A stretch of 64,000 bases of DNA from positions 2,542,001 to 2,606,000 of the forward strand of contig JANCIK010000011.1 of NCBI GenBank assembly GCA_028532985.1, written 5' to 3'. This DNA comes from Stropharia rugosoannulata (Eukaryota; Basidiomycota; Agaricomycetes; Agaricales; Strophariaceae). Shown here piece after piece: positions 1 through 64,000 of this stretch; positions within the stretch are counted from its first letter, which is position 1; each line of letters begins with the position of its first letter. The notes beneath the pieces are model-generated. The model saw nothing but the letters and a program-made list of their open reading frames with translations. It did no database searches and had not been told where the DNA came from. A program made the position numbers and the translations under genes.

Positions 1-236
1 ATGAGATCCAGCGGAGAGGCGCGCCTAGCTGAAAGCGCTCAGCGGGGGCTGATCGTGTGATTACCGCATATGGAAAAATTATGTCCGAATCAGGTATTGG
101 CACCGACAATACATAGTGCCTAACTAGATACTTGTCATTTCAAATAGCAAAGGAGGCACCACATGTAATAGCCATTTACTCTGGTTACTGTAACAAGGGT
201 ACCCTACGGAGTAAACCAAGGAAGGGGCGCAATACC

Positions 237-781
237 TCAAACATCCTGACATAATCTGGGTCTCAGCGCAGCGGAGAAGGAAGAGAAAAGGGGACAGACG
301 GGGAAGAAGTCCTCCTGGTAAAAATGCTGGGCGGCATAATGGAGGCGTTGAAAGTGTTCGGTGTGATTAAGGATGCCGTAGCGCTCAGCGTCGTTGGTAC
401 CACACAGACGTAGCACAAGTTCGGTGTAATACAGCTGAGCGCAGAGATGAGAAAGAAGCGGTGAATGACAGGTGGACTCGGTCAGCTCTAGGCCGCGCTG
501 CGCGGACTACTCAGTGGGAGCGCATGGTCAGCAGAGAATGGGCTTACAGCGTGATCTTGAACTCGGTTAAGCAGCGGGAGACAGACACTCATGGGTAGCT
601 GTTCCTCCGCAGCGGAGTCCAGAATGTAGTGAAGGGCAGTGACATAGATCCGGCAGACCCGGGCTACATCGTGAGGAGGAATGTCGCTTAGCGGACGACG
701 GGACAAAGCATCGAGACGAAGGATGCGAGGATCGGAATGGGCACGTAATAAGAGATTACTCTCAGCGGACAAGGAGGGCAT
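237..781 (-). CDS. Element C accessory gene 3, about 146 aa, unknown function
   Basis: Exons are 781-548, 497-300 and 245-237. The protein begins MPSLSAESNLLLRA and continues with RVCRIYVTALHYILD and then LCAQLYYTELVLRLCGTND. The last exon is only nine bases and encodes Asp-Val-stop. The homologue in element B (12674-13222) has exons of exactly the same lengths (234, 198 and 9 nt) and the same intron phases. This is strong evidence that the gene is real and under protein-level constraint. I recognise no domain. It is predicted helical, with no signal peptide or membrane segment. It starts about 70 bp after gene 2, as in B. Function unknown. Confidence 0.8.
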
Positions 782-850
782 GTTGGCATATACGAATACA
801 GACAGAGGGAGTTATATTATATACGAAGACGGTCAGCGCAGCGGACCACC

Positions 851-1323
851 CTAATCAGAGCACACGTCGTCTACGATGAGCGCGGCATCAGGGTCCACTT
901 CTTGAACATCGGCTGCAATTCGTTCAGAAGAAGGCAGCAGATGGAATGGCATGCCCAGATGACTGTATCGGTCGAGGACGCGTAAGGCGGCATTACTGAG
1001 TAGGCGTGGGTCGAAGTGATCATCGCTGAACTTCCGCTGAGCGCGGGCCTCGTAAAACACGATGGTCATGAGAAACGCCAGAAACTGGCGATTAAAGTCA
1101 ATGAATCTCAGCGGGAGAGCAATACGGTCCTGTGGAGATGGTCAGCGGAGTAGAGTCTAAGGGACAGAGGCATTACCAGTGCGCGGACAACGGCCTGGGC
1201 GGACTGTAATGGCAGGTGGGCTGTTGTTTCAGCGGAGTCTTCTGTGATTTCCGCGTGGACGGCCAGCTGCTTGAGGATCGTGGTGAACTGGCGGGCGACA
1301 TTCGTGCGCTGGTAGCGTTGCAT
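851..1323 (-). CDS. Element C accessory gene 2, about 141 aa, unknown function
   Basis: Exons are 1323-1177 and 1129-851. The protein begins MQRYQRTNVARQF and ends in an acidic tail, DPDAALIVDDVCSD. The centre contains SDDHFDPRLLSNAALRVLDR. The homologue in element B (12122-12602) has one intron at the same position, and most residues agree. No known domain is recognised, and no signal peptide or membrane segment is visible. The start ATG lies about 30 bp after a conserved palindrome and purine-rich tract (1354-1390), which probably belongs to the promoter. Residues Ser-Ala-Glu near position 40 are encoded by a TCCGCTGA word where B has Cys-Asp-Asn. Function unknown. Confidence 0.8.
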
Positions 1324-1848
1324 GACGGAGAAAAAGAAGAGTAAAGAGTCTGTCAACTGGGGACAGTTGATTTTATAGTGAGGGGGAGAGAGCCCGCTAA
1401 AATTTGGCCGCGGAGCACGTGTGGGGAAAAGAAGTCCGCTGAGCGGACATGAGAAGAAGAGAAAGAAACCAGGGACACGCAGCAGGAGAGAGTCAAGTGT
1501 AGAAGAACCTGGGTAAACAATTAAGTCATCCAATCAGAGGTCGGCAGGTCGCTCAGCGGGGCGAAATCCTGACAGAAGACTTAAGAAAATGACAACGGAC
1601 CTCGGAAATTTCAGGTTCACACAAGTAAAAGAGGGTCAAAAAGAAGGCATATAAATTATGATAGACATTTATTTACTTTACATATGCCAGGTAAAGTAAA
1701 AGAGATACAAGGGAACAAGAAGATAAAAGAAATAAAGGCCACAAGGCCTGACAACCAGCGGAGAGCGTGACATCCCTCAATCCCTGTCCGCGGGAACCTC
1801 GTCGGCATCAACCTCGCTGGGGACGCGAGAGGAGGAAAGAGGAGGGGG
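1324..1848. promoter_or_regulatory. Spacer between accessory genes 1 and 2 of element C, with palindrome and purine tract
   Basis: The palindrome CAACTGGGGACAGTTG sits at 1354-1369. On the plus strand it is followed by TTTTATAGTGAGGGGGAGAG. The same arrangement occurs at 12064-12100 in element B, and just inside the 3' LTR of both elements (9065-9100 and 25493-25530). In minus-strand orientation the A/T stretch could act as a TATA-like element for gene 2. The remainder of the spacer holds several CAGCGG-type words and no convincing gene. Confidence 0.55.
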
Positions 1849-3707
1849 TCAGCGCTGCGGTGTCGGACGAACGGACGCGGGGGCAGGGGGCGCAGAAACC
1901 GAGACCTTGGTGGTGGAAGAAGAGGCAGCGGGAACAAGGGGTGGCGGCGGCCCAGAGGAAGCGGAGGAAGAGGCGGTGGGACCCTCTGCAAGCACAGCGG
2001 GGGTCCGCTCAGCGGCCAGCTTCTTGGCAGAGCGCCGTTTCTTCTTCTTCTCCTCAGCGATGAGGGTATCGGCCTCGCTGGCCTGACGAACGGCGGCCTC
2101 CTCAAACTCTTGTGACTCCAGAGCGTTAAACACTTCTAAGGTAATCGCCTGGTCAGCTTGAGGGGAAGGGATAAATGTCGAAGGATCGTAACGCGGAAAC
2201 TGGGGATCATAGAACTTCGCCAGCGGCGGCGACAGCAGGATCTTCATATGAGGCGGGGCACAGAGGGAACGATAAGCCTCTTGAAGTTGGTCGAGGTCCA
2301 TTCCGCGCAGCGCATCGAAAGTCTCGCAGTCTCGAAAACGAGGGCCAACAATTATGCCGGTGGGGAGCGTCAGAGCCATAGCGCGCGCCAACTGAACGAG
2401 TTCAGTAAGTTGGGCGAAATATAAGCGCTCCGCGGAGCGACGCTGCTCCTCCGCGGCACGCGCTTGCTCGGTATAGGCGCTCAGGCGCGCGAAACCGGAA
2501 AGAAGACCTAGGAGAAAGAAAGAAATAAGTAATGAAGGACAAAAATAAATAAATAGGAACTTACTGGTTAACGATGTGCGATGCCAGAGGGTGGTGTCCT
2601 CAATCGCCTTGTCGAGCTCCGCTGGTTCGCAGCAGAACAGACATTTGCCCTTCTGTTGACTACTGCAAGTGCAGCGATTCTGAGCCCACCCTCGACAGAT
2701 GCACTGGTGCAAGCCCTCGTTCATACGGGCATTGAACGGGCGCGCGCAGTGATTACATACCATCCCTTTCTAAAAATAAGAAATAAGTACAGTCAGCGGA
2801 GAGGAGAAGAAATAAAGCACTCACTATAATGGCGCCTTGCAGACGGTTCTCAGCGGGGAGGGCATCCATGCCAATAGCGTCGGGAAGGGGCGCGCCAGCG
2901 AGAGCCAGCTTAGCGGAGTAGACAGGGGGGAGCACATTCAATACCGGGTAGGTGGACTTATAAGCGACTTTGTTGCTGTCAGCCCGTGTAACAACGATCT
3001 CCTCTATCCCGCTGTCGGTAAGGAGCGACGAAGCCCCAGCGCTGGGACGGGCGGGAAAGGATGAGGGCTCGGGAGAAGCGCGGTCGGCCATTTCAGCTGA
3101 GAAAAGAATAGTGAGGTGATAGACAAAAGAAAAGGAAAAATAAATAAAAGTCACGTACCTGCGATGGCCGCATTTGCAGCAATAGCGGCCTGGCGAGAGC
3201 ACTTGGGGGGCTTGTCCGCGGGAGGAGCCAGACTAACGATGGGAGGGGATGGAAGGCGTTTGCGCTTGTCTTTGCGTACTACGGGCGGAGGAGAAGCCGC
3301 GCGCTCGTCTTCAGGGTCAGAAATCATAATAATGTCGTCGTCCGGGAGGTTGAGACCTGCCAGAGTGGCCACGGGAGGAGTCACAGCGGGAGGTACGACA
3401 GCGGGAGGGACGACAGCGGGAGGGACGACAGCGGGAGGGACGACAGTGAGAGGGCCAGGATGGAGAGAAGGGATTGCGGTACCGTCCCACTGGGTAGGGA
3501 ACGCCGTCTTGAAAAACTCACAGTAGGAGGCAAGAGGCGAGTAGCCCCCTGTGAACCACAGCTTCTGACGGTGATTGGCGGCCAGCGCGGGGTCGTCTCC
3601 GTCTTGCATCTCCGCGATGCAGGAGAGGATAATGCATAGTTCGCGAACACCGGAGTGATAGAGCCCATCGGAGGTGTGCACGGAAAGGTGTTGCTCAACG
3701 CTGTCCG
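1849..3707 (-). pseudogene. Element C accessory gene 1, main part, cut off from its 5' end by the copia insertion
   Basis: Remaining exons are 3707-3159, 3096-2825, 2769-2565 and 2507-1849. The 5' part lies at 24914-25103, and without the insertion the two join in frame. The product has an N-terminal coiled-coil-like segment and four to five VVPPA repeats. Next is a hydrophobic-acidic stretch, IIMISDPEDE, that looks like a SUMO-interacting motif, and a basic segment RKDKRKR (possible nuclear signal). A conserved domain follows (KVAYKSTYPVLNVLPPVYSA), then a cysteine cluster (about eleven Cys from VCNHC to GKCLFCC). A second helical segment (LYFAQLTELVQLARAM) and a Ser/Pro/Ala-rich tail complete it. 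It is homologous to 9612-11619 in element B. A nuclear, possibly DNA-binding role is inferred. The inserted element breaks the gene; no other lesion is visible. Confidence 0.75.
3378..3452. repeat. 15-bp tandem repeat inside accessory gene 1 of element C
   Basis: About five units of ACAGCGGGAGGGACG occur in tandem and encode Val-Val-Pro-Pro-Ala repeats on the minus strand. Four of the units carry a CAGCGGG core, a close variant of the word dispersed through this element. Element B has no such repeat at this place. Confidence 0.85.
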
Positions 3708-3712
3708 TGATG
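3708..3712. repeat. Target-site duplication of the copia element, left copy (TGATG)
   Basis: TGATG precedes the left LTR and is repeated at 24914-24918 after the right LTR. A five-base duplication is typical of copia integration. Removing LTR to LTR plus one copy restores the reading frame of accessory gene 1 of element C. Confidence 0.92.
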
Positions 3713-4009
3713 TGTTGGGAAGTACGAGTGAATACTAACTCAGACGTTGACTAGAAGGTAAACAACTGATATACCTGTTGGGAAGTACGAGTGAATACTA
3801 ACTACAGGTATGTAAGTAAATAGAGATAAAATATATATGTAGGATGTACACACCTCAGACGTTGACTAGAAGGTAAACAACTGAGGTGTGTATGTTTGGT
3901 CGTCGAGAAAATAAAACCTACGTGCCATAACATAGGCAAAGAACGGAAGCAAAAGGTAAGTAAATATGGTAAGTATGTTGTATGGAGGTCGAGGGTTCAA
4001 TTCTCGACA
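3713..4009 (-). repeat. Copia 3' LTR (297 bp)
   Basis: It begins TGTTGGGAAG and ends TTCTCGACA on the plus strand, and appears identical to 24617-24913. A purine tract (minus-strand CAGGGGGAG, 4010-4018) abuts it on the inside, as expected for the plus-strand primer. The LTR contains an internal duplication of a block starting TGTTGGGAAGTACGAG, and a hairpin close to one end. Confidence 0.93.
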
Positions 4010-4073
4010 CTCCCCCTGAACCCTTGACCTCTTTTGTACGTAGGAGAAATAAAATAGAAATAAAAAAAAACTT

Positions 4074-6821
4074 TCAGATATCCAGTGGCCCCATACCAAT
4101 CATCTCGGTGAACTTCTCGTGCTTCGGTCGTCCAAGTGCTTTCGTGAAAATATCTGCTGGGTTATCCTCGGATGCGACATCCACCACCTCGATATCCTTC
4201 GACTCCACTGCCTCCCGGATCCAGTGCGTCCTCATTGCGACATGTTTGATTTTCGAGTGACCGTTTGCAGTTTTAGCGAGAGATTTTGCGGCGTTGTTAT
4301 CGCAGTACACGGTCACTGGAAGGTCGTAATACTGGTCCACCTCTTTATACCACGATGTCATCCACATAGCTTGTTTTCCTCCTTCGAACAGGCCAACATA
4401 CTTCGCTTCCCCTGTAGACGCAGCAACCTTCTTCTGTGTCTTTGATTTCCAGCTAACCGCCCCTCCTGCTGACGTGAATATATATCCTGCTGATGATCGC
4501 CTAGTTTCGAGTTCATCCGCATATGACGAGTCTGTGTATCCAGTGGGTTTAATTGTTACGCCTCGCTTGTAGGTGATGCCGTAGTTCATGGTCGCCTTGA
4601 GGTATGCTAGCACATGTTGAGCGAGTTTCCAGTGCACTGGTCGAGGGGCAGTGGCATAGCGCATAAGTAATCCGACTGCAAAGCTTATGTCGGGCCTTGT
4701 CCCATTCGCTAAGTGGTTGAGTGTTCCACAAACGCCCCTGTACGGCTTATCCTTCATGTAGAGCTCGTCGGCGGGAGTAGCTGGCTCTAGTGATTCTGCA
4801 AGAGATAATGCGTTCAGAGGGAGGGGTGTATACTTTGGGTTACATTCCGCCATGCCAAACTCGCTAAGCGACTTCAGGATTAGCGCTTTCTGGTGCATTG
4901 AGATATCGCCATTCTTGTGGTACACGATGCCCATGCCAAGGACAATCTTGGGTTCTCCATGATTGGTGATATCAAATTTGCCCCCGATTTCGCCTATCGT
5001 TTGGTTCCCCGCATTGGTAGAGGAGCATACCATGGTAATGTCGTCAGTGTAGGTTCCTGATATAGTTGAGCCGCCGTCACTGGTGTACTGAATACGGACG
5101 CATGAGTCTGCTCGAGACTTTCGGTGACCAAACTCCTTGTAAGTCTTGTCGAGCAGTCTCGCCCAGTTATTAGCTCCGTCCATGGTCCCGTAAATGTTCA
5201 GCTCCATCTTGAGTACGGTGTCGACACCTGGAATCTTGTAATGAGTTTCAAATCCTTCTGGAATTTCCAAGTAATTTTCTCCCTGCGGTTTGGCGTTTAG
5301 GAAGGCACCAACGACGTCGATAAGGCGTAATTCATGACCTAGTGATGCTGCTAGGGCGACAAGCATCCTAATAGACTCATATCTGACAACTGCTGCAAAA
5401 GATTCGAAGTAGTGTTCGCCTAGTTTTTGTGTAAACCCTTTTACAACACACCTGCCCCTTCTCTTGATTAGATTCCCTACTGCGTTGGTCTTCTCGTCAT
5501 ATACCCATCTAGTCTTGATCGTTTTTATGCCTTCAGGTCTTGCAACAGGTGTAACAACCCCTCGTTCATCCCATCTGTCGATCTCCTTTATCATGGCTGG
5601 CATCCAGAGGTGGCGTCGGGATAGGTCGAACGCTTCTGTAAAGTTCTGTGGGATGTATCTGTTAAGTGGTTCAGCAACAGGGATAACGTCTGCTGTAAAG
5701 GCACCAATCATTTTGGGTGTTATGGTGTCCTCCTCCTCTGATTCTGGTTCGTCCTGGACTAGGGCTATCTCAACCTCGCATTGTTCCTCATCCTGACTAT
5801 CACTTGCATTTGGCAGGGTGTTTTGTATGACATTTGTATTGGCCAGGCGAGCGGACGAGTGAGAGGCAGGAGGGTAGACAATACGCGGTCTGCTGATTTT
5901 TGGTTTTGGGTTAGGTTGGGCCGTTTCAGTGGTTTGGACTTGATTTGTGGCCGTGCTGTTCGGGGTTTGAGCGGTGCTAATTTTAGGTTTGGGTTGGTCT
6001 TCTTCAGCATTGTTCGTTGGCGGCTGGCAGTCAAGTAAGAAGTCATAGTTGTATTCCTCTTCTTCACCTACGAAATACTCCCCCTCAGCCGTCAAGGTAT
6101 GGTGCCCAAGTCCCTCTTCAAATACAACATGTCGCGACCTGATGACTTGTCCAGTTTCCAGAATCAGCACCCGATAGATACCACGCGTTTCCATCCCCAC
6201 GAGGCGGCCTTTCTGGCCACGGTTCCCTAACTTTCCTTCACCACGCTCCTTCGGTACATGGACATACGCAACACACCCCCACACACGAATATGCCCAACA
6301 TCTTGCCGCTTTCCAGTCCATCGTTCGTCAGGTATCTGACCAGGGTGTCGTGCTGATGGCAATAAATTTTCAACCTTCTCAGAAAACGCCCATGCTTCAG
6401 CCCACCATTTCGGCGGCATTCCTGAGTCCTGCATCATCGCCCGTACGGATGCTGTTGTCATGCCAATTGATCGTTCCGCTGTGCCGTTGGAGCTGGAGGA
6501 TTGAGGAGCTGTAGGGACGAATATAAGCCCGTTTTCTTCGAAGAATTGACGCCATATTTCGCTCAGGAACTCCTTAGCATTATCTGTGCGTACATACACC
6601 ATTTTCCTCCCGGTTACTGATTCCGCTTGACTTTTGTATATGGTTAGTGCTCGAAGGGTCGTATCGGCTTCTCTGTTCGCGAGAAAGAATGACTGCCTGC
6701 GAGAAGTCGCACTATCGTGAAACTTCATGGCATAAATGGCTCCTCCTGCGGATGTAACACGAGCAGGGCCCCAAACGTCAATATTGGTGAGTCGCAAAGG
6801 ATCTGATTCTGGGATTACCAC
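4074..6821 (-). CDS. Copia pol, integrase core to RNase H (about 915 aa readable)
   Basis: The integrase catalytic core comes first: Asp in NIDVWGPA, Asp in RTDNAKEF and Glu in SNGTAERSIG, the DDE triad. A proline/serine-rich linker and the RT follow (RWVYDEKTNAVGNLIKRRGR ... LIDVVGAFLNA ... YTDD). The catalytic box is YTDD where most copia elements have YVDD. RNase H is next (GYTDSSYADE, ASTGEAKYV, YCDNNAA). The frame continues upstream to the integrase zinc finger and protease but is broken by TGA at about 6832-6834 and again at about 6958-6960. The enzyme would copy RNA to DNA in virus-like particles and integrate it. No start codon fits here naturally; this is the C-terminal part of a polyprotein. 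Confidence 0.92.
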   Translation of the reverse strand: MVIPESDPLRLTNIDVWGPARVTSAGGAIYAMKFHDSATSRRQSFFLANREADTTLRALTIYKSQAESVTGRKMVYVRTDNAKEFLSEIWRQFFEENGLIFVPTAPQSSSSNGTAERSIGMTTASVRAMMQDSGMPPKWWAEAWAFSEKVENLLPSARHPGQIPDERWTGKRQDVGHIRVWGCVAYVHVPKERGEGKLGNRGQKGRLVGMETRGIYRVLILETGQVIRSRHVVFEEGLGHHTLTAEGEYFVGEEEEYNYDFLLDCQPPTNNAEEDQPKPKISTAQTPNSTATNQVQTTETAQPNPKPKISRPRIVYPPASHSSARLANTNVIQNTLPNASDSQDEEQCEVEIALVQDEPESEEEDTITPKMIGAFTADVIPVAEPLNRYIPQNFTEAFDLSRRHLWMPAMIKEIDRWDERGVVTPVARPEGIKTIKTRWVYDEKTNAVGNLIKRRGRCVVKGFTQKLGEHYFESFAAVVRYESIRMLVALAASLGHELRLIDVVGAFLNAKPQGENYLEIPEGFETHYKIPGVDTVLKMELNIYGTMDGANNWARLLDKTYKEFGHRKSRADSCVRIQYTSDGGSTISGTYTDDITMVCSSTNAGNQTIGEIGGKFDITNHGEPKIVLGMGIVYHKNGDISMHQKALILKSLSEFGMAECNPKYTPLPLNALSLAESLEPATPADELYMKDKPYRGVCGTLNHLANGTRPDISFAVGLLMRYATAPRPVHWKLAQHVLAYLKATMNYGITYKRGVTIKPTGYTDSSYADELETRRSSAGYIFTSAGGAVSWKSKTQKKVAASTGEAKYVGLFEGGKQAMWMTSWYKEVDQYYDLPVTVYCDNNAAKSLAKTANGHSKIKHVAMRTHWIREAVESKDIEVVDVASEDNPADIFTKALGRPKHEKFTEMIGMGPLDI

Positions 6822-7855
6822 CTCATCATATGGTCATTGTTTCTGGTTCGCAATGATACAGTCCTCACATCGACCAGGTGCAACATCATCTGTGATGACT
6901 AGTCCGTCAACAAGGCCAGAAGCTTGAGTGATTCGCGATACGCCAAAATGTGCATAGCGTCAGTGCCAGAGGGCAAGATTTGCTGGAGCATTTAAGGATC
7001 GTGCAGTTAAGGCAGTGGGTACGCAGGTCATTATCGATCCTGAGATTAGGTATAGTCCATTTCGTAGTGCTCCAGTGAAGATTTCGGTTTTGTCTTTGAA
7101 AAATCTGACCCGTTTGTTTCCAAAGACGACATCCCACCCAGCAAGGTCCATTCGGCTAATGGAGATCAAGTTAGCGGTTACGTCTGGAGCATGTAGCGCA
7201 TTCACAAAGGTCAGAGTGTGTTCCTTTCCATCATGGACGACCTTGATCTCGACATTTCCAATTCCAAGGACTGTGAAGCTCGCGCCTTTCTTCGAGGACT
7301 GGCCTTGAAGATTGATCGTCTTATATGTCACAAATACAGACTTGTCCTTGAAGAAGTGAGTTGAGCAGCCGGAATCTGCTACGCAAGCTGACGAGATTGA
7401 TTCAGTGTTTTCGCTCGCGATAAGCACTCGTATTTTGTTGATGAATGGTTCATTTTCGACTATTAGGTGCCATATTTCATCTTCATTGTCGATCAGGTCC
7501 TGTGCCTCAGTATCGTCTTGATTTGGTAGAGGAATTTCCAAAGCAATCAAGAAATTGATTTCGTTAATGTCAGGTACGATCGCCGATAATGCATAATGGA
7601 CTCCAGCACTGATTGTTCCGTTATGGTCATTTGATGACAGTGCATCCATGGTTGCCATGTTAGCTGTTACTGGCATTCCTGTCCGGCGCCCTTTCCCCCA
7701 ATCGGGGTATTGCCCAGCTTTACCACCACCTGGCTTGAAACAATCTGCGATAAGATGCCCGCTTTTCCCGCAAGCTGTATTGGCACATTTGAGGTTCGGG
7801 TTTTTAGGGCCTTTACTTCGTAGGTTGCTAACTTCCGCCTTGAGGGCCAAGACGG
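6822..7855 (-). pseudogene. Copia gag C-terminus, protease and integrase zinc finger, with two in-frame TGA codons
   Basis: Reading down from 7855 the frame continues gag across the element B junction. It has a heptad-like segment (LALKAEVSNL), a zinc knuckle (CANTACGKSGHLIADC, CX4CX4HX4C-like spacing with an extra residue between the first Cys pair) and the aspartic protease active site (ADSGCSTHFF). The pre-integrase region ends LALWH, immediately followed by TGA at about 6960-6958. The integrase finger follows in the same frame (RYAHFG ... RCEDCIIANQKQ), then a second TGA (about 6834-6832) and pol. Related elements have a sense codon at both places, probably CGA, so C-to-T change is a simple explanation. 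Confidence 0.82.
7852..7855. repeat. Target-site duplication of element B, left copy (ACGG)
   Basis: ACGG precedes the left LTR and recurs at 23710-23713 after the right LTR. Deleting B with one copy makes copia gag continuous (ALEATV joined to LALKAEV). Four bases are given because the LTR is taken to start with TG; a five-base ACGGT reading would leave the LTR without its first T. Confidence 0.88.
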
Positions 7856-9062
7856 TGAGAGGTCTACTGCGTAGCTAGACTCGAAATCGCGAAACACAAA
7901 CACACACACACCCAGCGGAGCGAGATCCTATCCCTTAGATCGAGCGAATGCCCTCAACTAAATGGTAGTATAATCTATGCTCTGCTCTGGTCCCCGTTTC
8001 TGGGCGTGCGATGCGCGCACCTCGTGTCCTCTAGTCTTTGTAACAGCAAGTAGTGCCTGCAAGTTCGTTTGTAAGGAGGGGTTTAATTCTAGTAAATCTC
8101 GGATAGAGCCCGGTTGCTAGTGGCGTGCGCAAGGCAAAGTGATAAATGAAATAAGTTGTTTTTAGCGAACGGCTTCGCTGCGCGCACTTCCGGGTCCGGT
8201 GACCTCGTACGATGCGCGGACTCTCCAAAGTCCAACAAATCCAAGACTCTCCAAAGTCTTTCACCCGGCGGTGCAGTCTCACAGTCTAAAACACTACAGT
8301 GCGAGTTTCCGTACACGGTTGTACTGACTCCTCACTGAGCTCTCCAAATGACCCGGTGGCCAGAAGCTATCCAAAACTCCTATGATTCACAAATACTTCA
8401 CAGTTAAAACCCTAACAAAAGCTAAACACAGCCCGCTGACGGCCTGGGACAGAACCCAGCACACAGATCTAGTGGGTAGACAATTGCTTGAATTACTATA
8501 GCCAAGGATACAGGTTTATATGCGATGCGCGCATGTGTACTAATCGTAAGGTAAAGTAAATACTAGCAACGCGTGGCCAAAGGTCCGCGCATCGCATCCG
8601 GGCTTCCCTCTAGTGTTCCAGCCCCTTGGCATTCGCTGCGCGCGTGTCGTTCGTTCCCTCGGGCTTTTGCGCGTCTTTTGATGCGCGCCGCCACGGTCAC
8701 ATGATGTGTGGACTTAGGCAAATTCTGCCTTTGCGATGCGCGCACATGAGATGCGCGCACAGCCCTTCACACCGCCCTTGGTACTCGCTCAGCTGTACTC
8801 ACACCGCACTTCGCTGGTGCTTAACCGTTCTACGCCTCTCCGATCGCTCGCACGGATGACCAGACTATGCACTTTAGGCTGTGCAGCTTGCTGACCGATC
8901 TCTCTCGCAATGCGGTGCGCGCAGGCGCTTATAGTCATAAAGCGCTGATAGCTATAGACTATGAGTCAGGCTCCACTCTAGTCCCTCTGTGTTTCCAGCG
9001 CAGCTGTCCCGCCACTGGGACTTCAGACTGTTTACACCCATAGCCAAAAAGCAGCCCTCTCA
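7856..9062 (-). repeat. Element B 3' LTR (about 1207 bp)
   Basis: Bounded by TGAGAGG and CCTCTCA (short inverted repeats with TG...CA ends). It is a near-exact copy of 22499-23709. It carries at least eight GCGCGC-containing words, mostly in the form GATGCGCGCA. The LTR of element C is alignable with it over several hundred bases in reverse orientation (8341-8520 with 26220-26400, for example), but with other short words in place of these. No long reading frame shows signs of coding. Confidence 0.95.
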
Positions 9063-9611
9063 TCTCCCCCCCACTAAAATCTTGACTGTCCTCAGTCAAC
9101 TTCAGATGCGCGCATCTCATCTTTGATAGCAGTTCACCATTATCCCGTTTTCCTGCCTACGGCACAGCTACTGCATAACGCTGCTACTAAGGCGCCTCCG
9201 CCGGAGTCACTATCGCTATCCATCCTCTTTCCTTCCTTTTCAGGTATCCCCAGCCCGACTTTTCTCGACTAGTTTATTTTAGGCAACCGCCACCGCACTC
9301 ATACGCGCACCGTACCTCCCGCTGACTTCCTTCTTGGGTCATTTGCCTAGTCAGGTCTTTTCTTCTCCTTTTCTGATCCTTGCTGGACCTTCTTTTGGCG
9401 TTACGCTGTTCTAGCATATTGCCGGTAAGTTTACTCGACATGCGCTCACCGCCTTCCACTTCTCTCATACTCCAGAATTTTCTTTTGCTATTCCTCCCTG
9501 CCATATATAAAGCAGCCATTCACGCTACCTTTCCTTCTTCTTTCTCGTCCTCTTTTTACCTATCCTTACTGCTTCCCTTTCTATTCTCCCATCCTAGACC
9601 ACAAGTGCTCC
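9063..9611. promoter_or_regulatory. Element B polypurine tract, palindrome and accessory gene 1 promoter region
   Basis: On the minus strand the tract AGTGGGGGGGAGA abuts the 3' LTR (9063-9075) and would prime plus-strand synthesis. Next to it is the palindrome TTGACTGTCCTCAGTCAA (9082-9099). A TATA-like ATATATAAAG lies near 9503, about 110 bp before the gene 1 ATG at 9612, with pyrimidine-rich sequence between, as in many fungal promoters. Element C has the same layout (25493-25530, TATAAA near 25190). Words of the TGCGCGCA type occur at about 9105. Confidence 0.65.
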
Positions 9612-11619
9612 ATGGCTTTCCGAGGCGTCAGCAAGCTACTCAAGGTTCAACAGGAAGAGCGCCCTTGACCGCGCGGATCATTTCCATCGACTCCGCCCGT
9701 CTTAGCCCAATACGACATTTTCGAGGACTTGGGCGGCCGTGACCGCTGAGCCCGAGGAAGTTAACCAATTCGTGTCCCTTCGCGAACGTTTCGGCCTCGC
9801 AGTCGAAAACCATGTGCGCGCATTTCCTATCGACGCCACTCACCACGCAGGAACGCGCGAATTGGTTCTCCTGTTGTCCCTCCTGGCCACCGGTGACGAC
9901 GACCCAATTTTTGGATGGAACTCGGAGGACATAACCCAGCGCGCCTTATGGTTCACCGAGCCCGACCCCGAGCTAAAACCCGTAAGTCCCCTTTTTCATT
10001 TTCTTTATCATGTGCGCTAACAGATCCTCTACAGCTGACTTCTTACAAGGTCGCTTTCGCTAGCGCCTTCCCTCTGTCTTGGTCGCCGGGGGCTCAGCCA
10101 GAGCCCCGTTTGCAGTACATCCCCCTGGCGCCATCCGACATAGAAATGGCCGCGCCAGGAACGGAGGCTTCTGGCACTGTCGAGACAACAGCCGCGCCCC
10201 CGCCCCCGCCCGAACAAACGCGCGCATCATCCACTCCACCGCCCCCTTCCCCTTCCCCGGTGCCTTCTGCGCGCACCTCACCAGTCCCTACTGCGCCTGC
10301 CCCCATTGCGCCTGCCAAGCGCAAGCGCACTGTTCCTGTACCCCTTTCGTCCCTGCCAGTCCCCGACCTTCCATTGGCTAAGCGTACGCGCTCCGCCCCC
10401 GAGACTTCTGGTAACGTTTCCTTAATCACTGGCCTTTTCTTTCTTCTTGATGCTTTTCTAGTGATCCAAGAGGCCGTAGCCGGTCCTTCTCGTACGCGCA
10501 CTTCTGCCCCCACTTCCAAGAAACGCGCGTCGCGCACTAAGGTGGTGCCTTTGGAGGTGGTCCCCAGTGGCCTCCCCGAGCTTCCTCGTCTGGTAGGCGT
10601 GGACAACTCAAAAGTTGCCTACCAGTCTACATATCCTATCTATAATCTCCTCCCCGGCGTATATTCCGCGTCGCTTGCCTTGGCGGGCAAGCCCTTGCCT
10701 GACGCCATTCAGATGCGCCAACTGCCTTCCGAGGAGCAGCTGAACGCTGCCGTGATCGTACGTCTCGTGTTCCCTTTTAAAATTTGTATTTATCTAGCTA
10801 ACTCTTTCCCAACCCTAGCCCGGGTTTTCTTGCTCTCTTTGCGGGCGTCCTCAGGACGAGTCTTCCGATACCGCTTCTCACAAGACATTTTGTCTCCTGC
10901 GCGGCCCTGGCAGGAAATGCGCGAGTTGTCGCTTGAGCAATCAGGGCCCTTGTCTCCATACGATGACCAGTACCGAACTCGACAGTGCCCTTGAGGGGAC
11001 TTCTGGCTGGCATCGGACTTCTCCCCGTGGTATGCGCGCATCCTTTATCTTACTTTTCCTTCCACTTTGTTAACTTCTCTTCTTTTCAGAACTTCAAGCT
11101 TCCTTCGCTCGTCTCGAGGCCTATGGTCAGCAGGCGCGCGCCGCGGAAGAGTCCCGCCGAGGCCTTCAGCGCCTGTACTTCGCCGAGCTGATCCAGCTCG
11201 TCCAGCTTGCGCAAGCCATGGCTGCGACCCTCCCTACGAACGTCGTGATAGGCGCGCGTTTCACTGATTGCGAGACCTTTGACGCCTTGCGTCATATGGA
11301 TCTCCCTGCTCTCTGCGCGTCATACGATGCGCTTTGCCAGCCTCTGGACCCCGACCATCCGACCGACTTCGTTCCCTCTTCCTCCTTTTACGATCCCGCG
11401 CACCCTCGTCAAGATCCTTCATCTTTCATCCCCGCCCCCCAACCTTCTAAAGCCTCCAAGGTCCGCGCCTCGGTTTCTAAAAATAAAGGCAAGGGTAAAG
11501 GCAAAGGCAAGGCGCCTGTTCGATCCTACAAGTCTTCTCCCGTCGTTGTCGACGACTCAAGCCCCGAGGCCTCTGCTGAAGAAGAGGCTGTTAACGAGGG
11601 CGATAATATGGAGACCTGA
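9612..11619 (+). pseudogene. Element B accessory gene 1 (Cys-cluster protein), first exon frame-broken
   Basis: Exons are 9612-9981, 10035-10410, 10462-10757, 10855-11029 and 11090-11619. The start MAFRGVSK matches MAFRNFDR of element C. Between about 9655 and 9745 the frame compared with C is broken three times by small indels, one a likely loss of GC within a GCGC run. From about 9740 all later exons read through with canonical introns. The product has a Pro/Ala-rich region, basic KRKR segment (possible nuclear signal), conserved KVAYQSTYPIYNLLPGVYSA domain, compact Cys cluster (CLLRGPGRKCASCRLSNQGPC), helical segment LYFAELIQLVQLAQAM, Lys/Gly repeat, and acidic end with VVVDDSSPE. A nuclear DNA- or chromatin-binding role is inferred. 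The breaks may be real or assembly errors; the rest of the gene looks conserved. Confidence 0.72.
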
Positions 11620-12121
11620 GTCTTGCTGCGGGACGCGCATTTTGGCGCCTGTTTTCTTTTTATCTTTCTTTCTTGTGCCCTCCCTTACTATTCTATCTAG
11701 CATATGTAGAGTAGCTTTGTCTAGTATTATATGCTTTGGAATTTACAATTCTCTTCTTATCTTCCTCCTGTGTGATCCTAAGCATTTTTATTTCTTCTTA
11801 AGGTAATCCCTAACAGCTAGCTTTCTTTTGAGCGAGTACAAGTGCGATGCGCGCACATTAGGAATGCACGCTTGCTTGTATGTGCCCATCAACTTCTGTT
11901 CCGGTTTTCCTACAGTACTTGGGCGAGTATCAGTGCGATGCGCGCATATGAAGTGATGTGCATATGCGTATCCGCTAGCCCACTGCTACTTCTACCCTGC
12001 ACTTCTGATCCTTCTGCCGTATCTCCTTAAGCTGCTAGATTTATCTCTGCTTGGCTAGGCCATCTCTCCCCCCCACTATAAATTCAACTGTCCCCAGTTG
12101 AGAGTTTCTTTACTCTCTGTT
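11620..12121. promoter_or_regulatory. Spacer between accessory genes 1 and 2 of element B, with internal purine-tract copy
   Basis: The plus strand shows CTCTCCCCCCCACTATAAA (12063-12082) followed by the palindrome CAACTGTCCCCAGTTG (12085-12100). This nearly repeats the tract-plus-palindrome beside the 3' LTR (9063-9099). The embedded TATAAA lies about 45 bp before the gene 2 ATG. It is conserved in element C (1354-1390). The rest is pyrimidine-rich with GATGCGCGCA words near 11845 and 11935. Confidence 0.6.
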
Positions 12122-12602
12122 ATGGCTCTCCGATATCAGCGCACCGCTGTTGCTCGCCAATTCACTGTTTTACTGAGACAACTCGCCGTTCATGCGGAGC
12201 TCGCAGAGGACTGCGACAACGGCCCTTTTCACTTTCCTCTACAGTCTGCTCAGTCCCTCGTGCGCGCACTGGTAAAGTCCCTATGTTCATGCAAGCGCTT
12301 CCTCTGCTGACGTTTTCCTCCAGGATCGCATTACACTGCCTTTGCGCTTTATCGATTTCAACCGCCAATACCTGTCTTTAGTCATGACGATCGTGTTTTA
12401 CGAAGGCCGCGCTCAGCGCAGATTCAGCGATGATCATTTCGATGCGCGCATGCTCAGCAATGCCGCTCTTCACATTCTCGATCGGTACAGCCATCTTGGC
12501 ATGCCTTTTCACAATCTCCCACCCTCGGAACCAACAGGGACCGCCATTTTAGACACAGATCCCGACGCTGCCCTTGTAGTAGATGATATTAGCTACGATT
12601 GA
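12122..12602 (+). CDS. Element B accessory gene 2, about 142 aa, unknown function
   Basis: Exons are 12122-12271 and 12324-12602, with a canonical intron ending TCCTCCAG. The protein begins MALRYQRTAVARQF and ends DPDAALVVDDISYD. It is homologous throughout to 851-1323 in element C with the same intron position. The region SDDHFDARMLSNAALHILDR contains GATGCGCGCATG over Asp-Ala-Arg-Met, where C reads Asp-Pro-Arg-Leu, so the word coincides with amino-acid change. No known domain, signal peptide or membrane segment is visible. It lies on the strand opposite gag-pol, 72 bp before gene 3. The intact frame and conserved intron suggest a working gene of unknown role. Confidence 0.82.
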
Positions 12603-12673
12603 GCCCGTGCGCGGCTCTGATGGATCGTTTAGTGCTATATATGATCCTTCAAATGAACATGTCTTTTATCATC

Positions 12674-13222
12674 ATGCCCTCCTTCGATACCGAAAGTAAT
12701 CTCCTTCAACGCGCAAGGTCCGATCCTTCCTTCTTGCGCTTAGCTGCTCTACCCAAGCGGGCGCTAGCTGATATTCCGCTTGATGACCATGAGCGCGTCT
12801 GCCGCATCTACATAGGCGCCCTTCATTTTATTCTTGAGGCCGCGACTGAACCGCTGCTCCCCATGACCGTCTGCCTAGACATGATGCGTCATGTTCAAGA
12901 CCATGCGGTGCGCGCATGTCCCCTTTTTCCAGCCTTCTCGTGCACAGCTCTGACATCCTTGTAGCGGGCACTGGCGCTAACCGAAGCTACCAGTCATTCG
13001 CCTCGCATCTCGCACTTGTGCGCTCAACTTCACTATAGCGAGCTCGTCCTGCGCTTGTGTGGTACCACTGATGCAGAGTGCTACGGCACCCTCCCTCACT
13101 CTGAACACTTCCAACAACTTCACTATGCCGCCCAGGTCTTTTATCAGGAGGAATTCTTTCCTGTAGGCCTCTTCTTCTCATGTGCTGCGCTGACCCTGAC
13201 CATCACTTCTTAGGATGTTTAA
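12674..13222 (+). CDS. Element B accessory gene 3, about 146 aa, unknown function
   Basis: Exons are 12674-12907, 12965-13162 and 13214-13222. Lengths and intron phases are identical to the homologue at 237-781. The protein begins MPSFDTESNLLQRA, includes RVCRIYIGALHFILEA and LCAQLHYSELVLRLCGTTD, and ends FFP-Asp-Val. The first intron starts with GTGCGCGCATG, so the dispersed word forms the splice donor. An alternative reading through the last intron would give a longer tail, but the shared nine-base terminal exon in both copies argues for splicing. No domain is recognised. The ATG at 12674 is chosen because the other copy starts at the same residue. Confidence 0.8.
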
Positions 13223-13715
13223 TTCCCGAACTGACACTCTGCTGTCTTTTCATTGATAACTATCTATACTCATAGCTAGCATCTATTCCTTGGTACATGT
13301 GTCATGACCCTGTATTTGAAATAAGACTGTCGGGTAACATTGTTATGCACTTTCGGCATCAATCCCAAAGCAGACATCATTTTCCCAAACGGGGAAAGAC
13401 CTGCATCTCTTTTGATGCGCGCACCCTTTTGCTGCGATGCGCGCACGATCCTCCCACCTCTTGTCGCTATATGGGCTCTTGTATTCAGGTCCCCTCCATC
13501 CCACTCAATCTCCGTGAATGTAACGTCAGACAGGTGTAGCCTTGTGCTATGACCCATCTGGACCTTTTGTTGAGTCCCTCTTTTCTTAACTCCTTGGGCC
13601 TGCTGCTCAGTCACCAGCTGCGCGCAGCGCTGATCATCTCAGTGAATGCTATATAAGCGCTCGCCGTCTCTGTATGAGCGCATCGCATCTTATTCCTACT
13701 TTCTCAACCACCACT
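13223..13715. promoter_or_regulatory. Spacer and presumed promoter of accessory gene 4
   Basis: This is a pyrimidine-rich spacer with a TATA-like CTATATAAGC near 13650, about 60 bp before the gene 4 ATG. Words GATGCGCGCA (about 13415 and 13435) and CTGCGCGCAGCG (about 13618) are present. No gene is evident. Confidence 0.5.
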
Positions 13716-15028
13716 ATGGCTACTACTCATGCTCCTCTTTTCAACTTCACCAATGTCAAGCATCAGCTCTCGCTGATCCAGGACATTCGCGGGTTGGCCT
13801 CTGCCACTCCTGCGAATTATACCGGCAGCCTGGAGCTGCTTGCTGTCGATTTGGTGCGCGCATCGCGCGGTTCCTTTGTTGTATGTTACTGATTCCGTCT
13901 GGCACGATTGCAGAACCGCTGGCGCGACGCGCACGGCGGTATCACTCGCGTTATAAACAACAATGAAGCTATCGAGATACTCAATGAGACTCGCGCCATA
14001 TATACGTCGCTCGAGGCTGACCACCACATTCGCTCCTTTTCCCCTGCTGCCAACGCATTCATCAACTTGCATGAACAAGTCCTCAAGGCTAAGGCTGCCG
14101 CTTCTCGTCAGCGCACCCATACCCCTACTGGACCTGTGCGCTCATATTCCTCTCCTAACCCTTTCTATACTTAATCCCCTTTTTGGTGCGCGCAGCGCAA
14201 CGTTCGCGTTCTTACGCGTTCCGCAACTGCGGACCTTGAAACCGCCTCCGCGCCTGGAGGTACTACATCTCCTGACTCTGACGATGACAAGGTGTGGCTA
14301 ACCTTGGTCTCTTACCAGACATCACTAACATGCAACTTTACATGCTCCTCAAAAAGATGGCCCTCGACAATAAAGTTGAAGCCGCGACTGAGGGAGGTCC
14401 TCCCAGCAGGCAGCATACACCCGAGCCGAGCCCTAACAAGAAGCGCGCCGCGCCTCCTGATACTCCTAAACAGGTGTGTGTTTGACCCGTCTCCGCTGCG
14501 CGCCAGATTCTTATAGAAATACCAGCGCGAGCGCGGAGACACTCCTGGTTACCGCTCTCGTCCCCTTGGTCGAGGCATGACTTATCGTCAAACCGAGCTT
14601 CGTCGCTCATTCCGTGACGCCGCTGCAGGTGAGGCCTCTCCTAAGAAAGCCAGGCTGGGCTCAGAGGGCGTTCCTACGTTCCCCGACTCTCCTTTTATTA
14701 TGCAAGGTGCGCGCACCGCACCGTTCTCTTACTAATCTTTTCTAACCTTTCTCCCTCAGGCACTTCTCTTGTTTTGGACAATGACAAGGTCAATGCTTGT
14801 CTTGATGCCGCCGCTAACCTCCTTAAGGAACCCCTTAATACGGGTAACCCTTCCGAGTTGGTGACGCGCCGCCTCATTGGTGATTTACAAGCAGAGATCA
14901 TTTGTGATCTCCACAAGGTCGACTTCATCCTCAAGCGCCGCGCACTCCTCGTCGAGCAGCTCGTCATCTTGCAGCGCAGCCTCGACGTTACTGGCGTTAC
15001 TGCCACCGAGGACAAACCGGCCCAGTAG
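13716..15028 (+). CDS. Element B accessory gene 4, about 365 aa, unknown function, one apparent frame break
   Basis: Exons are 13716-13853, 13914-14135, 14196-14473, 14517-14706 and 14760-15028. The product begins MATTHAPLFNFTNVKHQL. It has helical stretches, an acidic patch (SPDSDDDK), a segment NLGLLPDITNMQLYMLLKKM, a Pro/Arg-rich middle, and a helical end (LKRRALLVEQLVILQRSL). Between SPDSDDDK and ANLGLL (about 14292) one base appears missing, because the codon frame changes without a usable intron. Two introns start with GTGCGCGCA and another ends in GTGCGCGCAG. Its counterpart in element C would lie left of the window, so conservation cannot be checked. It converges on the integrase frame, whose stop is about 125 bp away. 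A start at 13674 is also possible. Function unknown. Confidence 0.65.
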
Positions 15029-15154
15029 ATAGCCTGGCTCAATGTGCGCTGCGCGCCTTAAAGGGGCGTCTGTAGCTAGCTCTCTTTGTATTCCCCATCT
15101 TCTTTACCCAATATATTATATTGTGGTCGCTTTCTTCCTACGATGCTCGCATCC

Positions 15155-17107
15155 CTAAGTGTCTTCTTCGCCCCAGTCATCATCGTCTTCTTCATCTTCT
15201 TCCACTGTAAGCGCACCGCTTCCCGAGGGTACACCAGGCTCATCAAAGATATAATCTTTGGGAATAGCTGGTTCATAGTCCGGTGCCTCTAGCATTTTAG
15301 CGAGGTTCTCCCTGGTCTGATCAATTATATCATCCAAGCCGTCCGGTAAGCGCAGCTGCCTTCGTGCAAAGTAGGGAATGAGGCGGAACGCCGCTACCTT
15401 ATCCTTCAACACAGAGCCGTCCATCTCTGCCACTAAGTATGCTCCACCGTCTTTTCGTGCGATAACGATGTAAGGCCCGTTCCATCGTGCGAGCATTTTA
15501 CGGTTCAGACTGGATTCTATGCCCGAGTTCCTCATTAGCACTACATCTCCTGGCTTAAACACATAGTCACGGATTTTAGCCGAGTGCTTCTTTTCAAATG
15601 CCCTGATCGCATCTCTTTTCGTCTTTGATACTCGTGCGCGCATCTCCTCTACTGTGTCGCGATGTTTGGCTAGTGCGCGCGCGCGATACCCTACTAACTC
15701 CTCCGTAGTCAGCACGCGATCTGGTAGTTTCACCAACCAAGTCGCTTCTGCTATGTCGAATGGTAGTATGGGGTGCGCGCCCGTTACCATGAAGAATGGG
15801 GAACACCCAAATCCTCGTCGCACAGTGATACGATCCGCCCACAACACATGGTAGAAGAATCTACTCCAACGCTTATGCGCGCCCTCTGTCCCTCCACACG
15901 CTTTCCACAACATCTGTCTTATGTCCCAATGAGGACGCTCTATTTTTCCATTCGCTTGCGAGTTGTACGCGGAGATAGTAATCCCTGTAATCCCATACTT
16001 CTTTTCTAAATACTTGAGCGCTGCGCGGAACGGTCCACCGTTATCTGTGATGATTTCTTGTAGACAGCCCCAACGGCAGATAATGTCCTCGAATATCCAC
16101 TGCGCTATCGCACGGGCATTCTCTTTCTTTAATGGCCGTCCTTCCGCCCATGAGCTCAGCGCACATCTTCCGTGCACTATGTAATTATACCCATTGGAGG
16201 CCGGGGACATGTGCATAGTGTCTGCGTGTAGTTGCTGGAAGATAGACGGCGTGTGTGTCTCGGTGCGCGGGATCTGGATGATAGTCTTCTGTCTTAACTG
16301 ACAGACATGACATGTTTTCACATACCAGTAGACATCCCTTTCCAACTCCGGCCACCAGAAGCGCTCAGCTAGCAGTTTGCGCGTAGCGTACGCTCCTCTG
16401 TGCCCCAAGCTGTCATGCGCTGAGCGCAGCATGCGTGTCCGCTGCGCCTGATCTATCACCAACTTATGCGCGTCATCTATGGATCTCCGGTACATCCGCC
16501 CATCCTTGTCTAAGAAGAAGTTGCGAGCGTTCCTCGTAAAGTTCTGATATTCTCGCTCCGTCATGCCTTTAGGCCTAGTGGTTGGATTCTGCAACCAGTA
16601 GCGTATCATCGGCAATTTCTCATCCATATCTTTTCCTGCAGACGTCCTGTTGCGCTCATCGTACTCCTCATCCTCCAGATCCTCTATTTTGGAGTCGGGT
16701 ATTGCATGTGCTAGTATGAATTTCTCTAAATACTCGCGCTGCGCGAGCGGCACACTCTCTTTCTGTATGAAGTCCCGCACGGCCCGCTTTTCCGCTTCCG
16801 TCTCTTTCCGTGCGCGCTCGAGCTCCTGCTGGAAACAGCCTATAGAGCGCGCTTCTGGTAACTTGCGCGTGGTGGGACCTTCAAACAACTCGTTGAGTAG
16901 TCCTGTATATAGATACCCTCCGCGATCATCGATCTGTTCCTTGAATTCCTCAAAGTCCAGGGGATCTGGGTCATCTTCATAGACTTTCTCGTATTCGAGC
17001 GGTCCCACCTCCTGATCATCATCTTCTTCGGAGTGCGTACGCCTCATCTCCAGGTTGCCCTTCCCTACGCGATAAACCATCCGCACCAAAGGTTTTGCCC
17101 GCAACAT
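15155..17107 (-). CDS. Gypsy integrase frame of element B (650 aa)
   Basis: An acidic linker (about residues 20-60) follows the RNase H frame. The zinc-binding HHCC domain is at about residues 231-269 (His231, His236, Cys266, Cys269). The catalytic triad is Asp296 (HADTMHM), Asp355 (TDNGGPF) and Glu390 (NGKIERPH), with the usual 35 residues between the last two. A GPY/F-like module (RWNGPYIVI) follows near residue 560. The end is acidic, and no chromodomain is evident. It overlaps the RT frame by 89 bases in another frame. It probably enters by reinitiation at an internal ATG or by frameshift. It would insert the cDNA into the genome. All active-site residues are present. Confidence 0.92.
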   Translation of the reverse strand: MLRAKPLVRMVYRVGKGNLEMRRTHSEEDDDQEVGPLEYEKVYEDDPDPLDFEEFKEQIDDRGGYLYTGLLNELFEGPTTRKLPEARSIGCFQQELERARKETEAEKRAVRDFIQKESVPLAQREYLEKFILAHAIPDSKIEDLEDEEYDERNRTSAGKDMDEKLPMIRYWLQNPTTRPKGMTEREYQNFTRNARNFFLDKDGRMYRRSIDDAHKLVIDQAQRTRMLRSAHDSLGHRGAYATRKLLAERFWWPELERDVYWYVKTCHVCQLRQKTIIQIPRTETHTPSIFQQLHADTMHMSPASNGYNYIVHGRCALSSWAEGRPLKKENARAIAQWIFEDIICRWGCLQEIITDNGGPFRAALKYLEKKYGITGITISAYNSQANGKIERPHWDIRQMLWKACGGTEGAHKRWSRFFYHVLWADRITVRRGFGCSPFFMVTGAHPILPFDIAEATWLVKLPDRVLTTEELVGYRARALAKHRDTVEEMRARVSKTKRDAIRAFEKKHSAKIRDYVFKPGDVVLMRNSGIESSLNRKMLARWNGPYIVIARKDGGAYLVAEMDGSVLKDKVAAFRLIPYFARRQLRLPDGLDDIIDQTRENLAKMLEAPDYEPAIPKDYIFDEPGVPSGSGALTVEEDEEDDDDWGEEDT

Positions 17108-19086
17108 GTTTCAACTGGAAGTGATACATAAGTATTTTATCTATCCAGCGATTAATAGTCGCATTAGGGCCCATGCCCGGATTTTCCAACATGCCCTTCA
17201 AGTATTTGGCATCCGTTTCCACCACCAGCTTGCGCGCACCGATGAGCCAGTAATAACAGGCTTGTAGCGCACGTAAGAGTCCATACAACTCCCGTTTGGG
17301 CTGTGAGAAACGCTGCTCGCGTTCCGTTAACAGTATTGATCCGAAGCGCGCATATACCCTCTTCTTCGAATCTTGTGGGTCCTGCTGGTAAATATAGAAT
17401 CCTACTGCCCTCCATGATGTGTCTACAGCCAAAGTAATCGGCCCTGTCAATGTGTAATCCAGTGGTTTCACGCAATGTGCGTTGCGCGCACTGTCTTTCA
17501 ACGAGTCCATGCTAGCTTGCTGAGCGGGCCCCCACTCAAAGGGCTCTTTCCCACGCAATAGCCGCTGTATGTGCTCTGCTCGCTTCGCATAGTCTGAGAT
17601 GTAAATACGGAGCAGACCCATTGTACCCATGAATGCACGCACATCACTGATGTTCTTGCATGGCCCCCAATTGAGGATCGCATGCACTTTATCAGGTGCT
17701 GGCCTTCGCCCTTCGTATGTGCACAAGTGCCCCACCACTACGATCTCAGCCGCGCACAGTATGGACTTCTTTCCACTAAATGTTCCTCCCGAGTACTTCA
17801 TGCGCTGCACGATTCTGTTGACATTCAACATGTGCTCCCATACGAATCTCCTTATTCCTTTATTCTCCGGTATCGTCTCGTATCCTCCTCCTTCTAACTC
17901 ATAGCGCGTTTTAGGTCCCCTAATAGGTACATCGTCTATATAGGGCTCTGTAACTTCAGGTATTTCATCGCGTAATATATAGGCGACATCCTCATGAAAG
18001 ATGGGCACGGAGTTCGTCCATCCCATAGGTAGGGTTACTAAGCGCAGCGCACCGAACGGCGTCTGGAATGTAGTCAGGTCTCTAGAGGACTCGGCTAGCA
18101 GCCGCTCATCGTACCCAACATACAAGTCCAAGATGCCGCCACATGCGCGCCCCGCAAAGTGTTCCGCTAGACTCTCCGCTGCTGGAGGTAGTCCTGAATG
18201 TGCAATGGTTACCGCATTTAACGGTTCGAGACTGTGCACAATTCTGAACGAGACCCCGTCTTTCTTAGTCACTGTAAACCAACGCGACCGGTACGATGAG
18301 CTCGAGGGCTCATACGTGCCTGCGCGTATCTTGGTGGCGATGAATTCACATACGCGCTCATACATCCCAGGTGGTATTGGAATGTTCTTCAATACCCAAG
18401 GCGTGTGCTCTACAGTGGGAATATCTACTGGAGGGAAGAAGTCCGTACGGAATCTACCCTTCTCTGTGTCATCCCATGCGAACGCCTCATTCTGCTGCAT
18501 GAAAACTTGATGCACCAACTTGCGCTCCTCGGACCACAGGAAGTCCCCTTCATGCGCCTTGTCAATCCCCTCCATGCGCTCAGCGGTGTACCGACCCGTA
18601 GGTACAAAGTCTGGCGGATGTGGTGACAATCGCGGCATGTCTTTTAGTGGGTCCCCTCTAATCTCCCTCACTATTCTAAACTTCTCTGGTAAATCTTGAT
18701 ATACGGGCCTGACTTTCTCAGCCACGGGCTTATACTTCTTTCCTGCGAGTACCGTAACGGTTGTGGCATTCTTGCCAGTCAAGCGCTTACGCGTTACTCC
18801 TCGTTTCTTACTAGGGACCTGTTCCTCGTGCGAGGCGCGGAACTGCCCTCTAGGCTCTCCCTTGACTACTTCCTCTTTGCGCCATTCGCGCTGCTGAAAA
18901 TATTTGTATATTCTTTCTTTTTCATCATCCTCCATCTTAGCTTCATGTACTGCTTGAGCCATGTATACATCCCTGAGCTCAGCGCTCCCAAATCGCTTCT
19001 TATTCTTTGGTAGCGCGTACCCCGCTATCTCTATTTTCCCCGTGCGATCATCTCTGTCAAACATCAACGCGACCTCTCCTTGACGC
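17019..19086 (-). CDS. Gypsy reverse transcriptase-RNase H frame of element B (about 690 aa)
   Basis: The frame begins at ATG 19088-19086, which overlaps the stop of the protease frame as TGATG. The RT has its first catalytic Asp in GGILDLYVGYD (about residue 322), LPMGWTNSVPIFHEDV, and the catalytic box YIDD (about 384-387), in the PYIDDVPIRGP form common in basidiomycete gypsy elements. RNase H follows (LAVDTSWRAVGFYIY, near 550). A tether motif (HVAGKTFGADGLSRRE) precedes the end. It copies element RNA into DNA and removes the template. A new linker of about 200 residues precedes the RT. No broken residues are seen. The end coordinate here is the ATG on the minus strand. Confidence 0.93.
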
Positions 19087-19087
19087 A

Positions 19088-20356
19088 TCAAATCATCGAG
19101 GATTGAAAATCCTGATCTGCGTTAGGGTTTTCCGTTGTGCCAGGGTCCTGTAATTTAGGTTCGCGCTGCACAATCTTGGGACCACACCCTCGGTTATAGG
19201 TGGGTACTACCAGTTTGCGCTGTGTGTTGGGATCGGTGAGCGTAAGCTCAACCGTTCCATCGCCGCGCGTCTTCACATTGCTCTCCGTGAGGATCTCGAA
19301 CGGCCGGCCCAAAAGCACCTCATAAGCCGCTGCGCTGATGACATGCACTTGTAAGTACACTGTCAGCCCGTTAAACACAAACGGTACGTTGCGCGCTAAG
19401 CCCTTGGTGGATTCCACCTGCTTATTCGCGCTCTGCATTCGTATAGTGAAGTCCGGGTCCCAACTAAGTCCTAAGCGCTCAGCGGTGTCCTGTGCCATTG
19501 ACACAATCTGCGACCCACTGTCGAGCAACGTCTCCGCGTGTCCCTTGCCGTTGATGAGCGGAAATACCGCCTTCAGATGGTGTGATTCGCGCGCCACAAT
19601 AAGTCCCTTAGGCTTTTCGCCCGGCTGCAGAGTCGAGACATACTGTTCATACGGGTCTTCCATGATAATGGTCCCCGGTTGCAGTCCGCTGCGCTCATCT
19701 GAGCAAGTAAGGAAAGTGGCCACTGGTAGCTCATCCATCTGCATAAACTCCTCTTCTTCCTCTTCTTCTGCTAGCTGTGCAATAGCCTCGTCTACTTCGC
19801 GCTCTTCCTCATCATAGTCTAATTGTAGTACGCGCATCGTATTCAGATCCAATGGTACCTTTCTCGGTACTATGCGCTCAACGAACTTTCTTCTGAAACC
19901 TGCAGTCGATATGCCTAACAACTGGCCCTGCGTGATCTCGATCTTCTGATTTTCTAAGTGTTTGAGGACTGCGTCAGCCTGCGCTTCATCTTCGATAGGT
20001 GCGCGCAGCTTATAAGCAGGTTTCCTCTTCTCTACTACAGGTATGGGTTCTTCCCTAACCTTAGGTTTTACTTTCTCTGGTACGCGCAGCGGAGGTACCA
20101 TTACATATGGCACTGCTGCTGGTCGTGCACTAGGCCCAGTCTTTGCAGGAACCTCAAATACTACTTTCTTCTTTACTGGTGCGCTGCGCGCACCTTGCTC
20201 CTCCACTACTTCTCGCAACTCATCTTCCTCCTCATCACTCGCGTCCTCAACTGATGCTCTGGGTATATTTCTGATTGGTAACTTCTTATTTGCGCCCTCC
20301 GGGTTCTTGGGTTTATCAGAGCCGCTACGCATAACTCTGCCCGCGTTTCCCTTCAT
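19088..20356 (-). CDS. Gypsy protease frame of element B (about 422 aa)
   Basis: The N-terminal half is basic then acidic (QLAEEEEEEEF) and probably a spacer. The aspartic protease domain is in the second half: HAETLLDSGSQIVSMA holds the active site DSG, and YEVLLGRPF is the usual C-terminal motif. It would cleave the polyproteins. The first ATG is eight bases after the gag stop, in the minus-one frame. Read-in from gag by frameshift at the GATTGA junction is an alternative. The stop overlaps the start of the RT frame (TGATG), which suggests coupled termination-reinitiation. Confidence 0.88.
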   Translation of the reverse strand: MKGNAGRVMRSGSDKPKNPEGANKKLPIRNIPRASVEDASDEEEDELREVVEEQGARSAPVKKKVVFEVPAKTGPSARPAAVPYVMVPPLRVPEKVKPKVREEPIPVVEKRKPAYKLRAPIEDEAQADAVLKHLENQKIEITQGQLLGISTAGFRRKFVERIVPRKVPLDLNTMRVLQLDYDEEEREVDEAIAQLAEEEEEEEFMQMDELPVATFLTCSDERSGLQPGTIIMEDPYEQYVSTLQPGEKPKGLIVARESHHLKAVFPLINGKGHAETLLDSGSQIVSMAQDTAERLGLSWDPDFTIRMQSANKQVESTKGLARNVPFVFNGLTVYLQVHVISAAAYEVLLGRPFEILTESNVKTRGDGTVELTLTDPNTQRKLVVPTYNRGCGPKIVQREPKLQDPGTTENPNADQDFQSSMI

Positions 20357-20361
20357 CAGAC

Positions 20362-22314
20362 TCAATCGAAACCCTGACTGAGCGCAGCGTCACGTTCGGC
20401 TTTCATAGTCGCTATTAACTGACGCTGTTCCTCTATCACCTCCTCAGGCGTCTTTGCCGATGCGCGCTCCTTCAGGAACGCCTTCTTACTTTCCAACTCT
20501 TGTTGAAGTGCGCGTATCTGCTCCTCGTAGGTCTCGTCCAAGGAACTGGCCGGTTGGTACATCTGCGAGTATACCATGCTAGGAGGCATACCCATGTATG
20601 ACGGATGGACCGGTGCCATATACGCTTGCTGCGCGGGCGGCCCATTCTTCTTATGCCATTCGTCGACGCGCTCTTTGATCGCGCGCGAAGGGTCCCAAGG
20701 TATCGATGACCCGTCAGGTAACTGTAAGCGCCCCGCCTCAGTAATGACAATCCTCCCCGCTGACAAGTCTTGCTGCCGTACAATGCACTCAGCAACCACA
20801 TGTCCCGTCTGCTTGCAGTAGAAGCAGCGAGGCTCCGGGCGTTGTTGGTATTGGAAGGGCCTAGGCGGCGCTCCACCAAAACTCGGTGCGCTCATGGGCA
20901 TCATGGGGGCTACTGGTTGCACAGGCACCGACATCGGTGCGGCGCGCGCAGCCATGACATTGCGGATAATGTCCTCCAACTCTTTCCTACTCGACTCCTT
21001 TGACTTCGCCACTGTCTTCTCCACTAGCGACAAGGTATCCTTGAAGGAAGCGACGAACCCTTTCAGGTCCTCAATCTCTCCGCGCAGCGAACCAACATCC
21101 GCGGCCTCAGTCTTGATGGCGGGCACCGGCATGAGTCCATCAGTGCTATCGCGCCCTAGGCTCAGCGTAGTGCTTGGGTTCTTGGTGCGGGCCATTTGTT
21201 CCGCCATCTCGGCTACTTGTTTGAGAGGGTACATGTCCTCGGTGCGCGCTTCTACCGTCGCCCCAGTAGGTGCGGTGAACTGTATATTGCGCTCAGTTAA
21301 GAACTTGTCGAACGATGCGCGCGTCGTGTAATCAATGTCCAGTTTATTAAACAAACGATCCCTGAACCCCGCAGTGAGACTATTGGTGAAGTAAGTCACC
21401 AAGGTATGATTCGCGAGCAGAGTAGGCGCCTTTGTGAGCTTAGCGGCCTCGGCCAAGAACGCGCGCTTGAAGTCCAGCAACACCTGGAGGTCTTCCTCCG
21501 AGATGCGCTGATTCTCCTTGCAGAGCTTCTTGAGCCGCGCGATGGACCCTGTCTGAATGCTGATCACCTCCGGGTACTCGTTGAGAATCATTTTCTTGAG
21601 CTCCGCGTACCCCTTGGTATCATAACCTGGTAGATTCTTCCACTCCTCCGCCGTCTGCATGGGTACATATTTGATTACATATCCTCTCTTCTCATCGTCC
21701 TCCGTCACCTCCGCGCGCTTAAACCAATCCTCCAGGTCCTCGAAGTACCGCGGCAGCTCATCGCGCTCTGCAGCAGGATCGAAGCTCGGCGCGCCGCGCG
21801 CACCGCGTACTGGCATGGACATATCCTTAGGCATAGTTTCTGGTTCTCGTGGGGGTGAATTCCGTTCGCTTTCTGAAAGATCTGACAAGTCTCCTTCAAA
21901 TATATCTCTCGCTACGCGCTCTGCCTCACTTTCGCTATTTTCCGCCGTGCGCTGCGCGGATGTCTTAGCAGTCCCAAATACTTCCGAGAATGGAGGAGGG
22001 GTGTCTTGGGTAGCTTGGCTATCAGAAGTACCGAATGGTGCGGTTTCAAGTGTAATATCACCGTCCACTAATTGGTCTTCTGATTGAATGCCAGATGGTG
22101 GTCCCCAAAATCCACTAGTCCCTACTCTTAATTCCGAGTCGCTTTCGGTGAGCGTACCTGGGATGCGCTGCGCTAATCCCTGAGTCTCGATCTGCAACTG
22201 CGCTTCCTCCCTCGCTCTTTTCTTTGCTTTTCTGTCTCGCGTCGGTGTAATTACCAACGGCTCTACCAGCTCAGCGTTTTTCTTGCTCCTCGTGGTTCTC
22301 TCGCGTGAAGGCAC
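20362..22314 (-). CDS. Gypsy gag of element B (650 aa)
   Basis: The N-terminal third is polar and probably disordered. The capsid-like helical region runs from about residue 180 to 370 (RYFEDLEDWFKRAEV ... LLDFKRAFLAEAAKL ... FRDRLFNKLDI). A CCHC zinc knuckle, CFYCKQTGHVVAEC, lies near residue 510. The end is a coiled-coil stretch (EEQIRALQQELESKKAFL). It would assemble the particle and bind element RNA. It starts about 185 bp inside the 5' LTR. The frame is intact. Its codons contain many GCGC-type words. Confidence 0.92.
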   Translation of the reverse strand: MPSRERTTRSKKNAELVEPLVITPTRDRKAKKRAREEAQLQIETQGLAQRIPGTLTESDSELRVGTSGFWGPPSGIQSEDQLVDGDITLETAPFGTSDSQATQDTPPPFSEVFGTAKTSAQRTAENSESEAERVARDIFEGDLSDLSESERNSPPREPETMPKDMSMPVRGARGAPSFDPAAERDELPRYFEDLEDWFKRAEVTEDDEKRGYVIKYVPMQTAEEWKNLPGYDTKGYAELKKMILNEYPEVISIQTGSIARLKKLCKENQRISEEDLQVLLDFKRAFLAEAAKLTKAPTLLANHTLVTYFTNSLTAGFRDRLFNKLDIDYTTRASFDKFLTERNIQFTAPTGATVEARTEDMYPLKQVAEMAEQMARTKNPSTTLSLGRDSTDGLMPVPAIKTEAADVGSLRGEIEDLKGFVASFKDTLSLVEKTVAKSKESSRKELEDIIRNVMAARAAPMSVPVQPVAPMMPMSAPSFGGAPPRPFQYQQRPEPRCFYCKQTGHVVAECIVRQQDLSAGRIVITEAGRLQLPDGSSIPWDPSRAIKERVDEWHKKNGPPAQQAYMAPVHPSYMGMPPSMVYSQMYQPASSLDETYEEQIRALQQELESKKAFLKERASAKTPEEVIEEQRQLIATMKAERDAALSQGFD

Positions 22315-22469
22315 CGTTCCAAAGGATGGTCTGGCTTCTTCTGGCTCGGCGAGCGATGAAGGCGCAGGAAATTTGCCTCGCTTGTTACTCGTCCCCGTTT
22401 TATTTGAAATTTTTGTAATTTATTGTAATAGGCGCAAGCCGTAGTTCCCGAAACACTAATTGAGATTTC

Positions 22470-22498
22470 TGAACCTTCCCCTCGCGGTGGGCTCCAGA
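22470..22498 (-). promoter_or_regulatory. Likely primer-binding site of element B
   Basis: Two bases inside the 5' LTR the minus strand reads TGGAGCCCACCGCGAGGG. It starts with TGG as needed to pair with the CCA end of a tRNA. I cannot name the tRNA from sequence alone. The rest of the 185-bp leader before gag shows nothing else clear. Confidence 0.55.
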
Positions 22499-23709
22499 TG
22501 AGAGGTCTACTGCGTAGCTAGACTCGAAATCGCGAAACACAAACACACACACACCCAGCGGAGCGAGATCCTATCCCTTAGATCGAGCGAATGCCCTCAA
22601 CTAAATGGTAGTATAATCTATGCTCTGCTCTGGTCCCCGTTTCTGGGCGTGCGATGCGCGCACCTCGTGTCCTCTAGTCTTTGTAACAGCAAGTAGTGCC
22701 TGCAAGTTCGTTTGTAAGGAGGGGTTTAATTCTAGTAAATCTCGGATAGAGCCCGGTTGCTAGTGGCGTGCGCAAGGCAAAGTGATAAATGAAATAAGTT
22801 GTTTTTAGCGAACGGCTTCGCTGCGCGCACTTCCGGGTCCGGTGACCTCGTACGATGCGCGGACTCTCCAAAGTCCAACAAATCCAAGACTCTCCAAAGT
22901 CTTTCACCCGGCGGTGCAGTCTCACAGTCTAAAACACTACAGTGCGAGTTTCCGTACACGGTTGTACTGACTCCTCACTGAGCTCTCCAAATGACCCGGT
23001 GGCCAGAAGCTATCCAAAACTCCTATGATTCACAAATACTTCACAGTTAAAACCCTAACAAAAGCTAAACACAGCCCGCTGACGGCCTGGGACAGAACCC
23101 AGCACACAGATCTAGTGGGTAGACAATTGCTTGAATTACTATAGCCAAGGATACAGGTTTATATGCGATGCGCGCATGTGTACTAATCGTAAGGTAAAGT
23201 AAATACTAGCAACGCGTGGCCAAAGGTCCGCGCATCGCATCCGGGCTTCCCTCTAGTGTTCCAGCCCCTTGGCATTCGCTGCGCGCGTGTCGTTCGTTCC
23301 CTCGGGCTTTTGCGCGTCTTTTGATGCGCGCCGCCACGGTCACATGATGTGTGGACTTAGGCAAATTCTGCCTTTGCGATGCGCGCACATGAGATGCGCG
23401 CACAGCCCTTCACACCGCCCTTGGTACTCGCTCAGCTGTACTCACACCGCACTTCGCTGGTGCTTAACCGTTCTACGCCTCTCCGATCGCTCGCACGGAT
23501 GACCAGACTATGCACTTTAGGCTGTGCAGCTTGCTGACCGATCTCTCTCGCAATGCGGTGCGCGCAGGCGCTTATAGTCATAAAGCGCGCTGATAGCTAT
23601 AGACTATGAGTCAGGCTCCACTCTAGTCCCTCTGTGTTTCCCACGCGCAGCTGTCCCGCCACTGGGACTTCAGACTGTTTACACCCATAGCCAAAAAGCA
23701 GCCCTCTCA
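22499..23709 (-). repeat. Element B 5' LTR (about 1211 bp)
   Basis: Near-identical to 7856-9062. The differences I could see are a GC insertion near 23587 (AAGCGCGCTG versus AAGCGCTG) and a change near 23640 (CCACGCGCAG versus CCAGCGCAG), both at GCGC words. As the 5' LTR it should hold the promoter for gag-pol on the minus strand. Confidence 0.95.
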
Positions 23710-23713
23710 ACGG
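23710..23713. repeat. Target-site duplication of element B, right copy (ACGG)
   Basis: Matches 7852-7855; see the left copy. Confidence 0.88.
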
Positions 23714-24506
23714 TTGCTTCGAGGGCCCGTACAGCGTCATCAGGTTTTGTGGGTGCCTTGGATCTCGCTTCCCTTATTGCTAATCTCTCGGCATGAGTTG
23801 TTAGGTTCATGATGACTTTATTGAGGTCGATTTCCCCGTACATCGGAGTGATGATTGGGTCCCACGAGTCCGGGAATGAATCGAGGAGTTTTGTTATGAA
23901 TCTTGTGTCCGAGATCTTTGCGCCAGCTTCATTGGCACGTTGGCGTAGTAAGCGCATCTTTTCTATATGGCCATCCTCCCCTGCTACCTTCCCGCCTTCG
24001 GTAAGTTTGCACGAAGCCAGTTCCTCCTCTCTGAGATTTCTAGCTCGGTCACTTGTTCTTCCGTACAGGTTTTGCAGGTGGTTCCACGCATAGTACGCCG
24101 ATTTGCTTGGATCAATGCCCGATCCATGAATATCAACGACATTAATGAGAATCGAAGATAATGCTACATTCTCGCGTAGTTCGTACTCGAGGGCGCTTGG
24201 CGATGTGGAGTGGAGTGGTGTAGGTCCTATGACAGTGGGTACATTGGGTCTTTTGGACGTTCCTTTTGGGGTAGTAGTGGGCTCCTTTTCGGATGGTTTT
24301 GGATCATCATCGGTATCGCTGTCAATGTCTTCCGAACTCTCAATACATTCCGGTGGGATATTGATCTTTCCACACCAGTACTTGTGTAGTCCCTTGGGTT
24401 TCCCATGTGCTTCCATAAGAAGCTTCCAGTGAGTATAGTTCTCATAGCCTCGAAGACGGTCTTTCTCGGCTAGAGTGATGGGTGAGAGAATTGATGAAGA
24501 CAACAT
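23710..24506 (-). pseudogene. Copia gag, N-terminal part, cut by element B
   Basis: The frame starts at ATG 24506 (MLSSSILSPITLAEKDRL) with the motif YENYTHWKLLMEAH typical of copia gag N-termini. An acidic linker and a helical capsid-like region follow (YAWNHLQNLYGRTSDRARNL ... FITKLLDSFPDSWDPI ... LTTHAERLAIRE). At 23710 it runs into element B. Its continuation is at 7855. In the undisturbed copia element this would be the particle protein; here it is separated from its zinc knuckle and pol. Confidence 0.88.
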
Positions 24507-24602
24507 GCTTGTTTAGGTTTAATTTTGGTTCGGGTTCGGTATTTCGGGTTCAGTGAGTCAATAACTAGTCGTGTATGTCTGTTTTGAGTTAACACTTGCA
24601 CA

Positions 24603-24616
24603 CAGGGCTCATAACC
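24603..24616 (-). promoter_or_regulatory. Copia primer-binding site matching the initiator-tRNA-Met anticodon arm
   Basis: The plus strand reads CAGGGCTCATAACC directly beside the LTR. This equals the anticodon stem-loop of fungal initiator tRNA-Met as I know it from yeast, with anticodon CAT in the middle. It implies priming from a cleaved half tRNA, as described for Drosophila copia, instead of the tRNA 3' end. Confidence 0.8.
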
Positions 24617-24913
24617 TGTTGGGAAGTACGAGTGAATACTAACTCAGACGTTGACTAGAAGGTAAACAACTGATATACCTGTTGGGAAGTACGAGTGAAT
24701 ACTAACTACAGGTATGTAAGTAAATAGAGATAAAATATATATGTAGGATGTACACACCTCAGACGTTGACTAGAAGGTAAACAACTGAGGTGTGTATGTT
24801 TGGTCGTCGAGAAAATAAAACCTACGTGCCATAACATAGGCAAAGAACGGAAGCAAAAGGTAAGTAAATATGGTAAGTATGTTGTATGGAGGTCGAGGGT
24901 TCAATTCTCGACA
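24617..24913 (-). repeat. Copia 5' LTR (297 bp)
   Basis: Appears identical to 3713-4009. It should contain the promoter for copia RNA on the minus strand. Confidence 0.93.
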
Positions 24914-25103
24914 TGATGAGAGCGCGAAGTTCCTCCAAGCGGGCAAAGCTCTCTTCGGAAGGGGCAGCGGACCCAGCCAGCTGTTCGAACTCATCATATA
25001 CGGCCAACGCTGGGCGGAGGCGGCGGAACCGATCGGCCTGGTCGAGCTGGGCTTCGACGCGCTCTTTCTCGCGCTGGCGACGGTCGAAGTTTCGGAAGGC
25101 CAT
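24914..25103 (-). pseudogene. Element C accessory gene 1, detached 5' exon piece
   Basis: ATG at 25103 starts MAFRNFDRRQREKERVEAQL, a charged helical segment with coiled-coil character, continuing ADRFRRLRPALAVYDEFEQL. It is cut at the copia TSD (24914-24918). It joins in frame to 3707 when the copia element is removed. A TATAAA sequence lies near 25190, about 85 bp upstream. Matching residues are found, frame-broken, at 9612-9780 in element B. Confidence 0.78.
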
Positions 25104-25530
25104 GAGTACTAGAGAGGATAGTGGGGCAGGGGGTCTGCAGGAAGGGAGGGAAAAGAAAGAATGGGGAGGGATAGAAAGCAGTACGCGATGTTTATAAGAC
25201 AGAAGTTCGCTCAGCGAAAGAATTTTCTGGAAGATAAAATAACGGGTGGCGGCGTCACATAAACTTTCAGGTAATCTACATGGAGAGCGGCAGTTCAGAA
25301 GCGACGGTGCAATGCTGAAAAGGGGAAGGAATATCCTTAAACGGAGGAAGAACCAGATAACAATGGAAGTAACCAGCGGAGTCGACTGAGAACTAAAAAT
25401 AGGCAAATAGGCGCCGGGGAAGCTGGAAATAGAAAATGAGGCACTAAAAGTGCACGCGGGACAGTACTAAGGTCTAAAAATACAGGAGGAGCTTGACTGA
25501 GGACAGTCAAAATTTTTAGTGAAGGGGAGA
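25104..25530. promoter_or_regulatory. Promoter of element C gene 1, palindrome and polypurine tract
   Basis: The palindrome TTGACTGAGGACAGTCAA (25493-25510) is followed by the tract AGTGAAGGGGAGA, which abuts the 3' LTR. The layout mirrors 9063-9611 of element B. TATAAA (minus strand) lies near 25190. Two or three CAGCGGA-type words are present. No other gene is seen. Confidence 0.6.
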
Positions 25531-26941
25531 TGACAGGCCTGCGTTTACACCAAGGCTGTAAGTGGCCACAGCGGGCGGTTTGGGCTGGAGTGCAGGGGTA
25601 CAGCGGAGCGGTGACTAGCCTGGTCAGCCGTCTCAGCGCTCAGCGCGTGCATCACAAATCATCACGCGTGTGCTCAGCGGGCAGTTGTGTGGGGTTCAGC
25701 GGACTGTATAGGCCATAAGTACACAGCTGAAGTACCCGGAATAGCAGTCAGCGGAGCACATAACGGTTACTGTCGTCCCAGCAGAAGGCAGGAGTACAGC
25801 TGAGCAGAAAGTATCAAAGGCGACGAGCAGGACTGTGTGTAGACGGCGTCTCAAAGGGACTCAGCGGAACACATCACGAAGGCGAAATTTGCCTAAGTCC
25901 ACTCGTCAGGTGACCGTGGCACGCACGCTGGAGTGTGTGATGCCCGAGGGAATGCATAATGCACACAGCACGGACTCCGCTGGGGAACTTTGGCAGCGGT
26001 AGCCAGGCCTCGATGACCAAGATGGAATCGCGCAGTGGAGTTTAACGGCGTCTCTCGGCGGAGGCTGGTAACACAACAGGATCAGGTTGCGCTCAGCGGA
26101 GTAGCCATCAAGGCGCCCAGCGGAGGCACATGCGCTCAGCGGACCTTTGGTCCGGCGTTGCTAGTATTTACTCTCCACCTAAATTAGTACACAGTGCGCG
26201 TCTATATAAACTTGTAATTGTAACTACGGAAATTAAGCAATTGTCTACCCACTAGATCTGTGTGTTGGGCTCCGTCCCAGACCGTCAGCGGGCTGTGTTT
26301 AGCTTTTGTTAGGGTCTTTACTGTGAAGTGTATTGTGAATCATAGAAGTTTTGGATAGCTTCTGGCCACCAGGTCATTTGGAGAGCTCAGCGGGGAGTCA
26401 GTGCAACCGTGTGAACTCGCGCTGTAGTGTTTTGTGAATTGAGACTGCACCACCGGGTGAACGAGGTTCTGGATAGCCTCAGCGGAATAGGACTTTGGAC
26501 AGTCCCAGCGGAACGACTTTGGATAGTCAGCGGAGCGAGGCACAATTGGGAATACCAGCTTGTGTGAGCATCTGCATCGGTCACCAGACCTCAAACCCAC
26601 TCAGCGGAATAAGCCCCGCGGAGCCACCATCAAAACTATACATTACTATCGATACCCTGCGCTCAGCGGAGATCGCCCAGACATTAATCCGAGACTTCTA
26701 GAATTAAACCCCTCCTTAAAAACGAACTTGCAGGCACTGTACAGCGGACATCTGGACTAAACTTACGAGACTCTTAAACATCACAGTCCGCTCAGCGGAG
26801 AGGACCAGGAGAAGCGTAGACATCTATAATCCGCTTAGCTGAAGAGCGTCGCTCGATCTAGGGGATAGGATCTCGCTCCGCTGGGGTTGTGTGTGTTGTG
26901 TTTTCTTGTGATTCGAGTCTAGCCCCGCGGCAGACCTCTCA
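25531..26941 (+). repeat. Element C 3' LTR (about 1411 bp)
   Basis: Starts TGACAGGC after the purine tract and ends CCTCTCA at 26941. Long stretches align with the element B LTR in reverse orientation. By eye there are about 20 CAGCGG words here, against two in the B LTR. There are no GCGCGC words here, against about eight in B. Confidence 0.88.
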
Positions 26942-27342
26942 GCGTCATTCCGAGCAGATTTTCCATCTTCCTAAGCGTCCTATCATTAAGTACTTTCTTG
27001 ATTACTCAACTAGTATGTATCCTGTATTAGTTTGGTAGTATGTCATATACATTATGTTCTCTGATATGAAAACAAATGAGGACTACTTGCCCTAATCAGC
27101 CATGGCAAGTACTCCTATTATGCTTGCATTATATAGAATATAGCCTAATGTATGTAGTACTACAGAGTGTTATACAATACTATGTAGAGTAGCCTGGATA
27201 CTATATAGTGATGGGCCTATTCTATGGAGTATTAAATAGACAAGAACCCTTACTATGGTGCTATGGTGCTATATAATACTACATAACAGTGTATAGTAAG
27301 GTCCAGATTTGCTGATGGACTATCAGCCTCCACTCATCAACC
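26942..27342. other. AT-rich spacer between element C and the first host gene
   Basis: It has short internal repetitions of TACTATG / CTATGGTGC type and no open frame of interest. It may hold remnants of a small non-coding element, but no clear terminal repeats were found. The dispersed words of elements B and C stop at 26941. Confidence 0.5.
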
Positions 27343-28305
27343 ATGCCCAGTTTCGTCGCTGCCCATCAATCGAACGCGTCTTTCAACCCTAATTACCTTC
27401 CTGTGGTAGTTGTAACTGGCGGCACCGCGGGAATAGGTCGAAGCGTTGTTGAAGCTTTGGCACACCATCTGCATGGGCGCTTGCATGTCATACTCGTCGG
27501 CCGCAACCGTACAGCTGGAGAGGAAGTGATCAAGGGTCTCCCACAGACGCCGGAATCGAAGTACGAGGTCCTTGTATGCGACTTGACACTCATGGAAGAC
27601 GTGCATGCTCTGACCGCAGAGCTGCTTACGCGACTACCGAAAATCAACTTCTTGGTCAACGCTGCCGGTTTTGTGCGCTTCAGAGGTGGTAGGCAGGAGA
27701 CAAAAGAAGGCTTAGACGACCTCATGGCTATTCGCTACTACAACCGATTTGCCTTGATCAAGGACCTTTTCCCTTTGCTTCGGAATGCCAGCACAAACGG
27801 AGAATCAACAAGCGTTTTGTGTATCCAGGGGGCTGGACGTTCTCCAGAAGTTGACCTCGATGATCTTGGGCTCAAGAAGAATTACACTCCTATGAAGGCC
27901 GCTACTCAAACAATCGCATATACTGACTTGATGATATCTGTATGTCACTTGTACTGTTTTTTTGCCTTTCTCACACTTACTAAACCATTCCAGGAATTTG
28001 CACTCCAAGAGCCGCAGATTGCTTTCAGTCATATACATCCCGGAGCCGTCTTCAACGGCACTATGTTTGGGCCGGGAATCAGAACCACCATTCTGTCCAT
28101 CGTATTTCGACCCTTGATATGGGCCCTAACCATCCCTCCTAAACAAAATGCCGAATATATGCTTCATGCCTTATTGAACGCAAAACCTGGAATCAATCGG
28201 TTCAACAAGTTTGGAGACGACATTGGGATGACTGGGTTTCCGCAGACGCCAAATGCTCAAAAACTCGTATATGAGCATTCCTTGGAAATAACCGGATCGC
28301 ATTAA
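27343..28305 (+). CDS. Short-chain dehydrogenase/reductase (SDR), about 302 aa
   Basis: Exons are 27343-27939 and 27994-28305. The 54-bp intron is in frame, so unspliced reading is also open, but it has canonical GTATGT...CCAG ends and sits at the same place as in two paralogues. The cofactor loop is VTGGTAGIG (residues 24-32), followed by VGRNR, which suggests NADP(H). NAAG is the structural motif and YTPMK the YxxxK catalytic pair. The usual upstream Ser region reads QGAGRSPE. It would oxidise or reduce a small carbonyl or alcohol compound; the substrate is unknown. It is a paralogue of 37205-38210 and 38870-39950. No signal peptide. Confidence 0.9.
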   Translation: MPSFVAAHQSNASFNPNYLPVVVVTGGTAGIGRSVVEALAHHLHGRLHVILVGRNRTAGEEVIKGLPQTPESKYEVLVCDLTLMEDVHALTAELLTRLPKINFLVNAAGFVRFRGGRQETKEGLDDLMAIRYYNRFALIKDLFPLLRNASTNGESTSVLCIQGAGRSPEVDLDDLGLKKNYTPMKAATQTIAYTDLMISVCHLYCFFAFLTLTKPFQEFALQEPQIAFSHIHPGAVFNGTMFGPGIRTTILSIVFRPLIWALTIPPKQNAEYMLHALLNAKPGINRFNKFGDDIGMTGFPQTPNAQKLVYEHSLEITGSH

Positions 28306-29075
28306 TCTAAAACTTTGAAGTCACTTCCTTCTTAAAAGCAATATACTGGGTTATAAGTTTACGGGGTGCCGGATGGCTTTCGGGCAATCCGACTGAATGA
28401 AGTTGCACAAGGTTTTTGCCAGAGACATTAAGTACTTATATAAGAGTAGCGGAAGTGTAGTGTCGGACGTCCCCAGCCTTTATTTGACAACTTTTCAAAT
28501 AAAAATAAAAACCCCTTACTTGACCTTTCCTTTGCCTTTCCTTTGCTTTTACTACTTTATTACTACTACTTTATCTTGACTTCATCCTTGCTTTATTCGT
28601 ACAAAGTTCATGCTTAGAATTGTACAGAAACACAAGGTCGCTTTACTCAACTTCTTGCGGCCTCATACATATATGCTAGAAACATGGGTTAAGCTTGGGT
28701 TCAAGCTTTATCCAGAGGTGGTGCAGAATGGGTGCAGAGCGTTAGCAGTTGATTTTGAGAGGAAGATTGGCAGGATTTATTACGTAAGATGTTCATACCA
28801 TATGACGGTTGAAGTATTCGAAGCTTGACTCTGCTTGAACCAAGCTTGGACTCTGCTTAACATCAACCCCCGTCGCATGACTTCCCTTCATCCCTAAAAA
28901 ATTGGAGACAATTGGCCTAACTGGATCCTTCAGACTCAGAGAGCACCAAAGGGCAATTACAACCGGATCTGATGCATGTCTCTCTCATGGCGGCAGCGAA
29001 AAACTCGATTAACTGCGCTCCTCAAGAGTCAAGGCGACGAAGACGCAGAGGGTGCTGCATTAGACAGTCTAATGA
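28306..29075. other. Intergenic region
   Basis: AT-rich with TTTGCCTTTCC-type pyrimidine runs. No supported gene; a 72-aa open frame at 28610 has no recognisable features. An upstream exon of the following kinase may lie in 28976-29075. Confidence 0.5.
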
Positions 29076-31976
29076 ATGCCCAAGAAGTTATCGGAAAGAC
29101 GGGTTCGTCTGCATGCGACCTCGCGAATTGTAACTTATCAGATCGCAGCCAAAACTACCGAGATTGATGCTTTGCGCTTCAAAGGCAACGATTTGGAAGT
29201 CGTAGGAACTTTAGAATATGGTCAATTTGGCGTCGTGAGTGCCTCTTCCTGCGATGAAATTGTGCTAATAGAAGATAGATTGACGTTGTCACCTGTCGTT
29301 TAAACAATTGCGTATATGTATGCAAAACGATAGAGAAACGATTTGCGCTGCGTACTCGAGATGTGGGTTCTTCAGTGAATAATATCGCGATTCTGTATAC
29401 TTACAGGGTTATAGCAATGTTCACCGCAGTTTGAACGGGACTTGCTGTTACAAGCCGCCAAGACGGATTCTCCATGGGTGCCCCACTTACTTTGTGCATT
29501 TCAGACGCCCACCCATCTAAGCATGGTCATGGACTATGCAGAAGGAGGTAACCTTTGGGATGTGCTTGAATCCAGCCCTCACGATGGCCGGGTGCTCGAA
29601 TCGGATCTTATGTGGTGGACCCCTCAGCTGATCAGTGCGATACATTGGTGTCACTCCCAGGGATTCGCCCATCGGTCAGCTCAATCATATCTTCTGGAAT
29701 ATCGTCTTACAAGTCGCATTCAGGGACATAAAGCCGCATAATTTCGTGCTTACACCGGATGCCCATGTGTTGCTCATCGACTTCGGCACAGCAGCACCCC
29801 TTTTGTCTCCCGAAGAAGACGGGACGCAGCTTGTCGAGAAAAGGTATTGTTTAGTCCCCTGCGGAACATGCGACTATATCTCTCCGGAGATTTTGCAAGC
29901 ACACGAAGAAGCTCTAGTTGCTTTAGAGATGGATGACGAAGATGAGACGAAACAGAAAGAGGCAGGTGGTTACGGTGCAGAGACCGACTGGTGGAGTCTT
30001 GGGGCCATGCTTTATGAAATGGCTTACGGTGTCGCTCCATTTTTTGCTAGCGATATCAAGCAGACTTACTTGCGCATCATGAATCATCAAGTGAGTTACG
30101 CACTACTTGGTCAAACCCGCAAGTATCTCATTCTGTAGAAAGGACTGCGTTTCGACCAAAAGGTGCCTCTTTCACATGAATATCAACATTTCCTACGCCG
30201 GTAGGTCTTTGTTTTAGATTCAGCAGACCTGTTTCTGACGACACTTTCAGACTACTTACCGACGCAAACCACCGTATTGGACGCCACAACGTAATGGAAA
30301 TAACAGACCATCCTCTTTTCGAGGATGTTAACTGGACATCTTTGTCTGGCAAGCCTCCCCCTAATGGATTACACGTACCCCAGTTCACCTATACAGAACC
30401 GAAACCATCTGCAACGGACGCTGTTGAAGGCTTGGATGACAGAGAAGATTCTTCGGACTCCTTTTCACAGGGATTCGCATTTTCTGCATTTTTTCAGTCG
30501 TCCTCTGTGTCCCCAGGCATATCGGGTTTACGACCTAGTCCAGGCGCCGTCTCCGCACTTTCTACTTCGATGAAGGATACTTCATCCCCGGCTTCCAACT
30601 TCATTGGGTTTTCATGGGGTCCCACTCTAGATGCGTTCCCTGATGAATTATATCCAGTCGTTCCCGGTAATGGCGATTTGAGGACCCCTCAACCTATGCT
30701 ACGCACTCCCTTACGTGCTGCATCATTACCCTCACGATACAGTCCACACATGCTTTCTGTACCTCCGGCATGGGTAAATGCAACGCCGATGCTGTCCACT
30801 CCCCGGCCGTTGCATGCATATACCACCCCGCTGAAGCCGTATGCGTCCTCCCCATATGCTACACTCCCACGGACGAGCACGATTCGGCGAACTGCACCAC
30901 GTCGTGTTGTATCGGACCGGGAAGCGATGAAGCAACTTGTCGAATGCGTTGGGATGTCCGCGAGGAAGAAGGTCATGGAGAGCGGGCGCAAACCCCGGCT
31001 CCTGAGTATATTTGGCTCGCACAAGTCGAAGAGCGGGTCCGGAGGAAAGTACAGCTCGAATGCGGCAACTGGGAACAGCACAATGCGCAAAGAGTTGCGG
31101 TTTAACCGCTTCACTACTCCCATACCGGGTCCGGATTACAGTGGCGTAAGCTCGTCCCGCTCTCGCGCCAACAGTGCTCCTGGCGATGTGAATAGCACTG
31201 CCGCGCTGGAAGACCCATCGGATATATATTACCACCCGTCTCTGGAAGGGGGTTCAAGGCTCGGGGCGGATGTGTTTGACGACGATGGTGGATATCCCAG
31301 CTCGGAAACCACGGACTCAGAGGGTGGCGCTCCACCTAGCCCCAGCCCCAGCCCCCGCCCGGGGTCAGCTATGTCTGCCATGTCGATGACCATGATGTCT
31401 CGGCACAGCGGGACTCCAACAGTTACCACCCATTTTGGAAGTGGGCGACTGGGGCGTATGCGTTCCGGCTCTCTAGGTTCAGTGAGGACCCTTGGGGACA
31501 AGAGCGTGACGGGAACGATAACTGCTACCGGGACCAGTTCGATGTTCCTAGCCGTACCTTCGAATGATAACGCTTCATCCGTGAAGGGCAAGGAGGTACC
31601 TCAAAGCAGACGAACGCCAGCCGACTTCTTTGCTCACAATGACATAGCCCCAGAGTCTTCCAGAGGGGCTGATGGGGACAGACGCCTCTCTCCACCTGTG
31701 GTCGTCCCGCCTATGGGGTCGCCGGTCTCTCCCTTCGCTTTGAAAGCTCCACCAGTGCTGTCATCGCGGGGTTCATCTACGAATACGCACGTCAAGCCTA
31801 CACATATACGCCGGAGGTCAAGCCCGCCGCGGCCAAGTCACCGGGATGGCGATGGCGATCTATCCCGAGATCATAATGTGCGTGAGCTGGAGCGCAGGCA
31901 CACGCTGTTAATGCAGGACATCGAGTCCTTGGAGGAGCGGCTCGGGGAGATGGCCAGCCTGGGGGCGCGCCGCTAG
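29076..31976 (+). CDS. AGC-family serine/threonine protein kinase, DMPK/MRCK-like, about 830 aa
   Basis: Exons are about 29076-29234, 29279-29362, 29415-29674, 29724-30090, 30139-30200 and 30251-31976. The glycine loop is [10 protein letters not shown], followed by the ATP lysine in [10 protein letters not shown], helix-C Glu in FERDLLLQA, catalytic loop AHRDIKPHN (complete only after splicing), and IDFGTAAPL. The activation segment is [11 protein letters not shown] and the AGC signature [14 protein letters not shown]. An acidic insert of about 25 residues follows the SPEIL motif. The tail of about 500 residues is Ser/Pro-rich and ends in a coiled coil ([20 protein letters not shown]). The fold resembles DMPK/MRCK/ROCK kinases that act on the cytoskeleton; the cellular role is inferred. 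The exact start is uncertain because another frame is open upstream. Confidence 0.85.
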
Positions 31977-32821
31977 CATATATGCCGCGGCCAGTATAAC
32001 ATACCCTAATTCATCTTCCGCTTTTTTGGTTAATTTCACGACAGCTTCCCGTTTATTATCTACCTAACTTGTTGATCATGAGCAAGGTTGATATATCTTT
32101 ATTATATTTTATTCGTATTTCGAGTGTACTTGGAGGAATCGTCCGCCCACTGTATACGTTCTGATATGTACATTCCTGGCCTCGCAGCCAGCATCTGTAC
32201 CCAATCCAATTCATCGTTCTAATCTTATTCTGCGTGAAAAATAAGCGGATTCGTCCTTGCCCCGGGGGTGTTTAGTAGGATTTGTATCCACTTAAACCCC
32301 ACGCACGCTTGTCCAGTCCTCCAAAAAATTCTCTTCGTTGTTTAGCGTGTTTTCCTATATTCAGAGATCTTACGCAGCCCTCTGAACAAACAGGCACTCT
32401 TTCCGTACCACTCCTCTTTGACTTGTTCAAGTAATATTCCGGCGCTTCTTATGGTCGCGTAGTATGTTATGCAATTGTCAAGAAATAAACATAATACCAT
32501 AAATGGATATTGTTTCCCGATATGGGAAACCAACGAGTTGGTTGTATAAAGCAATGGCCAACTGCTGGCCGTGCTAAACCAGGCCATTAAAGAGCATGTA
32601 TTAAATAGACTCTAAAGCGACATCGTTCAATTGGCCTTGGCCAGAGCTATATAACGGCAACGATTACGCATTGACTACTAACCATTTATTTTCCCATAAC
32701 GAGACTGGGGCACATTGCTTATAAAACCCCCGCCCGAGCAAAGGCAACAGCGTACTTTCTATCCCCTACATATCTGCGTCTCAATCAAGCATATTTCATA
32801 TACACCGCACAACCTACCGCT
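31977..32821. other. Intergenic region
   Basis: AT-rich, with no frame that looks coding on either strand. A TATA-like CTTATAAAAC near 32718 may belong to the promoter of the following gene. Confidence 0.5.
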
Positions 32822-33710
32822 ATGGTTCAAAGGGGGCCTGGATCCTCCTCCCAGTTCATTGAGCCAGATTCGAAAAGGTTCGCGTCCTGTAAGTTACATT
32901 TTCCTTTGGCTAACACATTATAGTAGCTCCCGCTGGTATGACGATGATGATGACGCCTCGACTTTGAAATCTTTCCCAAAGAGCAAATTGTATTCGCCAA
33001 GGTTCGTACGCTTTGTATGGCGTCGTTTTAACCTTTATCTAACACATTGAACTAGCAATGAAGAGATCTCCGCAGCTGGATGCTCCATTAGCCATGCATT
33101 TCCTCTGGTCGAGAAGCTTACAAGCTTCATGAGGCAACTGTTCACCTCCAAGCAAAAAAAACAAGTGGAGAAACCAGTAGAAAAACCAGTGAATTGCTAC
33201 GAAGAGCCCGCTCGAAATGCCTCCTCCCTACTAAAGGGTGTACTTCAATGCGAAGACCAAGATCACCGATGTTATTTCATTGGCGAGGAGTTGCTAGAAG
33301 TCTTCATAATGAACATCCTGGGCGCTTGCAAGGCCGATGCGACGTTTGTCGAAGAAATCAATGCAGCTCTAATGCGCTATGCCGAGGACATTGTACACTC
33401 CCCAGATCCGCCTTCCAATCCATCCGGTCACCTTGTATATCTCGTTGCGGCTGGCGTCACACTCCTCAAACAGAATCAAGGGGATAAGCACTCCCTTGAT
33501 TGCCTTGTACCTGTTCTCGAACAAAGTCAGGACACGGAGGCATTAAAAGACCGTCTCTATTACTACTCAATTACTAGCAAGCTGTATAAGAGTATCACAG
33601 AAAAGAAACTTAAAGTCGCGAACTTTGAGAAGTCGCATGGCTGTGATTTCAAGCCACAATCAAAGATAGCGCCCACCTTCGTTCACCTACCCCCACTTTC
33701 ACGTTACTGA
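32822..33710 (+). CDS. Hypothetical protein, about 262 aa
   Basis: Exons are 32822-32877, 32924-33001 and 33056-33710. The two introns both start GTTCG and give one continuous frame: MVQRGPGSSSQFIEPDSK, then SSSRWYDDDDDASTLKS, then SNEEISAAGCSISHAFPLVE. The acidic poly-Asp stretch is followed by a Lys-rich repeat (QVEKPVEKPV) and a globular-looking helical part (EELLEVFIMNILGACKAD ... LLKQNQGDKHSLDCLVPVLE). No known domain, signal peptide or membrane segment. I do not recognise it. Confidence 0.65.
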
Positions 33711-34128
33711 CACATTTCCTATTTTTCGCACTGTATCATTTTCCCGCAACGCCAACTTTTGTCACTCCTTGACTTCTTTTCGTTTTTATCTCCATCTATC
33801 TCACTGTTGTACACTACTAAGTTATTCGTTATGTCACCAAAACCTACCAGAACGGTTAAATGTATCAAATATAGTCATTGAACACGTCTTCTGAGCAACT
33901 GCTGAGTAAAAACAGACCCCTCTTGGCCAGCAGTCCAGAGTTCGTTTTCTGGGTCTCCACTAACTAGAACTGTCCAAATGGAGGCTTGTAGTATGTAAGT
34001 ACTTCCCAAGAAAGCTTGATCGGGGCTAATTACATTTGAATTACATGGTCTGTGCACTCATCACTTATCTAATATGGTCATTTCTATGGCACACGACCAC
34101 TTTCTGTTCCTACCACCATCTTGTGCCA
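33711..34128. other. Intergenic region
   Basis: No gene supported. Pyrimidine-rich after the preceding stop, then AT-rich promoter-like sequence before the carboxypeptidase gene. Confidence 0.5.
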
Positions 34129-35872
34129 ATGTCGTGGAGATGGCTTGCGACTCTTCTTCTCTCCGGCATCTTTAGTCGAGTATCAGCAGAACAACAGGTT
34201 CTCAGCCAGCCGGACGCCGTTCAAAGCGGCGTGTTGCGACGCTTCACTGAAGTCCAAGTGGTTTTGGCTGCTGCACAGGTACTTGCTCAGTGGTTCGGGA
34301 GTAGTCTGGTTGTAATACTTGAATAGGAACATGATCTTGATATCTGGCACGCTACGGACTCGTTCGTAGACGTCTACTTCCCGTCGGAGACCCCTGCTGT
34401 ACCACAGGAGTTGGCGCAAATACCACACACTACCATTCCAATATCCGCATCTGTTCCCCGTTCAATGTTACCGCAGTCTGAATGGATCATATCTTCTTTA
34501 CAAAATACTACCTTTCACCAGACCTACCACCCGCTCTCTGAAGTAGAGTCATTCGTGAAGCAGATTGCACATACCCACTCTGACATAGTACAACTCGTGA
34601 ACCTGGGGGAAAGCGCAGAAGGGAGAGAGCTACACGGGCTTACAATCTCATCGGATCTATATCCTGAAGAAGACGAAGCTGAAGAGTACAAGAAGAAGAA
34701 GAGCAAGAGCAAAACACCCAAAAAGACACGCGAACGACGCGATGGGCAGAAGTTGGGTTTCGTAGTTGTTGGTGCTCAGCATGCCCGTGAGGTAGGTCTT
34801 GACATATTGTGACATTTACTTCCTGCCATATGCACTCGCTAGTGGGTTGCAACTGCTGCTGCAAGCTACATCATCCAAGCGTTAGTCACCAACTCGTCCG
34901 AACCCCAGTCGCTGGGAAAACTCTTGGATCACTTCGTGAGTGCTTTCTTGAGCGTATTATTTTGTGCCTGATCTCTCCGAAAGGATTTTCATATCGTTCC
35001 CCTTCCAAATCCAGACGGATACGCGTTCACCTGGGAGGCAGACCGGTATTGGTACAAGAATCGACAGCCTATTGGGCACAACACGGAATGCGTAGGGCTG
35101 GATATGAACCGGTATGCCTTACCCTGAGAATCCTTACCCACCATACTCAAATTCTTTTAGGAATTGGGCAAGTTGGTGCCTTTCCAGAAGTTTCTTATTC
35201 TTCTGAATGCTATTTAATTATAACAGGGTTATAAATGGAAACCCGTGGCCACTTTCCAGCCGCACAACGTCCACGCAACAAAACCTCACAAACCTACCAA
35301 TCCCTGTTCTCATTGGTATCCGGGTACTCGCCCGTTCGAGTCTCCTGAAGTCAATAACATCGCCAACTGGGTATCTGCTCTGCCGAACGTCGTTGCATTC
35401 ATTGATTTAAGAAGTTATGGTCAAATGGGTGGGGGTCTTTCGTTCACATTGACAACACACGAAACTTATGTTTGGACCAGTTTCGTCGCCCTACTCGTAC
35501 ACGTGTACGCGTATGCCGAAAGATGCAGAGGACCAAGTGGAGGCTGCGTTGGGTGTTTCTCATGCCATGAAATCAGTGTACGGCCAAGAATTTAAAGTTG
35601 GGCCGTTGTGTTCAATGCTATATCCCGCTTATGGAAATATCGTTGATTGGATGTACGCGAGGGAGGCAATCAAATACTCGTACGTCGCGCACCTACGGGA
35701 TACAGGAACGGTACGCCGCGCATTGAATTTTCTATCTATGGCTTTCTTGACATTTCACCAAAAGTACGGCTTTTCTCTGCCCGAGAAATGGATTCGGCCG
35801 GCAGGAGAAGAAGGCGCCAGTATGATAAATTATCTAGCAAGATTTATCGCGAAACAGGCGAAAAGTGAGTAG
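34129..35872 (+). CDS. Secreted M14-family metallocarboxypeptidase homologue, probably inactive (ECM14-like)
   Basis: Exons are 34129-34278, 34327-34791, 34843-34935, 34984-35111, 35161-35167, 35227-35428, 35481-35710 and 35765-35872. A signal peptide is clear (WLATLLLSGIFSRVSA). A propeptide-like region follows, then the peptidase fold with zinc ligands in GAQHARE (HxxE), LPNPDGYAFTW, YWYKNRQ, HWYPGTRPFESPE and LRDTGTYGF. The third zinc ligand is Arg in IDLRSYGQ, where active enzymes have His. The catalytic Glu before LRDTG is His (YVAHLRDTG). Both losses point to a dead enzyme like the fungal ECM14 group, which acts in wall biology. A Lys-rich loop (KKKKSKSKTPKK) is inserted. Exon 5 is seven bases, followed by a GC-AG intron. 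Confidence 0.85.
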
Positions 35873-37204
35873 AGTACAGTCGTATGACTATAATGGAAGT
35901 AGATCGTCTATGTTCCTCAGGACAATTTTGAAGTATGTGGTCTCTAGAGGAAAGGGAGGTGACCTCGGCTTGTATTTTTACTGGTATGTGGTGGTGAGAT
36001 TCATCGATGTTCTCTTTGCGACTGCCCGAGATGCTCCGCGTTTGTTTATGCTTTCGTAACGTCGTATGTACGTACTGTCATGTCAGTAGCTATGTATTAG
36101 TATAATGGGTAATGGGTAACGGTTTTTTGTTTCTTATTTTTGGCAGGCAAATTTGCGTCGTGTAATTATAGCGGCGCATTGTATCCGATCGGGATTGTCC
36201 GAGCTGTGTCAAGTCTTTCTTGTTCCCTTGCCTCCATCAGTGCATTTCTCTCCCATTCGACTCTACACATTCATTCGCATAACCGACTTGTATATGATAA
36301 ACTTGCTCAGCGCTCGGCAGATTGACAGCTCTTTTTGGTGTATATATTACCATATGTAAGTCGGACGCTCTCACAGAGGTTTTTTGCCTGGAACAATCTC
36401 GAACAAGTGAACTTCTGTGAGAGTCCTCTTTCCCCATTTCGAACGACGATGCCTACAGAAGGTAAAGACACATCAGGTACACATATGTACAGTCTGAGTA
36501 CCGCCAACAACGATGATCAATATCTGAAAATTTGGCCAGGCCGCAACGCATATGCGATATGCGACATCGCTGGGGGTCTCCGAATGGGAATCCGAAGGGG
36601 CACAACTCCGACTTTGCCTGAATGCTCGAGGTAGTTTTTCTCAACGCCTTCTTTATTTTGTCTGCGCTTACTCTGGTCTGTCTCTTTCGATCCCAGTGGC
36701 ATGTGGGGCGGCGGACATCCAAGCACCTGCTCTACGGCCTTCTGATAGATACAGAGATCGACTTCTGATTTGATTTTCTTCAATCAGTGTGGCAAGGACT
36801 TGGAAGGAGCTGATAACTGCAGAAGCCCACTGGCCCGCTCTAGGACAGCAGAAAATGAATGAACTTTCATCTGTGGCTTGCGAAGTTCATGATGGTATCA
36901 ACCCGTCAATCGACGATAGTTATTCGGGACGTCTTCAGAATGCAGTCACTGTTTTCGTACGCCTGGGAGATCCACCATCAAGAAAATGATCATACCACAC
37001 ACTCTGATCACTGACTAAATCATACGAGATCTCACGGAAACTACGCGCTGCAGGAAATGGCGACAGATCTTGAAGATGCGCCGAAGAGCATATACAGGAT
37101 CACCATATCGGAGAGTGCCCCCTCGGAAGCTATAAAAATTCCTTTTATCATGTTCGGAAATTCGGGTCAGAGACACCATATTCCCTCCCCCACCCTCCCA
37201 CAAA
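35873..37204. other. Intergenic region, 1.3 kb
   Basis: No gene can be supported; small open frames near 36335-36634 and 36789-36989 lack recognisable features. TATAAAAATTCC at about 37133 lies some 70 bp before the next ATG and is a plausible TATA box. Confidence 0.5.
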
Positions 37205-38210
37205 ATGCCTTCTATACAGGACGTGCGAGCGGCTAATGCGTCTTTCCACCAACCCACAGAGGTCCCGCCGGTAGCCATCTTTGTCGGCGGCACGTCGGGC
37301 GTTGGGCAAGGAATGGCCGAGGTCTTCGCGCGCAACACGCACGGCCGCTGCCACATCGTTCTAGTAGGGCGGAACCGTCCCGGCGCAGAGAAAATTCTGG
37401 CGTCCATGCCCAACCCAAGCCCCGAAACGTTCACCAGGAAGTTTATTTATTGCGACCTGACGATATTGAAGAACGTGCAGGCGCTCACGAACGAGATCGC
37501 GGCACAGTTTCCCAAAATCAACTACGTCGTCATCACTGCGGGGTTTATGGCGCTCGGCGGCCGGAATGAGACGGAGGAGGGCGTGGACAGGAAACTGGCC
37601 GTGCACTATTATTCCCGGTGGAAGGTGATCCACGACCTGATACCTTCGCTGAGAAGAGCAAAAGAAGACGGCGAGCACGCGTCTGTCATGAGCGTTCTAG
37701 CCGCCGGATATGGGGGCGACATTGACGTCATCCATCGCATAGACGATCTTGCTGTCAAGGAGGGTTACTGGATGATGAAACTCAGTCTCTTGGCACCGAC
37801 ATACAACGATTTGATGTTAGAGGTGTGTATGTTTTGCGAAATTCCAGTTCAACTTCTAACTGCATTTTTTCTAGTCTTTTTCACAGCAGGAACCCACTAT
37901 CACTTTTATTCACTCGTATCCTGGATTTGTCCGCACCACAATCATGGCTGCATCCCCGTCACGCTTTTTTAGGACGATCTCAACTGCCCTATTCACGCTG
38001 ACAAGACCGTTTTCTGTTAGCATGGAGCAAAGTGGCCAGTACATGTGGCATAGCATATACCACACTGCCACGACGCCCAGAGCTTGGAGAACGGGCTGGG
38101 ACGGCGAAGATATTGGAAAAAAGAGGTACTTCGGCAATGACAACCAACGACAAAAATTATGGGAGCACACAAAAGAAGTAATCGAGCAGGCTGTTCGAAC
38201 GTCAGCATGA
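37205..38210 (+). CDS. Short-chain dehydrogenase/reductase (SDR), about 317 aa
   Basis: Exons are 37205-37821 and 37875-38210. It starts MPSIQDVRAANASF. The cofactor loop is FVGGTSGVGQGMAEVF, then VGRNRPGAEKILASMP (NADPH type likely), CDLTILKN and ITAGFM. The catalytic tyrosine motif is YWMMK. The C-terminal half after the intron contains FIHSYPGFVRTTIM and TTPRAWRTGWDGEDI. It is closely related to 38870-39950 (same intron place, same motifs) and more distantly to 27343-28305. It probably acts on a small metabolite; the substrate is unknown. No co-ordinated biosynthetic partner is evident in the immediate neighbourhood. Confidence 0.9.
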
Positions 38211-38869
38211 TTACTCACGACTCGCACGAGTCTCTAAAATTCTTCGTTCTTTAGATGATAATTTTGGTTCTTCTTGCTACTACACCTTCGTTTCGGCTTT
38301 TGAGTCGTGTATCCCCTTTGGTGGCACATTATTATTTTTACAAAATAGACTGCGAATATAGAGCAGAGTCTGTGTATCAGTTATTTAAATTCATGTATCG
38401 TTTATCTACCTTTGCATGCCCTTGAGATCGAACCTTGCACACTGCTTCCCAAAGACTCTGGATTGCCCCAGCTGGTTTGATCGCAGGCTCATTTACGTAG
38501 ACTTGAGTATTCTCGGTTGAGACCTCAAGCACTTGATCATTTTTTTTAATTATTCAAGAATGAAGAGTTGATCCTTGAAGTGTTTGACATTTGGATGGAG
38601 TACTGTAGAGCAAGAGTCGCAACCAAGTCGCAACTGAAGTACATGCTTGGTACATGCTGAACTTTATCCGACGACAGCGGAACACCGGCAATCACCGGCA
38701 ACGTGCAACGTTTTCAATCGGCGACTCGGCATAATTTGGCAGTGATGAATGCCGAAAGCGTACGCATACACGCCCCACTCCACCCCCGCCGCTACGCCGC
38801 GCGTCGCCACACTGCCTCCATGCATTCATATATTATCTTAGCTCTCCTGCGGCTTATCCCCACAATTGC
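38211..38869. other. Intergenic region
   Basis: No gene supported. C-rich stretch near 38770-38800 followed by the next gene. The sequence before it is AT-rich. Confidence 0.5.
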
Positions 38870-39950
38870 ATGAGCAACTACCTTAGACTTTCGCTTTTCG
38901 TCCTCGCCTGCTCGGTGTTCTTCCTTTACCAACGCTCGAAATCCACGATGCCTACTTTAGCTGCAGTACGCGCGTCCAATGCCGCATACAAGCACTCAAT
39001 ATCAGCGCCGCCAGTGGCTGTCTTCGTGGGAGGCACCTCCGGGATTGGGCAGGGCATGGCGGAAGTGTTCGCGGACAACACGAAGGGCAACAGCCATATT
39101 GTGATCGTAGGGCGCAACCGCGACGCCGCAGAAAAGATCCTCGCGTCCATGCCCAAGCCGGACTCTGGCAACGTCAGCCGCGAGTTCGTCCAGTGCGATG
39201 TCACCCTTATCAAGAATGTCGAGAAGGCGACGAAGGAAATCCTCGAACGCCACGCCAGAATAAACTACCTCATCATGTCGCCCGGTATCATGACGTTCTC
39301 CGGTCGGGACGAGACGACAGAAGGGATCGACAAGAAGATGGCCGTGCATTATTATTCGCGGTGGAAGTTCTTGAATGACCTTCTACCTGGCCTGCGAACA
39401 GCAAGGGATGCCGGGGAACGCGTCGCTGTTATGAGTGTCCTTGGTGCTGGCGCCGGCGGTGCAATTGACCTCAATGACCTGCACTTGAAGGACAACTACT
39501 CGGTGTCCAAGGCGGCCCTCGTCGCTCCCACGTACAACGACTTGATGATGGAGGTACGTTGGCATATACGTAGTATTTTTCAAGTGACATGCTTATGCTA
39601 CTCTTTTCCAGTCGTTCGCGGAACAAAACGACGGCATTGCATTTATTCACTCCAGCCCTGGTATCGTACGCACCAGCCTTATGGCAACGTCCCCATCGCG
39701 CTTCCTGCGCTGGACTTCAGCTGCCACATTAGCTGTCACTCGCCCGTTCTCCGTCTCCCCCGCAGAATGCGGCCAGTTTATGTGGAATGGTATTTATAAC
39801 ACAACCACTACACCCGGGGCGTGGCGTACAGGCTGGAAGGGCGAGGACATTAAGAAAACAAGGTACTTCGGTGATGACATGCAACGGAAAGCCGTTTGGG
39901 AGCATACGGTCGATCTCATAAACAGTGCATTGGCTAGCAAGTCGCCATAA
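38870..39950 (+). CDS. Short-chain dehydrogenase/reductase (SDR) with possible N-terminal membrane anchor
   Basis: Exons are 38870-39553 and 39612-39950. If translation starts at 38870 the protein has a hydrophobic N-terminal segment (LRLSLFVLACSVFFLYQ) that could anchor it in a membrane. A second ATG at 38948 (MPTLAAVRASNAAY) aligns with the start of the paralogue at 37205. The cofactor loop is FVGGTSGIGQGMAEVF, followed by VGRNRDAAEKILASMP; NADP(H) use is likely. The catalytic motif is YSVSK. The C-terminal part includes FIHSSPGIVRTSLM and TTPGAWRTGWKGEDI. The two genes 0.7 kb apart are tandem duplicates. Substrate unknown. Confidence 0.9.
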
Positions 39951-40145
39951 AATAATCAGGGATTTTTTGTGATATCTATTTGTTCTGCACATTATACTGT
40001 AATTTATACTAATGTACTTTGCTTCTTAATTGCTTGTTCTATATAGTTGATTTGCTATGTCCAATACTAGGAAAGCAAAGCCCTTGCGCGGATATATTTC
40101 AACTTCAAGTCAACAGATATCGGCTTTGATGGCAGGATAATAAAA

Positions 40146-42499
40146 CTACCCAAGAATAATTTCTTTCCATACAGCAGCTTCCAACGCTTCATTCAAGTCA
40201 TTTATTTCAATCGCCCCTACGGTAACGCGTTCTGCCCATTGCCCATCTCCCTTCCACTCAATTAGCATAACTCTATACTTCCATCCAGGCGCTGTATCCG
40301 GGTCCACGTCGTATTCAATCCTTTCTGTCCGACCTTCGCATAAAACGATAAATTCGTGACGTCCTGGCACGTTGGCCTTGAACCAGACCGGGTCCAGCAT
40401 GATGTCTCCCAGTTTATGACCACTGCCACCAAATATACCAGCATATTGATATCCGTTACTCTGCATTTTGAGCTGGTCGTCAGTTAAAGCAGAGGTTAAG
40501 TTACCCAAGTTGAATTGCACAGAGATGGTCCAGAATTGAAGGAAGCCAGACCCAGGATGAGGATAATATGTGTCCTCAAGATAGGATGGAGCGCCAACGA
40601 GCTTCCGAGGTGTTGGCTCTGTACGGGTGCAGTCGAAAGGGAGACGTTTCTGCATTCGCTTGGTGGATGCGGCGTCCTGCTTCTTCGTTCGTGATTTATC
40701 GACGCGCTTGAAATCATGGGAGTCGTGAGCCTTGCGTTGATACCAGATAATCCATGTACGGCGCGGTTGAGCCTTGCGTATGGAGACAATGCTGCGAGTG
40801 TATGCACTCCATATATTAGGCGACGATCGCCCTAACCAACCCGACCAGGACCAACTGGGCCCCACGTTTCGCCGAGTCTGAAGGCCATCCGCTGGTTCCC
40901 AGAGGAGAAACCAATCGAAGAGAGTATCTGGGATCCCATGGCACAAGTTGGCACCTATGGCGTTCTTGACAATAAACCTCAGGGCTGAGAGAGCATGATA
41001 GAGGTCGGTATCGCGCGTGATAGAGCGACTTGAGTATTCATATATTATTTGTTCAACATCTCCGATATCGTCCCCTTCGAAACCGTCTGGCGATTCGTCC
41101 TCGTCTGGCTGATTATTTTGTCCCTCGCAGACTTCATCTTCTCGAAACTGGTCGACTACTTTGCAGTTGTAGACAACCTGCTCGTCTATAAATATTAGTC
41201 GTTTTCTCGCCAAATGGTCTTCCTGAAACCTGGTAGAACAGCCGGTCAGTTTGTTTGTTCTGTTTTAATATTGGAAAGGCTACATAGTACGCACGTCCAG
41301 GCTCGAGTGACGTAAACACTGTCCAGAAAAGAAGTTTGAAATATTCGCTTGAAACCCAACCTAAAACCAGGAGATATCTCTTCAATGGGCTGCTTTCGAG
41401 TGGCTCCGGCATGTAGCCCAGGGAGTCCGGAATAAGCGTCCAAACCAGAGGCAGCCATTATCACTAAGTCCGCGATGCCATAGATATTTGCCATACTTGC
41501 AATTGATTGCATTTTAGTTCCACCATCGCCGTCGTCGTCCTGAACAATGCAGAGACTATCGACCCAGAGATAGCGCATATGTAGCTGTTCAACAACGTGC
41601 ATCGCGTCGCGAACAGTGAGTGGAATTTTGTTGTAGTTCTCTGAATGGACTAACGATCCTGGCTTGCGCAGATTCGATACGTTACTCTTCAGTGTTCTAA
41701 GGATAGAGAAAGGATCTACGGGGCCCCAAACGTAGCTCAAAGCAACGTACTTGCAGTTCGGTGGTGCAGGGGTTAGGCATTTGTCAATGACATCGATCAC
41801 TTGAAATGATGGCAGTTCGTCGAGAATGTCAGCTCTTGGATGTTCGAGGTCGGGGTGAGGCCCCCAGCACCGATCCCCATGCTGCGTCTTGCATGTCTCT
41901 ATCCACCCTCGCACCATACCAAAGTCGATCTGATTGCCAATGATACGGGGAAGTAATAATGATCTATTCTCTGGCGCATCGTTTGCAAGTATGCCTATGC
42001 GCACGAGGAACGGAGTGGTGTCACAGTTGCAATAGCCGCCTCCTTGTTTTTGCACGCCGGACATTAGCCATCGCACAAAAGGAATAGAGTCGTCTCCTGA
42101 TTCAGAGTCCGCGTTCGATTTAGGTACTTGAGCTTCCCCAAACCAGTTGTAGTACACTTCAATGGGCACACCATTTTCCTCGTCAGGGATTGCCTTTTCG
42201 CCAAGGGAATGAAGAAAGATGCGGCACATAGGGCAAGAAGTAGACTTCGCTTTCACATCTCGCAACAAACCAACAGTTTTTCTATCCTCATCGATTGAAT
42301 CATCTTCGTCAGGGTCCACAGAAACAAGAAAGTCGGAAGGTGTAATGTTCAATTCCACGCAGGAATCACAAAGGCGATCGTTGGGTCTAGCCAACCAATC
42401 AGGCACTGGAAGGAGTGCGGGAGCCTTTCTACTCAGTGTTTCCCTAACACGCACTGTCAGTCTGCCAGTAAAATAGGAAATAATACGCGGGTGCACCAA
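40146..42499 (-). CDS. HET-domain protein (heterokaryon-incompatibility family), about 750 aa
   Basis: Exons are about 42499-41295 and 41229-40146. The HET block is clear: YVALSYVWGP, then KIPLTVRDAMHVVEQLHMRYLWVDSLCI, then MANIYGIADLVIMAAS, and VTRAWTFQED, the last formed across the spliced intron. A Cys-rich N-terminus (LCDSCVEL, SCPMCRIF) precedes it. The C-terminal half (RKRLIFIDEQVVYN ... GPSWSWSGW) is the usual extension. HET domains in filamentous fungi trigger cell death after recognition of a different individual; the role here is inferred. No ATG begins the long frame at 42499, so a further 5' exon probably lies between 42500 and 42860. Confidence 0.88.
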
Positions 42500-44541
42500 C
42501 GTACATCTGGGTTGCAGTTAGCTAGACGATCTTGATGAACTAGTGATTACGGGCTGCGTAGTAGTCGTTGAGACTTTATAAAGGTGCATGGGATGGGAAC
42601 ATGCACCAGAATTAGAATCTGATGCTTTGAATAACATCCAGTTCTGCGCCACCTGTTTGTTATTAAAGCTGTACGGACTCAATGGAAATCGGTGGTTTTG
42701 AAGAGCGGTCGACATAGAAGCATATATAGCTATAAATGCAATCAGATCGCATGAGCACGACGATGACAGATTGAATTCGACCGATTCGATAGTCACTGAG
42801 TCGAATTCGGGCGGATGAGGCTGTTGTGTCGCAAAGGAGTCTCCAACCTGCATACATAGCTGTTTCGAGAATTCATGGTACAGTAGTATATAGTCAGGCT
42901 TCAGGACCTAGACGTCGCGAGAGAGAGATAGTTGGTGGCAGGTGCTCAAGTTGAATAGTCCAGTCGGCAAAGTACAAGCAAAATACAAGTGGATTTGGTT
43001 GGGATTTGGTGTTGATTTGGTGCAAAAATCCAACAAAAATCAATTGCATACTATTGGAGCAAATAAACACCGGCTTGACGGCAGCATGTGCCTTCAAAAA
43101 ATGTCAAAACCAAGTCAAAACCTGGTCAAAACTAAATGTAAAATAACGTTCGAATCAAATTCGTCCGTGTCAATGAGCTACTATGACCAAAATGTGACTC
43201 CCAAACTATTGCTATACAAACCACTGGATGTTACGCTGGTCTCCGTGACCTTGTTCTCTTCTTTGGCGACAAATCTAGCGAGGACATGCCATCATCTCTC
43301 TCGTACCATTTCTCAGCTGTATTGGTTGTACGGACTCGGACGGGCGTCGGAAATTAGCAATAGGAAGACTGCCATCTCCGGCTACTGCTTTTTCTACTTC
43401 AACAATTTGCCAACAGTCTAGTAGCTTGGTGTGCTTCGAAGCAGAAATCGGTGGCTCGTTCATCAACTGAGGCTCGTGCAGAGTTGATGTGAAGTACGTT
43501 CCGTCGAATTCATCAGGCCAGTAAGAAGATTGCATTCCGCAGGTTTAAGCGCCCGGAAATTGGCCACATCCGAAAGGCACTCACCTGAGCAAGTGAAGGA
43601 GCTATTCAGTGAGCACTGGCCTCCCTGAAGAACTCTTTAGGGCATAATAGTAGTTCTTCAACAAAGAGGCCACTTAAGACAAATCACCGCAGTATAGGTT
43701 TGCATTCTTATTTGGCCATGAACGTTTGAACAGTAGAACGTGTTACCATTTCATGATACGGAGTAATCGATACAACGCGTCCGATGATCAGACACGGGTG
43801 AAAATCTCCATACATTAACGGGCGGGTGCCTTTCCTCCACGCGCATTGTGTGCGTACACCGTAGTTGGATTATATACAGTCAGCTTCATGATAAGTGAAC
43901 GGCTAAACATATATTTGAGCTCAGATCTTCCATTCCCATCGATCGTGAGCTAAAATATTAAGAACTATTAAACCATGGCATCATGTTAGGTAAAGTCTTT
44001 CGTTACAGATACCTTCTCTCATCAAAATGTCCGACATGTCTGGCCGAAATCGGGTTCATTTGTGTGAAAACACTTTTGCATGATGTTGAAGCAGACATTC
44101 CTGGCCAGTCATTTCACAGTTTCATTACAGCGGGTTGTAAATCGGCTCCGCGGGATGAACTTGATCTATCGTTTACCGGCACACCTGTTAGATTTACAAC
44201 GCCTGAACGGTGTTGCCGCAGAAAGTTTTCAATTTGCAAGTAAGCACCAACCTCTCATATAGTAAGGTTTCATATCCAAGATTGCGCACACACAGGGCAA
44301 AGACGGAGCCGTACTCGTGTCGATTAGGCATTTTCCAAAATGCGCAATACCACGTTGACCTTTCTCTCGAAATAACTGACAGTAAATGCTTGATAGGGTG
44401 CTACGATGTGCAGCCACACACATACCACATGCCCGCCACGCCAGTATAATACAACGCCCTTCAAAAAGTAATGAAAATTGAATAGTATTTAACAGTAGTC
44501 GTCGTTCCTTCTAGGATAGAACTCTGATCCATTCCGCCTCC
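42500..44541. other. Intergenic region of about 2 kb, with probable 5' exon of the HET gene and unassigned fragments
   Basis: The 5' exon of the HET gene may lie in 42518-42853 on the minus strand, where a 111-aa frame is open. Around 42960-43130 there are imperfect repeats of GATTTGGTG and TCAAAACC type. Around 44080-44260 a short frame (NRLRGMNLIYRLPAHLLDLQ) looks protein-like but I cannot build a gene from it. Confidence 0.4.
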
Positions 44542-47500
44542 ATGGTCTCCAACTCCAAGTCGAAGCCGACCATCCAATACCCTTTCGATAGCCCATTCTG
44601 GCACGGTCACTGCTGCCATGACACGTCCACAAGCTTCAAAGGCAGAAATCTTTGCGTTTGCATTGACGGTACATCGAATAAGTTCGGGGACAAGGTAAGA
44701 TAATATTCTTATATATTAATTCTGGGTATTAATTGATGCGCTCCTCGGGCCTTAAAAAGAACACAAACGTTATCGAGCTTTACAACATGATAATAAAGGG
44801 CCTGGGAACGCAGCAGCTAACGTGGTACAACAGCGGAATCGGCACTTACGCTAGTCCCTCCGACAGGGATTCAACATGGGAACGTATCCGCCAGAAAATC
44901 AATAGTGTGGTCGAGTTGGCGTTCGCAACGTAAGTTCAAGGGACTATAATATAACTGTTACTAATAGTGTCATATTTACCGAATGCTAGGCGGTTTGAAG
45001 ATACAATTCTGGGCGCGTATGGCTGGCTCTCCAACAACTATAAAGACGGCGATCGAATATTTTTATTTGGTACGTTGGGATGTTTCTCTTATGATTTTAT
45101 AGTACTTACAATTAATCCAGGCTTCTCTCGTGGGGCCTTTCAAGTCAGAGTTTTGGCTGCAATGATCGACAAGGTAAGTTTTCAAGCATAATGACCATTC
45201 CTCTTCAAAACTAACTCTCTGCTTGAAAAGGTTGGCCTTTTCTACAAAGGCAACGATATGCAAATTGCTTTGTAAGTATTTACAGATATTCAATGTCATT
45301 TATCTGATCACGTCTGCAGTGCGTACGAGGTCTACAGAGACACAAAGAGCAAAGATCCGTCCTTGACGAAGCGGTTTAATGACTTCCTCTTCAAGCACAA
45401 GAAACATAACCTGAATGGCGAGACGTATGCCTCAATGGCAGAACACTTTAAAAGGACGTTCTCGCAGAAAAACGTACGGGTACATTTTGTGGGAGTGTGG
45501 TATGCTCAATTATATAAATTGATATGGTACTTGCTGATTACACATTTGTCCAGGGATACAGTATCGTCTCTTGGAGTGGTCCGCGGACAGAAGATGCTAC
45601 CAGGAACAGTGGATGGAATGAAGCACGTGTGCTACTTCCGACATGCGTTAGCGCTTGATGAGCGCCGCGTTAAATTCTTGCCCGAGTACGTTTACGGAGG
45701 ATGTGCGAAGGAGACGACGGATGAACCAGACACGGATGCCACAGCAACTTCGCAGACACCTAACAATCCAAACGTGATACCACAGATCCTTGAAGTATGG
45801 TTCGCCGGAAGTCATTCAGATATGTAAGTAAAGTTGTCCCCTCTATGTCATGCCGTATATCTCATTCACCTGCAGCGGCGGAGGAAACAGGGTTAATCTC
45901 GGATTGAATAGCAGACCACCTCCGCTCCGATGGATGGTTTACGAAGCGCTTAGCGTAGGCCTTCGTACTGAAAGATGGGCATTGCAACCTGATCCAAACG
46001 ATTTGAGCCGTGATAAAGGTGCGTACACTAAAAGGCTTCTGTACTAGATGCTAGCTCAAACGCATTAGGGGTGAACAAAAGCAGGGAGCCTGTCAGCATC
46101 AAGGAGTCTTTACATGGCGTGTGGTGGCTTCTTGAGGTGCTCCCACTAAAACGATTGACATATTCGAGGGCGCCCAAAGTCGGAGGCGAGCACACGACGC
46201 GGAGGTATATTTTCATGTACCATTTATGTTCATGCAGAGATTAACAACTTAACAGTTTACATATGGGTGGTGGACGCAAGCTTCATAATGGTCAAAAAAT
46301 CCACGAGTCCGTGGACCTGAACAAATATACCCCAAAGGCACGCCCACCGCCACCGTCCTCTACCAATGCCGATCCGGAATCATGGGACACGATACGTGAC
46401 AACTTTGACACGTGGAAGGTTGTCGACGCCGACACGGCTATTCGCGCGCTAGTTAGACGCTGTCATGACCATGATTCGAGTGTGATTTTGAAGAGAATAG
46501 CATCATCTAGTATGTACACTCATGTTTTCCCTGCGTCAATATCTGATAACAGCTTTTCAATATTCAGAACGAGACGATGTTCTTGAGGCCGTATATGAGG
46601 AGGTTATCCAAATTTTAACCACTCGCAATGGCCAAGAGAATCAACTTAGCGAAGAAGACAAGATCAAAATCATATTCGTTGCGTCCGACATATTGAAGGA
46701 CAGCAAACCAAAGTTGTACGATTTCGCGGAAATTCGAAATGAGGCAATAGAAAGCGCCAAGGAAAGCACGAGCGCCGACTTTCGGAGAAGAGTTCACTCA
46801 TTCCTTTATGAATATACCCGTGAGCCTACATTTGTTTGTACGTTCTTTTCCCATGCAGTGTCGCTAACGCTCAGTCAGGTTGGTGGATGCCAGTCAGAGG
46901 GCATAATGACAGCGTCTCCTCTGTGGCGTTCTCCTCGGATGGGAATCATATTGTTTCCGCCTATAGAGATGGCATGATACGTCTATGGGACTCGACCAAC
47001 ATGAAGCAGGTTATGTCTTTCCACTCTGGCCTCGAGAACAAGGTCGATTGTGTCGTATTTTCAGCTGACGGACAAAATATTGTCTCTGGCTCGAGCGACG
47101 GTGCGCTGCGCATCTGGGATTTCAAGGATAATAAGGACCAGTGCCGCATTGTAAAACTACCTGAAAATGAGCGACCAGCTCAAATCTGGGCAGTTTCATA
47201 CTTCCAAGGCGGCATCGTGTCGGGGACATCAACCGGACATCTACAGATTTGGAGACCGCAGGAGTCTTCCAACACGGCGTCCTCTACAGGGATGACTTGC
47301 GATTGTTCATGGAAAGCGCACGCGAGGCAGATATGCACTGTGGCAGTCTCTCAAGATGGTACGAAGATCGTGTCCGGATCACGGGACAACACTTTGTGCA
47401 TATGGGATGCGCGCACGAAGGAAAAGATTGGAGGCTCGCTACGAGGACACACAGACTGGGTCCGCTCCGTCGCACTTTCCCGCGATGGGACGATGATTGT

Positions 47501-48170
47501 CTCGGGCTCCGACGACAAAACCGTCCGGCTCTGGAGCGTTGAGACGTGCAAACAAATTGGTGGACCCCTCCTGGGACATACGCGTCACGTCCTGTCTGTT
47601 CATTTCTCCCGTGACGGACAATTTGTTGTATCTGGATCAGAGGACAATACCGTACGAGTTTGGGATGTTTCCACACACCGGGAGGCGACACCAACAAACT
47701 CTAAACACACTGCCCCAGTATCGTCGGTTGCCTTCTCGCCTGATGGAATGCGGGTTGTTTCAGGATCAGATGACCACACGATTGGTATTTGGGACCTCTC
47801 GCTCATGTTGTCGCCATGGAATACTTTACCCAGGCCAAGTAGCACTCCGAACACGGCTGATACGAATCCTAAGGTACCTACGGAGCCTCCAGCAGATGAG
47901 AGCAAGCCTGCTTCTCTGGGGGTATCTCAGTCAGAGGGGATCAAGGCTCCGTCAGCTAAATCGCCTAAAGCTGAGGAGATCAAGGCCGTCCTACCCAAGG
48001 AGAATAGTACGCGACAACTGGATGAACTAAATTCCAACATCGTCACGCCGCCAAGTAAAGCACCTCAACTTGAAGCTCAGTTGAAAACCGTCCGCGTCGA
48101 AGTAACTAATAATCTTCAACCTGTCGAGTCAAGTAATAGGTTTCTCTCAGATATGTTGGTGTGGGTCTGA
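44542..48170 (+). CDS. DUF2235 (Tle1-like) alpha/beta hydrolase fused to WD40 repeats
   Basis: Twelve exons: 44542-44694, 44760-44929, 44990-45069, 45121-45173, 45231-45271, 45320-45499, 45554-45823, 45876-46018, 46069-46204, 46256-46509, 46553-46819 and 46879-48170. The hydrolase part starts LCVCIDGTSNKFGDKNTNVI, continues YNSGIGTYASP and YGWLSNNYKDGDRIFLF, and has the nucleophile elbow GFSRGAF. All were assembled across introns. The T6SS effector Tle1 domain is a phospholipase of this family. A helical linker (about 46553-46819) follows, then six to seven WD40 units (VSGSRDNTLCIWD, VSGSDDKTVRLW, VSGSEDNTVRVWD). A Ser/Pro/Lys tail follows. The layout is that of a recognition protein: enzymatic effector plus repeat sensor, without a NACHT. 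Function as a defence or non-self sensor is inference. Confidence 0.87.
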
Positions 48171-48619
48171 GGAAAGGCGGGATATTTATCGGCTGGTAGG
48201 TTATTATTTAAAGATCATATTATGTATTAAGATATCGCCGTTTACGACAATATTTCCCTCACCGATACGATATACTGCTCCCTGATATAATTTTTCTATT
48301 TTGAAATGTTCATTAGCCTCGCCACTGCTCGTGTGAATCGCTCATGCACATGTAAGCTCCGCTGCTGCAGTAGGGTCAGTAGTTAGGCTTTTTTCCATGT
48401 TTGCACTTGATCTGTACCAGGACAAGCGGGAAGTACTCAAAAATATATGGTAAACTTCTGTTAATGCTAACGAGAGCCAGATAAATAGTCATTAAATAGT
48501 GTACGCTACTAGTGTGAAGTAAATGCGGTATGTATGCGCTCAATATACGTTAGCTGTCCGGTTTCCAAGATATAGTAGTTTTCGTTTAGAGTCCTTCTGC
48601 AGAAAGAGATCTTTCGGTA
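48171..48619. other. Convergent spacer
   Basis: No gene. It separates two genes that end toward each other and would hold both 3' ends. Confidence 0.5.
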
Positions 48620-50092
48620 CTACTTATTGGGAGTCTGTCGAGCGTCCTGATCGGCCTTAGAACTTTTTGCATGCGATTGTAGCAAATTCTCAAAAAGCAA
48701 ACGCGCATTTGTAATGGTATCGGCGAAGTCATGGGGTGGAAATGTCGCCTTGTAAGTGCGCGGCAGGCTTTTAGCGAATGAACCCCATTTCTGATGTCGT
48801 TTCGATGCCACAGCGTCGGAAAGCCATACAACACCTTTCGGGCTCTTTGGATCTGGGATCCAGACGTTGTCAGATATTCTGTACCATGATAGCTCATCAG
48901 AATCTGTAAGGCGTAGCCTCAGTATTAAAGTAGGTGTGTTTTAAATGTCAGAAAACTCACGGGGAAGTGTGATCTCCGTAAGACTGGCGCATGCTTCTCC
49001 CCATTCTGTCACCGTAGTGAGATCCTGGTCAAGGTTGCACGTTATGTTTCCCATTTCCCAGTAGTCGATACAATTTATTACCAGCCTCTGCAGCTGGGAG
49101 AATCTCGATAGGTAGGTCTTTATTGATTGTAGATACGCCTGAAATCAATAAATTAATTGCGCGTAGTAGTAAATGAATGGCAGATGGCTTACTGTAGTAG
49201 GGCTGGCATCGACCATCAGGACATTAGAAATATGAAGCGAGAGGATACTAGGTAGGCGCCTCGATAGCTTGTCAATCAAGTCGAGGTTCCAACCACGTCG
49301 CCGGCAGCTCACAAGAGCTAGCGTGGCATTACTAGTCCGCTGAAGGGCAGAGAAAGCCATATCAGGATTCACGTCCATGACGTTCCAGCTAATAATAGCT
49401 GCCCGCAGTGAGCACGCAGGACCAAGACAGGGAACACTTTGCACATTGCCGGCGAAGTACTGTAAGCCCGGGAGCTCGATATCCGGCAGAGGGCTGCTGG
49501 GTTCGACATGTTCCGACGTATCTTCGTCCGGAGAGACTTGCAAATATGTAATCTTGCGGTGTTGATTTAAAAAATGTATCAGGCTTGCCGAGGGCTTAAG
49601 GTAGCATTCGAAATGATGGAGAAAGCGAAATCTGCGATTATTAAGGAGCGTAGCAAAGTAGGGATCATGCACGAGTAACTTGAGGGTGTGTAATCCGGTG
49701 ACCGCGCCAAGCGCGCCTTTAATAAGTGAGTAATAAGCCGATAAGAGCGAGTTAGAAGACGTCGTATAATATCTGCATAAGTTCCACTCAGCGATTAATA
49801 TTCCCGACAAGTAGTACTTATGGTATCACACGTACGTATAGCTGATCAGTAGCGAGCGTACGGCTCTTGCGGCACCAGTTTTTGAAATGAGAGTCCTGCA
49901 ACAGGCAATCACAGTTGTTGGTGAAGAAAGCGAGATATGTCGGTATAACAGGCGCGTCGTCGATTCATGGAAAAATCTGGACAGGCGACAAAGTGCGAGC
50001 TGCACTTGGGTAGATGAAAATTGAATCAATACTTCAAGTACTTCCAAGGGGAGCCTTGTAATTGTCGATGACGATTCCCCTGTCGGCTTCAT
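48620..50092 (-). CDS. F-box-like protein, about 400 aa
   Basis: Exons are 50092-49832, 49786-49193, 49138-48961 and 48903-48620. The N-terminus reads ITRLPLEVLEVLIQFSSTQV and then ALCRLSRFFHESTTRLLYRHI, the pattern of basidiomycete F-box domains. The rest is a series of weak leucine-rich segments (GLHTLKLLVHD, LSILSLHISNVLMVD-like). It would link SKP1 in an SCF ubiquitin ligase to an unknown target. The first intron is 45 bp with donor GTGTGA, which is not typical; its end is the least certain. Such genes are numerous in Agaricomycetes. Confidence 0.75.
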
Positions 50093-51906
50093 GGCGCGGA
50101 GTTATACCTCTAGAACCATGGCAAAACGTATTATATTTCTTGAAGCCCCACAGAGCGAGTAATTGACACGCTGAAGCGCGAGTTGAGGGCGCCACCTGCT
50201 GCTTTCCAGTTTAGTCCGTGTCAGGGCAGAAAGACTTTGTGCCGTGCAGGTAGACAGAAGTTGACTATTCAGAATACATAAGCGGGGCGCGAGGAAGATG
50301 GCACTGGGGGGTCTGACGAGGCAGAAAACAGCGAGAGGAGCTGGGAAGGCGAGCACCACCCACCCTCGTATGAGTACAATAAAAGAGATGCCCACGGTGT
50401 CACATTCCGTTGATCACACCACCGCGTCTGGACAGGTTTCCATGGAAGTAGCGCTCCGTTATTGTTCTTCCCTTCTGATTACCTTGGTAAGGCCAGGGTT
50501 CTGATTCTCTCACACTCAATGGCGGGAATTTACTGTACGTAGCAAGACCATTAAAGGCAGCTTGAAGAGCGTCTGAAATCACGGCCATGATGAGGGACGA
50601 GTAATACCGTCCAATGAGCTTCATCCACACATTTAGTCTCCCAGTCCCCTAAATAGCTCGATGCTGAGGGGTTCTTCATAATCCTCCTGCGAATACGACT
50701 CTGTCCGTAATGATTGCACATTGCTATTGTGTATTATGTACTACATAGGACACATGCCATTCCGGCTCTACAGAATGTGCTGCCTTACCGAGGGCCAATG
50801 ATATAGTAATAGCTAAGTAAGATTGACTCAGCTGGTGGATTGGCAGGCTTTGATTCAGAAGAATATACGTACCTAATAGAAGGAAACCCGTTATGAAAGC
50901 ATAGTTAAACATGGAACGCTGGCAATCGAAAACGTTTGGATTTGCGACGGCATTTACAGCGCGGGCACAGAGGGAACAGAAAAAGTCCTTGAACGGCCCT
51001 TCGTGGCGTGGTGTAGAAAAGGAGCCAAAATATTCGAGGACAGAATGCAAGTAAAAAGAGCATGGATGCAAAGAGATAGGGATGCTTCAGAACTTTATAT
51101 AAGAGAATAGTTAGAGCTTTTATACTGAGATTATAACTTCAGCTTTACCAAATTCGTTGTAGAAGATGATAGAGGCATGTTTGACACCTTCTATTGTCGG
51201 TATATTGAAACAAACTTTGGTTGTGAAGTGTGTAGGTGGTGCACATATCTCCCGTGTGGTGGGAGGTAGAGCCATTGTGAATGTGCTATTATCCTGAACT
51301 TTAGCCAGCTAGTATGACTTTGAGACGTTTCGAGGGAGTGAAGCAAAGCATAGGCCCGGCGCTAATAGTAGTGCATGATTAGTGTTATGATAGAGCTCTG
51401 ACAAACAAGTCTGGTATCATGGAACCAGCTTAGAAGAACAGCGCAAACGGAGTCTGGCATTCCGAACCAATCATGCCGCCAGCGGTACCATTTCTCAAGT
51501 CATCGATCTTTTTGCTGAGTATTTTGGAGGCAGGGACTGTTTCTTACTTTTGAAGACAGTCAAATTTAAAGATGACAGCCGCTGTAATAGAGATAGAGAA
51601 GAGTTATTCTGTCCGGTGAGGCCATGGAAAGCTTGTCTGAATAGTATTCATAATAGACATAACACATCACATGATGCTAGTAAAGCCACGACTCAAGCTC
51701 AAGACCCAAATTTAGCAATCATTTCCATTTATAGCACACATCACTTAGCGGCCGAATGCTCACAGAACTCCACCTAAAGAGATACAAAGGCTTCCTGAGA
51801 TAATTATTTAATTATAAGAAGATACTATCTACCATGTCCATATAATTATGTGATATACAACTAGAAATAATATGCTCATTATATTTTGCCGACTCCTTGC
51901 TCACTC
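50093..51906. other. Intergenic region, possible small membrane-protein gene on the minus strand
   Basis: Minus-strand frames at 51071-50724 (with hydrophobic FNYAFITGFLLLGTYILL), 50630-50400 and 50395-50102 (hydrophobic GISFIVLIRGWVVLAFP) might be exons of one gene, but I could not join them by convincing splice sites. Region 51100-51900 is AT-rich with no coding signal. Confidence 0.35.
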
Positions 51907-53165
51907 TTATGCGATTCCAACTTCCATTTGCTGCCTTGTAATATACCCCCGTTGAACAGGAGGGAGTGTTATTTTTCTTGTTTCACGGATCTGCAGCCCA
52001 CTGCTCCCATAGTACCTGTTGGTCTCGTAGCTCCATTGGTCATACCCACGCACACACCGTCCCAGGCGATCGACAAACTCGTTAACAGACAGGTCGACGG
52101 CTTCTCCCCACGATGGAAGCTTCTCTCTGTCAGCAAAGAACTCTGCAATCGTATTTTTGGCGTAGTTGTCCAGCCAATATAGGGCGCTTTGGAGATCGAG
52201 CTGGTGTTCGTGCATGATGGAAGTGACAACGTTGTGTCCGTCAAGGCCTCTTGCACGCTCGAGGCCGTATGAATGCATGTCCTGCAAGGCACCATCAGTT
52301 GATGTATCTGCATGACACTGATGCGTATGTACTTACATTAACACTCGCAATCAGATCCGTAGCTTTTTCGACTAGAGATAAGATTAAGGGGTGTTCAAAG
52401 ACCTCTTGGGGCATGTTTAATCCGAGAGCGAAGAATGAGAAGCTGGGTTTTGCCCCGCAGGTGTCCCGACGCAGGGAGAAGTAGTCGTCAACAGTTCGTA
52501 TGGTACCCTCAGCGCGGTCGTCGGCTTCCTGAATGACAGCTGTTGTGTATGTATCGAAATCGGCGATGAACTGGGCTATAGCAGGACTATCTTCACCGAC
52601 AACCTCTAGTGTGCGGCGGAAGAACCTGAAGGATAGCAGAGTTTGGACACTTTGTATCTTCTCATAGCTAACGAAAAACACGTACTGTCTTGCCATTTCC
52701 GTTATTTTACTCGACGATGGCTCAGCAGGTCTGGTGCGAAACACTTCCATGACACCTTTCGCAATCTGCATGGCTTCTTTACGGCTTGCTACGTCCGTGT
52801 ACTCGTCGAATGCAAAATAGAAATTCATCAGATCGCAGGCAACGCGTAGATGTTCTATAAATAAGGTGAGCTATGTTAAGCGCGTACAAAATATTCATGC
52901 TTAACATACCCTTGCTTTCCAATGGTCCAATAAATGAAGCAAGCAGGTCTAAAATGATTATTAGCTGTGCGTATACGACTGAGGAATCCGATAGCTTACT
53001 GAAATCGCAGGCTTCAAACTTTTTGAATTGTGAAGGCTCGAACAAGTCGAGCGATTTGACCCAGTCATTGGCCTCTTCTCTCACGTCGTCGAGCATTTCA
53101 TTGCTCACTCTCTGCCATGGCCAAGTAGAAAGAAGATCGGGAATGATGAATTGGGGAGTAGACAT
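51907..53165 (-). CDS. Trans-type sesquiterpene synthase, about 345 aa
   Basis: Exons are 53165-53000, 52948-52910, 52854-52686, 52625-52337 and 52281-51907. The first metal-binding motif is DEYTD in YFAFDEYTD, a D(D/E)xxD form. The NSE motif, NDMHSYGLE, is completed only across the last intron, which supports that splice. The C-terminal RY pair is in ETNRYY. Length and motif spacing fit Agaricomycete class I terpene cyclases that turn farnesyl diphosphate into a cyclic sesquiterpene; the product cannot be told from sequence. It starts MSTPQFIIPDLLSTWPWQR, as in that family. No P450 or other tailoring enzyme lies beside it in the window. Cytosolic. Confidence 0.92.
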
Positions 53166-54804
53166 GGTGAGGATAAGATAGTGTTTTGGGAAAAGGCACC
53201 TGAAAAGTTGATAATTATCATGGCCTCCTGACCTCTGGTTTTATAGGCACTGCCAATACAGTGTGGGCCGAAAGGCGATACTGTTTACACCACGTTAACT
53301 TGGTGATATCCTCACTTCTGCGCGGACTCCAGTTGACAGGCGGCCGAGACTGCTTCGCGGCTCGATAACTGAAAGGACGTACAACACACGCTATTTCATC
53401 GGGTGCATTTCATTCCCGTGGCATCTGGGGAGGCACATCAATGGCGGTGATCACGCACAGCAAAGTTGAGGAGGTGCACTCAACTATTGAAACTGTCAAC
53501 AACATATGGGTCTTCTCAACTATTCACTTGGATGATACTCCACGTTCATTTGTGATGAAGCAGTGTCGGAGGGCTCAAAATAACTTGATTTTCGTACGCG
53601 AGCCGTTATCTGACAAGGCGTCGTCGGTCAACTTCCGCTCCGAACCGAATTATACCCGAAGCCTTTTAGGATGAAACTGAATTTGTGAAGAGTTAAGTAT
53701 CACTGAGGTTTACGGTGCTTGTTGCTGTAAAGTTATTACTCTGTAAATGCATACCCCGCGGCTTTACCAAGCTATCTTCGCCCAAATCACCTTGGAATTC
53801 CTATGCAGAAAGTAGATCAACCTACAAATTCAATGAAGTGTGAGAAGGCTTCAATATCTCGGCATCGCAAAGGCACAGCTTACCTGGTTGACGTGCCACT
53901 TCTCCGAGTCGCTAGAAATGGTATGCGGTTAATTTTGCGACGGTGCCGGATGATTCTTACTAGCAATACAAAACAAATATCCCACGCAAGTTCCAGTAGC
54001 TTTGCAGCACAGAGTCGCTGGCGCATGGCCATATGCAATATATTACATACATTCAAACCTTCTGCTTGGAGCTGTCTGAACAGACGCCGTATTCAAACGC
54101 AAAGTTAACACTTGCCCGACCTGTACGCAGTGGGATGGCGAGTCATGCATAGTATGTGCATCCAACATAACAGGATATAGATCGCAAAGATGTCGAGCCG
54201 ATTGTATTCGTAACTGCAAAGATGTCGCAATCATATTATTTGAGGTTCAACTTTCTTCATAACCCAAGGGCCAAACCCTCCTAAAACATATCCAGAGTCG
54301 GCCCAGGCCTTGTACGGAAGAAGATCGTTTTTGGAGTATCAATTGATTTGAAAGCCGTTAGAAAGTCTATATGTGAGGTACAAATGCGAACTTTAAGTGT
54401 TTCCCTCTAAGAAGGCCTTAGTTTGGTAAGGCCGGCCCCCATGTTACTTGTATTAAAACCCATATTTGACCGCCAAGTCCTCTATGCATTAGTGCGGGCC
54501 TATGGGCATGGGTTATGGTGGGTTCGGATAGAAATCGAGCCGACCAAATTCGTAACAGCGAAGATATTATTGATGTTCAATAGTGTGACAGAGTGGCACG
54601 TCCACTCAAACTCGCGCGATATTCAAGGCGGCTCCTGGGGTAATTCAACTTGCGTCCTGGGCGGGTCTCATGCGGTGCAGCCGACGTCCGACTTGTGCGC
54701 AGTATCTGACGCGACATAGAAAGTATACAGACTACATTGACCAGAAATGAGGTTGTGCAAGGGTCCATCTTCGAGGACGCTGTCATCACGTACCTTAAGC
54801 CTGC
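53166..54804. other. Intergenic region, 1.6 kb
   Basis: No supported gene. A diverged local duplication is visible: TCGAGCCGAT...TTCGTAAC...GTTCAA at about 54190-54250 resembles TCGAGCCGAC...TTCGTAAC...GTTCAA at about 54534-54580. Confidence 0.45.
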
Positions 54805-55122
54805 TCATCGGCCATGTTTGTCTAACTCGCGTATCAGCGTCTCCAATCCTTCTCCGAGGGTGTAGTCCCACGCGGTGTAGCCGTACTGCAGTGCCTTCTT
54901 GAAGAAGTACACGTAGAATCCGAACCATGCAATTTTCTTGATCAGATAAATTGTCCAGCTTACGGCCGGTACCAGGATCAGGAACGCGACGTAGGCGCCT
55001 GTGAGAGACCCGACGATGAGTCTTGCCCGAGCATTGAGATAACTCGTGAGCAGCAGAGAAAGCAGGATGGCCAGTTGCACCCTGGAAGAGTACTCATGGA
55101 TAAATGGGAGCGATATGAGCAT
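54805..55122 (-). CDS. Small membrane protein candidate, 105 aa
   Basis: One open frame with at least two hydrophobic segments: LAILLSLLLTSYL (about residues 17-29) and LIVGSLTGAYVAFLILVPAV (about 35-54), with further hydrophobic sequence to about 73. The end is a short charged helix (EGLETLIRELDKHGR). No family recognised. It may be one exon of a longer gene. Supported only by length, composition and lack of neighbours. Confidence 0.4.
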   Translation of the reverse strand: MLISLPFIHEYSSRVQLAILLSLLLTSYLNARARLIVGSLTGAYVAFLILVPAVSWTIYLIKKIAWFGFYVYFFKKALQYGYTAWDYTLGEGLETLIRELDKHGR

Positions 55123-57434
55123 TTAGCAGAGTTCTGACAGCAGGAGTGGTGTAGTGGCACATTCAAGTCAGACAACAGAGACTTTGAAGAGTGTTGAATT
55201 GATTGTTGGGCGTCGACAAACAAAGGTTACATAAGCAATGCCGACATGCCGTTAGGGCCAGTTTTGTCGACTGTACTTACCAGTTATTTGCTATGCATGT
55301 AATTTTGTTGCTTTTTGAATGTATTATGAGCTAGAGGACTTGTCAAAACAAATGGGTGTGGAAGGCATAGACAGAGCGGCAGTGAGTGAAGGTTGAAACA
55401 CCAAGCCATAATTCCCACGGCATTGCTGCGGCACTTGAACGCATTCTAGTAAAGTTGCGAAGTCGCAAGCAAACATGCCTATTACAACGTTCTACGAATA
55501 TTACTACTGTGTTTCTTTATATATTAATAAAGCTTTCTTCACATTTTCTTTTGAATTTTTCCTATCACCTCTTCTCTCATCCGTACTATTTTGTTCGAGC
55601 CGTACTCCCCCTCTCCCATGAGATATATGCACATACAAGAAGGGGACCTGAACGCCCAAGTGCACCGACCCGCTCCAGCGGCCAAGTAAGATTTATTTTA
55701 TGTAATCAGAAAGAGAGAATTACCCAGTCATACAAACCCCTTATTCTATCCAGTCTATGTCGATCCAACGAGCCTGATCCATCAGTAAGTTGTCCATTTA
55801 GTTTCCTGTTTTGGTCGGTATTTCTGTTTCCGGAAACGCGGATAAGCATTAAACTCAAGAAGTACAATAGAAGCACAAGAAATTTCTATAGAAAAAGTTA
55901 TATAATCATTCCTTGGTTTCCGTATAAAGGAACATAGGTGTTCATGTGTCCTGTTTTGGTTGTTTTATTGAGTTTTATTCCGTTTTTGGGGTTGAGAAAC
56001 GTCAAAAAACTAAACGGACAACTTCCTGATGTCACTTTGTTTATTACTCCAGATTACGCTATCTAAAAACCCTTCTAGAAACAAACCGTATATTCTCATC
56101 CAGGAAATGACACTTATCTCTTCTCTCCCACAGTAGTTATACTGATATGACAGCAAACTTATAGAACCAAGTAGCATCTGAAAGCTTGCTTGGCTCAGTT
56201 CATTCCTGTCGACACAGCGGTACATTTAGGCCATTAAGAGTACAGATACTCATATCCATCGTCTTTGCCTGAGGGCTGCGCAATCATCAATGCCTCCTCC
56301 CCCGGCGACACGAGAGGTCTGCGTTCCGCCTAACCAAGTCATTGGCAAGACTTGCTTTACTGTACCCACTTTGGACGGCATTAAGAAATGGATTGAAATC
56401 TTTTATCAAGAAGTCGGTGAGCATCTCTCAGGATACCGTATTATACGTCTAAGTGAGACCGAATGTCGATTTTAGTCGTGAAACATCCGTATTTGACATT
56501 TGCGGCGGTCCTTCTTCTCGCCGTATGTCCTCGACTTACTTGGCTCATGGTGTACACCATTCCGCGGCGAATCATACTTCTAATCCTTCTTTGTCAACGA
56601 GTGTCTCGGATTAAAAGACGCTTGCGACTACCTGTGTAGCTTATTCTACAAGTTGAATCGTTATTCCAGAACAAGTTCGTTCATCAGGGGCAACGTCTGT
56701 ATCACGTGTAAATATTCCTTCTTCTAGGAAATAAGGGTTGTATTATATACTACTGCTGAACACTTCGCACAGCATGCCAAAGGAGCAGCAAAATCAGGTA
56801 TAAATTTGAAAGGACTTACAACTTATTCTCTCTACGGTCGGCACGGCGGCCATTCTTTCAACTTGAAATTCCGCATGGACCCATTCATAAAGCCGAGATG
56901 CCGCCGATCAATATTTTCAACAACGCGGTGTTGTTGTTTCCAACTTGTTCCCTTCCAACCCGACTTCAACCAAACTTCAACTGCGAGTTCATGGCTGTCG
57001 AAGTATGTCTCAATCCGAGCCATGCATGATATATGCATCAGATTGGAATAAGCTTCTCGCTTCGTGACTTATTGTTTGTCCGGTCTCTGTCCGGGCTTCA
57101 AAGATAAACTTCTACCATGAAGATATTGAATGAAAGTTGGTGAACGGTGCAGTTCTTGGTTCAATGTCATACCTAAGACCTTCTGGCTAACTTGGCTTAA
57201 AAATAGTGCCCGACATGCCTAGTACGGCGTGCTTGCTCGATCCGGCGGGCCTCGTGCATGACGAACGATGTCGATGATGATTTCATTTGGAGGGCACGGC
57301 TGATGTGCTCCTGCTACATATGTCCCTTACTCCTGACTCCATCAGCAGTGTCGACACCCGCCTCTAGGTCTTGTATCTGGGTACGTTTGCTAGCATTTAA
57401 GCTGTACCAAATGCTGAAAAACGATAGGTCTTTA
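55123..57434. other. Intergenic region, 2.3 kb
   Basis: No gene supported. Small frames at 55386-55937 and 56290-56475 are AT-driven or lack features. Confidence 0.4.
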
Positions 57435-59639
57435 ATGGGAGACTATTTGGATTATTCTTCGACCAGTCAAGCACAAGCCCATGCTCGAAATTCGCATTAC
57501 AGCACGCAATCATGGATGCAACAGAACCAGTCTTTCCAGAGCTCATCAATACCTCCTCCTCAGCCCTTGAATCTGCCTACACCAGTGCAGCCACTTCGAC
57601 CCCTTCCTAACCCTCACCGAAAGCCTCCTGAAAGGTTTCGCGTGGTCAATACACCTGCACCGCCAACCGCGGATGTCAACCATTTGTTACATCGCAATCT
57701 GGACTCAGAAGGCACAGTCACATCCGAATCTCCTCAGATTCTCTCTGACCATCTACGACCGAAGAAGAAAAAGTCCATTGTGCGTGGATTCGTCAAAGGA
57801 ATTCGGAGGCTTCCTCGCAATGTGTTTGGCTATGGAGCAGGAAATGATCGAGGATTTGAGCATACCCCAGCCATGACCGGATTTTCTCAAAGTGCTATGG
57901 AAAGCGCAACCAACATGCTACCTCCATATAGATCCAACCCTTCTTCACCTGCCGTCGCCGTTGGTCCCGGGCGTTCTGGCTTGAATAAACCTTTCAGGCC
58001 AGCGCCTACTATTCCGGAGTCACCACCCCCCGAAGTCGTACGCTTGGATAGTCGACCGAATTCCGGGAACCCAAGTCTTCGAGTAGTTCCTCCATCTGGG
58101 AATTACGACCCTACTACCAATTTATATATGGAAAACCAAGACCCTCATCATCTGCAGCATCACGCGAGCGCAGACCACCTTGCGGAGAGGACAACTGTAA
58201 TGCTTTACAATGAGCAGAGTGCACATTACAACGACCATAATCGCCCTGCACACCCTCCTGTGTCCCAGCAGCGAAGTAACAGTCCTGGATTATCTTACAC
58301 TTCAGACCATGTGGCCCCACTTCGTCCTACATCCTTTCATAGCGCGCATACAACGGTGCATTTGCCTCCCCCAACGATCACTCTTTCAGACGAAGTATCG
58401 GAGGCAACACCGCGACCACTGTACTCGTCTCCGATGCCACGTCGAGTGCCTTCTCAATCTGTTCTGGACGGCGCCCCACCAATATCTTCTTCGGTGCATC
58501 ACTCTCAGATACAGACACCACCTCCCAATCAGGCACTTGAAACCGCCGAACCAGCGGCACCCCTTCCAGCTGAGGTCACATCTCCAATGAGTGTTCACCC
58601 AGAACCTACAAATGATTATCGCAAAATGTCTCTCCTTTCATCGCCGTCTCCCACATCGCATGATACTCTGTCAACGGCCACTTCCTTCTACGATCCTTCC
58701 TTCACGTCGCTCAATGCGGTTGAAAAATTCTTCAAGACGCTATATCATATGCCCTGGGTATCTCATAATCGGGTTACAGTGGATTATCTTCCAGGGGAAG
58801 GGGCACACAAGAAGCGAAGAGCAAAAAATAGACCTTTGAGCAGCTGGTACCACTCGATGTTCAGCAATTCGCGGAGAAGCAGTGTCACTCTCGATTTATT
58901 TAGCAATGGGACGGGGACGGCGTCGTCGCCGCGATCCAGTGCTCAGGATAGTCTAGGCCCCGCGTTCAGCTCACAGGCGCCTCTTTCATCGCGGAAACAC
59001 AAGCATTCGTCGGACAAGCCGAGGGATAGTCATCGATCTCACCATCACCATTCATCCTCTCACCGCCACCATAGGCGACGTCGTGACAAGGACGACGCGC
59101 GCAAGCGGCACAGGCACACCGCGACCACTACCGACACGAACACGACGGGTGCGAGGATCCAGCAGGCCGTGAAGCAGGCTGTCAGTCCCCTCGTACCGCC
59201 AGTGTATCCCTTTCACTACCCTCCCTACCCATATCCCTCGTTCTCCGCATTCCCCGTGTCGGTGCCTGCACCCGCAGCCATAGACCCCCAGGCCTCTCAG
59301 ACTAGTCGCCCTGCGACAGCACCGCGGGGACCGCGCTACAAGGACCACGATGCCCCCAAGCAACCGGTCGTGTACGGGTCACCAGCAAACTACGGTCCAT
59401 ACCAGCCCATGATTGGCGTTCCACAGGTGTACATCATTCCACCGATCTCGCCTCAGGCGAACAATGTGCCCGCCGCGCTGGTACCTGGCGGAGTCCACGA
59501 CGGGCACAGCCACGCTACGCCGTCGCCCACAGGCCAGCAGCCGCAACAGGCTCAGCAGCACCAGCAACCACCACCGCGACAGGCCACCCCAGCACCGGCG
59601 ATACAATATGCTTCGCCTAATATTCCAGGGGCTTTTTGA
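57435..59639 (+). CDS. Proline/serine-rich, largely disordered protein, about 734 aa
   Basis: Single open frame. The ATG at 57435 (MGDYLDYSSTSQAQAH) is favoured over one at 57258, because the sequence before it does not look like this protein. Most is Pro/Ser/His-rich low complexity. One region looks conserved and ordered: LNAVEKFFKTLYHMPWVSHNRVTVDYLPG, about two thirds along, followed by a basic segment (KKRRAKNRP) and a His/Arg-rich stretch. A Gln-rich region lies near the end. The segment KKKKSIVRGFVKGIRRLPR is basic and may bind membrane or nucleic acid. No family name can be given. Confidence 0.7.
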   Translation: MGDYLDYSSTSQAQAHARNSHYSTQSWMQQNQSFQSSSIPPPQPLNLPTPVQPLRPLPNPHRKPPERFRVVNTPAPPTADVNHLLHRNLDSEGTVTSESPQILSDHLRPKKKKSIVRGFVKGIRRLPRNVFGYGAGNDRGFEHTPAMTGFSQSAMESATNMLPPYRSNPSSPAVAVGPGRSGLNKPFRPAPTIPESPPPEVVRLDSRPNSGNPSLRVVPPSGNYDPTTNLYMENQDPHHLQHHASADHLAERTTVMLYNEQSAHYNDHNRPAHPPVSQQRSNSPGLSYTSDHVAPLRPTSFHSAHTTVHLPPPTITLSDEVSEATPRPLYSSPMPRRVPSQSVLDGAPPISSSVHHSQIQTPPPNQALETAEPAAPLPAEVTSPMSVHPEPTNDYRKMSLLSSPSPTSHDTLSTATSFYDPSFTSLNAVEKFFKTLYHMPWVSHNRVTVDYLPGEGAHKKRRAKNRPLSSWYHSMFSNSRRSSVTLDLFSNGTGTASSPRSSAQDSLGPAFSSQAPLSSRKHKHSSDKPRDSHRSHHHHSSSHRHHRRRRDKDDARKRHRHTATTTDTNTTGARIQQAVKQAVSPLVPPVYPFHYPPYPYPSFSAFPVSVPAPAAIDPQASQTSRPATAPRGPRYKDHDAPKQPVVYGSPANYGPYQPMIGVPQVYIIPPISPQANNVPAALVPGGVHDGHSHATPSPTGQQPQQAQQHQQPPPRQATPAPAIQYASPNIPGAF

Positions 59640-59973
59640 CTTGTTGATTAATAAGCGTCTTGTAGGACGAATGCTCCGCTTTGTTTTTATTCTTATGCGT
59701 ACTGATCTATCTCTGCCTTTCAATCGCTGTAAATTATGCTTGCATCTATGCTTCGTACAAGAAGCATGATTGAATGTACGTTGCTTTGAATTGCGCTTTG
59801 GGCAGGCAGGAAGATTCTTTATAAATGACGGGGAACCTGCGCTCAAATCTGCTTACGGCTGTACCTTATTTTTGGATAATATGTATGTAACATTTTCATT
59901 TGTATAGAGCACATGAGCAAGTGGACCTAGGACGGACGTCGTCCTGCATCATCTCTTCAACTCCCCCCTAATA
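59640..59973. other. Intergenic region
   Basis: No gene seen. No tyrosinase catalytic sequence is present here, although the next gene resembles a tyrosinase C-terminal domain. Confidence 0.5.
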
Positions 59974-60534
59974 ATGTCCTCACTGGTCAATAGCGACTTT
60001 TTCTGGGAGTACACTGCCCGGATCCGTGTTGCACCGGGAGACGTCGGATCGACGTTCAGCGTCATCATCTTCATCGGGAATGTGCCCAGCGATCCCGCGG
60101 ACTGGCTCATCTGCCCGGAATTTGTGGGGAAATATTCGGTGCTTGTCACTGGGCGGATGTACACCAAGCGCACACCGGCCAGCAATGTGTCGGAGGGATT
60201 CGTGAATCTGAATCCTGCGATATCCAAGCGGTCTGGTCTGGGAACGCTCGATCCTGCAGAAGTCGTGCCGTATTTGAAAAGGACTTTCAACTGGCGAGTC
60301 CAGAAGGTGTGTACTGTCATCTCTGTAGCCGCTGAAGCGCTAACAGGTACTAACCATACGTAGAGTGACGGCTCTGTAGTGCCAGTGCCCGATTCGTTGG
60401 AAGTTGTGGTCTTCGGACAACCGATGACGTTCCCACCGGGCAGCATGTTCCCTTTGCCAGCTGGAGAGCGGAAGCGTTTCGATGTAATTACATATGGACG
60501 ACCTGGAGGTAGCACAAAAGAACCGAAGGATTGA
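59974..60534 (+). CDS. Free-standing tyrosinase C-terminal-like domain protein, about 167 aa
   Basis: Exons are 59974-60306 and 60364-60534. The pattern FWEYTARIRVAPGDVGSTFSVIIFIGNVPSDPADW, then VGKYSVLV, VVPYLKRTFNWRVQ and DSLEVVVFG, follows the C-terminal domain that caps the active site of fungal tyrosinases (after Tyosinase_C in Pfam). The copper-binding catalytic half, with its six His, is absent, and no such sequence lies upstream in the window. It could be a truncated copy or a separate cap/chaperone-like protein. The start MSSLVNSDFFWEYT is in good context and the intron is canonical. No signal peptide. Confidence 0.72.
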
Positions 60535-60735
60535 ATTGAGTCCGCAATGAAGTTGGAAAATGTATGGTTTCAAACTTGTTGAATGTTTGTAACTACTGTA
60601 TAACGACTCGGGATCTGAACGAAATTGTAATTGTACATAAAATGCAACGCATGCCTCACTTGCAAAGTGGAATATATCCCTAAAAAACGAAAGAGTCCGA
60701 AGAGAGTCCATAGTCCTTATATCTATGGTATAACA

Positions 60736-62854
60736 TCAAACATGCTCGCTCGTAGATGGTGACCTCCCGTCGGCCGAGCTGGAAGACTTAACAGCTGAAA
60801 TACTCGGACCGGCGCTTAATGGACTGGGCCCGGGCGGACGGCGAATCGTGGTAGTAGTACGGTGTATAGCTGATGACGAAGCCGCTGGGGACTTGAATCC
60901 TTTAGTTTGCACCCATCCAGTCGCAATCTTCTTCCACGCGCGGTCCAAGGTATGACCATATCGGCGGAGGGTGTTCATGATTAGCGCGAAGTATATCACA
61001 CCCAAGGCTAGCACGGCTGTAATTGTCGCCCGCGGTACGAGAGCCTGTGAAGCGGTTAGTTTCCAAGTCATCTCATCCTCAGCAGACCCGGTTCTCCAGA
61101 CGAGTGACATTATACAGCAGATATATAGGACCAAGGACCTAGTCCGAGAATTCGTTTGAGAAGTTTCTATCAAGGCAAATGGAGACTTACCATGCTAGCC
61201 ACGCCGCAGGCATCGATAAGAGCACCCAAACGTTCCATAAAATGCAGGTTGTCGATCTCTGGGCTTCCTACATTTAAGTTCAGATAAATAAGCGCCCAAG
61301 ATAGGAGCTAAATGGAAGTGAACTCACAGCTGCCCACATGGCCGCTTTGCAGGCCTTGCGCATTGAACCAAAACGAATTATATAGATACATCCGTATATG
61401 AGGCTCATGAGGCCGCACATCATGGATAAAAGGGCAGCATAGACCACGACAGGATCATTTATTGCTGACTCAATCTGTAGAATTGCGAGGATGGCTCTGC
61501 CGCACTTTTCAGTTCTAAACGCGTCATACACGAATTTTTTTACTTACGATAAAAGAAGGACCGAGATGATGTTCAACGTCTTCCACTCTCGCAGTAGGGA
61601 GTCGATAAACAATTCCCACTTTTTCTGAAGGTTGAGGTAAGCCGAGCCATGCACAGGAGGTCCAAACGCCCAGCTGTGCGCCGGACTGTGCCGGCCATAA
61701 TCGAAATTTGCCTGCCTTGATTCCTCAATTACCGCTTGCTTAATTTTTGGAAGGCTGATCTCCGCAGCTTGAAAAATATTAGCGACGCGCGAGAAGTAGA
61801 GGTACGGCAGGCAGAGGAGGAAGTAAAGATAAATTTGACGAGGGAGTGTGTCGAGAAGAAAGGCGAAAACATAAGTCTTGGCAGAGAATGAGTCTTGGTA
61901 CGTGGATCCTATACTAGAAGAATTCGAATGTTCAACGGGCTTTGTAGGTGGCGTTTGCTGTGGCGTTTGTGGGCGTACAACAGCTCTGAAGCGCGGCGCA
62001 GGTGGTGGTTCTAAAATTGGAATGGGGGGAAAGTGAAAATCATTTGGTTCAAGAGTAAGTGTTGTACTATCACCGCCATTTGGAGCCAGGTGAATATTCG
62101 AAGTAGATGCGGAAGGGTATAAGTTTATTCCTTCGGCAAGCGTCTGGGACCCACTTGTTTTTCTAGAATGAAAAATGAATCCCGGCTCCCTTAATGGCTC
62201 CGGAAAGTGTCTCGATAGAGGGCTAAAGATACGAAGCTCTATATCATTAAATGACGGTGAGTTAGGAAGGCTGTAGTGACTGGTATTTGCGCTTCGAGGT
62301 AAGCCAGTTGGTGATGGATAAGGCCAGAGGTAACGGCTCCCGTGCGACCACCTTTTTCCATACCCATCATGACAATGGCTGTGCTGTAAAGAGTGCGTCT
62401 CTTGGGCAACACCAGTTTGGGAATAAATACTCTTGGGTAGGACCTTAAGAGGCTCTGTCGTCGCGTGCTCGGGGTCGATGGGAGAGAAGGGATACTCAAG
62501 AACAGTGGAGGAACCTAAGAATCGCCGACCTGGAGTTGCCGAGCTTATCTGTTTATCAGCAAAGGTGGCGTCGTCGGTAATAACAGGCGTTTGCACCGGT
62601 GTGGAAGTTATTCCTGGATTGATGTGGCGAATGCTGTACACGATAGACGGTTTCCATGGATCAACTGGAGAGTATGGTACGTCGCGGTAGGCTCGCGAAA
62701 CCAGCTGGGCGCCCCAGATATCGTCGGAAGGTGGCCTGGAGGACGTCGATGACTTGGAGTCGTCTCTCTTGAGCGACACGGCCTTACTAGATAAATGCGA
62801 TTTGCATCTAGAAAGGAGAGATGTGGGTGGCGAATGATTTTGAGGAACAGACAT
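60736..62854 (-). CDS. Multi-pass membrane protein with long disordered N-terminus
   Basis: Exons are 62854-61548, 61514-61328, 61267-61191 and 61138-60736. The first 330 residues are Ser/Pro-rich. Hydrophobic segments follow: LPRQIYLYFLLCLPYLYF, then VVVYAALLSMMCGLMSLIYG, TCILWNVWVLLSMPAAWLAW, LVLYICCIMSLVWRTG, and ITAVLALGVIYFALIMN. The tail is Ser/Thr-rich. WNVWVLLSMPAAWLAW followed by CIMSLVWRTG is, to my memory, recurrent in a basidiomycete membrane family of unknown function. The first intron is only 33 bp. Function unknown. Confidence 0.78.
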
Positions 62855-64000
62855 TGTTTGTCATGCGAATATGCGAACCAGATCCTGACAATGCCCTCAC
62901 AGGGATAGAGAGAACAATGAAACCTCTTTTTGGTGCCAACTAGCTTATATACCAACCTCAATTAAACATTTCGTAATGGTATGTGGGGCACCCGACCGTA
63001 ACCGTGCAAGCTTATTATGCTGTGCATTGGGAAAACGTGCATTATGTGTAGCTAACCTTGAACGGTTACGTGAGCGATAATCTTAGTAGCAACCATGCCA
63101 CACGCCGCGTCCACTAGCGCCTTCTGGACGCGCTATGCAGCGATCTTCTTTCAATTCTGCGGAAGACTGTAGTGATAAGTATCACATATAAGCCATTAAA
63201 CCACATTACTGGAATTGGGAATACTAGCAACGAACGGTGAGGTCAAGGCGTCCGAAATTTCAATTCAAGTAGAGATACATACCATTAAATGGAACTTCTA
63301 GTCTGCTATCAGAAAGCTCACAGGTTCTCCGCCAGAGAATCCAGAGAATGCAGCGCCGTTAACGCTAAAATTGTGAAATATGTTTCCAAGGAGATTAACT
63401 GTCTTTAGAATTCAATTGAGATGTGGATGCGCTGCCACTGACTGCTGCCAATCCTACGGGGTATTACGATTGGCACATATTCGTCATCCAATTATGCGAG
63501 AATAGAAAAAAACACCCACCTGGAGCTCCATGCACACCATTCCCGTTGCTAATGGGTCTGAAAATGCATACTCGGGAACGATGAGCAAGTACGCGTCTTT
63601 CACGTCTCTTTGGATTTCCCTGGCAACAGAAGTGTCAGTATGAATGGTTCTGGTTGGAAAGTTCAAAATGCGAAATAGTCCAGTAGTGCATCTTGCTGAT
63701 AAAGACACTTTTAAACTGCGTTTTCTCGCGACTACTCGATCAGGAGCTCTTGAAAATCCTCGGCAATTCAGTCTCCGCGGGAGCTTAAATCTGTGTATTG
63801 GGTGTAGCATCATACAAATACTCTAATGTCCCTTTTCATATCAGTATTTGAAGCGTGCATTTAGACTTTGTTTGAATTATCAAATATAACGAGAACTAAA
63901 CGCACCGACAAGCCGTACCAAACACCATACACCAAAATTACAACATAAATTTCCGCGACATGTCCTAATGTAATCCTCAGCCCTCGCAACAGTTGGATAT
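62855..64000. other. Right end of the window, one doubtful gene fragment
   Basis: On the minus strand 63813-63484 an open frame contains REIQRDVKDAYLLIVPEYAF and DPLATGMVCMELQ, which read like a real exon followed by GTGGGT (donor). I could not complete a gene. The rest is AT-rich with no signal seen. Confidence 0.35.

Follow-up and report, generated by a model that had tools for sequence, protein, structure and literature searches.

Different dispersed words in homologous Ty3/Gypsy-type retrotransposons of Stropharia rugosoannulata and a candidate reader encoded by their antisense modules

Introduction

Why are two homologous retrotransposons at one fungal locus each filled with a different short word? 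The question is raised by a stretch of 64,000 nucleotides from Stropharia rugosoannulata (contig JANCIK010000011.1, positions 2,542,001 to 2,606,000), referred to below as the window. A sequence-only reading had suggested that elements B and C carry distinct dialects of dispersed words, and that these could mark self for a protein encoded by an accessory module of the elements. Word counts, conservation among genomic copies and the module itself were analysed in order to evaluate this proposal.

Results

Nested elements

B lies inside a Copia element that itself lies inside C (Table 1). The LTRs of B were 99.6% identical in a self-match and the element is flanked by the TSD ACGGT. In the pol stretch L001:4319-7921 Pfam placed RNase H within 554-690 and integrase H2C2 at 914-970. 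With LTRs, a TSD and RNase H ahead of integrase, B is a Ty3/Gypsy LTR retrotransposon; the Pfam scan of its gag-like ORF gave no match. C reaches 10.4 kb leftward past the window edge, and its two LTRs, the left one of which falls beyond the window (C11:2531601-2533015), are 100% identical. Over the RT stretch B and C share 96% identity, and the gag difference between them is small by eye.

Table 1. Features of the nested elements, in window coordinates
Feature	Position	Strand	Basis or remark
Element B	7856..23709	-	15.85-kb Ty3/Gypsy-type LTR retrotransposon; LTR self-match, ends and TSD, words, Pfam domains
B 3' LTR	7856..9062	-	self-match; contains 6 TGCGCGCA
B accessory gene 1	9706..11619	+	antisense to gag-pol; apparently multi-exon; start provisional
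B gene 1 Cys6 cluster exon	10822..11022	+	pattern and alignment
B gene 1 helix exon	11101..11343	+	one 42-residue helix and two short helices, predicted
B accessory gene 2	12059..13210	+	approximate; apparently multi-exon; without known domain
B accessory gene 3	13716..15028	+	approximate; several apparent exons; best conserved in module
B integrase ORF	15155..17110	-	ORF and Pfam
B RT/RNase H ORF	17019..19121	-	Pfam names RNase H part; frame differs from integrase ORF
B aspartyl-protease ORF	19088..20389	-	ORF and Pfam
B gag-like ORF	20362..22419	-	ORF; CCHC-like stretch by eye
B 5' LTR	22499..23709	-	self-match
Element C, middle part	1..3712	+	antisense genes 2 and 1; 12 CAGCGGA; gene 3 left of window
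C gene 1 helix exon	2254..2493	-	homology to B
C gene 1 Cys cluster exon	2572..2766	-	altered spacing
Element C, right part	24914..26941	+	gene 1 start (minus strand, split by Copia insertion) and 3' LTR
C 3' LTR	25531..26941	+	16 CAGCGGA, 10 of them TCAGCGGA
Copia element nested in C	3713..24913	-	LTRs 3713-4009 and 24617-24913; interrupted by B

Each element carries its own word

Words were counted on both strands, palindromes once, over 15,854 bp of B, 16,140 bp of C (three pieces), 76,659 bp of flank and 5,347 bp of Copia (two pieces). As had been proposed, B and C are each full of a different word (Table 2), that of B taking the form G(A/G)TGCGCGCA(C/T)C. The earlier by-eye LTR counts also agreed with ours, at 8 GCGCGC and 2 CAGCGG in the B LTR at 7856-9062 and 0 and 21 in the C LTR; one 1.2-kb B LTR holds 14 GCGCGCA counts. 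Dinucleotide shuffles failed to give the word excess of either element, and the host flank contained just the few words listed in Table 2. The words end at the element borders, CAGCGGA spanning -10329 to 2794 and 24965 to 26877 and GCGCGCA spanning 8012 to 23560 inside B (window coordinates), and word excess was absent in the Copia piece tested (3713-7855). Genome-wide, GATGCGCGCA had 815 matches against 49 for its backward control. On contig C1, 58 of the 95 matches listed fell within the 3.6% near B-type matches, and none of those listed lay near C-type matches only.

Table 2. Word counts by area
Word	B	C	Flank	Copia
TGCGCGCA	32	0	1	0
GATGCGCGCA	18	0	1	0
CAGCGGA	7	92	6	1
TCAGCGGA	0	51	2	0

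Words had also been said to occur in codons, which proved correct for C. Against same-protein synonymous-codon shuffles (300 per ORF), C pol contained 17 CAGCGGA (shuffle mean 1.97, maximum 6) and C gag 9 (mean 1.03, maximum 5), the words of C being dispersed rather than tandem in gag and pol as elsewhere. The B palindrome on the other hand lies mostly outside the gag-pol ORFs (3 of 32 inside the three tested). Summed over these ORFs, 3 TGCGCGCA were found against added shuffle means of 0.40 and 17 GCGCGCA counts against 4.3, and none of the three surpassed its own shuffle maximum.

Words are conserved among copies

B-type LTR copies were obtained from 30 loci of 41 matches, two being B's own. 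In the 28 copies, word positions outside CpG showed 3 mismatch cells of 1176 against 855 of 27860 elsewhere, a variability about one twelfth that of the remaining non-CpG positions; only 0.26% of 1167 shifted masks were equally low. For the C type, five LTR stretches (L036-L040) out of 62 matches gave a word variability of 2.6% versus 9.8% elsewhere (0.45% of 1993 shifts as low). Between B and L043, at 80% DNA identity, 11 of 13 words occupied the same place (null 0.35), as did 5 of 7 between L043 and L044 at 68% identity, where the synonymous divergence of gene 1 was about 1 or more. Since non-CpG word positions are almost invariant and the same places are kept at 80% identity, the words look selectively maintained within dialects B and C.

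Between the dialects, the dispersed words lie in mostly gap-free alignment and differ by substitutions. Half-sites CGCGCA/AGCGCA coincided within 6 bp in 14 of 65 cases where 7.0 were expected (0.37% of shifts reached this level), a weak signal because eight combinations were tried, and full GCGCGCA gave no excess (4 vs 2.7 within 6 bp, 0 vs 1.5 within 3 bp). Amino-acid changes affected 9 of 51 C-word codons, 3 of 29 B-word codons and 120 of 1121 others, small numbers all the same.

In decaying copies words are lost mainly through CpG changes. L036-L039 retain 12 to 15 of 18 words, where 7.0 to 9.1 were predicted from identity, and L040 only 6 of 18, below its prediction of 9.2. CAGCAGA in L040 was rejected as a third C dialect, being mostly CpG decay (CpG observed/expected 0.56). 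The CpG change in L040 was uneven, at 21/88 for CCG and 3/88 for GCG in words and 40/233 and 34/373 outside them, and is explained in part by context.

Gene 1 of the antisense module

The C helix exon had 97 genome matches, B's included and two being halves of one place, of which 92 were stop-free; the last exon of gene 3 (query from C) had 95. Within the B group gene 1 dN/dS was mostly 0.05 to 0.15 and the gene is under purifying selection. Between B and C, dN reached 0.74 in the Cys cluster compared to 0.32 in the adjoining helix exon. The cysteine order C-x2-C ... C ... C-x2-C ... C was observed by pattern in B and in two further families, D and E, and is altered in C. Its first loop spans 16 residues in B and is shorter in classical Zn2Cys6 clusters. 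AlphaFold predicted the 42-residue helix behind the cluster with a pLDDT of 86; its model of the Cys exon was unusable (pLDDT 47) and lent a Zn2Cys6 fold no support. In gene 1 Pfam did not recognize any known zinc cluster; it assigned no family to the clusters of L044 (B-type) or C, and matched the cluster of family E to DUF3716 at an E-value of 0.061, below the cut-off. A PDB sequence search returned nothing usable (best E-value 0.1), and no homologues of gene 1 elsewhere appeared at an E-value of 0.001 among 5456 candidates from a library perhaps poor in fungi.

Word and cluster across copies

Besides B and C, 12 stretches for the 97 gene 1 matches were examined. Only four lineages provide independent contrasts. 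Excess of the B word was observed in L042, L043, L044, L046 and L049 and to a weak degree in L045, L051 being a decayed copy and L047 having no B word found at a CpG observed/expected of 0.38. L052 is C-like (AGCGGAC 5 vs 0.4 expected). L041, L048 and L050 contained too little of a B/C-type element; TCGGAAA, ATATATCA and CGGTATAA, respectively, were considered there as new B/C dialects and dropped, as the words map to other elements beside gene 1 remnants, namely adjoining family D in L041, a DNA-transposon-like insert with terminal subrepeats (by eye) in L048 and adjoining family E in L050.

The B word persists with Cys exons 64-94% identical to B's, and L052, whose Cys exon shares 71% identity with that of C, still has words of the AGCGGA type. 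The words accompany a module whose gene 1 has a fast-changing Cys cluster, but of the anticipated co-variation of word and gene 1 no fine-scale form was seen in the copies sampled. The link between word and cluster is a loose one, since the B word is kept despite Cys-exon differences of up to 36%.

Other families

Further lineages with an enriched word of their own were found, clearly in the third Gypsy family D and more weakly in the fourth, E. Against expectations of 0.44, 0.63 and 0.12, the D word TCGGAAA occurred 5 times in the pol part, 8 times in the module and 6 times in the LTR, respectively, and was absent from the 1.5 kb beyond the element. The weaker word set of E was weak outside the LTR, where the count derives partly from subrepeats at ~26-bp steps; the second E copy (L059+L062) was tested minus its LTR, whose words are in L050. 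Genome-wide, D and E words showed no clear excess over backward controls (GTTTCCGAC 533 vs 662, CCGGTATAA 429 vs 387). C and D words contain CGG and E words CCGG, and the B word is without CGG.

Antisense modules with a Cys6 cluster accompany the words in 4 of 4 worded families (B, C as a variant, D and E). Of the 22 pieces scanned, only ones from B, D and E showed the strict C-x2-C...C-x2-C pattern. C has the homologous variant, and the D pieces on C11 and C10 and E67, all partial, gave no match to the pattern. The D cluster exon was identified by pattern match alone. In five families without word excess no Cys6 cluster was seen in the parts sampled. J and K, one family (99.5% over 4857 bp) devoid of words, leave no room for a module because the element ends ~1.3 kb past pol. 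In F, H and I the 3' ends are unbounded, such that a module may lie further out. Antisense ORFs were observed just after pol in H and I.

Discussion

The best explanation, to which we assign a probability of roughly 0.55, is that the gene 1 protein of the module reads the word of its own element and marks its own copies as self. Each such Gypsy element would encode, antisense, a zinc-cluster-like Cys6 protein whose cluster is followed, in B and C, by a long helix. The conserved words and the cluster suggest that this protein probably binds the words; dimer formation is also inferred. The tens of binding sites would be spread through LTRs and module and, at least for C, also through gag and pol, and the resulting crowding of protein on own copies would constitute the self mark. 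Its most likely purpose would be to keep expression up against silencing by CpG methylation while host genes are spared, although such an anti-silencing effect is a more doubtful part of the proposal. A shift in cluster specificity would then drive word turnover and give rise to a new dialect.

A different class of reader would act on RNA, with Gag or a module protein recognizing words in the full-length transcript so that a lineage packages its own RNA. In its favour, the words show a strand bias that a plain DNA site does not need: sense to antisense counts were 41:10 for TCAGCGGA in C, 14:1, 14:2, 13:1, 16:2 and 8:0 for CAGCGGA in L036-L040, 16:0 for ATCGGAAA in D (three related pieces) and 10:1 for CGGGCTA in E. 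The words moreover occur throughout LTRs, module and gag-pol. Nonetheless, the B word is palindromic, the D core TCGGAAA stands at 22:16 (three related pieces), and between B and C it is the antisense gene 1 cluster that differs most and gag that, by eye, differs little, which makes reading at the RNA level unlikely.

Similarly improbable is that the words are sites for host factors of transcription, replication or chromatin which the elements exploit, different lineages using different factors. Words are dense in the LTRs, where a host activator would act, and TCAGCGGA and the D and E words are found elsewhere in the genome too. For an activator, however, a few promoter sites would suffice, whereas here tens are spread over 16 kb and reach into codons; families in which the parts sampled show no Cys6 cluster have no word there, and GATGCGCGCA is rare outside these elements by the genome counts and the contig C1 matches listed.

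Integrase or another pol product could read the words in self-targeting or strand transfer, given that each element has its words with it and that insertions can be nested (window 3713-24913), yet we consider this very improbable as the words of B and C differ despite their near-identical RT stretches and B sits here in Copia rather than in its own dialect. That slippage or biased conversion made the words without selection, as the subrepeats in the E LTR might suggest, is scarcely credible for the dispersed, mostly ungapped and substitution-based words of B and C with their low variability and their places kept across large divergence.

Recognition by the gene 1 protein would, more tentatively, amount to a self/non-self code of fungal Gypsy retrotransposons in which every lineage repeats a single word, read by a protein, tens of times along its body and in C within codons too, lineages splitting when reader and word change together. 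Such a code would be similar to VANC but of independent origin, and the entire element would serve as recognition surface. Among the entries retrieved by literature search, none named a retrotransposon whose dispersed words are specific to its lineage. Should gene 1 indeed read the words, this would be a second, unrelated origin of sequence-specific transposon self-recognition, in retrotransposons and in fungi, and could provide short-word tools to direct proteins to every copy of one family. Several dialects and dozens of copies in one genome open the joint change of a DNA-binding protein and its many sites to direct study.

Comparison with known systems

Genes beyond gag-pol are shared with LTR retrotransposons that carry additional ORFs, the available descriptions of which leave dispersed words unmentioned (PMC5408684, PMC9289625). 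Fungal TET/JBP transposons likewise bear genes thought, in the account consulted, to counter methylation-linked changes (PMC12730594). Those carriers are described as DNA transposons, and Pfam detected no dioxygenase of the TET/JBP kind in the gene 1, 2 and 3 fragments scanned here, which derive from approximate gene models.

Fungal Zn2Cys6 (Gal4-type) proteins are described as typically reading CGG triplets, and Pho7 as reading TCG(G/C)(A/T)xxTTxAA (PMC5559640). CGG in the C and D words is a point of likeness, and the six cysteines with C-x2-C pairs and the helix predicted behind the cluster of the B and C gene 1 proteins may be others. Differences are the long first loop in B, the altered spacing in C and the lack of a Pfam zinc-cluster match and of a usable fold model.

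The suggested resemblance to the VANC proteins of VANDALs, which are MULE-type DNA transposons, applies to words that are lineage-specific and differ between lineages, while kinship is not supported, the C words being in gag and pol and not tandem. In Arabidopsis, motif binding and demethylation by VANC have been shown, and VANC21 is described as occupying non-coding DNA in which the motifs are arranged as tandem repeats (PMC5735166). As far as those accounts go, both systems have an element-specific short motif that differs between related families (PMC5735166, PMC10398659), and the element-encoded, changing protein that reads it in VANDALs has a proposed counterpart here. The present elements differ in being LTR retrotransposons, by their retroelement pol domains, with antisense modules. 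Their words are, at least in C, dispersed and also in gag and pol codons, tandem LTR copies occurring in E only. In our reading the gene 1 system would be functionally VANC-like but unrelated.

Distribution of words in the nested elements

Two homologous Ty3/Gypsy retrotransposons, B and C, were each found to carry a short motif (word) of their own repeated through the element. B lies inside a Copia element that in turn lies inside C. Gypsy-type pol domains were identified in B by domain search, their order being taken from the long ORF of C. In both elements pol is followed by a module of apparently three antisense genes with introns (gene models are approximate), gene 1 of C being cut by the Copia insertion.

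Positions of elements and loci (C1, C2 etc. are genome contigs)
Feature	Position	Strand	Description
Element B	window 7856-23709	minus	two LTRs of 1.2 kb, 99.6% identity; TSD ACGGT
C left LTR	C11:2531601-2533015		10.4 kb left of window; identical to right LTR
C right LTR	window 25531-26941		identical to left LTR
Host flank pair	window 37265-38170, 39008-39907		neighbouring, 65% alike
H57 (family H)	C12:326300-334299		wordless
I55 (family I)	C9:125000-132999		wordless
Spaced GATGCGCGCA	C1:4673712, 4682864, 4692020, 4701178		spacing about 9.15 kb
Tandem GATGCGCGCA	C1:4751217-4752624		spacing in multiples of 201 bp
CCGGTATAA subrepeats	C2:1015960-1016318, C4:641216-641575, C4:671726-671953		steps of ~26 bp
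L052	C7:411798-415255		C-type LTR (94%) near gene 1
L048	C13:1240220-1242415		insert adjoining gene 1 remnant

The sequence-only reading that the homologues differ in their words was borne out, beyond base composition and apart from the host. TGCGCGCA occurred at 32 sites in B, none in C, one in 76.7 kb of host flank and none in the Copia element, and CAGCGGA at 7, 92, 6 and 1 sites, respectively, the excess falling far outside first-order Markov shuffles. As a 7-mer, GCGCGCA was counted 83 times in B, each palindrome counting twice. The flank profile of the B word, G(A/G)TGCGCGCA(C/T)C, is near-symmetric, and that of the C word is CGCTC-AGCGGA. The words had also been said to occur in codons; this held for gag and pol of C, which exceeded synonymous-codon shuffles, but in B the excess was small and no single ORF exceeded the shuffle maximum. 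The two similar host flank segments probably reflect a gene duplication.

Across the genome (48 Mb, 20 contigs), whose gene style suggests a basidiomycete, GATGCGCGCA gave 815 matches against 49 for its backward control, and TCAGCGGA 2930 against 1144; the words of families D and E showed no clear genome-wide excess. On contig C1, 58 of 95 listed GATGCGCGCA matches fell within the 3.6% of sequence near (≤9 kb) B-type matches and 49 among the first 100 TCAGCGGA matches within the 3.1% near C-type matches, the list of element matches having been compiled by hand. C1 also carries a tandem GATGCGCGCA array and a wider regular spacing that an rDNA-type array might give.

Maintenance and turnover of words

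Comparison of 28 LTR copies with those of B revealed non-CpG mismatches in 3 of 1176 cells within words and 855 of 27,860 elsewhere, cells that are not independent because the copies are related; the observed value was reached in 0.26% of 1167 shifts of the word mask along the B LTR. CpG decay in B-type copies was similar within words (0.058) and outside (0.063). Mismatch between C and five copies was 0.026 in words and 0.098 outside (0.45% of 1993 shifts). Out of 18 C words in a 2-kb stretch, the C-type LTR stretches L036–L040 kept 14, 15, 12, 15 and 6, where identity alone predicted 8.0, 8.2, 7.0, 9.1 and 9.2; losses were for the most part CpG changes. The most decayed stretch, L040, fell below expectation. 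B and L043, at 80% DNA identity, shared 11 of 13 words in place, other pairs of B-word copies 3/4, 2/4, 3/8, 3/7 and 5/7, and the L042 comparison 2/13. At synonymous sites gene 1 has diverged by about 1 or more among B, L043, L044 and L046, to saturation in several pairs.

Between B and C, whose gag-pol aligns at 76%, full words coincided in position no more than by chance and looser half-sites two-fold more, so that sites for the most part turned over rather than just switching, despite some aligned switches such as CGCTCAGCGGAC in C for CGCGCAGCGCAC in B.

Words and modules in other families

Scoring of 130 out of 294 RT candidates yielded families of 70 to 50% RT identity, of which only some had an enriched word of their own. 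In D (51%) TCGGAAA occurred 19 times in 8.4 kb, where 1.4 were expected; it was spread over pol, module and LTR, with none in the 1.5 kb beyond. Two further pieces gave 14 in 4.8 kb (expectation 1.0) and 5 in 3 kb (expectation 0.6), a different word ranking top in the latter; the pieces of D are overlapping copies. In E (70%) words of the ACCGGG and CCGGTATAA types showed a clear excess in the LTR and a moderate one in the module, and stayed within shuffle range in pol; a piece of a second E copy, omitting the word-bearing LTR, was also within range. CCGGTATAA further forms short tandem subrepeats, as in E LTRs, at three loci. Pieces of F (63%), H (57%), I (55%), J (69%), K (66%) and one Copia showed no excess beyond shuffles; as J and K are one family, five families lack words.

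The antisense module was present in B, C, D and E. J/K has none, ending about 1.3 kb past pol, and F, its end not bounded, has no obvious antisense ORF after pol. H57 and I55, with unbounded 3' ends, carry short antisense ORFs directly after pol, possibly representing the module at an earlier stage. Among 22 pieces scanned, the strict Cys6 pattern of gene 1 was found only in those of B, D and E, the C homologue having altered spacing. Counting the C variant, the cluster occurred in 4/4 worded and 0/5 wordless families (1 in 126 by hand, the families being related and some ends unbounded).

Gene 1 and its putative function

With every candidate scored, the helix exon of gene 1 gave 97 genome matches, 92 of them free of stops; the last exon of gene 3 gave 95. 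Most gene 1 dN/dS values in the B group lay between 0.05 and 0.15; the 1.77 of one very close pair rested on almost no changes. Between B and C the Cys exon had changed most (dN 0.74, vs 0.32 and 0.35 for the other two exons compared). It outpaced the helix exon in 6 of 8 B-group pairs, but not between C and L052 (0.21 vs 0.27). AlphaFold predicted that the helix exon encodes a helix of 42 residues (pLDDT 86) and gave no usable model for the Cys exon (pLDDT 47). At L052, where the gene 1 near the C-type LTR shares just 70% identity with C in its helix exon, a module exchange is possible. The L048 insert is DNA-transposon-like, carries ATATATCAC/GGTCTCTA subrepeats and is putatively KDZ-like.

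The simplest reading joining constraint, turnover, module and cluster is that the gene 1 protein would read the word on DNA. The C and D words contain a CGG triplet and the E words CCGG; the B word lacks CGG. A reading of the words as RNA signals stays alive because they show strand preferences: in three related D pieces (L071, L053/L063, L068) ATCGGAAA was sense only (16:0) and GTCGGAAA mostly antisense (3:9). Were the gene 1 protein to bind the word on DNA, this might counter methylation, an effect that is plausible by analogy with VANC, the anti-silencing protein of VANDAL transposons, given the CpG decay of some copies (observed/expected ratios of 0.38 to 0.56 for L047, L051 and L040). No comparable case in fungi or retrotransposons was found in the literature searched, which covered subscription journals thinly. 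The likeness to VANC proposed earlier holds in part: carrier element and motif layout both differ, which speaks against membership, but VANC is the nearest known system in its working.
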